Source of the DNA: Candidatus Sulfotelmatobacter sp.
GTDB lineage: Bacteria > Acidobacteriota > Terriglobia > Terriglobales > Acidobacteriaceae
NCBI GenBank assembly: GCA_030041215.1
Contig: JASHOH010000026.1
Coordinates: 1-53,604 of the forward strand
DNA: 53,604 nucleotides
Reading direction: 5' to 3'
Shown: piece by piece, positions 1-53,604 of the stretch
Numbering within the stretch: the first letter of the stretch is position 1
Layout: each line of letters begins with the position of its first letter
The notes under the pieces: generated by a model
Told to the model about the DNA's origin: nothing
The model's database searches: none
What the model saw: the letters and a program-made list of their open reading frames with translations, nothing else
Made by a program: the position numbers and the translations under genes

Positions 1-648
1 ATTTACGGGCTGGTGTTAGTTACGGTCGCCTTCCTGGTGGGCTGGCTGACGGCGCCTGCCTGGGCCGTGATACCGCTGGCGCTGTCACTCTTCTTCCTCT
101 GGTTTTTTCGCGACCCCGAACGGCAAATTCCACAAACTCCCGGAGCTATGGTCTCGCCGGCCGATGGAAAGGTTACCGATGTCTCCGTGGTAAATGAAGG
201 CCGCAAAAAACGGACCCGTGTCAGCATTTTCCTAAGCGTTTTCGACGTTCACGTGAACCGCTCGCCCATTGCTGGAGTCGTTCGCAGCGTTCGTTATCGG
301 CGCGGGAAATTCTTAAATGCCATGAATCAGGCCAGCGCCGAGCAGAATGAACAGAATATCGTCACTGTGGAGGGTGAGGGCCAGACCGTCGTTTTCAAAC
401 AGATTGCGGGGTTGCTGGCGAGAAGAATTGTTTTTTATCCAAAGATCGGCGATCGGCTGGAACGCGGGCAGCGCGTGGGACTGATTAAGTTTGGCTCCCG
501 CGTGGACGTTTTCTTCGATTCCGACGCGATGCTGCAAGTAAAATCCGGTGAACGGGTCCGGGGCGGATCGAGCATCCTCGCCTACCTTCATGCGCAACCT
601 GAGCTGGCCACGGCGGGAGAGCATTCTGCCACGGAAAGGACGTGCTGA
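1..648 (+). CDS. psd: phosphatidylserine decarboxylase, 5' end cut by window
   Basis: Pyruvoyl enzyme that decarboxylates phosphatidylserine to phosphatidylethanolamine at the inner membrane. The frame is open to base 1 and the codons before the first GTG (base 13) continue the hydrophobic segment, so the true start probably lies outside the window. Counting from that GTG there are 211 residues. A membrane segment fills residues 1-32, followed by the family motif SPADGKV (about 48-54) and [13 protein letters not shown] (about 73-85). The self-cleavage site is Gly161-Ser162 in [10 protein letters not shown]; Ser becomes the pyruvoyl group. This matches the short, single-domain form of the family. 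The stop codon is immediately followed by the ATG of pssA, which supplies its substrate, so the two form an operon for phosphatidylethanolamine synthesis. Confidence 0.93.
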
Positions 649-1518
649 ATGGACCGGCCCTTAGCGAGTCGCCAATCCGGACAGCACCGTCGGATGCGCA
701 AAGGCATGTATATCGTTCCTTCGCTTTTCACCAGCGGGAATATGGCAGCGGGGTTTTATGCCATCGTGCAGGTTCTTTATTATGCCATTACCAACGAATA
801 CTGGCATCTGGACCATGCGGCTATTGCCATCGGCTTTGCGGTTTTGTTCGACGGTCTCGATGGTTTCATCGCACGAATGACCGGCACCAGCAGTGACTTC
901 GGCAGAGAACTCGATTCTTTGGCGGATGTGATTACATTCGGAGTCGCCCCCGCCATGCTGGCGTGGGCCTGGGGCTTTCACGGCGTTCCGCCGGTCCGGC
1001 TCACGGCGTGGCACATCAAGTTGACGCAACTGGGAGGCATTGCCTGTTTTCTCTTCCTGGTGGCTGGCGCCAGTCGCCTCGCCCGCTTCAACATCACCAC
1101 GAACCCGCAGCCCTCGAATCCGGGTCGGCCGGGTAAGAAGTATTTTGTTGGAATGCCGATTCCCGCCGGCGCCGGCGTGATTGCCGCAGTTGTGCATTTT
1201 CAGGAGGGCGAACCAATCCACTCCTGGTATACAGCATTAACCTGGGTCGCGATGGTGGCCACGATCGGTTACCTCATGGTGAGCACCTGGCGCTTTTATA
1301 GTTTCAAAAGCATCGATTTCCGCTCACGGCATCCGTTCCGTCTGATTATTCTGCTGGCGGCCGTGATTGCCGCAGTGGCCGCCTTCTCCGGGCCGGTCCT
1401 GTTCGCGATGGCGCTACTTTATATGGCGTCGGGCGTCTTCTGGCGTTTGCAGTGGATTTTCCGTCGCCGCACCCCGCGCGCACCTCCACCTTACAGGGAG
1501 GCTTCACAGACTTCATGA
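649..1518 (+). CDS. pssA: CDP-diacylglycerol--serine O-phosphatidyltransferase
   Basis: Makes phosphatidylserine from CDP-diacylglycerol and serine in the inner membrane. The 289-residue protein has several hydrophobic segments and a complete CDP-alcohol phosphotransferase signature: DG, two residues, AR, eight residues, G, three residues, D, three residues, D, around residues 71-93. The last two Asp bind the metal. The ATG directly abuts the TGA of psd (TGAATG), which indicates translational coupling; the N-terminal 20 residues are basic. A second in-frame ATG (MRKGMYIVPS) a few codons in is an alternative start. The 3' end overlaps the next gene by an ATGA junction. Confidence 0.93.
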   Translation: MDRPLASRQSGQHRRMRKGMYIVPSLFTSGNMAAGFYAIVQVLYYAITNEYWHLDHAAIAIGFAVLFDGLDGFIARMTGTSSDFGRELDSLADVITFGVAPAMLAWAWGFHGVPPVRLTAWHIKLTQLGGIACFLFLVAGASRLARFNITTNPQPSNPGRPGKKYFVGMPIPAGAGVIAAVVHFQEGEPIHSWYTALTWVAMVATIGYLMVSTWRFYSFKSIDFRSRHPFRLIILLAAVIAAVAAFSGPVLFAMALLYMASGVFWRLQWIFRRRTPRAPPPYREASQTS

Positions 1519-2585
1519 GCAGTTTCTCTAAACTCGTGGTTCCATCCAGTCCGTCTTCTGCACGCGGCCTCTATCGGGTTGCGATTGTTGGCGGCGCAAC
1601 CTTGAAGGGGAAAGAAGTTGCCGAAATCCTCGACGAACGCAACTTTCCCGCCGCGGACGTGCGCCTGCTCGACGATGATGAGTCGATTGGACAATTAGAA
1701 GCGACGGGCGACGAAATCAATTTCATTCAGAGCGTGCGCGCCGAGCAGTTCGGCCATGTCGATTTCACCTTCTTTGCCTCTGATCCTGAATGTACGCGCA
1801 GCACCTGGAAACGTGCGCGGGACGCCGGCAGCGCTATCGTCGACCTTTCAGGAGCATTGGAAGACGAGGCGGGCGCTCAGGTTCGTTCGTCGTGGGTGGA
1901 GCGCGAACGGGGAGAGATGTGGCAACCGGAACTACAGCCCGGGCCGTGCGTTGTGGCGCATCCCGCCGCTGTAATACTGGCTTTGCTGCTGCTGCGAGCG
2001 CGCAAGGCGGGAAGAATTCAAGACGCTGCTGTCACGGTTTTTGAGCCAGCTTCCGAGCAAGGACAGCGGGGCATGGACGAACTGCACCAGCAGACGGTGA
2101 ATCTTCTCTCCTTTCAGCCGCTGCCCAAAGAGGTCTTCGATGAGCAGGTTGCGTTCAATATGGTGGCCCGATACGGGCCGAAGTCCCGGCTCTCTCTCGA
2201 TTCGCTAGAAGGACGCATCGCTCGACACTATCGAAAAATTACCGGGGCAGATATTCTGCAACCCGCTCTCCTGCTTGTTCAGGCGCCGGTCTTTCATGGC
2301 CATGCAATGGCGGTATTTCTCGAGATGGAACAGCCCATTGATCGAGAGAAAGTGTCTCAGGCTCTTGCCGGCGACCACGTCACAATGGCCTCAGCCGATT
2401 CCCTACCCTCCAACGTGAGCACGGCGGGCCAGCCGAATATTCTTGTGTCTGTTAAGAACGATTCGGCGCGCCCAAAAGGAATCTGGCTGTGGGCCGTGGC
2501 CGACAACCTGCGCGTTGCGGCAATAGGCGCAGTAGAATGCGCCGAAAGCATGATGGCGACCCGCCCCCTGGGAAAGATTCAATGA
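1515..2585 (+). CDS. aspartate-semialdehyde dehydrogenase-like protein lacking the catalytic Cys (Usg-like)
   Basis: A 356-residue member of the Asd fold: an N-terminal nucleotide-binding loop (GGATLKGKEV, about residues 26-35) and a dimerisation domain ending in PVFHGHAMAVFLE. In active Asd the core motif reads A-N-P-N-C-S-T. Here the same place (residues 148-154) reads A-H-P-A-A-V-I, so the nucleophile Cys is replaced by Ala152, and the following active-site Gln region is EPASEQ. Established knowledge: E. coli Usg is a comparable Asd paralogue without the Cys. Inference: this protein is not an aspartate-semialdehyde dehydrogenase and its role is unknown. The start is the ATG in the ATGA overlap with pssA, with AGGGAGG at 1495-1501 upstream; an earlier in-frame start would overlap pssA more deeply. 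It ends in another ATGA overlap with lptE. Confidence 0.82.
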   Translation: MSSFSKLVVPSSPSSARGLYRVAIVGGATLKGKEVAEILDERNFPAADVRLLDDDESIGQLEATGDEINFIQSVRAEQFGHVDFTFFASDPECTRSTWKRARDAGSAIVDLSGALEDEAGAQVRSSWVERERGEMWQPELQPGPCVVAHPAAVILALLLLRARKAGRIQDAAVTVFEPASEQGQRGMDELHQQTVNLLSFQPLPKEVFDEQVAFNMVARYGPKSRLSLDSLEGRIARHYRKITGADILQPALLLVQAPVFHGHAMAVFLEMEQPIDREKVSQALAGDHVTMASADSLPSNVSTAGQPNILVSVKNDSARPKGIWLWAVADNLRVAAIGAVECAESMMATRPLGKIQ

Positions 2586-3094
2586 AGGGTTGCTGTTTTC
2601 TCTGGCTCGCATTGCTGCTTGCCGGCTGCGGATACCACACCACTGGCCACGCCGTACAGCTTCCGGAAAATGTCAAGACGATTGCCGTGCCCGCCTTCGT
2701 GAACGAATCCAGCACGTATCGGATTGAACAGCTTCTTACCTCGTCGGTAGTTCGCGAATTTACCACGCGCACCCACTATCGAATTCTTAATAGCCCCGGC
2801 GGTGATGCCGACGCTACGCTGCGTGGCACCGTGCTTTCTACTTCCGCTTCGCCGCTTACATACAACTCCACCACCGGGCAGGCCGCCAGTGTCCTGGTCG
2901 TCGTGAGCTTGAAAGTGTCACTGACTGATCGTAACGGCAGGGTGCTCTATCAGAATCCTTCGTATTTGTTCCGCGAGCAGTACGAGGTTTCGCAGGACCT
3001 GGCGAGCTTTTTTGAGGAAGATTCTCCCGCTTTCCGGCGGCTTTCCCAGGATTTCGCGCGGACCCTGGTTTCCAACATCCTGGAAGGGTTCTGA
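2582..3094 (+). CDS. lptE: LPS-assembly lipoprotein LptE
   Basis: Outer-membrane lipoprotein that plugs LptD and helps deliver lipopolysaccharide to the cell surface. The 170-residue protein begins with a short signal peptide and a clear lipobox LLAGC (Cys about residue 16) followed by GYH, which is typical of LptE. The body carries IAVPAFVNES, the TYRIEQLLTSSVVREF helix and a C-terminal helix ending LVSNILEGF. The ATG lies in an ATGA overlap with the upstream Asd-like gene; longer in-frame starts would bury the signal peptide. The lptE-holA order is conserved in many Gram-negative bacteria, which supports the call. Confidence 0.87.
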   Translation: MKGCCFLWLALLLAGCGYHTTGHAVQLPENVKTIAVPAFVNESSTYRIEQLLTSSVVREFTTRTHYRILNSPGGDADATLRGTVLSTSASPLTYNSTTGQAASVLVVVSLKVSLTDRNGRVLYQNPSYLFREQYEVSQDLASFFEEDSPAFRRLSQDFARTLVSNILEGF

Positions 3095-3100
3095 TGGTAA

Positions 3101-3193
3101 TGTTGTCGTTAGTCCTTCGTCGTTAGGTGTTCGCAATTCCCGCAAGCTGCCGGCTTCAGTCCGACGACCTGCGGCTAACGACCAACGACAAGT
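3101..3193. repeat. paired heptad-period intergenic arrays between lptE and holA
   Basis: Two arrays with a 7-base period fill most of the gap. The left one (3101-3135) is five units such as GTTAGTC and GTTAGGT. The right one (3159-3193) is five units such as GGCTAAC and GACCAAC. The right words are the reverse complements of the left ones (GTTAGNC against GNCTAAC), so the two arrays are inverted with a 23-base spacer. Nothing coding is apparent. One of a family of such loci in this window. Confidence 0.7.
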
Positions 3194-3199
3194 GCATCT

Positions 3200-4324
3200 A
3201 TGCGCGCCTTTGCCCAAGCTGATCGCTTTGTCAACGAGCTTGTCTCACGCAAGCTGCGGCCGGCTTATGTTTTTGTCGGCGATGAAGCTTTCTTCCGCAA
3301 GCGCTTTCGTGATGCCATTCTCGAACACCTGGTTCCCGCCGATTTACGTGAATTCAGCCTGTTCGAGTTCGATCTTGGGGAAAACGACTTGGCCGAGATT
3401 CTCGACCGTGCCCGCACGCCGTCGCTGATGGCGCCTTTTCAGGTGTTTTTCGTTCGCGGCGTGAAGAATCTTTTTGGCCGCGGCTCGAACGAAGAAAAGC
3501 TGGCTGCGATTGAAGAATATTGCAAGAATCCCAATCCCGATGCGCTTCTTATCTTTGTTGCCGACCACATCAGCATTCCCGCGGATGTGCGCCGGATGGA
3601 GATGCAGGACAAAGACCGCTACCTACGCATCCGCGACACGATGGGCCAATATTGCGGCATCGTTGAACTGGCCCGCGTGGAAGAGGGTGAAGCCGTACGC
3701 TGGGTAACTGATTATTGCACCAGCCGCAACGTAAAAATTGATGCTGATGGCGCCCGCGAACTGGTCGATGCTCTGGGCAGCGACATGATGATGATCTCGA
3801 ACGAGATCGAGAAGCTCATGCTTTATGCCGGCGAGCGGAAGCGCATCACGCTGGGTGACGTGGAAACGATGGTGCTCGCCGCCAAGCAACGCTCGCTTTA
3901 CGAACTGACCGACGCCATTTCGTCTAGAGACCGCGTGCGCTCTTTAGAGGTGCTGGATGCAATTCTCGTCTCGGGCGATGGCGAAGAAGCCGCCATCGGC
4001 CACACCTATATGCTCGCCAAAACTTTCCGGCAGATGCTGGTGATTCTCGAACGTAATGTTCGCGACCAGCGCATGTTGTGGGTCGCGCTCTGGCAGGGGT
4101 TCCGCGTGCCTCCGTTCGCTGCCGACGACATCATCCGGCAGGCTCGCCGTTACAAATCCCGCCGCGATTTGACGCGCGCCATCCGGCTGGTCGCGAAAGC
4201 CGACTTGGCTCTGCGGTCAAATCCAGTGAGCAAGCGCATGGTGCTGGAGCGCCTGGTGATGGATTTAACGACTGAGCCGAAACTGGAAGCGCCGGGATGG
4301 ATGCAAGAACAGTTGCCGGTATAA
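3200..4324 (+). CDS. holA: DNA polymerase III delta subunit
   Basis: Clamp-loader subunit that opens the beta sliding clamp. The 374-residue length is normal for HolA. Recognisable parts are the N-terminal PAYVFVGDEAFFRKR, the ARTPSLMAPFQVFFVRGVKNLF segment, the AAA+-like core with VDALGSDMMMISNEIEKLMLYA, and the helical C-terminal collar domain with RYKSRRDLTRAIRLVAKADLALRSN. No Walker A is present, as expected for delta. The ATG at 3200 is preceded by the intergenic heptad array and has no strong ribosome binding site. It follows lptE on the same strand, an order shared with many proteobacteria. Confidence 0.88.
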   Translation: MRAFAQADRFVNELVSRKLRPAYVFVGDEAFFRKRFRDAILEHLVPADLREFSLFEFDLGENDLAEILDRARTPSLMAPFQVFFVRGVKNLFGRGSNEEKLAAIEEYCKNPNPDALLIFVADHISIPADVRRMEMQDKDRYLRIRDTMGQYCGIVELARVEEGEAVRWVTDYCTSRNVKIDADGARELVDALGSDMMMISNEIEKLMLYAGERKRITLGDVETMVLAAKQRSLYELTDAISSRDRVRSLEVLDAILVSGDGEEAAIGHTYMLAKTFRQMLVILERNVRDQRMLWVALWQGFRVPPFAADDIIRQARRYKSRRDLTRAIRLVAKADLALRSNPVSKRMVLERLVMDLTTEPKLEAPGWMQEQLPV

Positions 4325-4329
4325 AAGGC

Positions 4330-4364
4330 AGCTGTCAGCTATCAGAGGTTAGCTATCAGCAACT
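4330..4364. repeat. heptad-period array after holA
   Basis: Five 7-base units with the core AGCTATC (two exact copies, plus AGCTGTC and weaker ones). A short region with the opposite word (GATAGC) occurs at about 4516-4533, just before the next gene, so the pair brackets the double-hairpin element at 4377-4492. Confidence 0.6.
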
Positions 4365-4376
4365 GGAACCCACCTG

Positions 4377-4492
4377 TCTCATAAATCAATCTTCTCTGGC
4401 TGGCGGGTCTTTTCCTCAGGGCTGAAGCCCGCTTTGTCTTGGCGTGGGACGGCGCGGCTGAAAGCCGCGCCCTTTCAAAACCATTTATGAGA
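4377..4492. repeat. REP/MITE-like element with terminal inverted repeats and two hairpins
   Basis: A 116-base non-coding unit. It starts with TCTCATAAAT (4377-4386) and ends with the exact reverse complement ATTTATGAGA (4483-4492). Inside are two hairpins: a small one at 4419-4430 (arms GGGCT/AGCCC, loop GA) and a strong one at 4451-4471 (9-base arms GGCGCGGCT/AGCCGCGCC, loop GAA), 20 bases apart. The double hairpin recurs at 40516-40570. No open reading frame is inside. It could be a REP sequence mobilised by a RAYT-type transposase, or a MITE; no such transposase is in this window. Confidence 0.65.
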
Positions 4493-4533
4493 TGAGTTCT
4501 TTTTGGTTGCCACTTTGATATCTCAGATAGCAG

Positions 4534-5097
4534 ATGATTTGGTCCTACCTCATCAAAATTCCCTGGCTCGTGTTTGTTAGCTACTGGGTCGTCAGTGCAC
4601 TCAAGACCAGGAGGACGCGGAAGAAAGAGCCCTTCGCGTGGCGCTACGGCGTGATGTTCGTTGAAGTCCTCGGCTTTACACTCCTCTTCAACGGCGACGC
4701 CGATATCGGCCTGCTGGGGCATCGCATTTTCCCTCGCATTTATGCGCTTGGCATCGTGAGCGTCGTTCTCGTCTGGGCTGGCATCGCGCTCGCCGTGTGG
4801 GCCCGCTGGCACCTCGGCGAGTACTGGAGCGGTCGCATCACACTGAAGGAAGGTCACAAGCTCATTCGTACCGGTCCCTACGCGCGGCTGCGACATCCAA
4901 TTTATTCAGGGCTGGATCTGGCCGCGATTGGCTCGGCGCTTGCAATAGACCGCTGGCGATGCGTGGTTGGAGTCTGCGTCATCATTCTCGGCTTTTGGAT
5001 CAAAGCAAAGCGGGAAGAAGCGTTGCTGGCCGGACAATTCGGCGAAGAATTTCAGGAACATCGCCGCCAGACAGGATTTCTGCTTCCCCATTTCTGA
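4534..5097 (+). CDS. isoprenylcysteine carboxyl methyltransferase-family membrane protein
   Basis: A 187-residue integral membrane methyltransferase of the ICMT/phospholipid methyltransferase group. It shows about four hydrophobic segments, then the conserved C-terminal SAM-binding region: HKLIRTGPYARLRHPIYSG (about residues 109-127) and the closing KAKREEALLAGQFGEEFQEHRRQTGFLLPHF-type tail, whose EE and R residues are typical. The bacterial substrate of this family is generally unknown. Bacteria lack prenylated CaaX proteins, so a lipid, quinone or other small hydrophobic substrate is more likely (inference). The ATG at 4534 has no clear ribosome binding site. The next gene starts 12 bases after the stop. 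Confidence 0.82.
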   Translation: MIWSYLIKIPWLVFVSYWVVSALKTRRTRKKEPFAWRYGVMFVEVLGFTLLFNGDADIGLLGHRIFPRIYALGIVSVVLVWAGIALAVWARWHLGEYWSGRITLKEGHKLIRTGPYARLRHPIYSGLDLAAIGSALAIDRWRCVVGVCVIILGFWIKAKREEALLAGQFGEEFQEHRRQTGFLLPHF

Positions 5098-5109
5098 GAG
5101 TCTACATAC

Positions 5110-5862
5110 GTGCTCGATGTAAACGCCTATCTCGCCCGCATCGGCTATCAAGGTCCGACCGCACCCATTCCCGAAACGTTGCGCAGTATTCATCGCGCTC
5201 ACATGATGGCGGTCCCGTTCGAGAACCTTGATATTGCCAGCGGACGCAAGATTGTCATAGCTGAAGAAGCCTTTCTTCGCAAAATTATCGAGCAACGCCG
5301 TGGCGGCTTCTGCTACGAATTGAACGGCGCGTTCGCCGCATTGCTGCGCTCGCTGGGATTTCGTGTCACTTTGCTTTCTGCGCGTGCGGTCGGGAATACA
5401 GGCATCGAGGGTCCCGAGTTCGACCATCTATGCCTGCGCGTCGATCTCGATGAGTCTTGGTTGGCGGACGTCGGTTTCGGCGACTGCTTTCTCGAGCCAC
5501 TGCGCCTTCAACCGGGTGTCGAACAGCCTGACCCTGCGGGAAAATTTCGGATCGCCGCGACAGGGGAACGCTTGCAATTGGAAAAAGCTACGCCTGACGG
5601 CTGGAGGAAACAATACTCATTCACGCTGAAATCACATCAGTTGGCGGAGTTCTCCGGCATGTGCCACTACCATCAGACTTGTCGTGATTCTCCGTTCACG
5701 CAGAAGAGCATTTGCTCGCGCGCTACTGAAGATGGGCGAATTACCGTGGCCGACATGAAGCTGATTGCTACCAGAAATGGGGTGCGGTCCGAAACAGTGC
5801 TAATGTCCAAAGAAGAGAGAAACGCTGCGCTGCGAGAACACTTTGGAATTATTCTGCAGTGA
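5110..5862 (+). CDS. nat: arylamine N-acetyltransferase
   Basis: Cytosolic enzyme that moves an acetyl group from acetyl-CoA to arylamines or hydrazines. The 250-residue length and the Cys-His-Asp triad fit the family: Cys68 in RGGFCYELNG, His106 in FDHLCLRV and Asp120 in WLADVGFGD. The N-terminal MMAVPFENLD segment is also typical. The start is GTG at 5110, 12 bases after the methyltransferase stop; an operon with that gene is likely. The physiological substrate cannot be told from sequence. It is convergent with rpsT. Confidence 0.93.
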   Translation: MLDVNAYLARIGYQGPTAPIPETLRSIHRAHMMAVPFENLDIASGRKIVIAEEAFLRKIIEQRRGGFCYELNGAFAALLRSLGFRVTLLSARAVGNTGIEGPEFDHLCLRVDLDESWLADVGFGDCFLEPLRLQPGVEQPDPAGKFRIAATGERLQLEKATPDGWRKQYSFTLKSHQLAEFSGMCHYHQTCRDSPFTQKSICSRATEDGRITVADMKLIATRNGVRSETVLMSKEERNAALREHFGIILQ

Positions 5863-5929
5863 AACAATGGGCAGACGTCGAAACGGCTATCATTTCATGT
5901 GACGCGTCAGCTCGAAGCTCTGTGCTACT

Positions 5930-6187
5930 TCATCGCGCCAACACGCGCCCGAGCCGCGACTTATAGCGCGACGCCGTATTCTCGTGTAGCGTTCCCTTCT
6001 GGATGGCCTTGTCGAGCGCGGAAACGGTTTGCCGGTAGGTCTGCTCGGCGGCTTGCTTGTCGCCTTTTGCAATGGCCTCGCGCATGGTTCTTAAAACCGT
6101 GCGCAGGCGGGAGGTATTGGCGCGGTTTCGCGCCGCACGTCGCGTAGTTTGCCGGGCGCGCTTGAGCGCCGAAAAATGATTCGCCAT
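5930..6187 (-). CDS. rpsT: 30S ribosomal protein S20
   Basis: Primary 16S rRNA-binding protein of the small subunit. The 85 residues show the S20 pattern: [23 protein letters not shown] at the N terminus, strongly basic helices, and [22 protein letters not shown]-like closing helix. The ATG at 6187 is the only sensible start. It stands alone on the minus strand, convergent with nat. About 270 bases separate it from the divergent phoH, where its promoter should lie; no clear -35/-10 pair was identified there. Confidence 0.95.
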
Positions 6188-6455
6188 GGGTGGTTTTAAC
6201 CTTGTGTCTACAGCAGAATATTCGGGTGAGTACCGAAGACATTATTCTACGGGAATAACTCTTGGCTGGTCAAACAGTTGCCATGCCATTGACTCCCGTA
6301 CTGGCCCGCGCTACGCTTTTATTTAATGGTAGTGATTTGCCCTCCGGGCATTAGCATTCCGGCTGATTCCGTCTCCCAGCCTAATCCTGTCCTGCTCGCA
6401 ATGTTCCGTCCCTACATCGCCATCCGTCGCCACGGTTTTCCACCGAAGAGATTGA

Positions 6456-7502
6456 ATGAAGAAAAGCATCGGGATTAGTCCCAATATCGAAACTTTATTC
6501 GGCACCCGCGACGAAAATGTGCGTGTGCTTGAAGACGGGCTCAACATCAACATCGACCTGCGATCCAACTCTATCGAACTAGAGGGCGCTGCTCGCGATG
6601 TCGCCCGCGCCGAGCAGGTGTTCGCCGATTACGAAAGCCTACAGCGCTCTGGATACAGCTTCAACAACGGCGATCTCAATAGCATGCTGCGAGTGCTCAC
6701 CGCCGATTCCACTGCTACCTTGCGTGGATTGGCCGATGCCGGCCGCCAGCGTTCTCTGGGACGCCGCATGGTGCAGCCTAAGAGCATCAATCAAAGGCGG
6801 TATCTCGAAGCGATTGAAAAGCACGATATGGTTTTCGGCATCGGTCCTGCAGGCACGGGCAAAACTTATCTCGCTGTTGCCATGGCGATTTCCGCACTGC
6901 TCGCAAAGCGCGTAAATCGCATCATCCTGGCGCGACCCGCTGTCGAAGCCGGCGAGCGGCTTGGATTTCTGCCTGGCACATTGCAAGACAAAATCGATCC
7001 TTATCTTCGCCCGCTGTACGACGCGCTCTATGACATGCTCGATCCCGAGAAGGTCGATCGTTACCTCGAAAAAAACGTGATCGAAATTGCACCGATCGCC
7101 TTTATGCGCGGGCGCACGTTAAATGATTCGTTTGTGATTCTCGACGAAGCGCAGAACACGACTTCCGAACAGATGAAGATGTTCGTTACCCGGCTTGGAT
7201 TCAACTCTAAAGCGGTAATCACCGGCGACATCACGCAGATCGACCTCCCTAATGCGCGCCGCAGCGGATTGCTAGAAGCCATTGACGTCCTGGGCAGCGT
7301 CGAAGGCCTCACCTTCGTTCATTTCGACGAGACCGACGTGGTTCGCCATTATCTGGTGCAGCGCATTATCCGCGCCTACGATGAACATAAAGCGCATGTC
7401 GCAGAACAGCAGATGCTATTGCTTTCCGGCGGAAAAAGTAGCGAATCCAGGGATTCCGCAGTGGGAAATTCTGAAGAATCCAAACCAGCCAAGGGAGAAT
7501 AA
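6456..7502 (+). CDS. phoH: PhoH-family ATPase (YbeZ type)
   Basis: Cytosolic P-loop ATPase linked to ribosome and RNA quality control together with YbeY. The 348-residue protein has an N-terminal KH-like part (residues 1-60), Walker A GPAGTGKT (130-137), the [16 protein letters not shown] motif and Walker [13 protein letters not shown], followed by [10 protein letters not shown]. All are hallmarks of PhoH/YbeZ. The C-terminal tail from about residue 325 is low complexity. ATG 6456 is preceded by GAAGAG. It is followed by ybeY, CorC-like and era genes, the usual order of this cluster. Confidence 0.93.
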
Positions 7503-7584
7503 GGCCACGTATTTACCAGGGCCGTGTAAGTCACCGTTCATTTGGCAAAACGTGTTTATCTAATCGCAAGATGGCGGGCATAAG

Positions 7585-8064
7585 GTGATCATCTTCCGCA
7601 AGAGAGTCGCCAGCTTGGATCCAGCATCGCTCGAACGATTTGTTTCGCGCGCGCGGCGGGCGCTCAGGCTGCGCGGATCGGTGAATGTGCTGGTCACAAG
7701 CAGCAGGGAAGTGCGTACTCTCAATCGTGATTTTCGCAAAGTCGATAGGCCGACGGATGTCTTATCGTTTCCGTCCGCCGTACTGCCCGGAAATCGTGTG
7801 CCCAGCATGGCGGGAGAAATCGTTCTCTCAGCCGACATCGCGCGTCAGAATGCGGCCCGCCTCGGCCACCCGGTCGCTAATGAAATCAAAATCCTGGCTC
7901 TGCATGGATTGCTGCATATAGCTGGCTACGACCACGAACGCGATTACGGCCAGATGGCCGCCATCGAAAAACGACTGCGGCTGCAACTAAAATTGGAAAC
8001 GGGCCTTATTGAGCGCGCGCAGGCGCACAACAGGCCGTTCACGACGAGGCAGAGATCGGCATGA
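7585..8064 (+). CDS. ybeY: endoribonuclease YbeY
   Basis: Zinc-dependent single-strand endoribonuclease for 16S rRNA 3'-end maturation and ribosome quality control. The 159-residue protein carries the zinc site HGLLHIAGYDH with His107, His111 and His117, preceded by RPTDVLSFP and GEIVLSADIA, all diagnostic. The only possible start in frame is GTG 7585, because a stop codon lies eight codons upstream. The C terminus overlaps the next gene by ATGA. It follows phoH by 82 bases, which matches the known YbeZ-YbeY partnership. Confidence 0.93.
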   Translation: MIIFRKRVASLDPASLERFVSRARRALRLRGSVNVLVTSSREVRTLNRDFRKVDRPTDVLSFPSAVLPGNRVPSMAGEIVLSADIARQNAARLGHPVANEIKILALHGLLHIAGYDHERDYGQMAAIEKRLRLQLKLETGLIERAQAHNRPFTTRQRSA

Positions 8065-9326
8065 ACTGGTACGTCGCCATTCCGCTGGTTCCGTTGCTGG
8101 CTCTGCTGGCGCTGACCTCCTATGTAGACCGGGTCTACCAGGAGATCGGCAAATTTCTCTCGCGCGATTTCCAGAACAACATCGACGTGTTCGAGCAGAA
8201 AGTCGAACCCAACCTGCACGTTAGCCGCGCCCGCGCGTCCCTCTCGATGGCGGTGCTGAAGCAGTTGATCACGGCGACCATTGCCATGCTCGTGGGTTTT
8301 GCCGTATTTGCCGATCAGCGCTGGAGCGTCTATGAAATATTGCAGGCCGCGCTCAGTCTGATTTTGATCGTCATCATCTTCAACCAGTTTCTTCCCTATG
8401 TTTTCTTCTCGCGGACGAAAGGTGTCTGGCTAATTCGTTGGACTTGGCTTCTGAAGCTGCTGATTTATCTTGTCCTGCCCGTGACAATCGTTCTCGGCTT
8501 TCTGCAATCGGTGGTGTCTCTGACCCGCCAAAACACCCCTGAGGAACCGGAAACAGCCGCCGAAGCCGTTGATGCCTTGATCGAAGCGGGGCAGGAAGAA
8601 GGCATCATTCAGGAAGGGGACCGCGACCTCATTCAGTCGGTCGTCGAATTCAGCGGCAAAACCGTTCGCGAAGCTATGAAGCCGCGTCCGGATATGTTTG
8701 CCGTGCCCGTCTCGACCACCGTCGAGCGATTTATTCAGATGCTTGGCGAGAAGCATTTTTCGCGCGTGCCTGTGTATGAAGGTAGCATTCACAACATCAA
8801 GGGCATTGTGTATGCGCAGGATGTCCTCCAGGTCCCAGACAGCGAAGCGCCTACCCGCACTCTTGATTCTCTGATGCGGCGCGATGTTTACTTCGTGCCC
8901 GAAAGTAAGCTGGGCAGCGATCTTTTGCGCGAGATGCAGAAGAACAACATCCGCATGGCCATCGTCGTCGATGAGTACGGCGGAGTCGCTGGTCTGGTAA
9001 CGATCGAAGATCTGGTGGAGGAAATTGTCGGCGAAATTCGCGACGAGCATGAAAAGCCAGAGGTGGTGCGCGAGAACGATCACTCATACGTTGTTCCCGG
9101 CGGCATGGATGTAGATCGCCTGACAGAACTATTTGGGACGAAGCCCGAAGGCAGAGAATCCGCCACCGTTGCCGGCCTGGTCAGCGAGCTTGCCGGACAC
9201 ATTCCTCAGCGTGGCGAAACCGTTGATGACGACGGCCTGCGCTTCGAAGTGCTGGAGTCCACCGATCGCCGAGTTGAACGCGTTCGCATCAGCGCCCTAC
9301 AGCAGAGACAGTTGAAGCTGATATAG
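8061..9326 (+). CDS. CorC/HlyC-family membrane protein (CNNM, CBS pair, CorC domain)
   Basis: Inner-membrane protein of the haemolysin C/CorC group, thought to take part in magnesium or cobalt efflux. Order of parts in the 421 residues: a DUF21/CNNM membrane region with about four hydrophobic segments (1-155), a linker rich in Glu ([17 protein letters not shown]), two CBS domains (about 205-330, with [11 protein letters not shown] and [26 protein letters not shown]), and a C-terminal CorC/HlyC transporter-associated domain (about 345-415). It is coupled to ybeY by an ATGA overlap. In E. coli corC also neighbours ybeZ-ybeY. The transported ion is not predictable. Confidence 0.88.
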
Positions 9327-9379
9327 TTTGTGCTCGTCTATCGGGCTTCCTTCTGCTGAGACGCCCTCGATTCAAAAAA

Positions 9380-9400
9380 ACACAGAGGGCACAGAGTAAA
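9380..9400. repeat. ACACAGAGG nonamer patch
   Basis: Two 9-base units, ACACAGAGG and GCACAGAGT, in the gap between the CorC-like gene and era. A second patch of the same word with three units lies at 49853-49881. Non-coding. Confidence 0.6.
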
Positions 9401-9423
9401 ACAATCAGAGCATCGCTAATAAA

Positions 9424-9479
9424 CCGAAAGCTGAAGCCTGGAACCCAAAAGCGCCTGATAACCGAAGCCTGAAAGCCGA
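9424..9479. repeat. heptad-period array before era
   Basis: Eight consecutive 7-base units with related words such as CTGAAGC, CTGGAAC and AGCCTGA, ending three bases before the era start codon. No inverted partner was found. Same family as the arrays at 3101, 18726, 37201 and 46195. Confidence 0.6.
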
Positions 9480-9482
9480 TCT

Positions 9483-10451
9483 ATGCCTTTCCACTGCGGT
9501 TTCGTTTGTATTCTCGGACGGCCGAACGCTGGCAAATCCACGCTGCTGAACGCGTTGGTAGGTGAGAAGCTCGCCATCATCTCTCCCAAACCGCAAACTA
9601 CCCGCAATCGAATTCAGGGCATCATCAATGTGCCGAAAAGCAAAGGCCTGGACGGGGGGCAGATCATCCTGATCGACACTCCCGGCGTGCATAAGCCCGA
9701 CAGTTCCCTGGGTCGCAAGATGATGGTCGAGGTGCGCGAGGCTCTGGAAGGCTGCGATCTTGTTCTCCTGCTCATGGACGCGAGCCGCAAGCCCAACCAT
9801 CACGATCAATTTGCTCTTGAAATGCTGAGGCGCTCATCGACGAAGGTCTGCCTGGTCCTCAACAAAATCGACTTGCTCAAGGGCAAGCACAATCTGTTGC
9901 CGCTCATCGAAGAATACAAGACGTTGCATGACTTTTATGCCATCGTTCCCATCTCTGCACTGAAACGTGACGGGCTCGATATCTTGCTTAAGGAGATCGT
10001 CGCAGCTCTTCCTATCGGCCCTCCTTATTTTCCGGAAGACCAGGTTACCGATCAACCGGCGCGCTTTATGGCCGCCGAAATCATTCGCGAGCAAGTGCTG
10101 CGTGAGACCGGGCAGGAACTGCCCTATGCAACTACAGTTGTCATCGATGATTTTGAAGAAGGCCCGAAGCTGACGCGCATCTCCGCAACGATTTACTGTG
10201 AGCGGGAAGGCCAGAAGGCAATTCTGATCGGCAAGAACGGCCAGATGCTCAAACGCATCGGCACGTCCGCGCGTGTGCAGATTGAGCGCATGTTGCAGAC
10301 CAAGGTTTTTCTCGAACTCTACGTTAAGGTGAGGCCCAACTGGCGCCAGTCCCCTGAGTTTGTGGAAGAGCTTGATTGGAGAAGGCAACTGGAAGATCTG
10401 ATGAGCCAGCAAACTCTGCCCGACACCATTCACAAACGAAATCAAGGCTGA
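9483..10451 (+). CDS. era: GTPase Era
   Basis: Essential GTPase that binds 16S rRNA and the small subunit during assembly. The 322 residues contain G1 GRPNAGKS (12-19), G2 TTRNRI, G3 DTPG, G4 NKID and a C-terminal KH RNA-binding domain with the GKNGQMLKRIG loop. The length is slightly above that of E. coli Era. ATG 9483 follows the heptad array directly and no typical ribosome binding site is visible, so initiation may be weak or the array may act in the leader. It follows the ybeY/CorC genes on the same strand. Confidence 0.95.
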   Translation: MPFHCGFVCILGRPNAGKSTLLNALVGEKLAIISPKPQTTRNRIQGIINVPKSKGLDGGQIILIDTPGVHKPDSSLGRKMMVEVREALEGCDLVLLLMDASRKPNHHDQFALEMLRRSSTKVCLVLNKIDLLKGKHNLLPLIEEYKTLHDFYAIVPISALKRDGLDILLKEIVAALPIGPPYFPEDQVTDQPARFMAAEIIREQVLRETGQELPYATTVVIDDFEEGPKLTRISATIYCEREGQKAILIGKNGQMLKRIGTSARVQIERMLQTKVFLELYVKVRPNWRQSPEFVEELDWRRQLEDLMSQQTLPDTIHKRNQG

Positions 10452-10518
10452 CTAACTCCGGGTTTGTGGTTCCGGGCTTTTGCCGCTAGAATCATTCGGA
10501 TCGAGCCTTAACGTGCCC

Positions 10519-10971
10519 ATGGACGCTACCCACGACCCTTTACCCGAGAAAGACTTCGATCCATATAAACTCCAGTTGCTTTTGCGCGTGACTCTTGCCG
10601 CCAACCGCGCCACAGTCGATCCGGTAGTACAGGAAATCATGGCGCTGGTTCGACGAATGAAGGCCGTAGAGGGCAAGGAAGATGACATCGAACTAGCGCT
10701 GCAAGAGGCGCTCGCCAATGCCGTTATTCACGGCGCCAAAGAAGATCCCAGCAAGACGGTCGAATGTGTGGTCAGCAGCGCTGAAGACCAGGGTGTGTTG
10801 ATTGTGGTCCGCGATCCCGGTGAGGGTTTTGACCCTTCGACTATTCCCAGTTGCACGATCGGCGAAAGCGTTTTTTCCAATCACGGTCGCGGCATATTCC
10901 TGATCAATCAGCTCATGGACAAGGTTGAGTTCCACAAGAACGGCACTGAGATTCGCATGGTAAAGAGGTAA
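10519..10971 (+). CDS. RsbW-type serine kinase / anti-sigma factor
   Basis: A 150-residue GHKL ATPase-fold protein of the RsbW/SpoIIAB group. The boxes are visible: N box ELALQEALANAVIHGAK, G1 VRDPGEGFD and G2 NHGRGIFLI. Such proteins bind a sigma factor and phosphorylate an anti-anti-sigma partner. Neither partner is beside it, so the target is unknown. ATG 10519 (MDATHDP) was chosen; GTG 10513 and TTG 10480 are in-frame alternatives and none has a strong ribosome binding site. The gene sits 67 bases after era and is convergent with the regulator on the minus strand. Confidence 0.82.
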   Translation: MDATHDPLPEKDFDPYKLQLLLRVTLAANRATVDPVVQEIMALVRRMKAVEGKEDDIELALQEALANAVIHGAKEDPSKTVECVVSSAEDQGVLIVVRDPGEGFDPSTIPSCTIGESVFSNHGRGIFLINQLMDKVEFHKNGTEIRMVKR

Positions 10972-10989
10972 GCCGCCGCTTTCGGCGCT

Positions 10990-12348
10990 CTACTCCTTCA
11001 CCGCAATCCCCAAAGCTTTCATCTTCCGATAGAGGTGGCTGCGTTCCAGGCCCAAAACTTCAGCGGCGCGGGTCACGTTGCCGTGGCTTTCGTCCAGCTT
11101 TTTGAGAATGAAATCACGCTCGTAGGCATCCCGCGCCTGATGCAAGGTCGAGAATTCGCTTCCGGTTGCGCGCCGGTGGCCATCGCGATAAACGAGTGGC
11201 GGCAAATGCTTTCGCTCGAACCGCATAGTCATCGGGTTCATAATGACGATCCGCTCAATGACATTGCGCAGCTCGCGTACGTTTCCGGGCCAGGAGTAGC
11301 GCATCAGGGCATCAATTGCGTCGTCCGTGATTTCGCGTGGACGCCGCCCGTACCTCGCCGAAAGCTCCTTTAGAAAATGGCGGCCCAGCATTGGGATGTC
11401 TTCTTTCCGGTCCCGCAGCGGGGGCACGTAGAAGGGAATCACATTCAGCCTGTAAAACAGATCTTCCCGAAAATTGCCGCGCGAGATTTCCTCCTCGAGA
11501 TCTTTGTTGGTTGAGGCGATAATCCGCGCATCAACCATGATGCTTTCGTCCCCGCCCAGAGGAACCACCTTCTGTTCATCGAGTGTGCGCAGAACTTTCG
11601 ACTGCGTCTTGAGGCTCATGTCGCCCACTTCATCGAGAAACAGCGTCCCGCCATGCGCCTTTTGGAACTTGCCTTCTTTATCAGAGGCTGCTCCAGGGAA
11701 TGATCCCTTGTAGTGCCCGAACAACTCGCTCTCGATAAGATCTTCAGGAATCGCGGCGCAGTTGACTTCGACGAAGGTCTCGTCCTTGCGCAGGCTCTGC
11801 GCGTGGATTGCCCGTGCGACCAGTTCCTTTCCAGTGCCTGATTCCCCGTAAATCAGAACGCGTCCATTGGTGGGCGCCATCAAACCAATCTGCTGACGCA
11901 GTGCCTTCATAGGAATGCTGTCGCCCACGATGACGCTTTTGCCGATGAGTTGCTTCTTCAGGTCGACATTTTCATTGCGAAGTTTCTTGGCTTCGATGGC
12001 GTTCTTTACCAGAATGAGCGTCTTATCGATGGAAAGAGGCTTTTCCAGAAAGTCATATGCACCCAGCTTGGTCGCGCGTACCGCTGTCTCGATTGTTCCG
12101 TGGCCCGAGATCATGATCACTTCGGGAGGGTTTTCGAGTTCGCGAATTTTTTCCAACGTTTGCAGGCCATCCATGCCGGGCAGCCACACGTCGAGCAACA
12201 CCAAGTCGTAATTTTGCTCGCGATGCAGAAGTTTCAGGCATTCTTCTCCGCTCTCTACGGCGGCGGTGTCGTAGCGTTCGTCTGCCAGGACTCCCTGGAG
12301 CGATTCGCGAATACCAGTTTCGTCATCTACGATGAGAATCTTAGGCAT
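10990..12348 (-). CDS. NtrX-like sigma-54 response regulator with altered GAFTGA loop
   Basis: A 452-residue enhancer-binding response regulator. Domains: receiver (1-120, phosphorylatable Asp53 in LLDVWLPGMDG), AAA+ (about 138-380, Walker A GESGTGKE at 168-175, Walker B TLFLDEV), and a Fis-type helix-turn-helix (AAEVLGLERSHLYRKMKALGI) at the C terminus. The loop that contacts sigma-54, normally GAFTGA, reads GSFPGA (215-220). The Ser is common, but the Thr-to-Pro change (codon CCT, Pro218) is unusual because this Thr is critical in characterised members. Start: the ATG that gives MPKILIVDDE; longer frames run into the kinase gene. It overlaps the kinase by 8 bases, so the two form a cognate pair. 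Confidence 0.9.
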   Translation of the reverse strand: MPKILIVDDETGIRESLQGVLADERYDTAAVESGEECLKLLHREQNYDLVLLDVWLPGMDGLQTLEKIRELENPPEVIMISGHGTIETAVRATKLGAYDFLEKPLSIDKTLILVKNAIEAKKLRNENVDLKKQLIGKSVIVGDSIPMKALRQQIGLMAPTNGRVLIYGESGTGKELVARAIHAQSLRKDETFVEVNCAAIPEDLIESELFGHYKGSFPGAASDKEGKFQKAHGGTLFLDEVGDMSLKTQSKVLRTLDEQKVVPLGGDESIMVDARIIASTNKDLEEEISRGNFREDLFYRLNVIPFYVPPLRDRKEDIPMLGRHFLKELSARYGRRPREITDDAIDALMRYSWPGNVRELRNVIERIVIMNPMTMRFERKHLPPLVYRDGHRRATGSEFSTLHQARDAYERDFILKKLDESHGNVTRAAEVLGLERSHLYRKMKALGIAVKE

Positions 12349-14575
12349 GCTGAGCCGTTGTGCTGGCCGGCACAGCGTCGGAAGCCACCGGCAACTCCAC
12401 GATGAAACGCGCTCCCACCGGCTGGTTTTCTTCGACGCGAATGGAGCCATGATGTTCTTCGACCACACGGCTCACAATGGCCAATCCGAGCCCGGTGCCG
12501 CGCTTGCGTGTGGAGAAATATGGAAGAAACAATTTTTCTTTCAGCTCGCGAGTAACACCATGGCCGGTGTCAGCCACCATGATCTCGACCGCGTCCCGGC
12601 TGGCCACCAGGGAAGTGGAAATCTGAATCTCGCGCACGATGGAATCGTGCATGGCCTCAGCTGCGTTATCGACCAGGTTCGCGAGTGCCCGCTTGATGGC
12701 TTCCGCATCCGCCATCACCTTGGGCAGATCTGGCGCCAGATATTTGTGCAGCCGGATTCCGTCCAGCCGTCCATTGAACATCGAAAGAGCGCTTTCGATG
12801 ACTTGGTTGATGTCGGAGGGCTGCGGATTCGAAGCCGGGAACCGCGCCAGCGTAGAGAAATCATCCACGAGACGGCGTACGGTTTCAACGGCACCGGCAA
12901 TCGTTACCGCGCACGTGCGAATAATATCCCACGAGGCCTTGTCGGAAGCCGCGCCGCGCTCCAGGTGGCGCTGGATGCGCTCGGCGGAAAGAGCAATGGG
13001 AGTCAGAGGATTCTTGATCTCATGCGCCACTCTCCGCGCTACCTCACGCCAGGCTGCCTGCTTTTGCGCCTTGAGCAGATCAGATAGGTCTTCGAAGACG
13101 ATCACGTACCCCGAGCGCTGATTTTCATGGCGCAAAGTAGCTACGGTAACCGCTACATTCAGTGATGCGCGTTGCAGCGGAAGCTCCATTTGGCTCGCTG
13201 TCATACCCATGCGATCCGCCCGCCGCAGCAACGGTTCCAAATCCTGCAAGACGTCGGCAGGAAAAATATCTGCCAGCGCTGCCCCTACCAGCGCGTGCTC
13301 GTGGCCGGCGACACCATCCGGATGGAACATGCGCAGCAAAGCATGATTTGCGTGAGTCACGCGCCGCGAGGCGTCGAGAGAAAGCACTCCCGTGGGGATG
13401 CTTTCGAGGATGGTTTCCATTTGCCGCCGCCGCTGTTCGAGTTCGGCATTGGCTGCGCGGGCATCGCGGCTGGAAGCCTCGATTTGGCGCCGCCCAGCCT
13501 CCAGTTCCTCCGCCATCCTGTTGAAGGAACGAACCAGATCACCGATCTCATCCGCCGCACTGACTTCTACACGGTAATCCAAGCGTCCGCGCGAGATTTC
13601 TTGCGTGGCTTCTGCCAACGCGGCCAGCGGACGGGTTACCAGCTTTGACAGGAACAAGGCCAGCCAGGTGGTTACAAACAAGACCATCAGGGTGATCAAC
13701 AGCAGCAGGTTCATATACGTTCGGCGCACCTGTCTGCGCTCATGAGCCAGCTCGATGTACCTTTGCTGGCTGGATTCCACGTGCTGGAGTGTCTCGGAGA
13801 ACTCGCGCGGGATGGGGATGGCGACTAGAATGAGTCCGTCAGTTCCCACTGCCGCGCTGCCCAGACAATATTGGGTCTGATTCAGGGTGAAGAGTGCGGG
13901 TTCGCCTGCCGCCACTTGCACCAACGGCAATTTCGCTTTTAACAGCGACCATTGTTCGGGAGCATTGAAGCTGGCCTCTGCATTGCCGTCCTGCACAGCC
14001 ACAGCAAATCCGCCCTGCAAAGTTGGCTCATGCCTTTGAAACTCGCTCATGACGGCCGCAAAGCCATGTCCTGAGAAACTGTGCTGCGTCTCGGGACTAG
14101 CGGCGATCGCGGTGGCCTCGGCGCGCGCGTTTTGCGCGGCATAGTCGGATAAAAGCGAGGCCATCGCATGTGTATCGGAGCGAACTTCTTCTACGGGAGC
14201 CGAGAACCATTTGTCGATCGAGCGATTCATCAGCCCGTAAGCGAACCAGTACATCGCGATAACCGGCAAGGACGACAACAGCAACGCTCCCACCACCATC
14301 CGCGTGCGAAACTTTGAGCCCAACACGCCCAGGCGGCGCTCAGCCGCAAGCTTCAGCAAGTTGCGAAAGAGAACAAACGTCAGCGCAGCGCAAAGCAGGG
14401 AAATAAGCAGCAGGAGCGCATAGAAGACGACAGCCTGCTGGTTGTTCCCCGCACGCACCTGAGTAAGTTCGAAGGCGGATTGCGATACTAGAACGGCGAG
14501 CAGCAGAAATACTGACACCGCCAGCAGGATGATCACCAGCCTTCGATTGGGCGTTTTTGGAACGTTTTGCGACAC
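12341..14575 (-). CDS. NtrY-like membrane sensor histidine kinase
   Basis: A 744-residue sensor kinase. Membrane segments lie near residues 12-30, 50-70, 95-113 and 287-310, leaving an extracytoplasmic sensor region of about 170 residues between the third and fourth. Then come HAMP (about 311-365), a coiled-coil stretch rich in Glu/Arg, PAS (about 383-500), HisKA with His518 in RRVAHEIKNPLTP, and a HATPase with an N box and DTGHGV. This is the architecture of NtrY. The signal sensed is unknown. The 3' end overlaps the response regulator gene by 8 bases, which supports cognate function. Confidence 0.9.
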   Translation of the reverse strand: MSQNVPKTPNRRLVIILLAVSVFLLLAVLVSQSAFELTQVRAGNNQQAVVFYALLLLISLLCAALTFVLFRNLLKLAAERRLGVLGSKFRTRMVVGALLLSSLPVIAMYWFAYGLMNRSIDKWFSAPVEEVRSDTHAMASLLSDYAAQNARAEATAIAASPETQHSFSGHGFAAVMSEFQRHEPTLQGGFAVAVQDGNAEASFNAPEQWSLLKAKLPLVQVAAGEPALFTLNQTQYCLGSAAVGTDGLILVAIPIPREFSETLQHVESSQQRYIELAHERRQVRRTYMNLLLLITLMVLFVTTWLALFLSKLVTRPLAALAEATQEISRGRLDYRVEVSAADEIGDLVRSFNRMAEELEAGRRQIEASSRDARAANAELEQRRRQMETILESIPTGVLSLDASRRVTHANHALLRMFHPDGVAGHEHALVGAALADIFPADVLQDLEPLLRRADRMGMTASQMELPLQRASLNVAVTVATLRHENQRSGYVIVFEDLSDLLKAQKQAAWREVARRVAHEIKNPLTPIALSAERIQRHLERGAASDKASWDIIRTCAVTIAGAVETVRRLVDDFSTLARFPASNPQPSDINQVIESALSMFNGRLDGIRLHKYLAPDLPKVMADAEAIKRALANLVDNAAEAMHDSIVREIQISTSLVASRDAVEIMVADTGHGVTRELKEKLFLPYFSTRKRGTGLGLAIVSRVVEEHHGSIRVEENQPVGARFIVELPVASDAVPASTTAQHA

Positions 14576-14678
14576 GCGAACTCAACTCCCACGGCGCAAT
14601 TAGCCGATTCCGGCAGCGGGGAACGAAATTCATTATAGATGGATAGGAGATGGCCGGAGCCTATAAAGCCAACAATCG

Positions 14679-15773
14679 TCATGGCGAAGTGTGAAGCTCA
14701 CGCGATCCACGCCCCGCCGACAACTCCTGCAAAATTGCACGATAAGCTGCTTTCGGCGCATACGTTCGATCAAAGGGCAGCGCATCGCCCCGTGTACCAT
14801 GGGAGTGTGATCCAATCCAGGAATATTTGTCCGTAAATCCCCAGGTCTGAATGGCAGTGCACCCGCGATTATCCAGACACGCGCGCACGATGCTGCGGAA
14901 GACGTCGGCTTGTCGTTTCAGGTCTTGCGCTTGCGAATTGCCCTTTGTGTCAATCGGTACCGAAACGTCGAGTTCCGTAATGTGAACGTGCACGCCAAGC
15001 GCTGTGAGTCTTGCGATGTTGGCCCGAAGTTCGGTTGCCCTTTTCTCAATGTCGAGATCGACCGGAATGTGCATCTGCAATCCAACGCCGTCGATGGGCA
15101 CATGCCGCTGCCGGAGGTCTTTGACCATGGCGTAAACCGCATCTGATTTGCGACTCATCCCCTCGCCTTCCGCCTCGTTGTAAAACAGCAGCGCATGTGG
15201 ATCCGCTTCGTGTGCCCACCGGAAGACCTGCTCGATGTACGCGGTTCCTTTGGCGGAGATTCCAATTCCCGGCTGGTTGTACCAGATCGAATCGCGAACA
15301 TTACCATTTTCATCAAGCGCCTCATTAACTACGTCCCACGCGAAAACTTGTCCTGAGAAATGCTTCATCACATTCGTGATGTGCTCGTGAAGAAGGTGGG
15401 AGAGCTGGTCGGTAGTGAAATGTCCTTGCGTCAGCCATTCAGGATTGTACCGGCCCCACACCAGGCAATGCCCACGCACCTTCATTCCATGCGATTCAGC
15501 AAAACGGACCAGTTCATCACCCTGGCGAAAATCAAAGCTGGCTCGATCGGGGCGAAGCACCCACCACTTCATGGCATCTTCTGCTTCGATCATGTTGTAC
15601 TCACGCGCCAGCGTCGACGCGTAGTTGACTTCCGAAAGCTGCGACGGGCGGACCGCGGTCCCAATTAGGACTTCGGCGTGATCGGCCTCTTGGCGAAGTG
15701 ATTGAGCGCTGCAGACAAGACAACCCCATGAGACTGCAACCGCGCACCACCTAATAGGGTTCAAGCAATACAT
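14679..15773 (-). CDS. secreted GH10 endo-1,4-beta-xylanase
   Basis: Glycoside hydrolase family 10 enzyme that cuts xylan, exported by an N-terminal signal peptide (about residues 1-23, ending CSAQS). In the 364 residues the acid/base is Glu151 in FAWDVVNEAL and the nucleophile is Glu267 in HITELDVSVP. The family landmarks VRGHCLVWG, YNEAEGEG and IQTWGFTDKYSWI are all present. Only the catalytic domain is encoded; there is no carbohydrate-binding module. It stands alone, with no transporter or other glycosidase next to it. Acidobacteria often carry plant-polymer hydrolases, which fits. Confidence 0.93.
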   Translation of the reverse strand: MYCLNPIRWCAVAVSWGCLVCSAQSLRQEADHAEVLIGTAVRPSQLSEVNYASTLAREYNMIEAEDAMKWWVLRPDRASFDFRQGDELVRFAESHGMKVRGHCLVWGRYNPEWLTQGHFTTDQLSHLLHEHITNVMKHFSGQVFAWDVVNEALDENGNVRDSIWYNQPGIGISAKGTAYIEQVFRWAHEADPHALLFYNEAEGEGMSRKSDAVYAMVKDLRQRHVPIDGVGLQMHIPVDLDIEKRATELRANIARLTALGVHVHITELDVSVPIDTKGNSQAQDLKRQADVFRSIVRACLDNRGCTAIQTWGFTDKYSWIGSHSHGTRGDALPFDRTYAPKAAYRAILQELSAGRGSRELHTSP

Positions 15774-15799
15774 TGTGCGAAATAGGTCATTGGTGGTTT

Positions 15800-15834
15800 G
15801 TCGCTGGTCGTTAATTGTTGGCGGTTAGCGGTCG
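15800..15834. repeat. heptad-period array
   Basis: Five 7-base units such as GTCGCTG, GTCGTTA and GCGGTTA in the gap between the xylanase start and the DNA glycosylase stop. No clear inverted partner nearby. Non-coding. Confidence 0.55.
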
Positions 15835-15887
15835 CAGCCAGTTCTTTGTTGTTAATCATTCGGTCGGCCATGGTCGCGGTCTGGTTT

Positions 15888-16661
15888 TCATTTACTTTCT
15901 GGCAAGAACTCTCGTAAAGGGCATTGATCACATTGAGCCTGTGATTTCTTACAGTAATTTTTCCCCACTCCCACAATCAACCCGTGCATCTCGTTATAGA
16001 CTTGGGCCAGAGCAGTGCGCTTCGCCGTGCTCATGACCGAAGGAGGATGTGCCGAACCGTCCATCGCCGGCCCGCCTCCCTCGTGTGCTACGACATTAAT
16101 GGAGGACTCGGCCGCCAGCGCGAGCCCGCGTTCAAACAGTTCACGAATCTGTTCATAAGGAGAATCTTCGCGAAGGATTTCGTGCCTGCCCAGAATGCGC
16201 CGCGTATACGCATCCACAACGAACACCGGATGATTTCCGGCATAGAGGAGAATGGAATCGGCAGTCTCTGGACCGATGCCATTCAGATTGAGCAGCTCTT
16301 CGCGCAACCTTCTTGTGGGTTGCGCAAACATTCTGGCCAACGATCCCGCATACCGTTGATCCAGGAACTTAACGAAGAGCTTCAGCCGTCTGGCTTTTTG
16401 CCGGAAGTATCCCGCGGGCCGAATCAGGCGCTGCAAGGTGCTCAGTGGTAAGCGCCGGATTCCAGCGACACTAAGTACCCTTGCCTGACGCAAGTTTGCC
16501 ATCGCCCTTTCCACGTTGGTCCATGCCGTATTCTGCGTCAAATACGCGCCCACGATCACCTCAAAACGCGACTGCGCCGGCCACCAGTGCTGCCGTCCCC
16601 ACGCGCGAAACAACGTGTCGTAATAGGCACGAATCTGCTGCTTCTTGTGTTCCGTTTGCAA
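15888..16661 (-). CDS. endonuclease III-family HhH-GPD DNA glycosylase, probably monofunctional
   Basis: Base-excision repair glycosylase of 257 residues. The helix-hairpin-helix reads LNGIGPETADSILLYA followed by VVDAYTRRILGRH, which supplies the catalytic Asp. Where endonuclease III has the Lys of its lyase activity (GRKTA), this protein has Glu (GPETA). It should therefore be a monofunctional glycosylase, more like Helicobacter MagIII (a 3-methyladenine glycosylase) than Nth; that substrate is inference. The C-terminal cluster has Cys-x6-Cys-x2-Cys (CKKSQAQCDQC), but the fourth Cys expected five residues on is missing. About 30 extra residues precede this motif. Start: TTG 16661 with AAGGA eight bases upstream; longer frames run antisense into pilB and are not credible. 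Confidence 0.8.
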   Translation of the reverse strand: MQTEHKKQQIRAYYDTLFRAWGRQHWWPAQSRFEVIVGAYLTQNTAWTNVERAMANLRQARVLSVAGIRRLPLSTLQRLIRPAGYFRQKARRLKLFVKFLDQRYAGSLARMFAQPTRRLREELLNLNGIGPETADSILLYAGNHPVFVVDAYTRRILGRHEILREDSPYEQIRELFERGLALAAESSINVVAHEGGGPAMDGSAHPPSVMSTAKRTALAQVYNEMHGLIVGVGKNYCKKSQAQCDQCPLREFLPESK

Positions 16662-17003
16662 ATTAGAAATCCTTATTTCAGCGAGTGTACTCCCGCCTGT
16701 CACGCTGCATCCGCAACCTCCAAATACGCTGCCGCGCTTACCGAAGTGCATGTACCCCCAGCCTCGTATTGCGCGGAAAATTTCAGAAAAGCTTATCTGG
16801 CGCGGGTTCAATAAGCCTTTTCGCGTCACCTCAGAGACACCGGCCAGTCCAAGTACCACGGTAACTGGTACGGTAATCGGCTTACTGTGACAATTTATGT
16901 CACCACAAAAACACGTTCGCTTTCTCCCCAGTGAAGCCAGTGATTTGTGTGCACGCCGGGGGGCATCACCGGATGGTTCCACTACGTGCTTAGGAGATAA
17001 ATC
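16662..17003. other. divergent intergenic region before pilB
   Basis: 342 bases between the glycosylase (minus) and pilB (plus). It holds a palindrome at 16887-16903, a twice-repeated ACGGTAA at about 16859-16876, and AGGAGA at about 16991 as the pilB ribosome binding site. No c-di-GMP riboswitch and no sigma-54 -24/-12 pair could be recognised. No gene is supported here. Confidence 0.6.
16887..16903. promoter_or_regulatory. palindrome GTGACA-N5-TGTCAC upstream of pilB
   Basis: Exact 6-base inverted repeat with a 5-base AT-only centre, 100 bases before the pilB start. The size suits a dimeric regulator. The half-site spacing does not fit CRP/FNR (TGTGA-N6-TCACA); here nine bases separate TGTGA and TCACC. 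The protein that binds is unknown. Confidence 0.4.
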
Positions 17004-18719
17004 ATGTCTCAACGGCTGGGCGATCTTCTTGTCAAAGAGAAGATCATCACCCCAGAGCAGTTGGAACAAGCGACGAAGGCGCAGAAGGAGCAGAACTGCC
17101 GCCTGGGCTCTGCCCTGGTCAAGCTCGGCTTCCTCACTGACGAGGACGTCACAAATTTTCTCTCCCGCCAGTATGGCGTTCCCGCCATCAATCTTTCCTA
17201 CTTTGAAATTGATCCGGCGGTAGTGAAACTCATTCCCTTCGAGACGGCAAAACGGTATCAGATTCTTCCTCTGAGCCGCGTGGGTGCGTCGTTGACCATC
17301 GCCATGGTTGATCCCACCAACGTGTTCGCGATGGACGATATCAAGTTCATGACTGGCTTCAATATTGAGCCGGTTGTCGCGTCTGAAAGCTCTATCCTCG
17401 CGGGAATCGATAAAGCTTATGGCGCCACCAAAGAAGAAGACCTCGAAACCGTGATGCAGTCGATGTCGGAGATGAGCGAGAGCGATATCGAAGTGCAGGC
17501 GGAAGAAGAGGAAATAGCGCTCTCGCAGCTCGAAAAAGCTGCTGACGAAGCTCCCGTCGTCAAACTCGTGAACCTTGTGCTTACCGATGCGGTCAAACGC
17601 GGCGCCAGCGACATTCACATCGAACCCTACGAAAAAGAATTCCGCGTGCGCTTCCGCATAGACGGCGTGTTGCAGTCGATCATGTCTCCGCCCATGAAAC
17701 TGAAAGATGCCATCACGTCGCGCCTGAAAATTATGGCCAAGCTCGACATCAGCGAGAAGCGCCTGCCGCAAGACGGCCGCATCATGCTGAAGATGAACAT
17801 CGGCGGACGCAAGAAGCAGCTCGATTTCCGCGTCAGCACGCTGCCGACATTGTGGGGCGAGAAGATCGTGCTCCGCTTGCTGGACAAAGAAAATCTGCGG
17901 CTCGACATGACCAAACTGGGTTTCGAGCCCGAGTCTCTGGTCAAATTCGAAAAAGCCATTCTCAAGCCGTACGGGATGGTGCTGGTTACAGGACCGACCG
18001 GATCGGGCAAAACCAACACTCTTTACTCGTCGATCGCGCGGTTGAATCAACCCGACACCAACATCATGACGGCGGAAGATCCTGTGGAATTTCAGCTCCA
18101 GGGAGTCAATCAGGTGCAGATGAAAGAGCAGATCGGCCTGAATTTCGCCGCTGCTCTTCGCTCCTTCCTGCGCCAGGACCCCAACATCATTCTGGTCGGC
18201 GAAATCCGCGACTTCGAAACCGCAGAAATCGCCATCAAAGCGGCCCTCACCGGCCACCTGGTTTTATCCACCCTGCACACGAACGGTGCTCCGGAAACCA
18301 TCACCCGACTCATGAACATGGGCATCGAGCCATTCCTTGTTGCCACATCCGTTCACTTGATCTGTGCTCAGCGCCTGGTGCGCCGCATCTGCAAGGAGTG
18401 CATTGAAACCATCGAGGTTCCCGTGCAGACGCTGATTGAAGAAGGATACACGCCGGAAGAGGCCAAGACGGTCAAGATTCAGAAAGGCAAAGGCTGCGCC
18501 ACATGCAACAACACCGGATATAAAGGCCGCGCCGGTCTCTACGAAGTCATGGAAGTCGATGACGAAATCAAAGAACTCGTTCTGGTAGGCGCATCAGCGG
18601 TCGAGTTGAAAAAGAAAGCGATCGAGCGCGGCATGATCACGCTGCGCCGCAGCGGCTTGACCAAAGTAGCCGCGGGCATCACAACTTTGGAAGAGGTGGC
18701 CCGCGAAACGATTCACTAA
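17004..18719 (+). CDS. pilB: type IV pilus extension ATPase PilB
   Basis: Hexameric cytoplasmic ATPase that drives pilus assembly. The 571 residues hold an N-terminal MshEN region (1-140), an acidic linker (143-180), and the secretion ATPase core with Walker A GPTGSGKT (330-337), an Asp box, Walker B IILVGEIRDFETAE and a His box. A zinc site follows (CKEC and CATC pairs). Residues 4-27 and 33-56 each follow the 24-residue MshEN pattern (R-L-G, then L-V, hydrophobics and a final Q) with exactly five residues between them. In characterised MshE/PilB-type ATPases this double motif binds cyclic di-GMP. AGGAGA lies 8 bases before the ATG. pilT, pilC, pilS and pilR follow. Confidence 0.95.
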   Translation: MSQRLGDLLVKEKIITPEQLEQATKAQKEQNCRLGSALVKLGFLTDEDVTNFLSRQYGVPAINLSYFEIDPAVVKLIPFETAKRYQILPLSRVGASLTIAMVDPTNVFAMDDIKFMTGFNIEPVVASESSILAGIDKAYGATKEEDLETVMQSMSEMSESDIEVQAEEEEIALSQLEKAADEAPVVKLVNLVLTDAVKRGASDIHIEPYEKEFRVRFRIDGVLQSIMSPPMKLKDAITSRLKIMAKLDISEKRLPQDGRIMLKMNIGGRKKQLDFRVSTLPTLWGEKIVLRLLDKENLRLDMTKLGFEPESLVKFEKAILKPYGMVLVTGPTGSGKTNTLYSSIARLNQPDTNIMTAEDPVEFQLQGVNQVQMKEQIGLNFAAALRSFLRQDPNIILVGEIRDFETAEIAIKAALTGHLVLSTLHTNGAPETITRLMNMGIEPFLVATSVHLICAQRLVRRICKECIETIEVPVQTLIEEGYTPEEAKTVKIQKGKGCATCNNTGYKGRAGLYEVMEVDDEIKELVLVGASAVELKKKAIERGMITLRRSGLTKVAAGITTLEEVARETIH

Positions 18720-18725
18720 GTTCAA

Positions 18726-18767
18726 ACGTAGGAGCTAAGAGCTAACAGCTAGGAGCTAAAAGCCAGG
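18726..18767. repeat. heptad-period array between pilB and pilT
   Basis: Six 7-base units, the clearest of the family: AGCTAAG, AGCTAAC and close variants, ending in AGCCAGG. It fills most of the 62-base pilB-pilT gap and stops 14 bases before the pilT start. All units are in one orientation. Confidence 0.7.
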
Positions 18768-18781
18768 AAGGGATCACGAAC

Positions 18782-19921
18782 ATGGGTTTGTCCTTAAGCG
18801 ATCTGCTGAAACGGATGCTGGAGATGAACGGCAGCGATCTTCACATCACCACCAACTCGCCGCCGCAGATTCGCGTTCACGGCCATCTGGTTCCGCTGGA
18901 TCTTCCGCAGATGACGCCGGCTGAGACCAAGCAATTAGCCTACAGCGTCATGACCGATTCGCAGAAACATCGCTTCGAAGAGAGTCTGGAACTCGACTTC
19001 TCTTTCGGCTTGAAAGGCCTCGCCCGCTTCCGCGCCAACGTTTTCAACCAGCGTGGGGCGACCGCCGCCGTCTTTCGTTTGATTCCCTTCGAAATCAAGT
19101 CCTTCAACCAGCTCGGCCTGCCACCGGTGGTCAGTAAGCTTTGCGACAAGCCACGCGGCCTCGTGCTTGTGACCGGCCCGACGGGTTCAGGAAAATCCAC
19201 GACGCTTGCCGCCATGATCGACAAGATCAATAGCGAACGCCACGATCACATACTCACCATCGAAGACCCGATCGAGTTCGTTCACATGAACAAGAATTGC
19301 GTGGTGAACCAGCGCGAGTTGCACGCGGACACGAAAAGTTTTTCCGATGCGCTCCGTGCCGCCCTTCGTGAAGATCCCGATGTCGTTCTGATCGGCGAAA
19401 TGCGTGACCTGGAAACGATCGAATCTGCACTGCGCATCGCCGAAACCGGCCACTTGACGTTCGGCACGCTGCACACGAATTCTGCAACGTCAACTATCAA
19501 CCGTATCATCGACGTTTTTCCGGCGCACCAGCAGCCGCAGATTCGCGCTCAGCTTTCGCTGGTGCTCGAAGGCATCATGTGCCAAAGCCTGCTGCCTACG
19601 ACCAGCGGCAAGGGCCGCTGCATGATCATGGAAGTTCTTATTCCCAATGCGGCCGTTCGCAACCTGATCCGCGAAGACAAAATCCACCAGATTTATTCCG
19701 CCATGCAGTCGGGCCAGGACAAGTTCGGCATGCAGACATTCAACCAGGCGCTGGCGACGGCGTATTTCCAGAAGCAGATTTCGCTCGAAGTTGCGCTACT
19801 GCGCTCCAGCAATCCGGATGAGCTGCAGGAAATGATCAATCGCGGCGCCAGTTTGCTGAATCGCCCAACTACGGCTTCATCGATGATAGCGAAAGGGGCA
19901 GCGGCACCTGCGAAAAGGTAA
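18782..19921 (+). CDS. pilT: type IV pilus retraction ATPase PilT
   Basis: Hexameric ATPase that powers pilus retraction and twitching. Of 379 residues, the N-terminal PAS-like part is residues 1-110. The RecA-like core has Walker A GPTGSGKS (132-139), Asp box TIEDPIEFVH, Walker B VVLIGEMRDLETIE and His box HLTFGTLHTNSA. The AVRNLIRE motif required for retraction (normally AIRNLIRE) is present near residues 298-305, which separates PilT from PilB. The C-terminal tail after about 360 is low complexity. It follows pilB and is followed by pilC on the same strand. Confidence 0.95.
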   Translation: MGLSLSDLLKRMLEMNGSDLHITTNSPPQIRVHGHLVPLDLPQMTPAETKQLAYSVMTDSQKHRFEESLELDFSFGLKGLARFRANVFNQRGATAAVFRLIPFEIKSFNQLGLPPVVSKLCDKPRGLVLVTGPTGSGKSTTLAAMIDKINSERHDHILTIEDPIEFVHMNKNCVVNQRELHADTKSFSDALRAALREDPDVVLIGEMRDLETIESALRIAETGHLTFGTLHTNSATSTINRIIDVFPAHQQPQIRAQLSLVLEGIMCQSLLPTTSGKGRCMIMEVLIPNAAVRNLIREDKIHQIYSAMQSGQDKFGMQTFNQALATAYFQKQISLEVALLRSSNPDELQEMINRGASLLNRPTTASSMIAKGAAAPAKR

Positions 19922-19953
19922 AGATTTGGAGTGTGTAGAAACGAAAGAAAGAA

Positions 19954-20031
19954 GAATCCAGAAAGCGAGAATGCAGAAGTGACGACAAGGGATTTGCTTC
20001 TGCATTCCGACTTCGAGCTTCTGTATTGCGA
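19954..20031. repeat. paired heptad arrays forming an 11-bp hairpin between pilT and pilC
   Basis: The left array (19954-19981) has units such as GAATCCA and AGAATGC; the right array (19997-20031) has CTTCTGC, ATTCCGA and CTTCTGT. Within them GAATGCAGAAG (19969-19979) and CTTCTGCATTC (19997-20007) are exact complements around a 17-base loop. It lies inside the pil operon, 21 bases before the pilC start, so it would be transcribed; no T-run follows, so it is not a typical terminator. Confidence 0.65.
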
Positions 20032-20052
20032 TCACTAGAGAGGGCCAAAACT

Positions 20053-21261
20053 ATGCCAGTTTTCACATTTTCCGGCAAAGATGCATCCGGGCAGAAGGTT
20101 TCCGGGGAGCGCGTCGCGCCAAACAAGCAGACGCTCAGCCAGCAGTTGCGGCGCGAGCGCATCACTCCCGGCGCCATCCGCGAGAAAGGCAAAGAGTTCG
20201 CCCTGCCTACGTTCGGTTCGGGCAAAGTCAAGGTCAAAGAAATTGCCATCTTTTTCCGCCAGTTCTCGGTGATGATCGATGCCGGTCTGCCGCTGGTCCA
20301 GTGTTTGGAAATTCTGGCCGCCAATCAGGAAAACCAGGCATTTCAGAAAATCCTGACGGGAGTCCGCACGACCGTTGAGGGTGGCGCCACGCTGGCCAAC
20401 GCCATGCGTCAGTATCCGAACACCTTCGATGATCTCACGACCAATATGATCGAAGCTGGAGAAACCGGCGGTATCCTCGACATCATTCTTCAGCGCCTGG
20501 CAACCTATGTCGAAAAGGCCGTTCGCCTTAAGGCAGCCGTCAGATCTGCGCTGATTTACCCCATCGCTGTGGTGGTAATTGCCACGTTAATTGTCGGCGC
20601 CTTGCTCAAGTTCGTGGTGCCAATCTTCTCCAACCTTTTTGCCGGACTAGGTGTTGCCCTGCCCCTGCCGACCCGCATGGTTATGGGACTCAGCGCCTTC
20701 GTGTCGAGTTTCTGGTGGGTCTTCATCTTCGCCGGAGTTGGAATAGTGTTCGGTTTCAAGCAGATTCGCAAGCACCCGCAGGGGCGTTATTACTTCGATA
20801 AGGCCCTGCTTCACTTGCCCGTCATCGGTTCACTGTTGCGCAAGATCGCCGTGGGACGTTTCACCCGTACGCTCGGCACCTTGATTACTTCGGGTGTGCC
20901 GATTCTCGAAGGTTTGGCGATTACGGCCCGCACTTCCGGCAATGCTGTGCTCGAAGAAGCGCTGATGAAAGTGCGAAAGGCGATCGAAGAGGGTCGCACC
21001 ATTGTAGACCCCCTCAAGGAATGCGGCGTGTTTCCCAACATGGTGACGCAGATGATCGGAGTCGGCGAAGCCACCGGCGCCATGGACAGCATGTTGCAGA
21101 AGATCGCCGACTTCTACGAAGAAGAAGTCGATGCTGCCACTAAAGATATGTTAGCGATGCTGGAGCCTCTCATCATCGGCGTACTGGGCTTGACCATCGG
21201 CGGAATCGTAATTTCGCTCTATATGCCGCTGTTCGCCATGATTGCAAAGTTGGCGGGATAA
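20053..21261 (+). CDS. pilC: type IV pilus inner-membrane platform protein PilC
   Basis: Polytopic GspF/PilC protein that links the PilB/PilT motors to the growing pilus. The 402 residues contain two GspF domains: the first with FFRQFSVMIDAGLPLVQCLEIL (about 78-99), the second with RFTRTLGTLITSGVPILEGL (about 277-296). Membrane segments are near 175-200, 220-240 and 375-395. The start is ATG 20053 (MPVFTFSGKDASG), as in other PilC proteins, with GAGAGGG upstream; an earlier in-frame start lies in the repeat. It is the third gene of the pil block. Confidence 0.94.
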   Translation: MPVFTFSGKDASGQKVSGERVAPNKQTLSQQLRRERITPGAIREKGKEFALPTFGSGKVKVKEIAIFFRQFSVMIDAGLPLVQCLEILAANQENQAFQKILTGVRTTVEGGATLANAMRQYPNTFDDLTTNMIEAGETGGILDIILQRLATYVEKAVRLKAAVRSALIYPIAVVVIATLIVGALLKFVVPIFSNLFAGLGVALPLPTRMVMGLSAFVSSFWWVFIFAGVGIVFGFKQIRKHPQGRYYFDKALLHLPVIGSLLRKIAVGRFTRTLGTLITSGVPILEGLAITARTSGNAVLEEALMKVRKAIEEGRTIVDPLKECGVFPNMVTQMIGVGEATGAMDSMLQKIADFYEEEVDAATKDMLAMLEPLIIGVLGLTIGGIVISLYMPLFAMIAKLAG

Positions 21262-21313
21262 AAAGGCCGTCGCGAGAATGCCGCCCGAGTTCTGGAAGGT
21301 AGCGATGAATTCA

Positions 21314-21350
21314 GCCCACGGCCTGCTTATCGAGGGGCTCGGCCGTGGGC
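21314..21350 (+). other. stem-loop between pilC and pilS
   Basis: Perfect 10-base stem GCCCACGGCC/GGCCGTGGGC with a 17-base loop, 53 bases after the pilC stop. The following bases are not T-rich, so if it acts in transcription end or RNA processing it is not a standard intrinsic terminator. It might separate the structural genes from pilS-pilR. Confidence 0.5.
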
Positions 21351-21426
21351 GGAATTTGCGGGATGAGAAAGCCCCGGAACCGCAAAAGGAACTTCAGGCT
21401 CGTCTCTGAAGAATTTATAGAACCAC

Positions 21427-23133
21427 ATGCAACCCACATTGGACGAGCGGAATTGGTTGGCCTGGCTGGTCAAGGTTCGCGTTTTAATCCTGACTTTCCT
21501 GCTCGGAATCCAGTTGGCTATCGTAGAGCTAACCCCTACCCGTATACCCCTGCGCCTGTTCCTTAGCACGATGTTGTTGTGGTATGTGTTCTCGCTGCTG
21601 TTCATCATCCTGATGTCTTTCTGGCAGGAGCACCGCCTCCAAGCTTCCATGCAAGTCCTGGCCGATCTGATCATGGTCAGCCTCGTCGTACATGAAACGG
21701 GAGGCTGGGATAGCTCACTAAATGTTCTTTATCCGCTGGTGATCATCGTTGCCGGCATCCTGCTGCCACGCGTTTGGTCATATCTCGTCGCTGCGCTCGC
21801 ATTCATCCTTTATGGTGCGGTCCTCGAACTCAATTACTACGGGGTGGTCAAATCCTATGGCAACACCCATCCCGAGTTGAAGGCTCTTCAGGCCATCATA
21901 TTCGTCAATCTTTTTGCCTTTCTCGCCATAGCCTTCCTGGCCGGACAGTTGGCCAGCAAGCTACGCCAGGCGCGCGTGCAACTGAAGAATGCCAGCGGTG
22001 CGCTGGAAGATCTTCAGATTCTGCATGAAAACATCATTCAATCCATCAGCAGCGGGTTGATCACCACCCGTCTCGATGGGCGGATTACTCTGGTCAACAG
22101 TGCGGCGCAGAAACTTCTCGAGCGGCCGGCCTCCCGATTGCTTGGCCAGCCTGTCGCCTCCTTATTTCTCGATCCGCTGCCGAATGCCGAGTCGCAATCG
22201 CACTCCGAGGTCCGCTGCGATACGGCCACATCGTTCCGCAAAACCTTTCAGGTCCGTGTTGCGGCCTTGAACGTTCCCGATCGTGGTTTGCTGGGGTATG
22301 TTTACGCGCTTGATGATCTTACTGAGGTTCGGCGCCTGGAGCGTGAAGTCCGCATGCAGGATCGTCTCGCGGCGGTGGGTCGTCTCGCGGCCGCGATTGC
22401 CCACGAGATTCGCAATCCGCTGACCTCTATCGCTGGATCCGTGAGCATGCTTTCCGGGGTCCCCGACCTCAACGAGGAACACCGGCACCTGCTTGACATA
22501 GTTACTCGCGAATCGCAGCGCCTGAATAGCATCATCACCGATTTTCTGGCCTATTCCCGCGGCAAGCAGTACCGCTTCGAAAAGACCGACCTCGTTCCCC
22601 TTCTCGAAGATACCCTCACGCTCATGCGCAACCGCATGACTGCGGAAAACACTGGCATCTCGATTGAAAGCCATTTCGCGGCCCGCGAAGCCTGGGTGCT
22701 CGCCGATGGAGACCGAATCAAACAGGTTTTCTGGAACATCGGCGAGAATGCAATTCGTGCCATGCGTAACGGCGGAACTCTGCGTGTGAACATCGAGCCA
22801 ATGTCAGAAGAGTGGCAGATCAGTTTCACTGACACTGGATCGGGCATGACCCCGCAGCAAACAGAGAAAATCTTCGAACCTTTCCAATCGAACTTCGAAG
22901 GCGGCACCGGTCTTGGGTTGGCAGTGGTTTACCAGATTATGCAGGCGCACGAAGGCAGGGTCTGGGCACGCTCAAAGCCCGGACGGGGCACAACCTTCAT
23001 TCTTCGCTGGCGCCGTTTTGATGCCGAAAGAACATTTGAAAAATCGGCTGCCTCTTCGTCGGAAACGTTAGCCGCAGTGCCGGACTCGACACCGCCTGCG
23101 TCGGCGGTCGCGGAAGGGAGGCAGCATGGCTAA
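21427..23133 (+). CDS. pilS: sensor histidine kinase PilS
   Basis: Membrane sensor kinase for pilus gene control. The 568 residues begin with about six hydrophobic segments (15-175), followed by a coiled coil, a PAS domain (about 195-305), HisKA with His326 in AIAHEIRNPLTSI, and a HATPase with DTGSGM and GTGLGLAV. The multi-pass N terminus plus PAS fits PilS, which senses pilin in the membrane. The C-terminal 40 residues are Ala/Ser rich. Its stop overlaps pilR by 8 bases. Its expected main target, pilA, is not in the window. Confidence 0.9.
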   Translation: MQPTLDERNWLAWLVKVRVLILTFLLGIQLAIVELTPTRIPLRLFLSTMLLWYVFSLLFIILMSFWQEHRLQASMQVLADLIMVSLVVHETGGWDSSLNVLYPLVIIVAGILLPRVWSYLVAALAFILYGAVLELNYYGVVKSYGNTHPELKALQAIIFVNLFAFLAIAFLAGQLASKLRQARVQLKNASGALEDLQILHENIIQSISSGLITTRLDGRITLVNSAAQKLLERPASRLLGQPVASLFLDPLPNAESQSHSEVRCDTATSFRKTFQVRVAALNVPDRGLLGYVYALDDLTEVRRLEREVRMQDRLAAVGRLAAAIAHEIRNPLTSIAGSVSMLSGVPDLNEEHRHLLDIVTRESQRLNSIITDFLAYSRGKQYRFEKTDLVPLLEDTLTLMRNRMTAENTGISIESHFAAREAWVLADGDRIKQVFWNIGENAIRAMRNGGTLRVNIEPMSEEWQISFTDTGSGMTPQQTEKIFEPFQSNFEGGTGLGLAVVYQIMQAHEGRVWARSKPGRGTTFILRWRRFDAERTFEKSAASSSETLAAVPDSTPPASAVAEGRQHG

Positions 23134-24514
23134 CATCCTGGTATGCGACGACGAGCGCTCCATCTGCGAAATGCTCGATATTGCTCTGCGCCGTGATGGC
23201 CATCGCGTGGAAACGGTCAATTCGGGGCAGGCCGCAAAAAACAAAATCGACGGCAATCTTTATGATGTCATCATCACTGATATCAAGATGCCCAATATCG
23301 ATGGGATTGAGGTTTTGCGCCATGCCCATCGCGTTTCTCCCGATTCTTCTGTCGTACTGATCACCGCGGTTGAGGATTACGAAGCCGCTGTCGAAGCTGT
23401 GAAAGCGGGGGGCGCGTCCGACTACATTCGCAAGAGTCCCAGCCTCGTCGATGAGATCAGACTGACTCTGGCTCGCGTTCTGGAAAAAGCATCCCTCAGC
23501 AAACAGAATTTTGCCCTTCGCCGCGATGCCGCTGCGCACAACTCGCTTGACAACATTATCGGTATCAGCGCCGCGATGGAAAAATTGAAGCAGACCGTCC
23601 GCACGGTGGCTTCGACCGCGAGCACGGTCTTGATTCACGGCGAAAGTGGTACTGGCAAAGAGTTAGTGGCGCGGGCAGTTCACATCTGTTCTCCACGCGC
23701 GACCGAACCTTTTGTTTCCGTGAACTGCGGGGCCTTTCCGGAAACTCTTCTCGAAAGCGAACTCTTCGGTTATTTGAAGGGAGCTTTTACCGGCGCTACG
23801 CAGAACAAGCGCGGATTATTTGAAGTGGCGGGCGGCGGCACAATCTTTCTCGATGAAATCAGCGAAATGACGCTGGCGATGCAGGTCAAGCTGCTGCGCG
23901 TTTTGCAGGAGCGTACAGTGCGCCCGGTCGGCGGAACAAGCGAAATTCCCATCGATGTCCGTGTCATCGCCGCTACCAATCGTGATCTGGAGAAAGCCGT
24001 CGCGGAGAATCTGTTCCGCGAAGATCTTTACTATCGCCTCAATGTGATTCCCATCCGCGTTCCGAATTTATGCGAGCGGCGGGAAGACATCCCGCTGCTC
24101 GCCAATCATTTCCTGAAAAAATACGCGGCCGCGGCGAACCGCAGCATCTTGCGGATGGAGAAGAAATCACTCGAGTCGCTTTGCGGATATGATTGGCCGG
24201 GCAACGTCCGCCAATTGGAAAACACAATCGAGCGTGCCGTCGCCTTGGAAATGTCAGAAGAATTGCACGTGGAACTGCCTGTCGAACGGCCGAAAGCCCG
24301 CGCCGCCGCTGCCGGCACAGGAGAGAGCATCGAAATTGCACCCGATGCGGTTCTTCCAGCCGGCGTAGGAATGGAAAGTTATGTCGCTAACATCGAGCGC
24401 ACGCTCCTACAGAATGCTCTGGAGAAATCGAATGGCGTGCAAACCAAAGCCGCCGATCTGCTCGGAATCTCTTACCGCTCGTTCCGGCATTTGATGAAGA
24501 AGTACGAACTGTGA
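23126..24514 (+). CDS. pilR: sigma-54 response regulator PilR
   Basis: NtrC-family activator paired with PilS. The 462 residues show a receiver (Asp52 in TDIKMPNIDG), AAA+ domain with Walker A GESGTGKE (170-177), an intact GAFTGA loop (217-222), Walker B TIFLDEI, and a C-terminal Fis-type helix-turn-helix (AADLLGISYRSFRHLMKKYEL). The intact loop contrasts with the altered one in the NtrX-like regulator at 10990-12348. ATG 23126 overlaps the pilS 3' end, indicating coupling. It would activate a sigma-54 promoter, usually that of the major pilin. Confidence 0.92.
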   Translation: MANILVCDDERSICEMLDIALRRDGHRVETVNSGQAAKNKIDGNLYDVIITDIKMPNIDGIEVLRHAHRVSPDSSVVLITAVEDYEAAVEAVKAGGASDYIRKSPSLVDEIRLTLARVLEKASLSKQNFALRRDAAAHNSLDNIIGISAAMEKLKQTVRTVASTASTVLIHGESGTGKELVARAVHICSPRATEPFVSVNCGAFPETLLESELFGYLKGAFTGATQNKRGLFEVAGGGTIFLDEISEMTLAMQVKLLRVLQERTVRPVGGTSEIPIDVRVIAATNRDLEKAVAENLFREDLYYRLNVIPIRVPNLCERREDIPLLANHFLKKYAAAANRSILRMEKKSLESLCGYDWPGNVRQLENTIERAVALEMSEELHVELPVERPKARAAAAGTGESIEIAPDAVLPAGVGMESYVANIERTLLQNALEKSNGVQTKAADLLGISYRSFRHLMKKYEL

Positions 24515-24522
24515 GCTATCAG

Positions 24523-24873
24523 CTAGCCCTTCTTCAACTGCTGCTTCCACCCCAACACTCGCGCCTTCGCCCCTTCGGCCTCTGCCTCAGCAATCATCCC
24601 CTTCTTTTGATACAGCACCGACAAGCTCGTGTGCGCGAGAACGTCATCGGGATCCAACTCTGCGATTTGTTTCGCAATCCCAATCGCCTCGTCGTAGCGC
24701 TGCAAGTCCTGCAATGCTCGGGCTAAGCCATGGAGAGCATCCGTGAATTTAGGGTCGATTGCCAGCGCTTCGCGGTAAGCGCGAACGGCCTCTTCCAGTT
24801 TGCCGTCGGCCATTAAATCTAGCGCGGTGGAGTAGAGATTTTCAGCTTTCTGGCGCGCTTCGACATCGGACAT
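24523..24873 (-). CDS. small TPR-repeat protein
   Basis: A 116-residue protein made of about three tetratricopeptide repeats: AENLYSTALDLMADGKLEEAVRAYREALAIDPKFTDAL, then LARALQDLQRYDEAIGIAKQIAELDPDD and SLSVLYQKKGMIAEAEAEGAKA. It ends in a basic tail (KQQLKKG). No signal peptide is evident, so it is probably cytosolic and acts as a protein-protein adaptor; partners are unknown. The start is ATG 24873 (MSDVEARQ); longer frames upstream have no TPR or plausible composition. It is convergent with pilR, only 8 bases away. Confidence 0.78.
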   Translation of the reverse strand: MSDVEARQKAENLYSTALDLMADGKLEEAVRAYREALAIDPKFTDALHGLARALQDLQRYDEAIGIAKQIAELDPDDVLAHTSLSVLYQKKGMIAEAEAEGAKARVLGWKQQLKKG

Positions 24874-25187
24874 AGTCGGGAATCCAAGAGGAAGCAGGAT
24901 TCTAACATGACCTGGAATTCTTCTTGCCCCGCCAAACCCCCGCCCTCTGTGTTTATCGCTTCTCGCCGACCACGCCAGAATCATCTCACTTTCCGCTTCC
25001 GCAGTGATCCGAACACATCGGTCGCACTCGAGACCCTGATCGCTAGCGCCATCCCGGCATTCGGATTCGACGTCGCTGCGTGTGCCTCCCCCGACATTCC
25101 GATCGCTATACCGCTCGACCAGCTTTCGTTTCCGAAAGGCTGGTTCCTCAGGCGATGAATTCCCGTGCCGCGCGTTAAGATGTTCCC
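24874..25187. other. divergent intergenic region, no supported gene
   Basis: 314 bases between the TPR gene (minus) and a small plus-strand gene. Open frames exist on both strands but have unbiased composition, no recognisable motif and no ribosome binding site. Both neighbours must have their promoters here; none stood out. Confidence 0.5.
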
Positions 25188-25421
25188 ATGCGCCATACTC
25201 TTCGTTTTCTGTGGAACGCCACCAAAGGCCACCGTCTGGCGCCGTGGCGCAGTCCATATCTGCTCTGGCGCATCGAGACCTACTGCGGTGTCAAGATGAC
25301 GCAAATCGGATTTCTGGAATTCTGGGAATTTCTGTGGCGCGAGCGCACTAATCTGTGGCGCTTTCTGAAGTGGACAGCCGAGATGGACCGTTATGCCCAT
25401 CCCAAGGCGAAAAATCTGTGA
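25188..25421 (+). CDS. small conserved-looking protein of unknown function
   Basis: A 77-residue protein rich in Trp and Arg (MRHTLRFLWNATKGHR... with six Trp after the start region: PWRSPYLLWRIETY, FWEFLWRERTNLWRFLKWTAEMDRY). The repeated W-R-phi pattern suggests amphipathic helices, perhaps for membrane or nucleic acid contact. I recall similar short proteins in other Acidobacteria, but this is memory and not a search. No signal peptide or metal site is visible. It stands alone between divergent and convergent neighbours. Confidence 0.6.
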   Translation: MRHTLRFLWNATKGHRLAPWRSPYLLWRIETYCGVKMTQIGFLEFWEFLWRERTNLWRFLKWTAEMDRYAHPKAKNL

Positions 25422-25487
25422 GAACTGTTCTCAGCATCCAGGAGAACTTAAATCCTGACTCGGGCACCTGTGACTCAGGACTGACAG

Positions 25488-26312
25488 CTAAGCTCCTGCA
25501 GCGACTCCTCCGCCAAGAACGACACTGATCTCGCTGCCCTTGCCGGCTCCCGTCAACTGGGACGCCGCAGCTCGATTTGCGGCAATTTCCAAAAATCCCA
25601 TGCTGCCGAGAATTCCAAACACCTGTCCCGGAGATCCCTCAGCATAAGCCGCGCGCATTTCGGTAATTTCACGCGATCCCACTAAGATCTTGAAGCCGTT
25701 CGCCGCGCCGCCAAACAACGCCGGAACATCCTGCGGAGTGATATTCGTGATCAGATTTCCAAAGCGGTCGACCTTCAGCACTACGCCGCGAAGCCGGTTC
25801 GCCTCCACCATCTTCGGCTTCGGAGCCGTGAACTTCACATAGTCTTCCACTTCCTCGCCAAACTTGTGCGAATCTACTTCTTTGGCCAGGTACGCCGCCA
25901 CGGGCGCAAATATATCTCGCGCATGAAATGTGTTGCTCACCGGCTGTAAAAAATAATGCTCGGCTGTGATGTGCCGCACGCGCATGCCCTCTTCGCGCGC
26001 GTACACGAGCGAAAGCACGCCGTTGTCGGGCGCGACGAAATGATATTTCTCGCTCGAGGCCAGAATCGGACGCCGCGCCGTTCCGACTCCCGGATCGACG
26101 ACCACCACGTGCACCGTTCGACTCGGGAAGTACGAATACGCTTGCGAAATAGCCAGTGCGCCGTCGAGTACGTCGAAGGCCTGCACTGCGTGGCAGATGT
26201 CGACAATTTCCGCGTCGGGAACAATGTCGAGGATGACGCCTTTCATGGCGCCCACAAAATGATCGTTCGTGCCGAAGTCGGTGGTCAGCGTAATGATCGG
26301 ACGGTGTGCCAA
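25488..26312 (-). CDS. SAM hydrolase / SAM hydroxide adenosyltransferase (DUF62)
   Basis: Hydrolyses S-adenosylmethionine to adenosine and methionine in characterised archaeal and bacterial members. The 274 residues carry the N-terminal TLTTDFGTNDHFVGAMKG motif, VVVDPGVGTARRPI and NTFHARDIFAPVAA. The likely Asp-Arg-His catalytic set is Asp73, Arg80 and His130, spaced as in the archaeal enzyme. The C-terminal domain has VDRFGNLITNI and GSMGFLEIAANRAAA. It belongs to the same fold as fluorinase/chlorinase, but there is no sign of a halogenase-specific loop that I can judge by eye. It is a single gene on the minus strand. Confidence 0.9.
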   Translation of the reverse strand: MAHRPIITLTTDFGTNDHFVGAMKGVILDIVPDAEIVDICHAVQAFDVLDGALAISQAYSYFPSRTVHVVVVDPGVGTARRPILASSEKYHFVAPDNGVLSLVYAREEGMRVRHITAEHYFLQPVSNTFHARDIFAPVAAYLAKEVDSHKFGEEVEDYVKFTAPKPKMVEANRLRGVVLKVDRFGNLITNITPQDVPALFGGAANGFKILVGSREITEMRAAYAEGSPGQVFGILGSMGFLEIAANRAAASQLTGAGKGSEISVVLGGGVAAGA

Positions 26313-26352
26313 ATTTTCCTCGCGCCCAAATGTAGTTGTCCCAAAAGGCAGG

Positions 26353-26385
26353 TTTCAAAGTTTCAAAGACCTTGAGACTTTGAAA
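26353..26385. repeat. TTTCAAAG direct and inverted repeats
   Basis: Two tandem copies of TTTCAAAG (26353-26360, 26361-26368) followed by the reverse complement CTTTGAAA (26378-26385). It sits 41 bases upstream of the SAM hydrolase start codon, in its likely promoter or leader. Unit length here is 8, unlike the heptad arrays. Confidence 0.5.
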
Positions 26386-26505
26386 TAGTGAAAGCCTTGA
26401 GATCGAAAGTAAATTGGTATCCTCGGGAGAGTCAAGGCACTGCGGTAATACAGATTTTCCTGCCCCGAGAGCGCCTCGGCTTTCGCGCCTTTCTAAGGGT
26501 GGGGA

Positions 26506-27258
26506 CTATTGCGGGCCTGATGGATCGTGCGCAGGAGTTGAAACCGGTGGCGGATCAGACGCAGGCTGCGTCTGTGTGGTTTTCCCGGGAGTCGTTGGCG
26601 TAGCGGCCGCCGCAGCCGGACTTTGGGATGTAGGAGCCAAAGTGGCAGCGTGCGGCGCAGCGGGTTCCGTGGTCATTGCGCTCTCGGGGTTCAGCAGGTG
26701 GTCATGATTTGGGCCTAGCCCCAGGCTGATGAGCGCCCGCGCATCGGGGACAGTCTTCGATTGCCAGCCATGGTCGGCCTGATAGCGGCGCATGGCCTCT
26801 TCGCAAGCGGCGTTCCAGTTGCCATCAGCCTCCCCGGTGAGGTAATGCTCGCGAATCAGTGCTGCCTGGATTTCCTGGGCACGTCGGGCGTCAATTTTTT
26901 GTTGACCCCGGGCGGTGCGTTTTCTGCCGCCCCTGCGCGAGGTTGCCGCCTGCTTCGATTTGCTGCTGTGCACAGTGGCTGGGCTGGATTTCGAGTGCGT
27001 CGTCGAGGATGAATGTGTTGTATGGCGGGCCGTGGCCGTCTTGCCGGTGTGAGTTTGCGATGCCTCGGGGCCTGCGCCTGTTTTCTTCTTTGAATCTTCC
27101 GTTTTTGCGCCAGCCTGGACTTCCGTCGCTGGCGCCGTACTTTTTGAAGAGTCCGCATTGGAGGCGGTATCCTGCGCGGGTACCGAAACGCTTGCGCAGA
27201 TCAGCGCGAGCGCGCATGCTGCGGCGAATACTCCCGAAAATTGCGCGCGAATACCCAA
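26506..27258 (-). CDS. exported protein with peptidoglycan-binding-like domain
   Basis: A 250-residue exported protein. A signal peptide covers about residues 1-28 (FAAACALALICASVSVPAQ). A long Ser/Thr/Lys/Ala-rich linker spans about 30-120. A single peptidoglycan-binding_1-like helical domain follows (about 123-190; RRAQEIQAALIREHYLTG, AMRRYQADHGW, DARALISLGLG). The C terminus (about 195-250) is Pro/Thr/Ala-rich. It probably sits in the periplasm or wall. The start is TTG 27258, six bases after GAGGAG; upstream in-frame codons are not preceded by a ribosome binding site. No catalytic domain is attached. Confidence 0.72.
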   Translation of the reverse strand: MGIRAQFSGVFAAACALALICASVSVPAQDTASNADSSKSTAPATEVQAGAKTEDSKKKTGAGPEASQTHTGKTATARHTTHSSSTTHSKSSPATVHSSKSKQAATSRRGGRKRTARGQQKIDARRAQEIQAALIREHYLTGEADGNWNAACEEAMRRYQADHGWQSKTVPDARALISLGLGPNHDHLLNPESAMTTEPAAPHAATLAPTSQSPAAAAATPTTPGKTTQTQPASDPPPVSTPAHDPSGPQ

Positions 27259-27390
27259 TATCAACTCCTCAAACCACAGAAGAGACACCGCAAACCGGCG
27301 GCAAGAACAGGAAAGCCCAACCAGAGCCGGCACCGTATCATTCTTACATCAGATGAGATAAATGCCAGCTCTCGTTGGGCCAGTTCGAGA

Positions 27391-28974
27391 TTACGGAAGT
27401 GTTCCGGCCATGAAGATGGTGCCGTCCTGCTGAGTCGAACCTCGCGGACGAACAAGGAATACGACGTCCTGACCACTCTTCAGGCTGGACTCGATTTTCT
27501 CCAAGTCCTGCTCGCTATTGACGGGCTGCTTGTTGACCTCGAGGATCACGTCGCCCCGGCTGAGATTCACATCCTCGCCGAACGAGCCGGGTTTCACGTC
27601 CTGTACGACTACGCCTTTGCCAGCCGGCATATTCAGCCGGTCAGCCATTTCAGGCGTGAGTTTGCGGACCGTGATTCCGAGCTTGCTTTGCTTAGGCGAA
27701 CTCTGGTCGCCACCGTTCTCTTCATCGCCAAGGCGGGAGGCAAACAGCTTGGCACGATCGTCGATGGTGACCGTGGCATGCTCCTGCTTGCCGTTGCGGA
27801 TGAAGCCGATGTCAACTTTCGAGCCTGGCTTACGCGAGGCGATATCGGCCACCAGCTCGGAACCCTTCGCGACCTTCTGACCATCAACGCTGGTGATAGT
27901 GTCTCCGACTTTCAGGCCCGCCTGGTCAGCCGGGCTGCCAGCCACCACGCTCGAGATCGTAACTCCGCTGCCGGCGCCGTAGACGCGCGCAATCGCAGGA
28001 TTCTCGATCTGATCGAACATGATGCCGATTGAGCCACGCGCAACGCGGTGCTCCGGACCGATGAGTTGGTTGTAGACCTGCACCACTGTATTCGAGGGCA
28101 ATGAGAAGCCCACGCCTGCGTAAGCGTTCGTCTCGCTGAGGATGGCGGTGTTGATGCCGATCACTTCGCCATTCATGTTGACCAGCGGTCCGCCGGAGTT
28201 GCCAGGGTTTATGGCCGCATCGGTCTGGATGAATGTCTGGAATTGGCGGCCGGGAACGATATCGCGGCCCTTCGCCGAAACGATACCGGCTGTAACCGTA
28301 CCAACCTGTCCAAATGGGCTGCCGATGGCAAGAACCCAATCGCCAACTTCCATGCCGTCGGAGTTGCCCATTTTGGCGGCGGGCAAGGGGCGATCGACGT
28401 CGACCTTGATGACCGCCAAATCGGTCTCCTGGTCCTCGCCGATGACCTTGGCGTCGTGCTGCACGCCCGGAGGGTCGTCCTGCAAACGCACGCGAATTCT
28501 GTCGGCTTTTTCGACTACGTGTCGGTTAGTGACGATGTAGCCCTTGGAATCGACAATGACGCCCGAACCCAGCGAGCGCTCGCGAATCGGCCCATTATCT
28601 CCAAAGGGATTCATTTGGCCCGGGCCGCCGAAGAAATGATTGAAGAAGTCATCCATTCCACCGCCGCCATTATCGTCGTCATCGGGATTTTGCTGCCCGC
28701 GACGCCGGTGCACATTCTTGATTGTCGATTCGGTATTGATGTTAACGACGCTTGGCCCCAAATCTTTGGCAATACGCGAAAATTCATTCGAGAGCTGCCG
28801 CGGTGCAGGCACGGTCAGCGGCGTGGCATCAGAAGATTTCTGACCTTCTTTACCCTTGACTCCGAAAGAAACGACTGTGCCGATCAGAATGCCGACAGCC
28901 AACGTGGCTACAATGCTGAACGAATACACCCAACGATGCGTCTTCAGACGCATCCAAAATGCTTGCGAATCCAT
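27391..28974 (-). CDS. DegP/Do-type periplasmic serine protease
   Basis: HtrA-family protease/chaperone for misfolded envelope proteins, 527 residues. A single N-terminal membrane segment (15-38) anchors it. An acidic Gly-rich stretch (98-107, DDDDNGGGG) precedes the trypsin-like domain with His152 (TNRHVV), Asp185 (ETDLAVIKV) and Ser260 (NPGNSGGPLV). Two PDZ domains follow (about 335-425 and 440-525). The start is ATG 28974 with AGAAAGG upstream; longer frames add an unlikely leader before the anchor. The next gene region is divergent and AT-rich. Confidence 0.93.
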   Translation of the reverse strand: MDSQAFWMRLKTHRWVYSFSIVATLAVGILIGTVVSFGVKGKEGQKSSDATPLTVPAPRQLSNEFSRIAKDLGPSVVNINTESTIKNVHRRRGQQNPDDDDNGGGGMDDFFNHFFGGPGQMNPFGDNGPIRERSLGSGVIVDSKGYIVTNRHVVEKADRIRVRLQDDPPGVQHDAKVIGEDQETDLAVIKVDVDRPLPAAKMGNSDGMEVGDWVLAIGSPFGQVGTVTAGIVSAKGRDIVPGRQFQTFIQTDAAINPGNSGGPLVNMNGEVIGINTAILSETNAYAGVGFSLPSNTVVQVYNQLIGPEHRVARGSIGIMFDQIENPAIARVYGAGSGVTISSVVAGSPADQAGLKVGDTITSVDGQKVAKGSELVADIASRKPGSKVDIGFIRNGKQEHATVTIDDRAKLFASRLGDEENGGDQSSPKQSKLGITVRKLTPEMADRLNMPAGKGVVVQDVKPGSFGEDVNLSRGDVILEVNKQPVNSEQDLEKIESSLKSGQDVVFLVRPRGSTQQDGTIFMAGTLP

Positions 28975-29264
28975 ATACCTTTCTGCCTCCGAAACTGCAA
29001 TCCTATGATTATACGCGCTTAGAAAAGACTCAACCCCTCTCCCCGACAAAGCGGTATTTTCCGGCTACGACAAAGCCCTAGAGGGATGGCGACTACTCCA
29101 CCGCGAGTACATTCGTTAGACGCGCGACCGAGGCGTTTCGTTTTATGGCGATCAGACGAATTGCTTACACGTTTTATGAGAATAATGCAAAAGAATTAGC
29201 GGCGAAGATTATTTTAATGACTATGCATTTGACGTAGGAAGGTAAGAAATGCTATATCTTCCGC
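28975..29264. other. divergent intergenic region entering an AT-richer patch
   Basis: 290 bases between the protease (minus) and a small plus-strand gene. Base composition becomes clearly AT-richer from about 29140. A 30-codon open frame at about 29142-29234 has no support. The promoter of the DUF4177-like gene lies at 29229-29258. Confidence 0.5.
29229..29258 (+). promoter_or_regulatory. sigma-70-type promoter, predicted leaderless
   Basis: TTGACG (29229-29234), 18-base spacer, TATATC (29253-29258). Only six bases separate the -10 box from the ATG at 29265, so the transcript would start at or next to the start codon. Confidence 0.5.
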
Positions 29265-29441
29265 ATGTATGAATACAAAATTCACATCTTTGAAGGAACG
29301 GGCAACCTAGAAACAGCCTTGAACAATTTTGCCGAAGAAGGCGGAAGATTGGTTCAAGCGGTTAACCACGGCTTAAAGACCTATTTCGTATTCGAGCGGG
29401 AAAAAAGTTCATCGAAATCGCCACAAACGGGATCACAATAG
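29265..29441 (+). CDS. DUF4177-like small protein
   Basis: A 58-residue protein beginning MYEYKIHIFEGTGNLETALNNF. The order Y-E-Y-K-hydrophobic at the start, then a helix, then E-E-G-G-R-L-V-Q-A-V and a final TYFVFERE strand, is the DUF4177 pattern (a small two-strand/one-helix/strand unit of unknown function). The C-terminal 12 residues are Ser/Lys rich. No ribosome binding site lies before the ATG; a promoter directly upstream suggests a leaderless message. It lies in the AT-richer accessory patch and its 3' end overlaps a doubtful minus-strand gene. Confidence 0.55.
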   Translation: MYEYKIHIFEGTGNLETALNNFAEEGGRLVQAVNHGLKTYFVFEREKSSSKSPQTGSQ

Positions 29442-29551
29442 AGAGCGGCGATTTTGCCCGCCCGAACTAGGCTCCTTAATGCATATAGAGGATTGTCTTG
29501 TTTTCCCAAGGCGAAATCGATTATTTCCTTCGTTCGCGCATCTTCGATCAT
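29381..29551 (-). CDS. short hypothetical protein
   Basis: A 56-residue open frame starting MIEDARTKEIIDFALGKQ and containing YALRSLVRAGKIAALYCDP. It is just downstream of the membrane protein at 29598-29912 on the same strand and could be its operon partner. No ribosome binding site is visible and it overlaps the 3' end of the DUF4177-like gene on the other strand. No function is recognised and reality as a gene is uncertain. Confidence 0.35.
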   Translation of the reverse strand: MIEDARTKEIIDFALGKQDNPLYALRSLVRAGKIAALYCDPVCGDFDELFSRSNTK

Positions 29552-29597
29552 AGCTATTATTTTACAGGAGCTAAAGAGCGCCCGTTCCCCAATCGCG

Positions 29598-29912
29598 TCA
29601 GAGCAACCGAAGCGATTGTCGAAGCAGTTCCGCAATCCGCCCAAATATAACTTGATCTTGTCCCGTCAGCTTGAGGCGGGTCCACTCATCTTTTTCTTCA
29701 CGCGTCGGATCGTCTGGGTCTGTTTTCCATTCATACAGTTCGTAGTCAATCGCCTCTCCGATAGCCTGGGTTCTTGCTCTTTTAGTCAGCCATATGTCGA
29801 CGTGTTCTAGACCCAAATACCCCACCAGAATCAAGAATATCTGCCATACGGGGAAATGAAGCCCTTGCGCCGCTACGATAATCAGGAACAAAACTCTCCA
29901 AGATGTTTGCAC
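29598..29912 (-). CDS. small membrane protein of unknown function
   Basis: A 104-residue protein with a hydrophobic N-terminal third (residues 5-36, one hairpin or two short membrane segments) and a charged cytoplasmic part rich in Asp, Glu and Lys (DYELYEWKTDPDDPTREEKDEW). The start GTG 29912 is supported by GGAGGAG four bases upstream (complement of 29917-29923), one of the best ribosome binding sites in the window. It is divergent from the 43-residue gene at 29959. No family recognised. Confidence 0.6.
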   Translation of the reverse strand: MQTSWRVLFLIIVAAQGLHFPVWQIFLILVGYLGLEHVDIWLTKRARTQAIGEAIDYELYEWKTDPDDPTREEKDEWTRLKLTGQDQVIFGRIAELLRQSLRLL

Positions 29913-29958
29913 AATGCTCCTCCGACAGACGCCAAAAAGTTACGTTAAAATAATACGT

Positions 29959-30090
29959 ATGGCTAACAAACCTGTCCAAGCGGAAAAGGCAAAGTTTGAC
30001 GCGCTCCTGAAACAGATGATTAAAACACCGCCTCTTACACTGGAAGATATGAAAAAAGAAAAAGCGTCAAAGAAACGCGGTAAAAAATGA
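29959..30090 (+). CDS. 43-residue basic protein, first gene of a coupled pair
   Basis: A very short, Lys-rich protein (MANKPVQAEKAKFDALL... ending KKRGKK) with a predicted amphipathic helix (AKFDALLKQMIK) and a TPPLTLEDM segment. Its stop overlaps the ATG of the next gene as ATGA, strong evidence that both are translated together. The size and the coupled partner resemble small toxin-antitoxin or phage-type modules, but no family is recognised and that role is speculation. Confidence 0.5.
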   Translation: MANKPVQAEKAKFDALLKQMIKTPPLTLEDMKKEKASKKRGKK

Positions 30091-30398
30091 CAAGCGAACT
30101 TCGTACTCTTATTGATTTAGTAGACGTATTAGGGCTTGAGTTCGACTGTCCTAAATGCCGCGCTACCGTTCTTCAGCCTTTGCACGGTGCGTTTGATCGA
30201 AAGAAACTTTTCAGTTGTCCGGTATGCGGAGAGCCGTGGTATCTAACTGAGCGATCAACTGATGCGCCCGATATCGTCGCAAGATTCATTAGCACTTTCA
30301 AAAGCCTGTCCGACCACAAGGATATTTTCGCAAAAATACGTTTATGTATCGCTAAAAAACTTCCCTCGTCAGTTTCCGATACGTCAAAGGCTTCTTAG
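30087..30398 (+). CDS. zinc-ribbon protein, 3' end overwritten by IS insertion
   Basis: A 103-residue frame with a zinc ribbon: CPKC (about residues 25-28) and CPVC (about 47-50), the second followed by GEPWYLTER. It is coupled by ATGA to the 43-residue gene. If the IS1595-family element begins at 30342, residues 86-103 are read from the element, and the frame ends inside the convergent transposase gene. The original C terminus is therefore probably lost. The function is unknown; zinc-ribbon proteins of this size often bind nucleic acid or other proteins. Confidence 0.5.
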   Translation: MTSELRTLIDLVDVLGLEFDCPKCRATVLQPLHGAFDRKKLFSCPVCGEPWYLTERSTDAPDIVARFISTFKSLSDHKDIFAKIRLCIAKKLPSSVSDTSKAS

Positions 30399-31272
30399 TC
30401 ACCAATTCCTGCAGTAAAGTCGAAAACATGCGTGGCTGAATTCCACGGCGATTGTAGCGCCAGCAAAACTCCTGCAAATACGAATCGAGATGGTCCTTGC
30501 TGAGATGGTGGTAGGAGCCGATCACGCCGCGTTTGAATAGCGAAAACGCGCCCTCGATTGTTTTCATCGAAGTTTCCCCGAACATCTCCAATTCGAGTCT
30601 GTGGTTTGCTTCAACGTGCTTGTCCTTTGGGAGAATGTGGCCGTATGCCGCCGCTGAATCGGTTAACACCGTCTTGACGTTCGGGCTAATATTCGCCTTC
30701 AATACCGGACGAAGCGCGGCGGCTTTGCAGTTTTCGACGGTTTGCATGTGAACCCGCCCACCGCGCTCTACCATTCCGAGCACTGAGATTTTCGCGTCCT
30801 TCCCGGCCTTTACGCCTTTGTGAAGTTTCTTGCCGCCGATGAACGATTCGTCTACTTCTACGATCTGGCCCTGTCCGCCTAGAGGACTCTTGTTCAACTC
30901 TTCCATTGCCTTGCGAATGCGATGACAAAGATGCCACGCCGTCTTGTACTGGACACCAATATGACGGGCTACCTGATTCGCAGAGATGCCCTTTTTGGCT
31001 TCCGCCATGAGCGCCATAGCCATGAACCACTTTTGTAGGGAGAGGTGAGAATCGTGGAATAGTGTTCCGGTAGTGGCAGAGAAGTGCAAGGCACAATCGG
31101 AGCATTCGTATTTCCGATAGGGTCGGCCAGTCTTGCCCTTCGTGTCGATCCGATAAACTTTCGCGCAGTCGCAGGCTAGGCAGTGGACACCATTAGGCCA
31201 GCGTTGCGATACGAGGTAATCAAGCGCGGCATCTTCGGTTTGGAAGGCTTTCGTTACGGTGAGTAAGTTCAT
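30352..31272 (-). CDS. IS1595-family transposase
   Basis: A 306-residue transposase. The N-terminal zinc finger has Cys31, Cys34 or Cys36, Cys57 and Cys60 (HCLAC and ECSDC). A helix-turn-helix-like region with ISANQVARHIGVQYKTAWHLCHRIR follows. The ISXO2/DDE domain has Asp141 (VEVDESFIGGK), Asp205 (VLTDSAAAYG) and Glu240 (TIEGAFSLFKRGVIGSYHHLS). The length and motifs are complete, so the element may be active. The promoter at 31280-31308 puts the transcription start almost on the ATG. The gene is convergent with the truncated zinc-ribbon gene. Confidence 0.9.
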   Translation of the reverse strand: MNLLTVTKAFQTEDAALDYLVSQRWPNGVHCLACDCAKVYRIDTKGKTGRPYRKYECSDCALHFSATTGTLFHDSHLSLQKWFMAMALMAEAKKGISANQVARHIGVQYKTAWHLCHRIRKAMEELNKSPLGGQGQIVEVDESFIGGKKLHKGVKAGKDAKISVLGMVERGGRVHMQTVENCKAAALRPVLKANISPNVKTVLTDSAAAYGHILPKDKHVEANHRLELEMFGETSMKTIEGAFSLFKRGVIGSYHHLSKDHLDSYLQEFCWRYNRRGIQPRMFSTLLQELVTKKPLTYRKLTREVF

Positions 31273-31273
31273 G

Positions 31274-31304
31274 CATAGGACTATAGCGGAAATAGCGTCC
31301 TATG
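31274..31304. promoter_or_regulatory. inverted repeat overlapping the transposase promoter
   Basis: CATAGGAC (31274-31281) and GTCCTATG (31297-31304), exact 8-base arms, 15-base centre. One arm touches the -10 box and the other touches the -35 box, the right position for an autoregulatory operator, or for a hairpin. Confidence 0.45.
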
Positions 31305-31308
31305 TCAA
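31280..31308 (-). promoter_or_regulatory. strong sigma-70-type promoter of the transposase
   Basis: On the minus strand: TTGACA (complement of 31303-31308), 17-base spacer, TATAGT (complement of 31280-31285). Seven bases separate the -10 box from the ATG, which predicts a leaderless mRNA. Confidence 0.65.
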
Positions 31309-31322
31309 GTACATAATTATTA

Positions 31323-33131
31323 TTATTTTGACTCGTACACGGTTTTGCCGCCGACGACAGTCCGCAATACCTTCGTCGTCAGCACTTTTTCCGGGGAGGC
31401 AGCGGTGAGATCGCGGTCGAGCACAATGAAGTCTGCGAGCATTCCGGGAACGATTTTACCTTTTTCTTTTTCCTCGAATTCGGTAAAAGCTGACCCGCTC
31501 GTGTAGGCCGCGATGGCCTGATCCATGGTGATCTTCTGATCGGGGAAGAATTCCTGCTTGCCGTTTTCGCTGCGGCGCGTGACCGCTGCGTAAAGGCCAC
31601 GGAAAGGCGTAATCGGCTCGATGGGATAGTCGGTACCAAAAGCCAGCGTTACCCCCTTATTAAGGAACGACGCCCAGGTATAAGCATTGCTCGCACGCTT
31701 CGGTCCGAGGCGTTGCTGCGCCCAGCGCATGTCGGTGAGCAGATGACTGGGCTGAACCGAAGCGATGATCTTCAGATCTTTGAAGCGCGCGATCTGCACG
31801 GGCGTGGTAACCTGCGCGTGCTCTATTCGCAGACGGAAATCATCGCCGCCGTCTGGAGCCTTGACTTTCGCTTCCTTGGCTGCCTTCTCAGCCTCGGCCG
31901 AGGCATCGAGCGCCATCTGTACTGCTTCGTCGCCGATGGCGTGGAACCCTAGCTGAAAACCCGCCAAAACGCGCTCCTTAGTCAGAGCATTCAGTTTCGC
32001 AGCGTCGTAGTGTAGCAAGCCGGAGTTGGTCGGGTCATCGGCATATGGCTCCTGCAGAGCCGCCGTATGAGAACCGAGCGAACCATCAAGAAATGCCTTC
32101 ACCATGGTGGTGTGCAGCATTAAATCCGACTGCGGGTGGGAATCGCGTCTTTTGATTAACTCGTCTACCGGCAGCTCAAAAGGGAGCCATTCGGTGATGC
32201 GGGCGGTAAGTTTTCCTTCGCGTTCGAGATCTTCGTAGATTTGAAAATCTTCCCAGACATTGCAGGAATCTCCCACTGACGAGCAATCCTGTGCCGAAGT
32301 GACGCCGTGCTCTGCGAGATCGGCCAAGGCGAGTTCAAGGCCGTGGCGCCGTTTTTCGAGATTTGGTTTGGGAACTACGGCGCGAACGATCGGAATCGCC
32401 ATCTCCCGGAGAATGCCTGTGGGTTCGCCGTTATCGTTCCGGTCGATATGTCCGCCTTCGGGGTCTTTGCTCGCCAGAGTTATGCTTGCCAGTTGTAGCG
32501 CGCGTGTGTTGGCCAGAGCGGTGTGTTCGTCAATACGATCGAGCAGGATCGGGTGGCCACCCGCGACTTCATCCAGATCCCAGCGGTTGGGCAAAGCTTG
32601 TACCGGCCACAGAGTTTCGTCCCACCCGCCGCCAAGAATCCATTCCCCCGGAGCCGCTGTTTCGACTTTGGCCAGAATGCGATTGCGGAATTCATCGAGT
32701 GACTTCACGCCGGTCAGATCCACGCTCATCTTCTTCAGTCCTGCGTCGGCGAGATGAACGTGCGCGTCATTAAAGCCGGGCATGACGAAGTGGCCGCCCA
32801 AGTCGATCACTTGGGTTTGTGGGCCTTTCAGCTTAAGAAGTTCGGCGGTTTTGCCGACAGCCAGAATGCGATCTCCACGAACGGCAATTGCTTCTTCTCG
32901 CAGAATGGAACTGAATTGTGAAGTCGCCGGTATGCCGGTGTAAACGTTGGCGTGAATATAGATGGCATCCGGCTTGGGCTTCGAACTATCGGCCTCGCGC
33001 GTGTTGCCTTGTACCTGAGCATGCATAAACGAAATAGCAAGAAGGAAGAGAATTGGATTTGCGAAGTGACTTTTTAAAGAGACCGGTGAGCGCTGTACTT
33101 CTCGTAAGAATCGAACCCCGAAGGTTCTCAT
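31323..33131 (-). CDS. exported amidohydrolase (YtcJ-like)
   Basis: Metal-dependent amidohydrolase of 602 residues, probably exported (hydrophobic N terminus about 24-40, FANPILFLLAISFMHAQ). The metal ligands of the superfamily are visible: His124 and His126 (NDAHVHL), then MVKAFLDGSLGSHTA, GFHAIGDEAV, RIEHAQV and FGTDYPIEP near the C terminus. The YtcJ subgroup acts on amide or imide bonds of unknown substrates. The start is ATG 33131 in a TAATG one-base overlap with the M20 peptidase stop, so the genes are coupled. The IS element lies directly downstream. Confidence 0.88.
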   Translation of the reverse strand: MRTFGVRFLREVQRSPVSLKSHFANPILFLLAISFMHAQVQGNTREADSSKPKPDAIYIHANVYTGIPATSQFSSILREEAIAVRGDRILAVGKTAELLKLKGPQTQVIDLGGHFVMPGFNDAHVHLADAGLKKMSVDLTGVKSLDEFRNRILAKVETAAPGEWILGGGWDETLWPVQALPNRWDLDEVAGGHPILLDRIDEHTALANTRALQLASITLASKDPEGGHIDRNDNGEPTGILREMAIPIVRAVVPKPNLEKRRHGLELALADLAEHGVTSAQDCSSVGDSCNVWEDFQIYEDLEREGKLTARITEWLPFELPVDELIKRRDSHPQSDLMLHTTMVKAFLDGSLGSHTAALQEPYADDPTNSGLLHYDAAKLNALTKERVLAGFQLGFHAIGDEAVQMALDASAEAEKAAKEAKVKAPDGGDDFRLRIEHAQVTTPVQIARFKDLKIIASVQPSHLLTDMRWAQQRLGPKRASNAYTWASFLNKGVTLAFGTDYPIEPITPFRGLYAAVTRRSENGKQEFFPDQKITMDQAIAAYTSGSAFTEFEEKEKGKIVPGMLADFIVLDRDLTAASPEKVLTTKVLRTVVGGKTVYESK

Positions 33132-34462
33132 TATTCGCCCGCTCCCGCCAGTGCCAAAAGGGTCAGCAGAATCCGCTTCAGGCCGAGTTCGCGTCCAGTG
33201 CTGTCGAACCACTCCTGTAAAGTGTGGGCGCCGCCGCCCGTTCCGCCTCCGCCGATGGCAATGGCCTCCAGTCCCAGAGACATGGGAATGTTCGCGTCAG
33301 TTGAGGCCCGTTGCACCTGGGCGGCGTTATTGAGCTGCGCATCGACTGCTCGGATCGCGTGCAGGATGCGGGCGCCAGTAGCCAGTTCTCCCGCGGGACG
33401 ATTGCCGATGGCGACAACTTCGCAAGTGACTCCGGGCCGCCTCTGGACCGCCGATTTCATCTCGGCCGCCATGGTCTCGTCTTCCACGGCGCGATTGAGC
33501 GCCAGACGGAGGGTCTGCTCCAGGCGCTCCATCTCGGCCATCGAGGTGGAGCGAATATCAACTTTCATGCTGGCGGACTCGGGAATCGAATTCACCGACG
33601 TCCCGCCACGAATCAATCCGATGTTGAATGTAGTCTTGGGAGCAGTGGGTACTGGCGTAGCGGTGAACACATCGATTGCGCGGGCGAGAATCACAATTGG
33701 ATTGGGCGAGCCGAAATCGCTCCAGGAGTGGCCGCCCGGGCCGCGCACAATCACTTCAAAACGCCTGCTGCCCAGGGCCTCGGAAACAATCGTGTCAGCC
33801 CCGGCGCCGTCGAGGATTACGCTGTAAGCAATCGAGTCTTTCCATCGCGGCGTCGAGAAGATGTGTCTCATGCCCCGCAGATCGCCTTCACCCTCTTCGC
33901 CAACATTCCCGATGAAGACAAACGGCAAAGCGTGGCGGAGGGGAATTGCACACACGACCGCTGCAATGCCCATCATGGCCGCGATACCCGCGCCATTATC
34001 GGAAACTCCCGGCCCATAAAGCCGGCTGCCTTGTTGGCGAATGTTCAGCGGTGTGTTCGCCGGAAAGACGGTATCGATGTGCGCGCTAAGGGCAACGTAA
34101 CGCTGGCCGGAGGGAACGTGGACGGAAGTTGGCGATGCAAGGGGTGAGGGAGTCGTTTGTCCGCAGTTTGTACGCCTGTAGCCTTGATGCACACCGAAGA
34201 CGTTGCCTACGTCATCGATACGAACATCGGTGAGTCCGATCTCGCGGAAGCGCTCGGCCAACCATGCTGCGCGTGCGGATTCGGCAAACGGTGGCGCGGG
34301 AATACGAGCCATTTCCATCTGCCATTGGGCCAGTTGCGTTTCCTGGGAGCGGAACCAGTTAAAGGCTGAACGCACCTCCGGCAATGCTATCAGGCGGGCT
34401 ATCTCCTGATGCATTGTGGGCGCAATCTCAGGCAAGTCCGCGCGTGGGGGAGCGGGGCTCAT
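33131..34462 (-). CDS. M20-family metallopeptidase
   Basis: A 443-residue zinc aminopeptidase/carboxypeptidase-type enzyme. Visible metal and catalytic residues: His in LSAHIDTVFPA, bridging Asp in GPGVSDNGAG, Glu pair in GNVGEEGEGD, and the last His in GGGGTGGGAHTLQEW. The dimerisation domain between has RGPGGHSWSDFG. No signal peptide is seen, so it is probably cytosolic. Substrate specificity (tripeptidase, carboxypeptidase or amidase) is open. It is coupled by a one-base overlap to an amidohydrolase, suggesting a joint peptide or amide degradation route. Confidence 0.87.
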   Translation of the reverse strand: MSPAPPRADLPEIAPTMHQEIARLIALPEVRSAFNWFRSQETQLAQWQMEMARIPAPPFAESARAAWLAERFREIGLTDVRIDDVGNVFGVHQGYRRTNCGQTTPSPLASPTSVHVPSGQRYVALSAHIDTVFPANTPLNIRQQGSRLYGPGVSDNGAGIAAMMGIAAVVCAIPLRHALPFVFIGNVGEEGEGDLRGMRHIFSTPRWKDSIAYSVILDGAGADTIVSEALGSRRFEVIVRGPGGHSWSDFGSPNPIVILARAIDVFTATPVPTAPKTTFNIGLIRGGTSVNSIPESASMKVDIRSTSMAEMERLEQTLRLALNRAVEDETMAAEMKSAVQRRPGVTCEVVAIGNRPAGELATGARILHAIRAVDAQLNNAAQVQRASTDANIPMSLGLEAIAIGGGGTGGGAHTLQEWFDSTGRELGLKRILLTLLALAGAGE

Positions 34463-34540
34463 GGAAACTATTGCGTAAGTTTACAACGCGCGGGAAGGGA
34501 AGGGGATTAGCAAGGATGGGAACGGAGTGGTCGCTGGGAC

Positions 34541-34990
34541 CTACTGCTTCTGTCGAGCCTCCACTTCCGCGAGCCACCCGCGACGAAACTTGTCGGACGG
34601 CACGCTGGAGAGATACGGTTTGATATCCAGAATGGGCGTCCCATCGAGCATGTCTACGCCCCGCACATGCAGGCTCGCGCCCTCGCGACGCAGCAGCTCG
34701 ACGACTGTGAGTCCGATCGGGTTGGGACGGCGCGGCGAGCGTGTCGCAAACACTCCATGCGGGCGATTGTCCGAAGGTGGAGTGCCGACTAATGCGAAAC
34801 CGTCAGACCGGTCGAACTCCCACAGGACGATGAGATGCGAGAAACCTTCGATATCGGTAAGGCCCGCTTCGAACTCCGGCAAAATCTTGAGTACACCCTC
34901 GGCTTCATGTTTTGCACCCAGTCCTTTGGGAATTTCGCTAGTCTGCTTATAGGGACTGCTAACGGAACCAATTGGCCGGGACGTGAACAT
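34541..34990 (-). CDS. trmO: tRNA (N6-threonylcarbamoyladenosine37-N6) methyltransferase
   Basis: TrmO/YaeB/TsaA methylates t6A37 of tRNA-Thr using SAM. The 149-residue protein has the conserved signature DNRPHGVFATRSPRRPNPIGLTVVELL (about 76-102), a LDGTPILDIKPYL motif and HLIVLWEFDR. It is shorter than E. coli TrmO because the C-terminal extension is absent, as in many bacteria. It lies 15 bases after panE on the same strand, so it is probably cotranscribed although the functions are unrelated. Confidence 0.9.
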   Translation of the reverse strand: MFTSRPIGSVSSPYKQTSEIPKGLGAKHEAEGVLKILPEFEAGLTDIEGFSHLIVLWEFDRSDGFALVGTPPSDNRPHGVFATRSPRRPNPIGLTVVELLRREGASLHVRGVDMLDGTPILDIKPYLSSVPSDKFRRGWLAEVEARQKQ

Positions 34991-35005
34991 TGTTCCTGTT
35001 GGGAT

Positions 35006-35923
35006 CTAAACCGTTTGTGCCCACGCCGACACTTTCCGTTCGACTGCTGCGACAAGTCTTTTTGTTGCCGGGACGTCGATCCCATGCCGTTGCGCTCCGC
35101 GCAGGATCGGCCCGGCGATGGCATCGAGCTCAGGAGGCCGATGCTGCTCTACATCTTTCTGCATTGAGCTGCGCATGCTGCCCGGCATGCCGGCAACGCC
35201 AGCAAGCACTTTGTCGGCATCCACTTTTGCGCCCTCGGCAATGGCGACTGCACAGGTCTCGCGGACGCACGCTTCTCCCTGGCTGCGCCACTCGGGGTTA
35301 GCAAGAATTTCTCCCACTGGCTTGTCGGCAGCGGTTGTAGCCAGAGCAAACGGAGCCAGAAAGACCAGCTTGCCCCACAGCAGTGTCGCTTCGTCATCAA
35401 TAAAGCGGCAGCCGAAGCCCATTTTCTGAAGATCATCGAGCGTTCCGCCGAGCAAGTTGCGGCCAGCCGAAGAAACATTCAGTAACGCGAATGGAGTGCG
35501 GTGCGCAACGTGGCCGGGACTGACACGTTCAAATTCGCCGGCGATCGTGGCCGGGATTATTCGCTCGGCCCCATATTTCGAACGAAGAAGCGCGACGTGG
35601 TCGATTCCATTCAGGAGCGGGACCATACCCTTGATCGAGCCTGGTTTTGTAATAGCGGCGAGAGCCTGATTAAGCTGCGTAGCTTTCACGGTGATCCAGA
35701 GCACATCGATGGGAGGAACTTCAGCGGTGACTGCGACATGGACTTCGAACTTGCCTAAAGGGCTATCGAGGCGAAGAGTCCTTGGGTACTGAGCAACCGT
35801 CTCTCGTCGGACAACCAGGGTAACGGCTGCACCGGAGTGCGCCAGGCAGGCGCCGATCATGCCTCCGACGCCACCGGCGCCGAGAATCGCGTGATGCAGT
35901 GGTTTGGAATCCGTCGCAGTCAT
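35006..35923 (-). CDS. panE: 2-dehydropantoate 2-reductase
   Basis: NADPH-dependent reductase of ketopantoate in pantothenate and CoA synthesis. The 305 residues have the Rossmann loop GAGGVGGMIGACLAHSG (about 16-32), the KATQ motif (Lys ~80) typical of ketopantoate reductases, LLNGIDH, and the C-terminal KLVFLAPFALAT and QKDVEQHRPPELDAI (Glu/Asp near the substrate site). It lies 25 bases after the LeuA-type gene. The family also contains enzymes acting on other 2-oxoacids, so the assignment to pantoate is likely but not certain. Confidence 0.85.
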   Translation of the reverse strand: MTATDSKPLHHAILGAGGVGGMIGACLAHSGAAVTLVVRRETVAQYPRTLRLDSPLGKFEVHVAVTAEVPPIDVLWITVKATQLNQALAAITKPGSIKGMVPLLNGIDHVALLRSKYGAERIIPATIAGEFERVSPGHVAHRTPFALLNVSSAGRNLLGGTLDDLQKMGFGCRFIDDEATLLWGKLVFLAPFALATTAADKPVGEILANPEWRSQGEACVRETCAVAIAEGAKVDADKVLAGVAGMPGSMRSSMQKDVEQHRPPELDAIAGPILRGAQRHGIDVPATKRLVAAVERKVSAWAQTV

Positions 35924-35948
35924 GCAGGTTAGTTAGATTCTTGCCGGC

Positions 35949-37196
35949 TCAGCTTGGCTTCACGACCGCGGGCAAGCACTCAACGATTTCCGCATCGCTC
36001 AACGTGTGGTCGCTGGCTTTGGCACGCTGGTAAATGCGCTCGACCACTTCCTCGCTCGCGGGGATGCCACGCCGCTCCAGCCAGAAGAGCACATTCGATT
36101 TGCCGCTCATCGGGCCGATATCGATGATCTGCTCCAGCCCAAATTCGTGCGAGGGCACGCCGGAATAGACCGTGTTAGCGAGAATCACGTCATTTTTGCG
36201 ATAGGCTTTGATGATGGCCGCCGCATGTACGCCAGTCGCCGTGCGGAACGCATCGTCACCGACAACAGGATAATTTGCCGGGATCGGCACGCCGGTTGCT
36301 CGCGAAACAGCAACACAATATTGTTTGAGCTTGGTGAGGTCCTGTTTGTCCCATGGTGCAATTCCCATCAGCTTCAGATTCACCAGCATCTGATCGATCT
36401 GCGTATTGCCCACGCGCTCGCCCAGACCGATCGCGCATGCATGAACACAGTTTGCGCCGCCGATTACCGCCGCCATTGAATTCGCAATCGCGAGACCGCG
36501 GTCGCTGTGGCCGTGCCAGTCGACACGAATTTTCTCGCCTGACGGTTTCACGACCTCTTCCATCACAAATCGTACCAGCGCCAGCGCACCCATCGGTGTG
36601 GCGTGGCCGGCGGTGTCGCAAACCACTATGGCGCGTGCGCCGCAATTGATCGCGGTCGAATAGAGGCGCTTCACGGTTTCCGGATCGCAGCGGCTGGTGT
36701 CTTCAGTAACATACATGACGTCGAGACCGAGTGAAACGGCATACGTTACGGCCTTTTCTGTCGTCTTAAGAAGGAAGTGGTCGGTCCAGCCTTCAGTGAA
36801 GCGGCGAATTGGACTTGAACCGATGAACGTTGCCGCCTCGATGGGCAGTCCGGTCTTCTGCACAATCTCAGCGATCGGACGGATGTCGTTTTCGTGCGTG
36901 CGGGCCGCGCAATTGGCTTTGATCTTCAGCTTGTTGTCCGCGATCTCACGTGCAAGAGCGGTCGCGTGCTCGACCGCGCGGGCGCCGGCGCCAGGCAATC
37001 CTAGATCGAGCGAGTCAATTCCCAAAGATTCCATCAAATGAACAATTTCAATTTTTTCGCCGATGGAAGGATCGCGCACCGAGGGCGACTGCAAGCCGTC
37101 GCGCAAGCTCTCGTCATTAAGCAGCACCGGGCCCGGCGGCTTCAATCCCGGAGGATGGTTCTTGTTCCAGTCGTAGATGAGGTCGGAGGTGTTCAT
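35949..37196 (-). CDS. LeuA/HMG-lyase-type DRE-TIM metallolyase
   Basis: A 415-residue TIM-barrel enzyme of the pyruvate-carboxyltransferase-like group. The DRE-like motif is NDESLRDGLQSP (27-38; Arg32-Asp33), the metal His pair is in DWHGHSDRGLAIAN, and the GLGERVGNTQID and TGVHAAAI segments match the Claisen-condensing subgroup (isopropylmalate, homocitrate or citramalate synthases) and not HMG-CoA lyase. The LeuA regulatory C-terminal domain is absent. The acyl acceptor is unknown. It is the first gene before panE, which may hint at branched 2-oxoacid metabolism (inference). Confidence 0.8.
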   Translation of the reverse strand: MNTSDLIYDWNKNHPPGLKPPGPVLLNDESLRDGLQSPSVRDPSIGEKIEIVHLMESLGIDSLDLGLPGAGARAVEHATALAREIADNKLKIKANCAARTHENDIRPIAEIVQKTGLPIEAATFIGSSPIRRFTEGWTDHFLLKTTEKAVTYAVSLGLDVMYVTEDTSRCDPETVKRLYSTAINCGARAIVVCDTAGHATPMGALALVRFVMEEVVKPSGEKIRVDWHGHSDRGLAIANSMAAVIGGANCVHACAIGLGERVGNTQIDQMLVNLKLMGIAPWDKQDLTKLKQYCVAVSRATGVPIPANYPVVGDDAFRTATGVHAAAIIKAYRKNDVILANTVYSGVPSHEFGLEQIIDIGPMSGKSNVLFWLERRGIPASEEVVERIYQRAKASDHTLSDAEIVECLPAVVKPS

Positions 37197-37200
37197 GAGT

Positions 37201-37338
37201 GAGCTTCAAGCTGCGAGCTTTGAGCTACGAGCAAGCAGACTCGGCGAAGTTCGTGCTTTCGCTTATTACCCACAGTTGTTTCACAGCGTACTGCGCCGTG
37301 ATCGCTCAAAGCTCGCCGCTCGTAGCTCGCAGCTCACT
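37201..37338. repeat. paired heptad arrays reaching a stop codon
   Basis: Left array 37201-37235: five units such as GAGCTTC, AAGCTGC and GAGCTAC. Right array 37304-37338: five units such as GCTCGCC, GCTCGTA and GCTCGCA. The right words are reverse complements of the left ones (GAGCT against AGCTC) across a 68-base spacer. The right array covers the stop codon of the zinc-ribbon gene at 37334. Confidence 0.75.
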
Positions 37339-37672
37339 TTTCCTTCGGCGGCAGTGTCAGACCGAACACCGACTTGAGGCCCCGTCCGGCGACGTTCACC
37401 TTGTCATCTGCCGGATTCGGCAGATATAGCGTCTGGCAGTATTCGCAACGATAGACTTCGGCATCGCGTCCCCAGGCTTTTTCGACGTCGCCGCATTCTA
37501 TTTCAAGAACATCAGTGGTGTAGAACCATCGCTTCAGATGACCACCACAGGCTTTGCCCTTATCGTTCTTCTCGTTGCAGGCGCGCTGGCCGACCTTCTT
37601 GGTCTTTACCTTATGATGAGGAAGCTGCGGAGGAGTTTGCGTGGCTTCAGTGGTAATTTCCCCAGTGACCAA
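37334..37672 (-). CDS. zinc-ribbon-like protein of unknown function
   Basis: A 112-residue soluble protein. Two Cys groups suggest a metal site: Cys32 and Cys42 in ACNEKNDKGKACGGHLKRW, and the CEYC pair in YRCEYCQTLYLP. The N terminus is Pro/Thr/Lys-rich, and the tail ends TLPPKEK. Probable start TTG 37672 with GAGGG upstream on the minus strand. I recall similar unannotated proteins in Acidobacteria. It precedes the LeuA-type gene by 137 bases that are mostly repeat. Confidence 0.6.
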   Translation of the reverse strand: MVTGEITTEATQTPPQLPHHKVKTKKVGQRACNEKNDKGKACGGHLKRWFYTTDVLEIECGDVEKAWGRDAEVYRCEYCQTLYLPNPADDKVNVAGRGLKSVFGLTLPPKEK

Positions 37673-37846
37673 AGGATTTGTCCCTCGTTCGTGCGGCTCC
37701 TGCCGCCGGATTCACGGCTTACGAACGTAATTGTACTCGATGCCAAAAGCCCCGGCCAAAGCCGTCAATGTCGTATGCTACCCGTGCACAGCACGAATGC
37801 CGCGGTTTTCCCGTAGGCTAATTTCAAAACCGAAAATGAGTTTTGC

Positions 37847-38371
37847 ATGAAACCAAGGCCTTTCCTGACAAAAGAGCTTTTTCTGGCCGGGACGCTAATT
37901 CTTATCTGTTTCGCGATTGCGCTCAGCTTGGGTGCACAAACGAGCAGCCGCAAGGAGGTTCGCAGCGACCCTCAGGCGGGTTCATCGCCAAGCGTTCAGC
38001 AGGAACTGGTGCAAATCGAAACTGGATTCTTTGAGGCCTGGAGGACCAACGATCAGGCATACTTTCGTGAACATATGGCCGAGAATGGCGTGTTTTGGGG
38101 CGAAGACGGTGTGGTCTCACGCGACCAGCATCTCGCCTCGTTGCAAGCTGCGGCCAAGAGTTGCACCATGCAGGGGTTCGGCTTGTCTGACTTCGGAGCA
38201 CTCCCGCTTGCGTCAGGCGCATATCTCCTAACCTACAAGGCCCAGCAGTATGCGAACTGCAATGGCGAAAAGCTTCCCATCCACATGAATGGAAGTTCGA
38301 TTTACATTTTGAAAGCCGGACGCTGGCAGGCAATCTATCGTGCGATTGTTCCACAGAAAAACGAGAGGTAA
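37847..38371 (+). CDS. exported NTF2-like (DUF4440/SnoaL-type) protein
   Basis: A 174-residue protein with an N-terminal signal peptide or anchor (about 10-30, ELFLAGTLILICFAIALSLGAQ) and an NTF2-like fold: EIETGFFEAWRTNDQAYFREHMAENGVFWGEDG, then the SLQAAAKSC helix and the strand pair AYLLTYKAQQYA and SSIYILKAGRWQAIYRAIVP. That last pattern is typical of DUF4440. The ligand or enzymatic role is unknown; it should sit outside the inner membrane. It stands alone on the plus strand, convergent with DinB. Confidence 0.7.
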   Translation: MKPRPFLTKELFLAGTLILICFAIALSLGAQTSSRKEVRSDPQAGSSPSVQQELVQIETGFFEAWRTNDQAYFREHMAENGVFWGEDGVVSRDQHLASLQAAAKSCTMQGFGLSDFGALPLASGAYLLTYKAQQYANCNGEKLPIHMNGSSIYILKAGRWQAIYRAIVPQKNER

Positions 38372-38382
38372 ACCGGGGCGGC

Positions 38383-38871
38383 CTAGAACTCCTTCTTCGG
38401 AGCCGCCTGATCGGCACCCACGCGGCCAATCGTTATCTCGGCCTTGTAATAATTTTCCGCTTTGATCGGCTCGCCCGCAAAACGGCGTAGGATGGCGATT
38501 TGGCCGATGTGCGTGAGAGCATCGGCCACCGGCCCCTGAAATAAATTCTCAATCGGAGCCTGCAACGGCTGGCTCGATGCCAGATAGTCATCGAAATTCT
38601 TCAGTGATGCGAAGAAGCGCTCGACCTCTTTCTCCCAGTGCAGCGGCTTGGAGTCGTGCCACTCGCGTTTGCCGTTGGCCATGGAAAGTCCCCAATCCAT
38701 GAGATCGCCAATGTGAGCGAGAATTTGTCCGGGCGTGCGCACGCCCTCATCGGCATGAAACATGGAAAATCCTTCGGGAGCATTGCGGACAGCCTTGCCT
38801 CCGCGATAGGCAATCGTTGCAAGCGTGTGGCGCAAAAGTTGGCGCTTGGGATCGGAATTGGAATCGGCCAT
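38383..38871 (-). CDS. DinB-family protein
   Basis: A 162-residue four-helix-bundle protein of the DinB/YfiT group. The first metal His is in GQILAHIGDLMDW and the last in ADALTHIGQIAILRRFAG; the second would be in the SKPLHWEKEVERFF region. Members include thiol S-transferases and proteins of unknown activity. It starts at ATG 38871 and lies 34 bases downstream of the aldehyde dehydrogenase stop on the same strand, so the two are probably cotranscribed. Confidence 0.82.
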   Translation of the reverse strand: MADSNSDPKRQLLRHTLATIAYRGGKAVRNAPEGFSMFHADEGVRTPGQILAHIGDLMDWGLSMANGKREWHDSKPLHWEKEVERFFASLKNFDDYLASSQPLQAPIENLFQGPVADALTHIGQIAILRRFAGEPIKAENYYKAEITIGRVGADQAAPKKEF

Positions 38872-38905
38872 AATTCTCTCTCGGGACTCTGGGGTTCGGA
38901 ACTAG

Positions 38906-40477
38906 CTACAGCCGCTTGCTCCGCAGGACTCCAGCGGATAATAATGCTCCACGCAATCGTTGAGGCCAGCTGCGCGCGAACTGGGAGTCGATGAACGCTT
39001 GCATCTGCCGGGCGAAGATCGCGCCATAACCATACCACCAGACTTTCTTCATTTCAGGTATCAGGTCGGAGTCGACATACTTCAGCCTGACCATCTCTTG
39101 CAGTCCAAAACGCCCATGGGTGCGGCCCAGGCCGCTCGATTTTACGCCGCCGTGCGGGGCTTCGCTGATACCGAAGCATGAAACCACATCATTAATCATT
39201 ATCGTGCCGGCCTGAATCCGTCGAGCCATTTTCTCGCCGCGCGCGTTGTCGCGCGTCCAGATGCTTGCGGCCAGACCGTATTCGGAATCGTTCGCCAGAG
39301 CGATCACTTCTTCATCGGTGTCAAAGGGCATCACCGGCAAAACTGGTCCGAAAGTTTCCTCGCGCATAATGCGCATTTCATGATTCACATCTGCCAGCAC
39401 GGTAGGCTGATAAAAATTTTGTCCAACCTCAGCCAACCGATGACCGCCGGTCAGAAGCCGCGCGCCTCGTGACACAGCATCCTCGACGTGCGACTCGACA
39501 ATTCGCAACTGACGTTCATGGATCATCGGCCCGACATCAGTCGCCGAATCCATTCCATTGCCAACGCGGAGCTTCTTCGTTTTCTCAACGCACGCTTGCA
39601 GAAACTTCTCGTACAGATTGCGATGAACGTAGCACCGCTCCACGGACAGGCACGTCTGGCCCGCATTCATGAATGCTCCCCACACCGCCCCACTGGAAGC
39701 CACATCGACATCAGCATCGTCAAGCACAAGCATGGGATCCTTGCCGCCCAGTTCCAAGACGACCGGCAGCAATCGCTCCGCCGCAACTGCGGCGATCCGC
39801 TTTCCGGTCGAAACACTTCCGGTGAATACGAGTTTGTCGATTTGCGAATGAACTAATGCTGCCCCTGTCGCACCATTGCCGACAACTACCTGGAAGATGC
39901 TGGCAGGAACGCCTGCCGCGTGCAGCAACGATTGCAATTCCAACGCGACAAGCGAAGTAAATTCCGACGGCTTGAGCACCACGGCATTGCCGGCCACCAG
40001 CGCCGCCAGAGCTTCGGTCGCGGGAATAGAAAACGGATAATTCCACGGTGAGATGATTCCAATGACGCCGTAAGGCTCCCGCACCAGCCGCCCGCGTTTG
40101 AGCTTGGCAGCCAGATTTCCATGTGGAAGCGGTTCATCGCTCAACAGGCGGAACGCATTCTCGATTAGAAAACGTGCGGAATCAAGCACGACCAGCACTT
40201 CAGTGGTCAGAGCTTCGGCGAATGGCTTGCCTGTTTCCCGAGTTATCGCTTCAGCAACAATCGACTTCTTATTATGCAGCTGGTTCTGAAGTTCGCGCAG
40301 TACTGCAATTCGGTCACGAACGCCAATAGTGTCCCATTTTTTCTGCGCAGATTTTCCCTTCTGCACGGCAGCAAAGACATCCGCATCACTGGCACAGGGT
40401 AGTTCACGAAGAACTTCGCCCGTCGCCGGGTCCATCGAACAGACAATGCGGGACGCGATGTGAGTTTCTGTTGCCAT
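38906..40477 (-). CDS. NAD(P)-dependent aldehyde dehydrogenase
   Basis: A 523-residue member of the aldehyde dehydrogenase superfamily. Catalytic residues: Cys276 (NAGQTCLSVERCYV), Glu242 (LELGGKDP), and Asn146 (SPWNYPF). FTGSVSTGKRIA forms the cofactor loop. The C-terminal portion after about 485 (FARQMQAFIDSQFARSWPQRLRGALLSAGVLRS) extends beyond the usual end and is amphipathic and basic, which could attach the enzyme to the membrane as in fatty-aldehyde dehydrogenases (inference). The aldehyde is not predictable. Confidence 0.9.
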   Translation of the reverse strand: MATETHIASRIVCSMDPATGEVLRELPCASDADVFAAVQKGKSAQKKWDTIGVRDRIAVLRELQNQLHNKKSIVAEAITRETGKPFAEALTTEVLVVLDSARFLIENAFRLLSDEPLPHGNLAAKLKRGRLVREPYGVIGIISPWNYPFSIPATEALAALVAGNAVVLKPSEFTSLVALELQSLLHAAGVPASIFQVVVGNGATGAALVHSQIDKLVFTGSVSTGKRIAAVAAERLLPVVLELGGKDPMLVLDDADVDVASSGAVWGAFMNAGQTCLSVERCYVHRNLYEKFLQACVEKTKKLRVGNGMDSATDVGPMIHERQLRIVESHVEDAVSRGARLLTGGHRLAEVGQNFYQPTVLADVNHEMRIMREETFGPVLPVMPFDTDEEVIALANDSEYGLAASIWTRDNARGEKMARRIQAGTIMINDVVSCFGISEAPHGGVKSSGLGRTHGRFGLQEMVRLKYVDSDLIPEMKKVWWYGYGAIFARQMQAFIDSQFARSWPQRLRGALLSAGVLRSKRL

Positions 40478-40515
40478 GTAACGAACAAAAATTGAGACCA
40501 GCCCTGAAGACCGGA

Positions 40516-40570
40516 GGGGCTAAAGCCCCAATAGAAAAAGATCGCTCAATCGCAGCGCTAAAGCGCTGCG
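40516..40570. repeat. REP-like double hairpin, second copy
   Basis: Small hairpin 40516-40529 (GGGGCT/AGCCCC, loop AA) and strong hairpin 40551-40570 (9-base arms CGCAGCGCT/AGCGCTGCG, loop AA), 21 bases apart. Arm lengths, spacing and order match the element at 4419-4471. The stems differ in sequence, as expected for compensatory drift. It lies between truA and the aldehyde dehydrogenase gene. Confidence 0.65.
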
Positions 40571-40619
40571 CCACCTAAAGCTAACTGTGGCACGATGACT
40601 ACGTGCCCTCTATACGAAT

Positions 40620-41369
40620 CTAATATTCGACATTCACTAAATACAATCCACTGGCGGGAACGGTTGCTCCTGCCGCTGAACGGTTGTGCGCTTCGAGTAT
40701 GCGCGTAATGTCTTCGGCGCGCAGGGTTGCTTTGCCCACGAGAATAAGTGTTCCCACCAGATTTCTCACCATATGGTGCAGGAACCCCGATCCCTTCACG
40801 GTATATATAAATTCATCCCCCTCCCGGTCCCACGCGGAAGAAAAGATCGTCCGCACATTCGACAGCGGCGGGTCTTTTTCCCGCTCAGGGTCAACCGCTG
40901 CAAAGGAAGTGAAATCGTGCTCACCCCGCACGCGCTCTGCCGCGTCGATCATCGCCCCTTCATCCAGCGGATAAGGATAATGCCACACGTAACGTGCAAG
41001 AAACGGCGGGCAGATGTCTCGCCGATATATGCGATAGCGATAAGTCTTAGCCCGCGCCGATTTGCGGGCATGGAAATCAGGCGCGGCCTCTTCAACATCG
41101 AGAGCGCGAACGGACGCCGGCAAAATATCGTTCAGCGCTTTTCCAAAGTTTGCTGTGGGAATGGTAGACTCCGTGGCAAATGTCACCACCTGTGCCAATG
41201 CATGCACGCCTGCGTCGGTGCGCCCTGAGGCCTGTGGCAATACCTTTTCGCCGGTGATTCGTCCAATGGCTGAGGCAAGTGTGCCCTGCACGGTGACGGC
41301 ATCGGGTTGCACTTGCCATCCTACGAAATCCGATCCGTCATAGGACAGAATCAGTTTGAGATTACGCAT
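40620..41369 (-). CDS. truA: tRNA pseudouridine(38-40) synthase
   Basis: Converts U38-U40 of the tRNA anticodon arm to pseudouridine. The 249-residue protein has the catalytic Asp52 in SGRTDAGVHALAQ, the KTYRYRIYRRD motif and the C-terminal GSGFLHHMVRNLVGTLILVGK, all typical of TruA. The start is ATG 41369 (MRNLKLILSYDGSDF), the family's usual N terminus; a longer frame adds 13 unlikely residues. It is divergent from the first TolC-like gene. Confidence 0.93.
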   Translation of the reverse strand: MRNLKLILSYDGSDFVGWQVQPDAVTVQGTLASAIGRITGEKVLPQASGRTDAGVHALAQVVTFATESTIPTANFGKALNDILPASVRALDVEEAAPDFHARKSARAKTYRYRIYRRDICPPFLARYVWHYPYPLDEGAMIDAAERVRGEHDFTSFAAVDPEREKDPPLSNVRTIFSSAWDREGDEFIYTVKGSGFLHHMVRNLVGTLILVGKATLRAEDITRILEAHNRSAAGATVPASGLYLVNVEY

Positions 41370-41678
41370 GATGATCTTTCGAGTCCGGCGGTCGGTCTGG
41401 TAATGCAAATCATTTCACGCGGGCGCGGTTTTCGGCCAGTTCCTCGGGGATCTCCAGAGGCAGCGGTTTTCGCAGGACAGAAACAATTTCCTGGGCAAGA
41501 AATCGTCAACAAAGGAGTGCTCGCATTGTCAGATATACTGAGCGGTACTTTTAGCACATTCTTGGAACCCGGACACCGCCAGTTGCGTATGTACAGGTGA
41601 ATAATTTTCTTTGGCATTCCAGGCTTTTCGAACCCGATTTTTTCAGTTGCAAAGCATTAAATCAATGGAGATGAGTAG
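41370..41678. other. divergent intergenic region between truA and the first TolC-like gene
   Basis: 309 bases that must hold both promoters. An imperfect -35/-10 pair (TTGTCA, 17 bases, TTTTAG near 41527-41555) might serve the plus strand but is weak. GGAGATGAG before 41679 is the ribosome binding site. No gene supported. Confidence 0.45.
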
Positions 41679-43742
41679 ATGCGATTCGTACGTTTCCTCT
41701 GTCTGCATACAATCTTTTTAGTCACGGCGCTGAGCGTCACTGCATGGACGCAGGAGCCGCCCACTGCTCCCGTTCCGCAAAACACGCGGGAAACGCAACC
41801 GCTGCCGGTGCAGAATTTTGCCCAGCCGGTTTCGCACTTTCCCAACCCCATTGCTCCCTACCAGCCGCGGTATTTGCCACCGCCGAATCTGGCTAACACG
41901 CCGCGTATTGATACGTTGATCCGCGATGGAAAACTCTACTTGTCGCTGAATGATGCTATCGCCCTCGCGCTGGAGAACAATCTCGATATCTCGATCGCGC
42001 GTTACAACCTGAATATTGCGGATACCGACGTTCTGCGCGCCAAGGCCGGTGCCAGCATTCTAGGCGTGAACGCTGGCGTTGTTCAGAACACCCCCGGCGG
42101 AGGCATCGGCGGCATTGGTGCAACTGCCGGCCTGTCGTCGGGCGGCACCAGTCTGGGAGCTGGTGGAATTGGCGCCGGTACGAACGGATTAGTGAGTTCT
42201 ACGCTGGGCTTTGGACCGCCGATCACCAGTTTCGACCCGGTTCTCACCGGAACTTTGCAGGAGGATCATTTGAGCCAAACCGCTACCACCATTTTTCAAG
42301 GCGTATTTCCGGGCAGTACGGTGGCCCAGAACACTGGCACGGTGGATTTCGCCTACAGCCAGGGATTCCATTGGGGCATGAATTTACAAGTAGGGTTCAA
42401 TAACCAGCGGCAAACTACCAACAGTTTCTTTACAAGTGTAAGCCCAGCTCTGAATTCCAACTTCAGGGCTACAGTGACCCAACCCATATTGCAGGGTTTC
42501 GGATTTCCTGCCATTACGCGTTTCATCCGCATCGCGAAAAATAACCGCGAGCTCACCGATGTCGCCTTTCGCCTGCAAATCATCGACTCCGTCGATCAAA
42601 TTGAAAACATTTACTGGGATCTGGTCTACGGCTATGAGAACGCGCGGGTGCAAAACGAGAACTTGGCCTTCGCCCAGAAAACGCTTTCGGATACCAAGAA
42701 GCAGGTCGAGATTGGCAGCCTTGCTCCGATCGAGGTGGTAAGGGCGCAGAGTACTGTAGCTCAAGATCAACAGTTGGTAACGCAGGCGCAGACCAATCTT
42801 CAGTTGGAGCAACTGCTGATGAAGAATGCGCTGACGCGCACTCTTAAAGATCCTACGCTGGCTACGGCAGAAGTGATTCCGACGTCGACGATGGATATTC
42901 CTGCGCAGGAAGAAGTTGTGCCCACCGAAGACCTGATCAATGAGGCGCTTCGCCATCGCGCCGAGCTTGTTGAGTCGCGCATTGATTTGAACAGCCGCGA
43001 CATGAGCAATAAGGCAGTACGGGGCGCATTGTTGCCAACCCTCAACCTCTACGCCTACTACGGCGGCGTGGGAATCGGCGGCGCACAAAATCCTCACAAT
43101 GAATGTATTAACCTGCCGCAGGAGCTACAGGTGTTCGGCTGCGCCGGCACCAGTCCGAGCGAGCTGCCGCTGTTTGCCACGACCCCCATCGGAGCCACGC
43201 TCAACCAGCTAGTCAACTCCACGAACCCGGACAAAGGCGTGGGACTTTCTCTGAACATTCCTTTGCGTAATCGTGCGGCCCAGGCCGTACAGATTCGTTC
43301 GGAGCTCGAATACCGCCAGGCGCAGATGCGCCTGCAGCAGATCGAAAACCAGGTGGGTATCGAAGTCCGCAACGCGCAGTACGCGGTGCAGCAGAACCGC
43401 GCCAGCGTGGACTCGGCGCGGGCCGCAGTCGAACTTGGCCGCCAGTCGTTGGATGCCGAGCAGAAGAAATATCAGTTCGGCACTTCGACCAACACGCTGG
43501 TGCTGCAATACCAGAGCCAGCTGGCTACGGCCGAATCAACGCTGGTCAATGCCCAGGTAGCATATGAAAAGTCGCGGCTTGAGCTCGACCGCGCCACGGG
43601 CCAGTTGCTTGATCACTTCGGCATCAGCATCGATGACGCTGTGCGGGGGCAGGTCACGCACATGCCTAACGTGCCGTTTATCAAGCAGCGCATGGATACG
43701 CCATCGGTGGCGCAACCCGCGCTGCAGGGCGCGCAGCAATAG
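41679..43742 (+). CDS. TolC-family outer-membrane channel protein, copy 1
   Basis: A 687-residue outer-membrane efflux protein with a signal peptide (about 1-24, ending AWTQ). After a Pro/Gln-rich stretch comes the first outer-membrane-efflux repeat (KLYLSLNDAIALALENNLDISIARYNLNIADTD, about 86-118). A Gly-rich insert (about 130-180) and a variable region follow, then the long coiled coils (FRLQIIDSVDQIENIYWDLVYGYENARVQNE and the second half with LEYRQAQMRLQQIENQVGIEVRNAQYAVQQN). It would be the exit duct of a tripartite pump or type I system, but no inner-membrane or adaptor gene is adjacent. It is followed by a close paralogue. Confidence 0.88.
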   Translation: MRFVRFLCLHTIFLVTALSVTAWTQEPPTAPVPQNTRETQPLPVQNFAQPVSHFPNPIAPYQPRYLPPPNLANTPRIDTLIRDGKLYLSLNDAIALALENNLDISIARYNLNIADTDVLRAKAGASILGVNAGVVQNTPGGGIGGIGATAGLSSGGTSLGAGGIGAGTNGLVSSTLGFGPPITSFDPVLTGTLQEDHLSQTATTIFQGVFPGSTVAQNTGTVDFAYSQGFHWGMNLQVGFNNQRQTTNSFFTSVSPALNSNFRATVTQPILQGFGFPAITRFIRIAKNNRELTDVAFRLQIIDSVDQIENIYWDLVYGYENARVQNENLAFAQKTLSDTKKQVEIGSLAPIEVVRAQSTVAQDQQLVTQAQTNLQLEQLLMKNALTRTLKDPTLATAEVIPTSTMDIPAQEEVVPTEDLINEALRHRAELVESRIDLNSRDMSNKAVRGALLPTLNLYAYYGGVGIGGAQNPHNECINLPQELQVFGCAGTSPSELPLFATTPIGATLNQLVNSTNPDKGVGLSLNIPLRNRAAQAVQIRSELEYRQAQMRLQQIENQVGIEVRNAQYAVQQNRASVDSARAAVELGRQSLDAEQKKYQFGTSTNTLVLQYQSQLATAESTLVNAQVAYEKSRLELDRATGQLLDHFGISIDDAVRGQVTHMPNVPFIKQRMDTPSVAQPALQGAQQ

Positions 43743-44041
43743 ATACCGCTGGACTTCAGGCGTCCCTCTTTGGATGGAATGGCAGCCCCAGCGCTGGCAA
43801 GCTGAGGTGCGTCTGCTGGAGCTCTGGAGCTGCCATTGGATGCTCTGGGCAAAGACTCAAGCCTCGGTCCTATACGCGAACAATTCTTTACAATCCCTTT
43901 CCCGTCGTTCCCGTCCTTATATCGCTAAGATGAAGTAACGGTCTTATTCTGAGCGCATCCAAAGTCTTTCCAAATTCGTCAGGGCTGGTTTCTGGCACTG
44001 AGCGATTTTGTGCTCGATTTTTGCATTGGAGGAGACGAACT
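43743..44041. other. intergenic region between the two TolC-like genes
   Basis: 299 bases with no supported gene. It ends with GGAGGAG (44028-44034), the ribosome binding site that fixes the next start. No terminator with a T-run was recognised, so read-through from copy 1 to copy 2 is possible. Confidence 0.5.
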
Positions 44042-46156
44042 ATGTCTTTGATGTTCTTCCGTGAGATGGCAAACGCGCGGCATCGGATTAGCATGTTGCC
44101 CGCCTTGGCAGCCCTCGCGTGTGTGCTGCCCACGCCCCGGTCAATTGCACAAGCGACTCCAGCAACGCCCGCGCCGCAGACTGCGTCGGCACCCGCGCAG
44201 GCGGTTCATTTACAGGATTATTCCAAGCCGAGATCGGCCTTCCCGCATTTCCTGCAGCCCTACCAGCCGCAGGAAATTCCCCAGCCCAATCTCAGCAATT
44301 CGCCTCGTGTCGATTCGCTGATGCATGACGGCAAGATTTATCTTTCTATCGACGATGCCGTTGCTCTCGCGCTGGAAAATAATCTCGACATTGATATTGC
44401 CCGTTATAACCTCAACATTGCCGACACTGACTACCTGCGTGCAAAGTCTGGAGCGAATATTCTCGGCGTTAATGCAGGCATTGTGCAAAATACTCCCGGG
44501 AGTGGTGTAGGCGGGCTGGGAGGGACGGTTGGCTCAGGCACCGGAGGCACGAGCGTGGCGGCCGCCGGCGTAGCGACGGGAACAAATGGATTGGTCAGTT
44601 CGACCCTCGGAATCGGATCAACGATCACCAGCTTTGACCCCATCATCACTAGCACGTTGCAGCTTGATAAAAACAATACCGAATCAGTAAGCATATTGAG
44701 CCCTGTGCCTGTCGTCGCAGAGAACACTTACACCGCAAATTTCTCTTACACTCAAGGTTTCGATTGGGGAGGCGCTTTAACGGTAGGTTTCAACAATACT
44801 CATGCAACTACTAACAATCCAACGAATCTTTTGAGCCCCGAGCTGAGCTCAAACTTTCAAGCTAGGTTCACGCAAAATCTGCTACAGGGATTCGGCGCTC
44901 TGCCCAACACGCGTTTTATCCGTATCGCGAAAAACAATCGCGAGATCTCCGACGTTGCCTTCCGCCTGCAAATCATTACTACCGTCGATCAGATCGAAAA
45001 TATGTATTGGGACCTCGTCTACGCATACGAGAACGTGCGCGTGCAACAGGAAGCGCTTACCTACGCGCAAAAGGCCCTGGAAGACTCGAAGAAGCAGGCG
45101 CAAGTCGGGACGGCTCCGCCCATTCAGGTCGTCAGTTCACAGAGCACGGTCGCGACCGATCAGCAAAACTTGATTGTTGCTCAGAATAACCTTGAGTTGC
45201 AGGAACTGCTCGTGAAGAACGCGCTCAGCCGCAGCATCGAAGATCCCATACTGGCGGAAGCTGATGTGATACCGACATCGGTGATGGCAATTCCGCAGCA
45301 AGAACCCGTGGTTCCAACGCAAGACCTGATCAGTCAGGCCCTTGGTCACCGCGCCGAACTCGTGGAGTCGCGCATCGATCTGAATTCGCGAGATCTCAGC
45401 GCCAAGGCGGTGCGAAACGCCATGCTGCCCACGCTCGATGCGTTTGCGTACTACGGAGGATCGGGAATAGGGGGCAACATCAATCCGACAGTGCCCAACT
45501 GTACGACCGGAGCCAAGTATTGCTACACTCCGGTCACCAATCCCCCGCCGTTCCAGACCGCGACTAGCGTTGGCTATGGCGGAACCCTGAACCAGCTTGT
45601 GAACTCCACGGCGCCCGATAAAGGTGTCGGCCTTACGCTGAATATTCCGCTGCGCAATCGCGAAGCACAGGCGAATCAAGTCCGCGCCGAGCTCGAATAC
45701 CGCCAGGCGCAGGTGCGCTTGCACCAGCTTGAGAATCAGGTGCGCATCGAGGTGCGCAACGCGCAATTTGACGTAAAGCAGAACCGGGTGGCAGTGGAAG
45801 CAGCGCAATCCGCCGTTGACTTCGCCCGCCAGACGTTTGATGCCGATCAGCAGAAATTAAAGGTAGGACTCACCATAATAAGCGCGGTCTTGCAGGATGC
45901 CTCAACTCTGACCACGGCTGAATCCAACCTGGTGTCGGCCAAAGCAGCATATGAAAAATCGCGCATTGAACTTGATCGTGCCACCGGATTGCTACTCGAC
46001 CATTCCAACATTGATGTCGCGGAAGCCACGCGTGGCCAAGTCACGCATCTCCCGCAGGTGCCCTATGTTGCGCCGCGGCAGGATGTGACGCCCCAGAGCC
46101 AGCCGAATCAAACGCCTCAGGGCGCGCCTCCGCACCAGGCGGGAGGTCAGATGTGA
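44042..46156 (+). CDS. TolC-family outer-membrane channel protein, copy 2
   Basis: A 704-residue paralogue of the preceding gene, in tandem with it. Long stretches match, for example DGKIYLSIDDAVALALENN, ARYNLNIADTDYLRAK, FIRIAKNNRE, DVAFRLQI and HRAELVESRIDLNSRD. It has a signal peptide (about 15-38, ending SIAQA), an Ala/Pro/Gln-rich segment, a Gly-rich insert (about 150-190) and both efflux repeats; the C terminus is Gln/Pro-rich. ATG 44042 is chosen because GGAGGAG lies seven bases upstream; an earlier in-frame TTG at 44021 would be buried in that region. No pump partner genes are nearby. Confidence 0.88.
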   Translation: MSLMFFREMANARHRISMLPALAALACVLPTPRSIAQATPATPAPQTASAPAQAVHLQDYSKPRSAFPHFLQPYQPQEIPQPNLSNSPRVDSLMHDGKIYLSIDDAVALALENNLDIDIARYNLNIADTDYLRAKSGANILGVNAGIVQNTPGSGVGGLGGTVGSGTGGTSVAAAGVATGTNGLVSSTLGIGSTITSFDPIITSTLQLDKNNTESVSILSPVPVVAENTYTANFSYTQGFDWGGALTVGFNNTHATTNNPTNLLSPELSSNFQARFTQNLLQGFGALPNTRFIRIAKNNREISDVAFRLQIITTVDQIENMYWDLVYAYENVRVQQEALTYAQKALEDSKKQAQVGTAPPIQVVSSQSTVATDQQNLIVAQNNLELQELLVKNALSRSIEDPILAEADVIPTSVMAIPQQEPVVPTQDLISQALGHRAELVESRIDLNSRDLSAKAVRNAMLPTLDAFAYYGGSGIGGNINPTVPNCTTGAKYCYTPVTNPPPFQTATSVGYGGTLNQLVNSTAPDKGVGLTLNIPLRNREAQANQVRAELEYRQAQVRLHQLENQVRIEVRNAQFDVKQNRVAVEAAQSAVDFARQTFDADQQKLKVGLTIISAVLQDASTLTTAESNLVSAKAAYEKSRIELDRATGLLLDHSNIDVAEATRGQVTHLPQVPYVAPRQDVTPQSQPNQTPQGAPPHQAGGQM

Positions 46157-46194
46157 GCGCATTGTCGGCCTAATTGGACGTATCAGGCAAAACA

Positions 46195-46275
46195 TTGTTG
46201 ATTTCTCTTTGTTGATTGATGATTGAAAAGCTGTTGAGCGGAAACGACAATCGGCAATCAACAATCGCTCAATTC
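46195..46275. repeat. paired heptad arrays before the glycosyltransferase
   Basis: Left array 46195-46229 with units such as TTGTTGA and TTGATGA; right array 46248-46275 with CAATCGG, CAATCAA and CAATCGC. The words are mutual reverse complements (TTGATTG against CAATCAA) with an 18-base spacer. The right array ends three bases before the start codon at 46279. Confidence 0.7.
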
Positions 46276-46278
46276 TCC

Positions 46279-47088
46279 ATGACGCTCTCGGTCGCCGTCG
46301 TCGCAATGGATGAAGAGGCCAACATCGGCCGCACGCTGGCGAGCGTGCGCTGGGCCGATGAAATTGTGCTAGTCGACTCCGGTTCGAAAGACCGCACCTG
46401 CGAGATCGCGCGCGAATATGGAGCTCGGGTGATCGTCGAGCCCTGGCGCGGTTATGTAGCGCAGAAACAATACGCGATTGATCTGTGCACAAAAGACTGG
46501 GTGCTGCTGCTCGATGCCGACGAGGAAGTCAGCCCCGGATTGGGGGAAGAAATTCGTGCTGCGATCAACGATCCTCACGCAGCGAGTGGCTATACACTTC
46601 CGCGAAAGAATTTATTTCTTGGCCGCTGGATTCGCCACGGCGGATTCTATCCCGATCCCAAGTTGCGTCTTTTTCGCCGAGGCCAGGGATTTGTTACGGG
46701 GCACGATCCCCACGATCGTTGTGAATTGAAGCCCGACGTTCCTCAACAGACAAAGCAATTCAAGAATGCTCTGGTGCACTATACATATCCGAACCTCACG
46801 CTGTATCTCGGGCACATGAACCGCTATTCGTCACTCGGCGCCCAGCTCGCCATTGCAAAGGGCCGCCGCAGCTTCAGCCTGGCAAATATCGCGGCGCGCC
46901 CCCTCTTAACGTTCATTTACAACTATTTCTTCCGCCTGGGATTTCTCGACGGCCGCGAGGGCCTGCTCCTTCACCTCTACCACTCTGGATATGTCTCCTG
47001 GAAGTACGCTAAAGCCTGGGAACTCGCGCGCACAGGGGAAAATTCTGAAAATGCGGCTGACCGACCGGTCGTTAGCACAAAAACGTGA
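46279..47088 (+). CDS. family 2 glycosyltransferase (WaaE/KdtX-like)
   Basis: A 269-residue GT-A-fold glycosyltransferase. It has the N-terminal SVAVVAMDEEANIGRTL, the nucleotide-sugar pocket EIVLVDSGSKDRT, and the metal-binding DAD at 79-81 (LLLDADEEVS). Then come GGFYPDPKLRLFRR and HYTYPNLTLYL, as in LPS-core glucosyltransferases of the WaaE/KdtX group. A hydrophobic segment (PLLTFIYNYFFRLGF) near the C terminus may associate with the membrane. ATG 46279 is preferred over upstream starts because these lie in the heptad arrays. Transfer to the LPS core is inference. Confidence 0.82.
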   Translation: MTLSVAVVAMDEEANIGRTLASVRWADEIVLVDSGSKDRTCEIAREYGARVIVEPWRGYVAQKQYAIDLCTKDWVLLLDADEEVSPGLGEEIRAAINDPHAASGYTLPRKNLFLGRWIRHGGFYPDPKLRLFRRGQGFVTGHDPHDRCELKPDVPQQTKQFKNALVHYTYPNLTLYLGHMNRYSSLGAQLAIAKGRRSFSLANIAARPLLTFIYNYFFRLGFLDGREGLLLHLYHSGYVSWKYAKAWELARTGENSENAADRPVVSTKT

Positions 47089-47142
47089 GTACCTTGCCGA
47101 CCGGCACACGCTTCCCTATCATCAGATATCACTGAGGAGCAC

Positions 47143-48939
47143 ATGCCGGAGAAAACTCCCAAGCCGCAGGTCGCTGAAAGTCCAATCGCCGACGTTTTTG
47201 AAAACCGCCATCCTTCCGAAGCCGAGAAAAATTGGGCAGAGAAGACGCTTGCTCCTACGCTGGAAAAAAATCCCGAACGGCCCATTGGCGCGCCCACTGG
47301 CGTGAACGTCGACGAGCAGGGCCATGCTCGCTTTACCACGATTTCCGGCATGCCCATCCGCCGCCTTTATACGCAGGGTGATCTTGCCGAGGATTGGAGC
47401 GAAGAAAAATATCTCGGTTATCCCGGTCAGCCCCCTTACACGCGCGGCATTCACGCTACTGGCTACCGCGGCAAGCTCTATACCATGCGACAGTTTTCGG
47501 GGTTCGCTTCGCCAGAAGAAACCAACCAGCGGTACAAGTACCTGCTCGAACATGGCGGTGGAGGGCTTTCTGTCGCGTTCGATTTACCCACGCTGATGGG
47601 CTATGACTCTGACCATGCCGCGAGCGAGGGTGAAGTCGGCAAATGCGGAGTGGCCATCGATTCACTGGAAGACATGGAAATCCTGTTCAGCGGCATCGAT
47701 CTGGAGAAAACGACCGTTTCGATGACGATTAATTCGCCTGCCTCAGTGCTGTGGGCAATGTATCTGGTAGTGGCAGAAAAGCAGGGCGCCGACTGGAAGA
47801 AGATTTCTGGCACGATTCAAAATGACATACTCAAGGAATACATCGCACAGAAGGAATATATTTATCCGCCCGCGCCTTCGATGCGGCTGGTAATCGACAC
47901 ATTCGAGTTTGGATCAAAATTCACGCCACGCTTCAACACCATTTCCATCAGCGGCTATCACATTCGCGAGGCCGGGTCGACCGCGCTCCAGGAACTGGCG
48001 TTTACCCTTTACGATGGAATTGAATATGTCGAATGGGCACGGAAGCGCGGTCTTGATGTTGACGAGTTCGGGCCGCGACTCAGCTTCTTCTTCAATGCAC
48101 ATAATGATTTCTTCGAGGAGATCGCCAAGTACCGTGCTGCACGAAAAATCTGGGCGCGCGTGATGCAGGAGCGCTTCGAAGCCAAAAATCAGCGGACCTG
48201 GCTGATGCGCTTCCACACGCAGACGGCAGGAGTTTCCTTACCCGCGCAACAACCGATGAACAATATCGCTCGCGTTGCTTTGCAGGCCTTAGCCGCCGTT
48301 CTGGGCGGCACGCAGTCCTTGCATTGCGACTCCTATGACGAAGCTTTGGCTTTGCCTACGGAAGAAGCCGCCCGCATCGCGCTGCGCACCCAGCAAATCA
48401 TCGCTTACGAATCGGGCATAACACAAACTGTGGATCCTCTCGGCGGTTCGTATTTCCTAGAAAGTCTAACTCTGCAAATGGAAAACGGGGCCTTCGACTA
48501 CTTCGGCAAGCTGGACGCGATCGGCGGCATGGTGAAAGCTATCGAACGCGGCTATCCGCAAAAAGAAATTGCCGAATCGGCCTATCAATACCAACGAGCC
48601 GTTGAGGCGAAAGAAAAAATCATCGTCGGCGTGAACGAATTCACGATCGAAGAAGCACCGCCGCAGATTCTCTATATCGATGAAACCGTCGCCCGGCAGC
48701 AGTCGGCCAAGCTAAAAGCCTTGCGCGCCCGAAGGTCAAATGATCAGGTGAGCCGCACGCTTGATGCTCTAAAGAAAGCTGCGGCGCAGGAGCCACAGGG
48801 GGGCGCAAATGGGAACATCTCTCCTGCCAATACCATGCCCTATATCATCGACGCCGTGCGCGCCTATGCTACCGTGGGCGAAATCTGTGATGCGCTGCGC
48901 GAGGTATATGGCAGCTATACGGAAACCAGCATCACGTAG
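47143..48939 (+). CDS. methylmalonyl-CoA mutase large (substrate-binding) subunit
   Basis: A 598-residue acyl-CoA mutase of the B12-dependent group, converting (R)-methylmalonyl-CoA to succinyl-CoA or a related pair. The substrate barrel is complete: [88 protein letters not shown] and [11 protein letters not shown]. The protein ends at ETSIT without the DxHxxG B12-binding domain, so it needs a separate small subunit, as in archaeal and many acidobacterial enzymes. No such gene is next to it. It is 54 bases after the glycosyltransferase. Confidence 0.88.
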
Positions 48940-48981
48940 CTTTTCGCGAACCGCTTCTTCGCACAAAAATCCGAAAATACC

Positions 48982-49788
48982 CTATGGCGCCTGCTCTGCC
49001 ACTCGCAGGTGAGGTTCGACCAGGGCGATCAACTGGTCTTTGAGGTACGGTCCGCTGGCCAGCAATCCCGAGAGCAGCGGATCGCGGCGATTTGCAAGCA
49101 AGTTGCTTTTGTCGAGCGTACTGACAAAGCCACCCGCGCTTTGTACTAACGCAACTCCGGCAACGACGTCCCACTCGTGCTTTGGAGTCAGCGTGAAGGT
49201 AACGTCAGCCAATCCGGCCGAAACCAGAGCCAGCTTGTAGGCGACCGAGCCCATCGGCCGGATATTGAAGACACCGTTCTCAAAAGGCTTCCACTCGCCG
49301 CGTTTGACTTCGCTGCGGCTTGCGAGAACCAGCGCGCCTTCCAGGGTTCTGCGCTGGCTGGGCCGCGCCAGCTTGCCGTTGTACGTTACCCCCGAATCGA
49401 TCGATCCGAGAAAAGTTTCGTCGGTTGCTGGATTGTAGATGCCCCCGGCTACCGGTCGGCCGTCTTCGACAAATCCAATCGAAGCGCAAAACTCCGGAAT
49501 TCCGGTCACGAACTCGCGCGTGCCGTCGAGCGGATCGACTACCCAAACCCGGGAACGCTGCAAGCGGACCGGATCGTCGACACTTTCTTCCGAGAGCCAC
49601 CCTTCGCCTTCGCGCAGCAATTCCTTGCGCAGAACGGCATCGAGAGCTCGATCGGCCTCGGTCACCGGATCATGACCGATCTTGTACTCGGTCTCAATCG
49701 CTCCCGGCGTGGACCGGGCAAACACTGCTCGAGAAGCCTCAAGGGCAGCGTAGATGCGTTTCAGAATGTCGGAGTAGTTTGAAGCCAT
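48982..49788 (-). CDS. cysQ: 3'(2'),5'-bisphosphate nucleotidase / inositol monophosphatase-like
   Basis: A 268-residue metal-dependent phosphatase of the inositol monophosphatase superfamily. Metal ligands are in SEES (about 66-69), VVDPLDGTREFVTG (about 83-96) and HEWDVVAG (about 208-215). CysQ hydrolyses 3'-phosphoadenosine 5'-phosphate from sulfation or sulfate reduction. The Sat-CysC gene nearby on the same strand favours CysQ over inositol monophosphatase (inference). It is separated from the TauE/SafE gene by 109 bases that include the nonamer patch. Confidence 0.75.
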   Translation of the reverse strand: MASNYSDILKRIYAALEASRAVFARSTPGAIETEYKIGHDPVTEADRALDAVLRKELLREGEGWLSEESVDDPVRLQRSRVWVVDPLDGTREFVTGIPEFCASIGFVEDGRPVAGGIYNPATDETFLGSIDSGVTYNGKLARPSQRRTLEGALVLASRSEVKRGEWKPFENGVFNIRPMGSVAYKLALVSAGLADVTFTLTPKHEWDVVAGVALVQSAGGFVSTLDKSNLLANRRDPLLSGLLASGPYLKDQLIALVEPHLRVAEQAP

Positions 49789-49852
49789 AATAATTTTCTA
49801 GCCTGCGCTGCATCGGAATCCTTACAGCTTTTTCTGTCGTAAGTTCTTCTCT

Positions 49853-49881
49853 AAACACAGAGGACACAGAAGCGCACAGCG
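49853..49881. repeat. ACACAGAGG nonamer patch, second site
   Basis: Three 9-base units, ACACAGAGG, ACACAGAAG and CGCACAGCG, between the CysQ-like gene and the TauE/SafE stop. Same word as at 9380-9400. Confidence 0.6.
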
Positions 49882-49897
49882 TAAACCGATTCAACGA

Positions 49898-50668
49898 TCA
49901 TGCCATCAACATGCGCGTCCCGGTGGCCAGCAATACTGCGCAGAGAATGCGCCGCAGCCAGGGAACTGGAACTCGCGTGCTCAGGTAAGAACCGAGCAGT
50001 CCGCCCGGAACCGAACCCAGCAGCAACGCACCAACCAGATGCGGATCGATATTGTTGTTTATCTTGAAATGCAAAATGCTGGTTACCCCGGTGAGCAGCA
50101 ACGCGTGCACGATGTCGGTTCCAACCATCACCTTGGGCTGAAAGCTGTAGAACAGCAGCAACAGCATCATCACGATGCTGCCCGAACCGACCGAAGTGAT
50201 GCCCACCAGAAAGCCGGCTACCAGCCCGATCAGGCCCATCCACGCAAAGGACTTAATCGTGGACGGACGCACCGCGGCGCGGTCTTCGAGCTTCTTCTGA
50301 AAAAACAAAAAACCGGGAATGACGACCAGCAAAACTCCAACCGCGACTGTGATGAAGTGATTGACGCCGTTGCCGCGTGTGGCGCGCAGATAGTGGAGAA
50401 AACTCACGCCCACATACGAGCCCGGTGCGCTTCCCACGATCAATGCCAGCACTACCTTGCGGCGCACGGTGCCACGCTTCAGATGGACGGCGCTGGCACC
50501 GATCTTAGTAACAAAGTTGAACAGAGCGTCGGAGCCCACGGCGCGAAGCGGCGGCACGTGCAAGCCGAAGATCAGAATTGGAAGCAGCAGCACTCCGCCA
50601 CCGACTCCCGTCATTCCGATCAGGGTCCCGACGAAGAACCCCACCAGGCTCTTGATCATCAGATCCAT
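49898..50668 (-). CDS. TauE/SafE-family sulfite or sulfonate transporter
   Basis: A 256-residue integral membrane protein with about seven or eight hydrophobic segments. It has the two family half-repeats: GTLIGMTGVGGGVLLLPIL (about 14-32) and VAGFLVGITSVGSGSIVMMLLLL (about 148-170), with GSDALFNFVTKIGASAVH and GTDIVHALLLTGVTSILHF. The family exports sulfite, sulfonates or related anions; the direction and substrate here are not certain. Placement between Sat-CysC and CysQ suggests handling of sulfite or sulfate. Confidence 0.88.
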   Translation of the reverse strand: MDLMIKSLVGFFVGTLIGMTGVGGGVLLLPILIFGLHVPPLRAVGSDALFNFVTKIGASAVHLKRGTVRRKVVLALIVGSAPGSYVGVSFLHYLRATRGNGVNHFITVAVGVLLVVIPGFLFFQKKLEDRAAVRPSTIKSFAWMGLIGLVAGFLVGITSVGSGSIVMMLLLLFYSFQPKVMVGTDIVHALLLTGVTSILHFKINNNIDPHLVGALLLGSVPGGLLGSYLSTRVPVPWLRRILCAVLLATGTRMLMA

Positions 50669-50718
50669 GGGCGTACCGGTTTCAGCCTGTCACTCCGCTG
50701 CGAGGCTCCTCCTTTCCG

Positions 50719-52464
50719 CTACACAGATTGCGCCGCGGCGCCGATAAATCCTTCACGTTCCAGGTGCAGGACGATTTCCTGCGCCGCCTCTTCGGGCGAA
50801 AGTTCGCCGGTGTTGATGATAACTTCGGCGTCAGTGGGTATCTCGTAGGGATCAGAGATACCAGTAAACTCCTTGAGAATTCCCGCGCGCGCCTTGGCGT
50901 ACAGGCCTTTGCGATCTCGTTGCTCGCAGACCTCGACCGGCGTCGCGACATGCACGAGAACGAATCCACCGTAAGGCTCGATCATCTGGCGGACATGTTT
51001 GCGCGTGGCGTCATAAGGCGCGATGGGTGCGCAAATGGCGATGCCGCCGTTCTTGGTGATCTCCGATGCAACGTAACCAATGCGCCGAATGTTGATGTCG
51101 CGGTGTTCTTTGGAGAACCCAAGCTCCGACGAGAGATGCTTGCGCACCAGGTCGCCATCGAGCAGGGTTACCGGCCGCCCGCCAGTTTCGAGAAATTTGG
51201 TCAGCAGGACGTTGGCGATCGTCGATTTGCCCGAGCCGGAAAGTCCGGTAAAAAAGACGGTCAGGCCCTGCTTGTGCCGCGGTGGGAAACTGCGCCGCAG
51301 TTCGGAAACAACTTCTGGGTACGTAAACCATCCCGGGATATCACGCCCTTCATTCAGCCGTTGTCGAAGCTCCGTGCCAGAAATATTCAGCACGCGATCT
51401 CCGTTCTTCGCCTCGTCATCGGGAACATATTTATCCTGACTCTCGAGGTAGACCATCATGTTGAAGGGAACCATGGTCACGCCGATGTCGGCCTGGTATT
51501 TCTTGAACAGATCCTGGGCCTCGTAAGGCCCGTAGAAAGGCTTGCCGTCGGTGTCCTTGCCGGGACCGGCGTGGTCGCGGCCGACGATCAGGTGGGTGCA
51601 GCCATGGTTCTTGCGGATAATGCCGTGCCAAACCGCCTCGCGCGGCCCACCCATGCGCATGGCCAGCGGCAGCAGCGATAACTTTGCCGTTCCCTGCGGG
51701 AACTTGGACAGTAAAAGCTGATAACAGCGCACGCGCGTGTAGTAATCCACGTCGCCCGGCTTGGTCATGCCGACAACAGGATGAATCAGAAGGTTCGCCT
51801 CCACCTGTTTGGCGGCGCGGAAGGTGAGTTCGACGTGAGCGCGGTGCATGGGGTTGCGGGTCTGGAATGCGACCACGCGGCGGAATCCCATGCGCGCAAA
51901 TTCAGCACGCAGTTCGGCAGGAGTAAAACGCAGCGTACGGAAATCGTAGTGCGAGGGAATTTGCACTCCTTCAAGTCTTCCGCCGACGTACCACGGATTC
52001 GACTTGTTGATGGCATAGTCGGCGCCGGGATGGGCAGCACTGGTGCTGTTGAAAACCGCCTGCGCCTCGGCCTTGCGGTCGGGCTGCCAGACATCTTCGA
52101 CATTCAATACTGCTACCATCACACCTTCGGGATCGCGCAACGCCAGCCTGCTCGTGCCCGGCATTAACTTCTTCGCCAATTCCTCGGTTACATCCAGCAT
52201 GATGGGCATCGGCCACAGGGTTCCGTTTCCGAGACGCATGTTGTGGCAGACGCCTTCATAGTCGGCGCGGCCCATGAAGCCGCGCAGCGGAGAAAATCCG
52301 CCGGTCACGAGCAGCTCAAGATCGCAAAGCTGGCGCGCCGTGAGGTCCCACGACGGCCACTCTTTGGAGTGCGATTTCAATTCCGCAGCCCGGTCAGGCT
52401 GAACGATGAGCTGGATGAGTTCCCCGCCATGGGGTGCAATAAGATGGCTGGCTGCAGCGGTCAA
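50719..52464 (-). CDS. sat/cysC: bifunctional sulfate adenylyltransferase / adenylylsulfate kinase
   Basis: A 581-residue fusion that makes APS from ATP and sulfate and then phosphorylates it to PAPS. The N-terminal ATP sulfurylase (about 1-390) has QTRNPMHRAH (201-210; His207 and His210 bind the phosphates) and LIVGRDHAGPGKD. The C-terminal APS kinase (about 398-575) has Walker A GLSGSGKS (407-414), ELGFSKEHRDINIRRIGYV and the lid-type Arg/Lys region. This domain order matches the Aquifex-type enzyme. The start is TTG 52464, seven bases after GGAGG. No PAPS reductase or sulfotransferase is in the window. Confidence 0.93.
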   Translation of the reverse strand: MTAAASHLIAPHGGELIQLIVQPDRAAELKSHSKEWPSWDLTARQLCDLELLVTGGFSPLRGFMGRADYEGVCHNMRLGNGTLWPMPIMLDVTEELAKKLMPGTSRLALRDPEGVMVAVLNVEDVWQPDRKAEAQAVFNSTSAAHPGADYAINKSNPWYVGGRLEGVQIPSHYDFRTLRFTPAELRAEFARMGFRRVVAFQTRNPMHRAHVELTFRAAKQVEANLLIHPVVGMTKPGDVDYYTRVRCYQLLLSKFPQGTAKLSLLPLAMRMGGPREAVWHGIIRKNHGCTHLIVGRDHAGPGKDTDGKPFYGPYEAQDLFKKYQADIGVTMVPFNMMVYLESQDKYVPDDEAKNGDRVLNISGTELRQRLNEGRDIPGWFTYPEVVSELRRSFPPRHKQGLTVFFTGLSGSGKSTIANVLLTKFLETGGRPVTLLDGDLVRKHLSSELGFSKEHRDINIRRIGYVASEITKNGGIAICAPIAPYDATRKHVRQMIEPYGGFVLVHVATPVEVCEQRDRKGLYAKARAGILKEFTGISDPYEIPTDAEVIINTGELSPEEAAQEIVLHLEREGFIGAAAQSV

Positions 52465-52962
52465 GCGAAAGCCTCCTGATTACCAATAGTCTACTAAGCT
52501 TATCGTAATTGACGGATTACTTTCCAAGCTTTATCGGGAGGGGGTGGAACTGATTCTATTGTTCCGGGAAAGAAACCCTAAATAATTACTGTACAGAGTA
52601 ACACGTCCCGCCACGTTGGAAATCCTACTCAATTCGAGAAGTAAGAAAAATCAGCAATCGGGCAGCCTTCTGAGCCCTAAGCCGGCTTCATAAGAGAATG
52701 AAAGCAAATACTTTGAAGGCATTGCCGAGCTCGCGGCCAATGCGCACTTGCTTCCAGTGTGAAAACATTTGCGTTTGATCGCCATGCTCATTCCTACTCC
52801 CCGTACACCTCGGTAGCACCAAAGTTTCAGGCCGCGTCCAGCAGCGGAAGAATGGCTCAACTTTGTTCTCCCTCTGGTTACCTTTCGCAGCGGCAGTTTC
52901 GCCGAAAACATGGTCTAATAAAAGCGGTGGTGGGAAGACTTGCCACACGAAGATCTTTTCCT
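52465..52962. other. divergent intergenic region, no supported gene
   Basis: 498 bases between Sat-CysC (minus) and a small exported protein (plus). A TTGACG near 52509 could be a -35 box but no matching -10 was clear. A GGAAC/GTTCC inverted repeat lies at about 52546-52565. A 26-codon minus-strand frame at 52688-52768 with a hydrophobic end is too short to support. Both flanking promoters should be here. Confidence 0.5.
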
Positions 52963-53340
52963 ATGAAGCTTTTTACCTCGATCCTGGCCCTCACCTGCTT
53001 GCTCAATGTGGCCGCCGCGCAGAGTTCGGAGAAAACTGTCACACCAGACAAATCGAGCGCTGCTTCCAGCACCAGAAGCAAGCCGCTCACTCCGAAGTCA
53101 GCGATGCCCGCACAGCGCAAGCCTTCCGCACCGGCGCTAGCGAACAACAGTAACAATAGTAAGATGAGCGCCGAGCTTTCGCGCCTGGAGCGCGGCAATA
53201 AACTGGCCTCAAGTCCCCAGAAAAAGACGGCTGCCAAGGTTCCACCCGTGAAATCGCCATCCTCAGAGCATTCTCCGCCGATCAATGCGACCTATAAGAA
53301 GCCTTCTACCAGCACAACCGTCAAAATATCTGGGCGATAG
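52963..53340 (+). CDS. small exported low-complexity protein
   Basis: A 125-residue protein with a signal peptide (about 1-19, MKLFTSILALTCLLNVAAAQ). The mature part is rich in Ser, Lys, Pro, Ala and Thr with little predicted structure. One short charged helix (MSAELSRLERGNKLASS) lies in the middle. Its extent is fixed by the signal peptide; a longer frame would hide it. No family is recognised. The composition suggests a periplasmic or wall-linked disordered protein. Confidence 0.6.
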   Translation: MKLFTSILALTCLLNVAAAQSSEKTVTPDKSSAASSTRSKPLTPKSAMPAQRKPSAPALANNSNNSKMSAELSRLERGNKLASSPQKKTAAKVPPVKSPSSEHSPPINATYKKPSTSTTVKISGR

Positions 53341-53376
53341 TTGGTACCTTCGTAATCAGGAATCTCATTCTCACAA

Positions 53377-53390
53377 CCCTGAAATCAGGG
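53377..53390. other. small stem-loop before the last gene
   Basis: CCCTGA and TCAGGG arms with an AA loop, 36 bases after the stop of the small exported protein. Not followed by a T-run, so its role as a terminator is doubtful. Confidence 0.35.
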
Positions 53391-53424
53391 CTGAGCGGGT
53401 ATTCTCTGCATCAGGAGAGAAGCC

Positions 53425-53604
53425 ATGAGTAACCCGCCACGTTTTCTGCGTTTGAGTCTGTCGGTCTGGGCAATATTTGCCGCTTGCGCGTGCGCGCAAG
53501 GTCAGGCTTCCGTGCGCGCCCACACAGCTCTGACCAGCGACTGGACTTCCCAGCACATTGTCTTCTCCAGGCCTGTTACCCATGCGCAGGCGGAACGGGC
53601 GCAG
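53425..53604 (+). CDS. exported protein, 3' end cut by window
   Basis: An open frame of 60 codons that runs off the right edge. AGGAGA lies before ATG 53425. A signal peptide covers about residues 1-27 (LRLSLSVWAIFAACACAQGQA). The mature start contains SDWTSQHIVFSRPVTHAQAERAQ, which resembles the SDW-x3-H-x-V-F-S opening I recall in many large exported acidobacterial proteins of unknown function. The rest of the protein is not visible, so no activity can be assigned. Confidence 0.6.
   Translation, partial: MSNPPRFLRLSLSVWAIFAACACAQGQASVRAHTALTSDWTSQHIVFSRPVTHAQAERAQ

Follow-up and report, generated by a model that had tools for sequence, protein, structure and literature searches.

Hairpins of degenerate 7-nt arrays with changing words in intercistronic spacers of Candidatus Sulfotelmatobacter and related Acidobacteriota

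The window, i.e. the whole stretch of 53,604 nt of Candidatus Sulfotelmatobacter sp. DNA analysed here, contains eight gaps between genes that hold short tandem arrays (Table 1). In each of these intervals, lag-7 matches exceed those of 5000 mononucleotide shuffles of the interval's own letters (p 0.0002 to 0.003), reaching 42–69% versus a whole-window mean of 24.7%; by this measure, the heptad arrays that a first-pass annotation had reported in the eight gaps are real. Tandem Repeats Finder (minimum score 30), a check suggested in that annotation, returned period 7 or 14 at four of the eight sites (3101, 9453, 18732, and 37201/37310); the units are degenerate. Two opposed arrays had been claimed for four loci, and indeed the hairpin score is above that of shuffles (300 per interval) at 3101, 19954, 37201, and 46195 (p 0.003–0.007). 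It is marginal at 4330 (p 0.03), and no hairpin is found at 9424, 15800, or 18726 (p 1.0, 0.39, and 0.21, respectively). The arrays lie outside genes, as had been stated, with the correction that at all eight sites the flanking genes are on one strand (own gene calls). Rfam gave no match in the window.

Table 1. Array and hairpin elements in the window
Coordinates	Strand	Element	Gap or neighbouring genes	Scores and remarks
3103..3122	+	Left arm of heptad hairpin (GTTGTCGTTAGTCCTTCGTC type, GTCGTTN word)	lptE-like gene (ends 3094) to holA (starts 3200); families by search	Hairpin score 12, p 0.003; lag-7 p 0.0002; RNA fold z -1.5
3172..3191	+	Right arm, complementary to 3103..3122		
4330..4364	+	Degenerate heptad array, AGCTATC/AGAGGTT-like units	Behind holA (stop 4324)	Lag-7 p 0.0002; hairpin p 0.03
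9424..9479	+	Weak degenerate heptad array, no inverted partner	CorC-like gene/era	Lag-7 p 0.003; hairpin p 1.0; score <9 in array measure, so unlisted at >=9
15782..15832	-	Degenerate heptad array, GTCGTTN-like units on +	Minus-strand gap	Score 12; no hairpin inside 15800-15834 (p 0.39)
18729..18763	+	Single purine-rich array, AGCTAAG/AGCTAGG units	pilB/pilT	Score 16; stops 18 nt short of pilT
19969..19979	+	Left arm of hairpin, purine-rich arm first	pilT-pilC	Hairpin score 11, p 0.003; lag-7 p 0.0004
19997..20007	+	Complementary right arm	pilT-pilC	RNA fold z -2.0
26352..26393	.	Octad class: 8-nt array, GTTTCAAA units; missed by the first-pass annotation		Score 12 at lag 8
37201..37225	-	Arm of long heptad hairpin	Adjoins HMGL-like gene 35949-37196 (-)	Hairpin score 19, p 0.003; RNA fold z -4.2
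37304..37328	-	Arm complementary to 37201..37225		
46209..46225	+	Left arm, TTGTTGA/TTGATGA units	OEP-family/GT2 glycosyltransferase	Hairpin score 13, p 0.007; RNA fold z only -0.2
46248..46264	+	Complementary right arm, CAATCGG/CAATCAA units		

The phenomenon is more extensive than first noted. The window and 40 further stretches of its genome form a 744-kb sample, 77% of which is coding according to our own gene caller (start positions are approximate). Its intergenic DNA (173 kb) contains 76 lag-7 segments with a score of at least 10, versus 1 in the shuffle, and its coding DNA contains 11, versus 11. Runs of N were kept in these counts and in those given below for lags 8, 14, and 21; with such runs removed and a score of at least 11, 73 intergenic and 8 coding segments are found. 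Intergenic segments are also in excess at lag 14 (58 versus 0 in the shuffle) and lag 21 (34 versus 0). The autocorrelation comparison that had been proposed thus came out in favour of the arrays, with an intergenic excess over the shuffle and repeats not equally common inside genes, and the extragenic excess of the broad STRR/LSSR kind (bacterial heptanucleotide tandem repeats) is found here as well. The period had been called strictly 7; it is predominantly so, but an 8-nt class exists, both in the window and in the sample (21 lag-8 segments versus 3 in the shuffle).

Ribosomal-protein operons are usually compact. It is in this operon, in this group of soil Acidobacteria, that the arrays are densest: across 23 genomes of the genus (one per species, mostly drafts or MAGs), a 7-nt array is present in 241 of the 461 operon spacers of at least 20 nt and an 8-nt array in 50 (shuffle, 1 and 1), and none of the other lags from 4 to 12 exceeds 4. 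A hairpin score of at least 12 is reached in 195 of the 461 spacers versus 2 in the shuffle, 8-nt hairpins and a few non-tandem ones included. In the array hairpins, each of the two arms is a run of imperfect tandem copies of a single 7-nt (or 8-nt) word, and together the arms occupy much of the stop-to-start stretch between genes of one operon. Such a spacer typically opens with about 4 nt behind the stop codon, continues with an array, a loop, and the complementary array, and closes with roughly 15 nt ahead of the start codon. Ten of the 30 operon genes were named by family search; we take the names of the remaining 20, and those of groES-groEL, fusA-tuf, rpsL-rpsG, rplU-rpmA, and nuoK-L-M among the array-flanking genes of the codon comparison below, from gene order or known sequence.

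Arrays are present in 14/25 operon gaps versus 32/279 other same-strand gaps in genome G000, 11/28 versus 4/155 in G170, and 17/28 versus 27/109 in G154; for the latter two genomes, a score of at least 9 was applied to all 28 operon spacers and a score of at least 10, in gaps of at least 30 nt, to the rest, and in G154 the stretch 1-300000 and the operon locus share about 1.6 kb. Outside the operon, the excess in same-strand gaps is not significant in G000 (32/279 versus 9/143, p 0.12) or G170 (4/155 versus 3/86). Codon adaptation is slightly raised in gene pairs that flank arrays in G000 (p 0.027) and in G154 (p 0.017), and not in G170 (p 0.38, three gaps). The median operon spacer measures 86 nt in the window's genus versus 15 nt in 12 outgroup genomes. 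Such length does not come from arrays alone, because spacers can be long and array-poor: the same-family genomes G280, G075, and G256 have medians of 84–88 nt with arrays in two, three, and no spacers, respectively, and G101 has a median of 49 nt and no arrays. The hairpins were rejected as intrinsic terminators, since locus L041 has no excess of terminator-like sites (27 versus 24.7 ± 6.3 shuffled, in a scan limited to loops of at most 8 nt). The spacers of six operon loci gave no match in Rfam; within the same loci there is one unrelated match, Acido-Lenti-1. The 16S end, sought for an rRNA-spacer comparison, was found in 0/26 and 0/23 genomes.

Period and hairpin persist across species, whereas the word does not; the first-pass annotation had noted a constant period with differing words among the loci of the window. 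In 22 orthologous spacers of the operon in 22 genomes, 20 seven-nt and 9 eight-nt word classes are found, with at least 121 class changes (121.9 for shuffled labels); therefore, word class is without tree signal at this depth. Counting absence as a state gives 201 changes, a number inflated by the inclusion in 'none' of arrays below score 9. The same orthologous spacer carries unrelated words in related species, and in other families of Acidobacteriota these positions are occupied by additional words. Close word pairs become more frequent as gene identity increases to 0.9, going from 0.16 to 0.40 (top bin 0.33, 27 pairs; pairs are not independent here or in the loop-sharing, unit-likeness, and in-register counts below), and one genome-wide word is rejected (0.144 versus 0.117). 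At rplX-rplE, a change of word affects the two arms jointly around a homologous linker, and mixed states are present in L168 and L177. As for the gaps of the window, a heptad array is found at pilB-pilT in 10/37 genomes, with several different words, at pilT-pilC in 1/37, and at corC-era in 3/9; by the measure applied to these relatives, pilB-pilT is the only one of the three gaps in which the window itself is scored as having an array.

The units, described in that annotation as exactly 7 bases long, are imperfect: in the ribosomal operon about 5.4 of 7 bases are alike, with a likeness of 5.47/7 from arm to arm and 5.43/7 within an arm. Adjacent units resemble each other no more than other pairs do (-0.05 ± 0.03 of 7), and the order of units between arms is at random rank (0.503 ± 0.030, 94 loci). 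Whole-unit copying is therefore unsupported, and the suggestion of a mechanism that copies period finds no support as worded; long-tract copying between arms (quasipalindrome correction) was rejected on the same random order. Where orthologues have different words, the marks of individual units still tend to stay in register (mean rank 0.65 over 413 pairs, which are not independent; spacers range from 0.33 to 0.86), so that change is column-wise and in place at some loci. In 117/212 arrays, against an expected 1/3, the two columns that vary most lie next to each other. Mismatches between the arms of 291 hairpins comprise 322 G.U and 324 A.C (73 and 78 in core columns), a comparison whose power to detect selection for RNA pairs is taken from textbook knowledge; a control on tRNA acceptor stems (17 tRNAs, 3 versus 1) is too small to use. 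This equality means that RNA pairing does not maintain individual pairs, so that selection on single pairs is rejected, and that the pattern is symmetric between DNA strands.

We tentatively favour, at somewhat less than an even chance, an origin at the DNA level by hairpin and slipped mispairing in spacers that are transcribed and untranslated. In such ribosome-free spacers, single-stranded DNA would fold (in a putative R-loop or lagging-strand hairpin), and mispairing of the slipped and snap-back kinds, as the DNA is replicated or repaired, would yield inverted arrays whose step, about 7–8 nt, is dictated by the machinery. Correction over very short tracts, from one mispaired unit to another, would hold the units of one locus alike, and each locus would consequently drift as one word. 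Arrays would be tolerated, and maybe used, since folding of the spacer in the mRNA brings the stop codon to within a few nucleotides of the start codon. This reading is consistent with the excess at lags 7 and 8 only, the equal likeness between and within arms, the lack of RNA-strand bias in mismatches, the array load of the operon in all three genomes compared, the slightly higher codon adaptation in two of them, the concerted change of two arms around a homologous linker (with the mixed states), and the rarity of common loops among same-word elements at different loci. Against it, there is no trace of copied tracts (unit order is random, neighbours are not more alike, and marks are kept), plain mutation plus correction does not predict adjacent variable columns, the same-strand excess beyond the operon is not significant in G000 and G170, and the long spacers of G280, G075, G256, and G101 have few or no arrays.

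The main rival, possible but on balance doubtful, is a selected RNA device in which the intercistronic hairpin couples translation. The start would be held near the stop, a terminating ribosome would restart without a Shine-Dalgarno (SD) sequence, and any pairing word would serve, in several registers. The placement of the hairpins from stop to start and the concentration of arrays in the operon suit such a device, as does the predicted stop-start path of 9 nt in 71 hairpin spacers versus 18 nt shuffled and 19 nt in 67 other long spacers, although this measure follows from the mere presence of a hairpin. An SD core precedes 37% of 83 starts with a hairpin ending at most 12 nt away versus 95% of 60 overlapping starts, and a gene-matched comparison gives 24/71 versus 46/75 (p 0.001); however, SD cores are also infrequent in short array-free spacers (50% of 46), and some genes are without SD whether the hairpin is present or absent. 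Single-array starts have an SD core in 46% of 105 cases. According to the accessible text of PMC10666635, coupling is nearly abolished at 20–38 nt in E. coli and Haloferax, which counts in favour; a screen, as cited in the accessible text of PMC12548453, found a negative correlation between coupling and predicted structure just after the stop codon, which speaks against, as does the lack of G.U excess in the arms. The purine-rich arm was rejected as a supplier of SD sequences, its duplex energy (-3.67 versus -4.08 shuffled) being no better. A combination of both processes, which we consider unlikely, would be a lineage-wide, word-free translation bridge: slippery 7-nt hairpins would have taken over the operon spacers and would replace SD sites by holding each start against the preceding stop, while DNA-level homogenising would enforce period and self-complementarity, not sequence, each spacer's word being private and freely drifting.

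Slipped-strand mispairing alone, with a step set by the DNA polymerase footprint (proposed for bacterial heptads by Mrazek 2007, as cited in the accessible text of PMC4679880 and PMC4692102), would account for the restriction to 7 and 8 nt and for words that are nearly arbitrary across families. Yet slippage makes no inverted partners, unit marks persist, and arrays are unevenly spread over gap types; with arms paired and neighbouring units not more alike, it is insufficient as sole cause, and we regard it as quite unlikely. Several families of mobile palindromic elements (REP/MITE-like) that insert behind stops and replace each other are very unlikely. Presence or absence and class replacement at fixed sites, the recurrence of word classes at many loci, and six Y1 transposase genes in the genome agree with such elements, but only 4% of 68 within-genome pairs of same-word elements have similar loops, words are not genome-wide, the change at rplX-rplE is in place, and the six Y1_Tnp loci of about 3 kb contain no array with a score of at least 10. 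Recent mobile copies are therefore rejected, as loops are not common to elements and transposase loci are bare. REP/BIME/REPIN sequences with RAYT are likewise extragenic palindromes, also found between genes, with dispersed near-identical copies tied to a transposase; here, such copies are not seen, and neither loops nor words are common within a genome. Repeated binding sites of a hypothetical DNA- or RNA-binding protein would fit the core block with adjacent variable columns and the limited word set within one genome; however, no single site is common to the spacers, because words differ within one operon and among relatives, and we consider this explanation extremely unlikely.

The constancy of length and hairpin under changing letters is a sign that gaps between genes are subject to a process that is poorly understood. 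Period, word, and structure, usually seen together, are separated here, and hundreds of replicate loci are available for learning the origin of the 7-nt step, which is common in bacterial repeats yet unexplained. If the hairpins couple translation, they do so in a sequence-independent way; otherwise, they illustrate the extent to which essential operons can be remodelled by mutation as a process.

The first-pass annotation knew of no description for this group, and none was found in the literature searched (mostly freely readable journals). Parts of the pattern have nevertheless been published for other bacteria, namely heptads before start codons in Beggiatoaceae and, in Nostoc, a hairpin of heptads in which one class has replaced another. 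The GGGAATC/GGGGATT heptads of Xanthomonas and Nostoc (PMC4692102) are, like the present arrays, intergenic, mostly between co-directed genes, and variable among relatives; they are based on one G-rich word with quadruplex potential, and the accessible text describes no inverted partner. TAACTGA direct repeats of Beggiatoaceae, Cyanobacteria, and Bacteroidetes (MacGregor 2015, PMC4679880) lie mostly just upstream of starts, often without a ribosome-binding site, and some are in ribosomal-protein operons. The arrays described here are likewise start-proximal and SD-poor (with the reservation for array-free spacers given above), but the TAACTGA type has one fixed word and, in the accessible text, one inverted case in 170 sets, in contrast to many words, usually paired arms, and a much denser operon here. 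Together with the TAACTGA repeats, the closest known system is the P6b stem-loop of the Nostoc trnL (UAA) group I intron, with heptad motifs TDNGATT or NNTGAGT (PMC4476775): as in the present hairpins, the stem consists of 7-nt repeats with free positions, its arms are complementary heptads, and class replaces class in place. As far as the accessible text goes, P6b is one site in a self-splicing intron with two classes; the present arrays lie between protein genes (with no Rfam match in the window or at the six loci), in many spacers, with 29 classes in one genus, 8-nt units as well, and in another phylum.

Contig C150, which makes up the window, comes from a draft genome of 5.03 Mb. Among named genomes, the five closest matches to the window's PilT (94–96%) are in 'Candidatus Sulfotelmatobacter' MAGs (Acidobacteriota). 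A first-pass annotation had claimed 7-base periodicity at eight gaps and opposed arrays at four of them; autocorrelation is significant at all eight sites, as is the inverted pair at each of the four (see table). By our own gene calls all eight lie between co-directed genes. Among their neighbours are lptE-holA, pilB-pilT-pilC, the pair of a CorC-like gene with era, and that of an OEP-family gene with a glycosyltransferase; the PilC and CorC family matches are below cut-off.

Coordinates of array-bearing and neighbouring features
Sequence	Position	Strand	Feature
Window	3101		Inverted array pair
Window	19954		Inverted array pair
Window	37201		Inverted array pair
Window	46195		Inverted array pair
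L041 (ribosomal-protein operon, contig C120 of the window's genome)	about 3480-3782		rplB-rpsS spacer, 301 nt; apparently contains a small additional open reading frame ahead of the heptad array
L171 (genomic locus)	1042-1088	-	Acido-Lenti-1 RNA (RF01687), 48.9 bits, near a ribosomal operon

The nature of the element is well supported: degenerate tandem runs of a 7-nt (heptad) or 8-nt (octad) word, two complementary runs forming the arms of a hairpin. In a 744-kb sample of the window's genome (the window and 40 further stretches; 173 kb intergenic), intergenic segments matching themselves at lag 7 number 76 versus 1 in a dinucleotide shuffle (58 versus 0 at lag 14, 34 versus 0 at lag 21), and coding DNA has 11 versus 11 shuffled, which upholds the annotation's placing of the arrays between genes. 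Lag 8 forms a second class (21 versus 3). Against block shuffles of single letters, named relatives (PilT 84–96%; 34 loci, 82 kb intergenic) have 58 lag-7 segments versus 2, and more distant Acidobacteriota 24 versus 0, confined to 6 of 46 loci.

The ribosomal-protein operon (rpsJ through rpoA in L041, with NCBIfam confirmation for 10 of 30 genes) is array-loaded in all three genomes compared. Arrays occupy 14/25 of its spacers of at least 30 nt in the window's genome (32/279 elsewhere) and, at slightly different thresholds (operon, score at least 9 and all 28 spacers; elsewhere, at least 10 and gaps of at least 30 nt), 11/28 in G170 (4/155) and 17/28 in G154 (27/109), both of the same family. 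The same-strand excess in the window's genome (gaps with an array: 46/302 same-strand, 3/65 convergent, 6/78 divergent; p 0.008) stems largely from this operon (without it, 32/279 versus 9/143, p 0.12); G154 has such an excess (27/109 versus 4/59, p 0.0035) and G170 none (4/155 versus 3/86). Genes next to arrays show slightly higher codon adaptation in the window's genome (p 0.027) and G154 (p 0.017), and not in the three gaps of G170 (p 0.38).

The median operon spacer is 86 nt long in the genus (23 genomes, 551 spacers) and 15 nt in the outgroup (12 genomes, 304 spacers). Spacers of 20 nt or more number 461 in the genus; 241 of these hold a lag-7 array (shuffle 1), 50 a lag-8 array (shuffle 1) and 195 a hairpin scoring at least 12 (shuffle 2); lags 4–6 and 9–12 give only 0–4. 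Over 265 tandem hairpins from all lineages, the median distance is 4 nt from stop codon to stem and 15 nt from stem to next start. The pyrimidine-rich arm comes first in 127/143 heptad and 11/38 octad hairpins of the genus, the purine-rich arm in 16/143 and 27/38 (23 genomes). Directly behind stop codons, a dispersed palindromic element (a GGCGTC-type stem, then a ATCCTGAGCG...GAAGGATCT stretch) occurs in L041 at rpsJ-rplC, rplV-rpsC, rplX-rplE, rplF-rplR and rpsD-rpoA.

Outside the genus, lag-7 arrays with additional words occupy 7–17 operon spacers each in same-family (G047, G110, G154, G170, G202) and other-family genomes (G149, G180, G212, G274, G265), 0–3 in G162, G280, G075 and G256, and none in G221, G173, G139, G101, G137 and G106. 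Operon spacers of G280, G075 and G256 (L204, L205, L207) are long (medians 84–88 nt) yet almost without heptad arrays; other content fills them. Family f25 has AGCT-heptad matches in its genomes (G173 26, G139 12, G221 19) but array-free operons (L213, L214, L212; spacer median 9 nt), and arrays are thus separable from operon loading.

Words turn over rapidly: clustering sorts 286 arrays into 20 seven-nt and nine eight-nt classes. On a quick 22-genome tree (one branch with support 30), at least 121 class changes are needed over 22 spacers, versus 121.9 with shuffled labels (201 with absence counted as a state); ancestry is therefore no predictor of a species' word among the classes observed at a given spacer. 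Where ribosomal genes are 86–95% alike, rplR-rpsE has a heptad in L172 versus an octad in L178; behind rplX, L175 has an octad hairpin that L162 lacks. The word goes with the locus: the share of close word pairs is 0.16–0.40 when one spacer is compared across genomes, 0.144 within one genome and 0.117 otherwise. Loops are alike in 24% of 176 pairs agreeing in spacer and word and in 2–4% of those agreeing in one alone, and word replacement is thus usually element replacement. At rplX-rplE, in 10 genomes picked for that layout, both arms shift jointly among AGCTNTT, AGCTNCT and GGCTNTT, and L168 and L177 show mixed states; linker and leader are homologous (identity 0.62–0.79 versus 0.44–0.51 shuffled, seven chosen pairs). 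Upstream of rplE, many genus genomes (L162, L175 and L168 among them) have a conserved leader, TCTCACG..CGTGAGA, which in some surrounds the right heptad array and is possibly a regulatory hairpin of older date.

Unit marks tend to stay in register even between different words: the mean rank is 0.65 over 413 non-independent pairs, reaching 0.86 at rplX-rplE and lying near 0.5 at several other spacers. Units are as alike arm-to-arm (5.47 of 7) as within an arm (5.43), with no correspondence of order between arms and no greater likeness of adjacent units. Stem mismatches recur at lag 7 (0.35 versus 0.12–0.17 at lags 1–6), and in 117/212 arrays the two most variable columns lie side by side.

Our preferred reading, held tentatively, is that the arrays would arise by DNA-level mispairing in spacers that are transcribed but untranslated, and would be tolerated owing to folding. 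Ranked not far behind it, and likewise tentative, is a selected hairpin that would couple translation. Where RNA pairing is kept by selection, G.U is expected to be commoner than A.C; no such excess appears in 291 hairpins (322 versus 324) or in core columns (73 versus 78), which argues against selection on individual RNA pairs and is compatible with a loose requirement for some hairpin. Folding is predicted for the spacers, with z of -3.6 and -4.3 in two from the operon and of -4.2, -2.0, -1.5 and -0.2 in four from the window, and the predicted stop-to-start path is 9 nt versus 18 nt shuffled. The region from -15 to +3 is predicted to be somewhat more paired than after left-arm shuffling (48/70). 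Where a hairpin ends no more than 12 nt from the start, a Shine-Dalgarno core is present in 37% of 83 cases; the figure is 95% for overlapping starts (n = 60), 79% for other long spacers (n = 159) and, also low, 50% for short spacers (n = 46). Matched by gene, starts with a hairpin have the core in 24/71 cases versus 46/75 (p 0.001).

PMC4679880 and PMC4692102 credit a polymerase-footprint explanation for heptads to Mrazek 2007; the former also proposes start-proximal heptads as translational regulators, and PMC4476775 describes heptad classes replaced repeatedly in the Nostoc P6b stem. A literature search, with most subscription journals outside its scope, found no description of such arrays in Acidobacteria. 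Among 247 genomes of this phylum, 44 contain four AGCT heptads. The reversed control pattern of four TCGA heptads is common in other genomes (maximum 145, in G265; G137 51, G106 22, G195 25, G069 18), and other families thus favour a different palindromic core.
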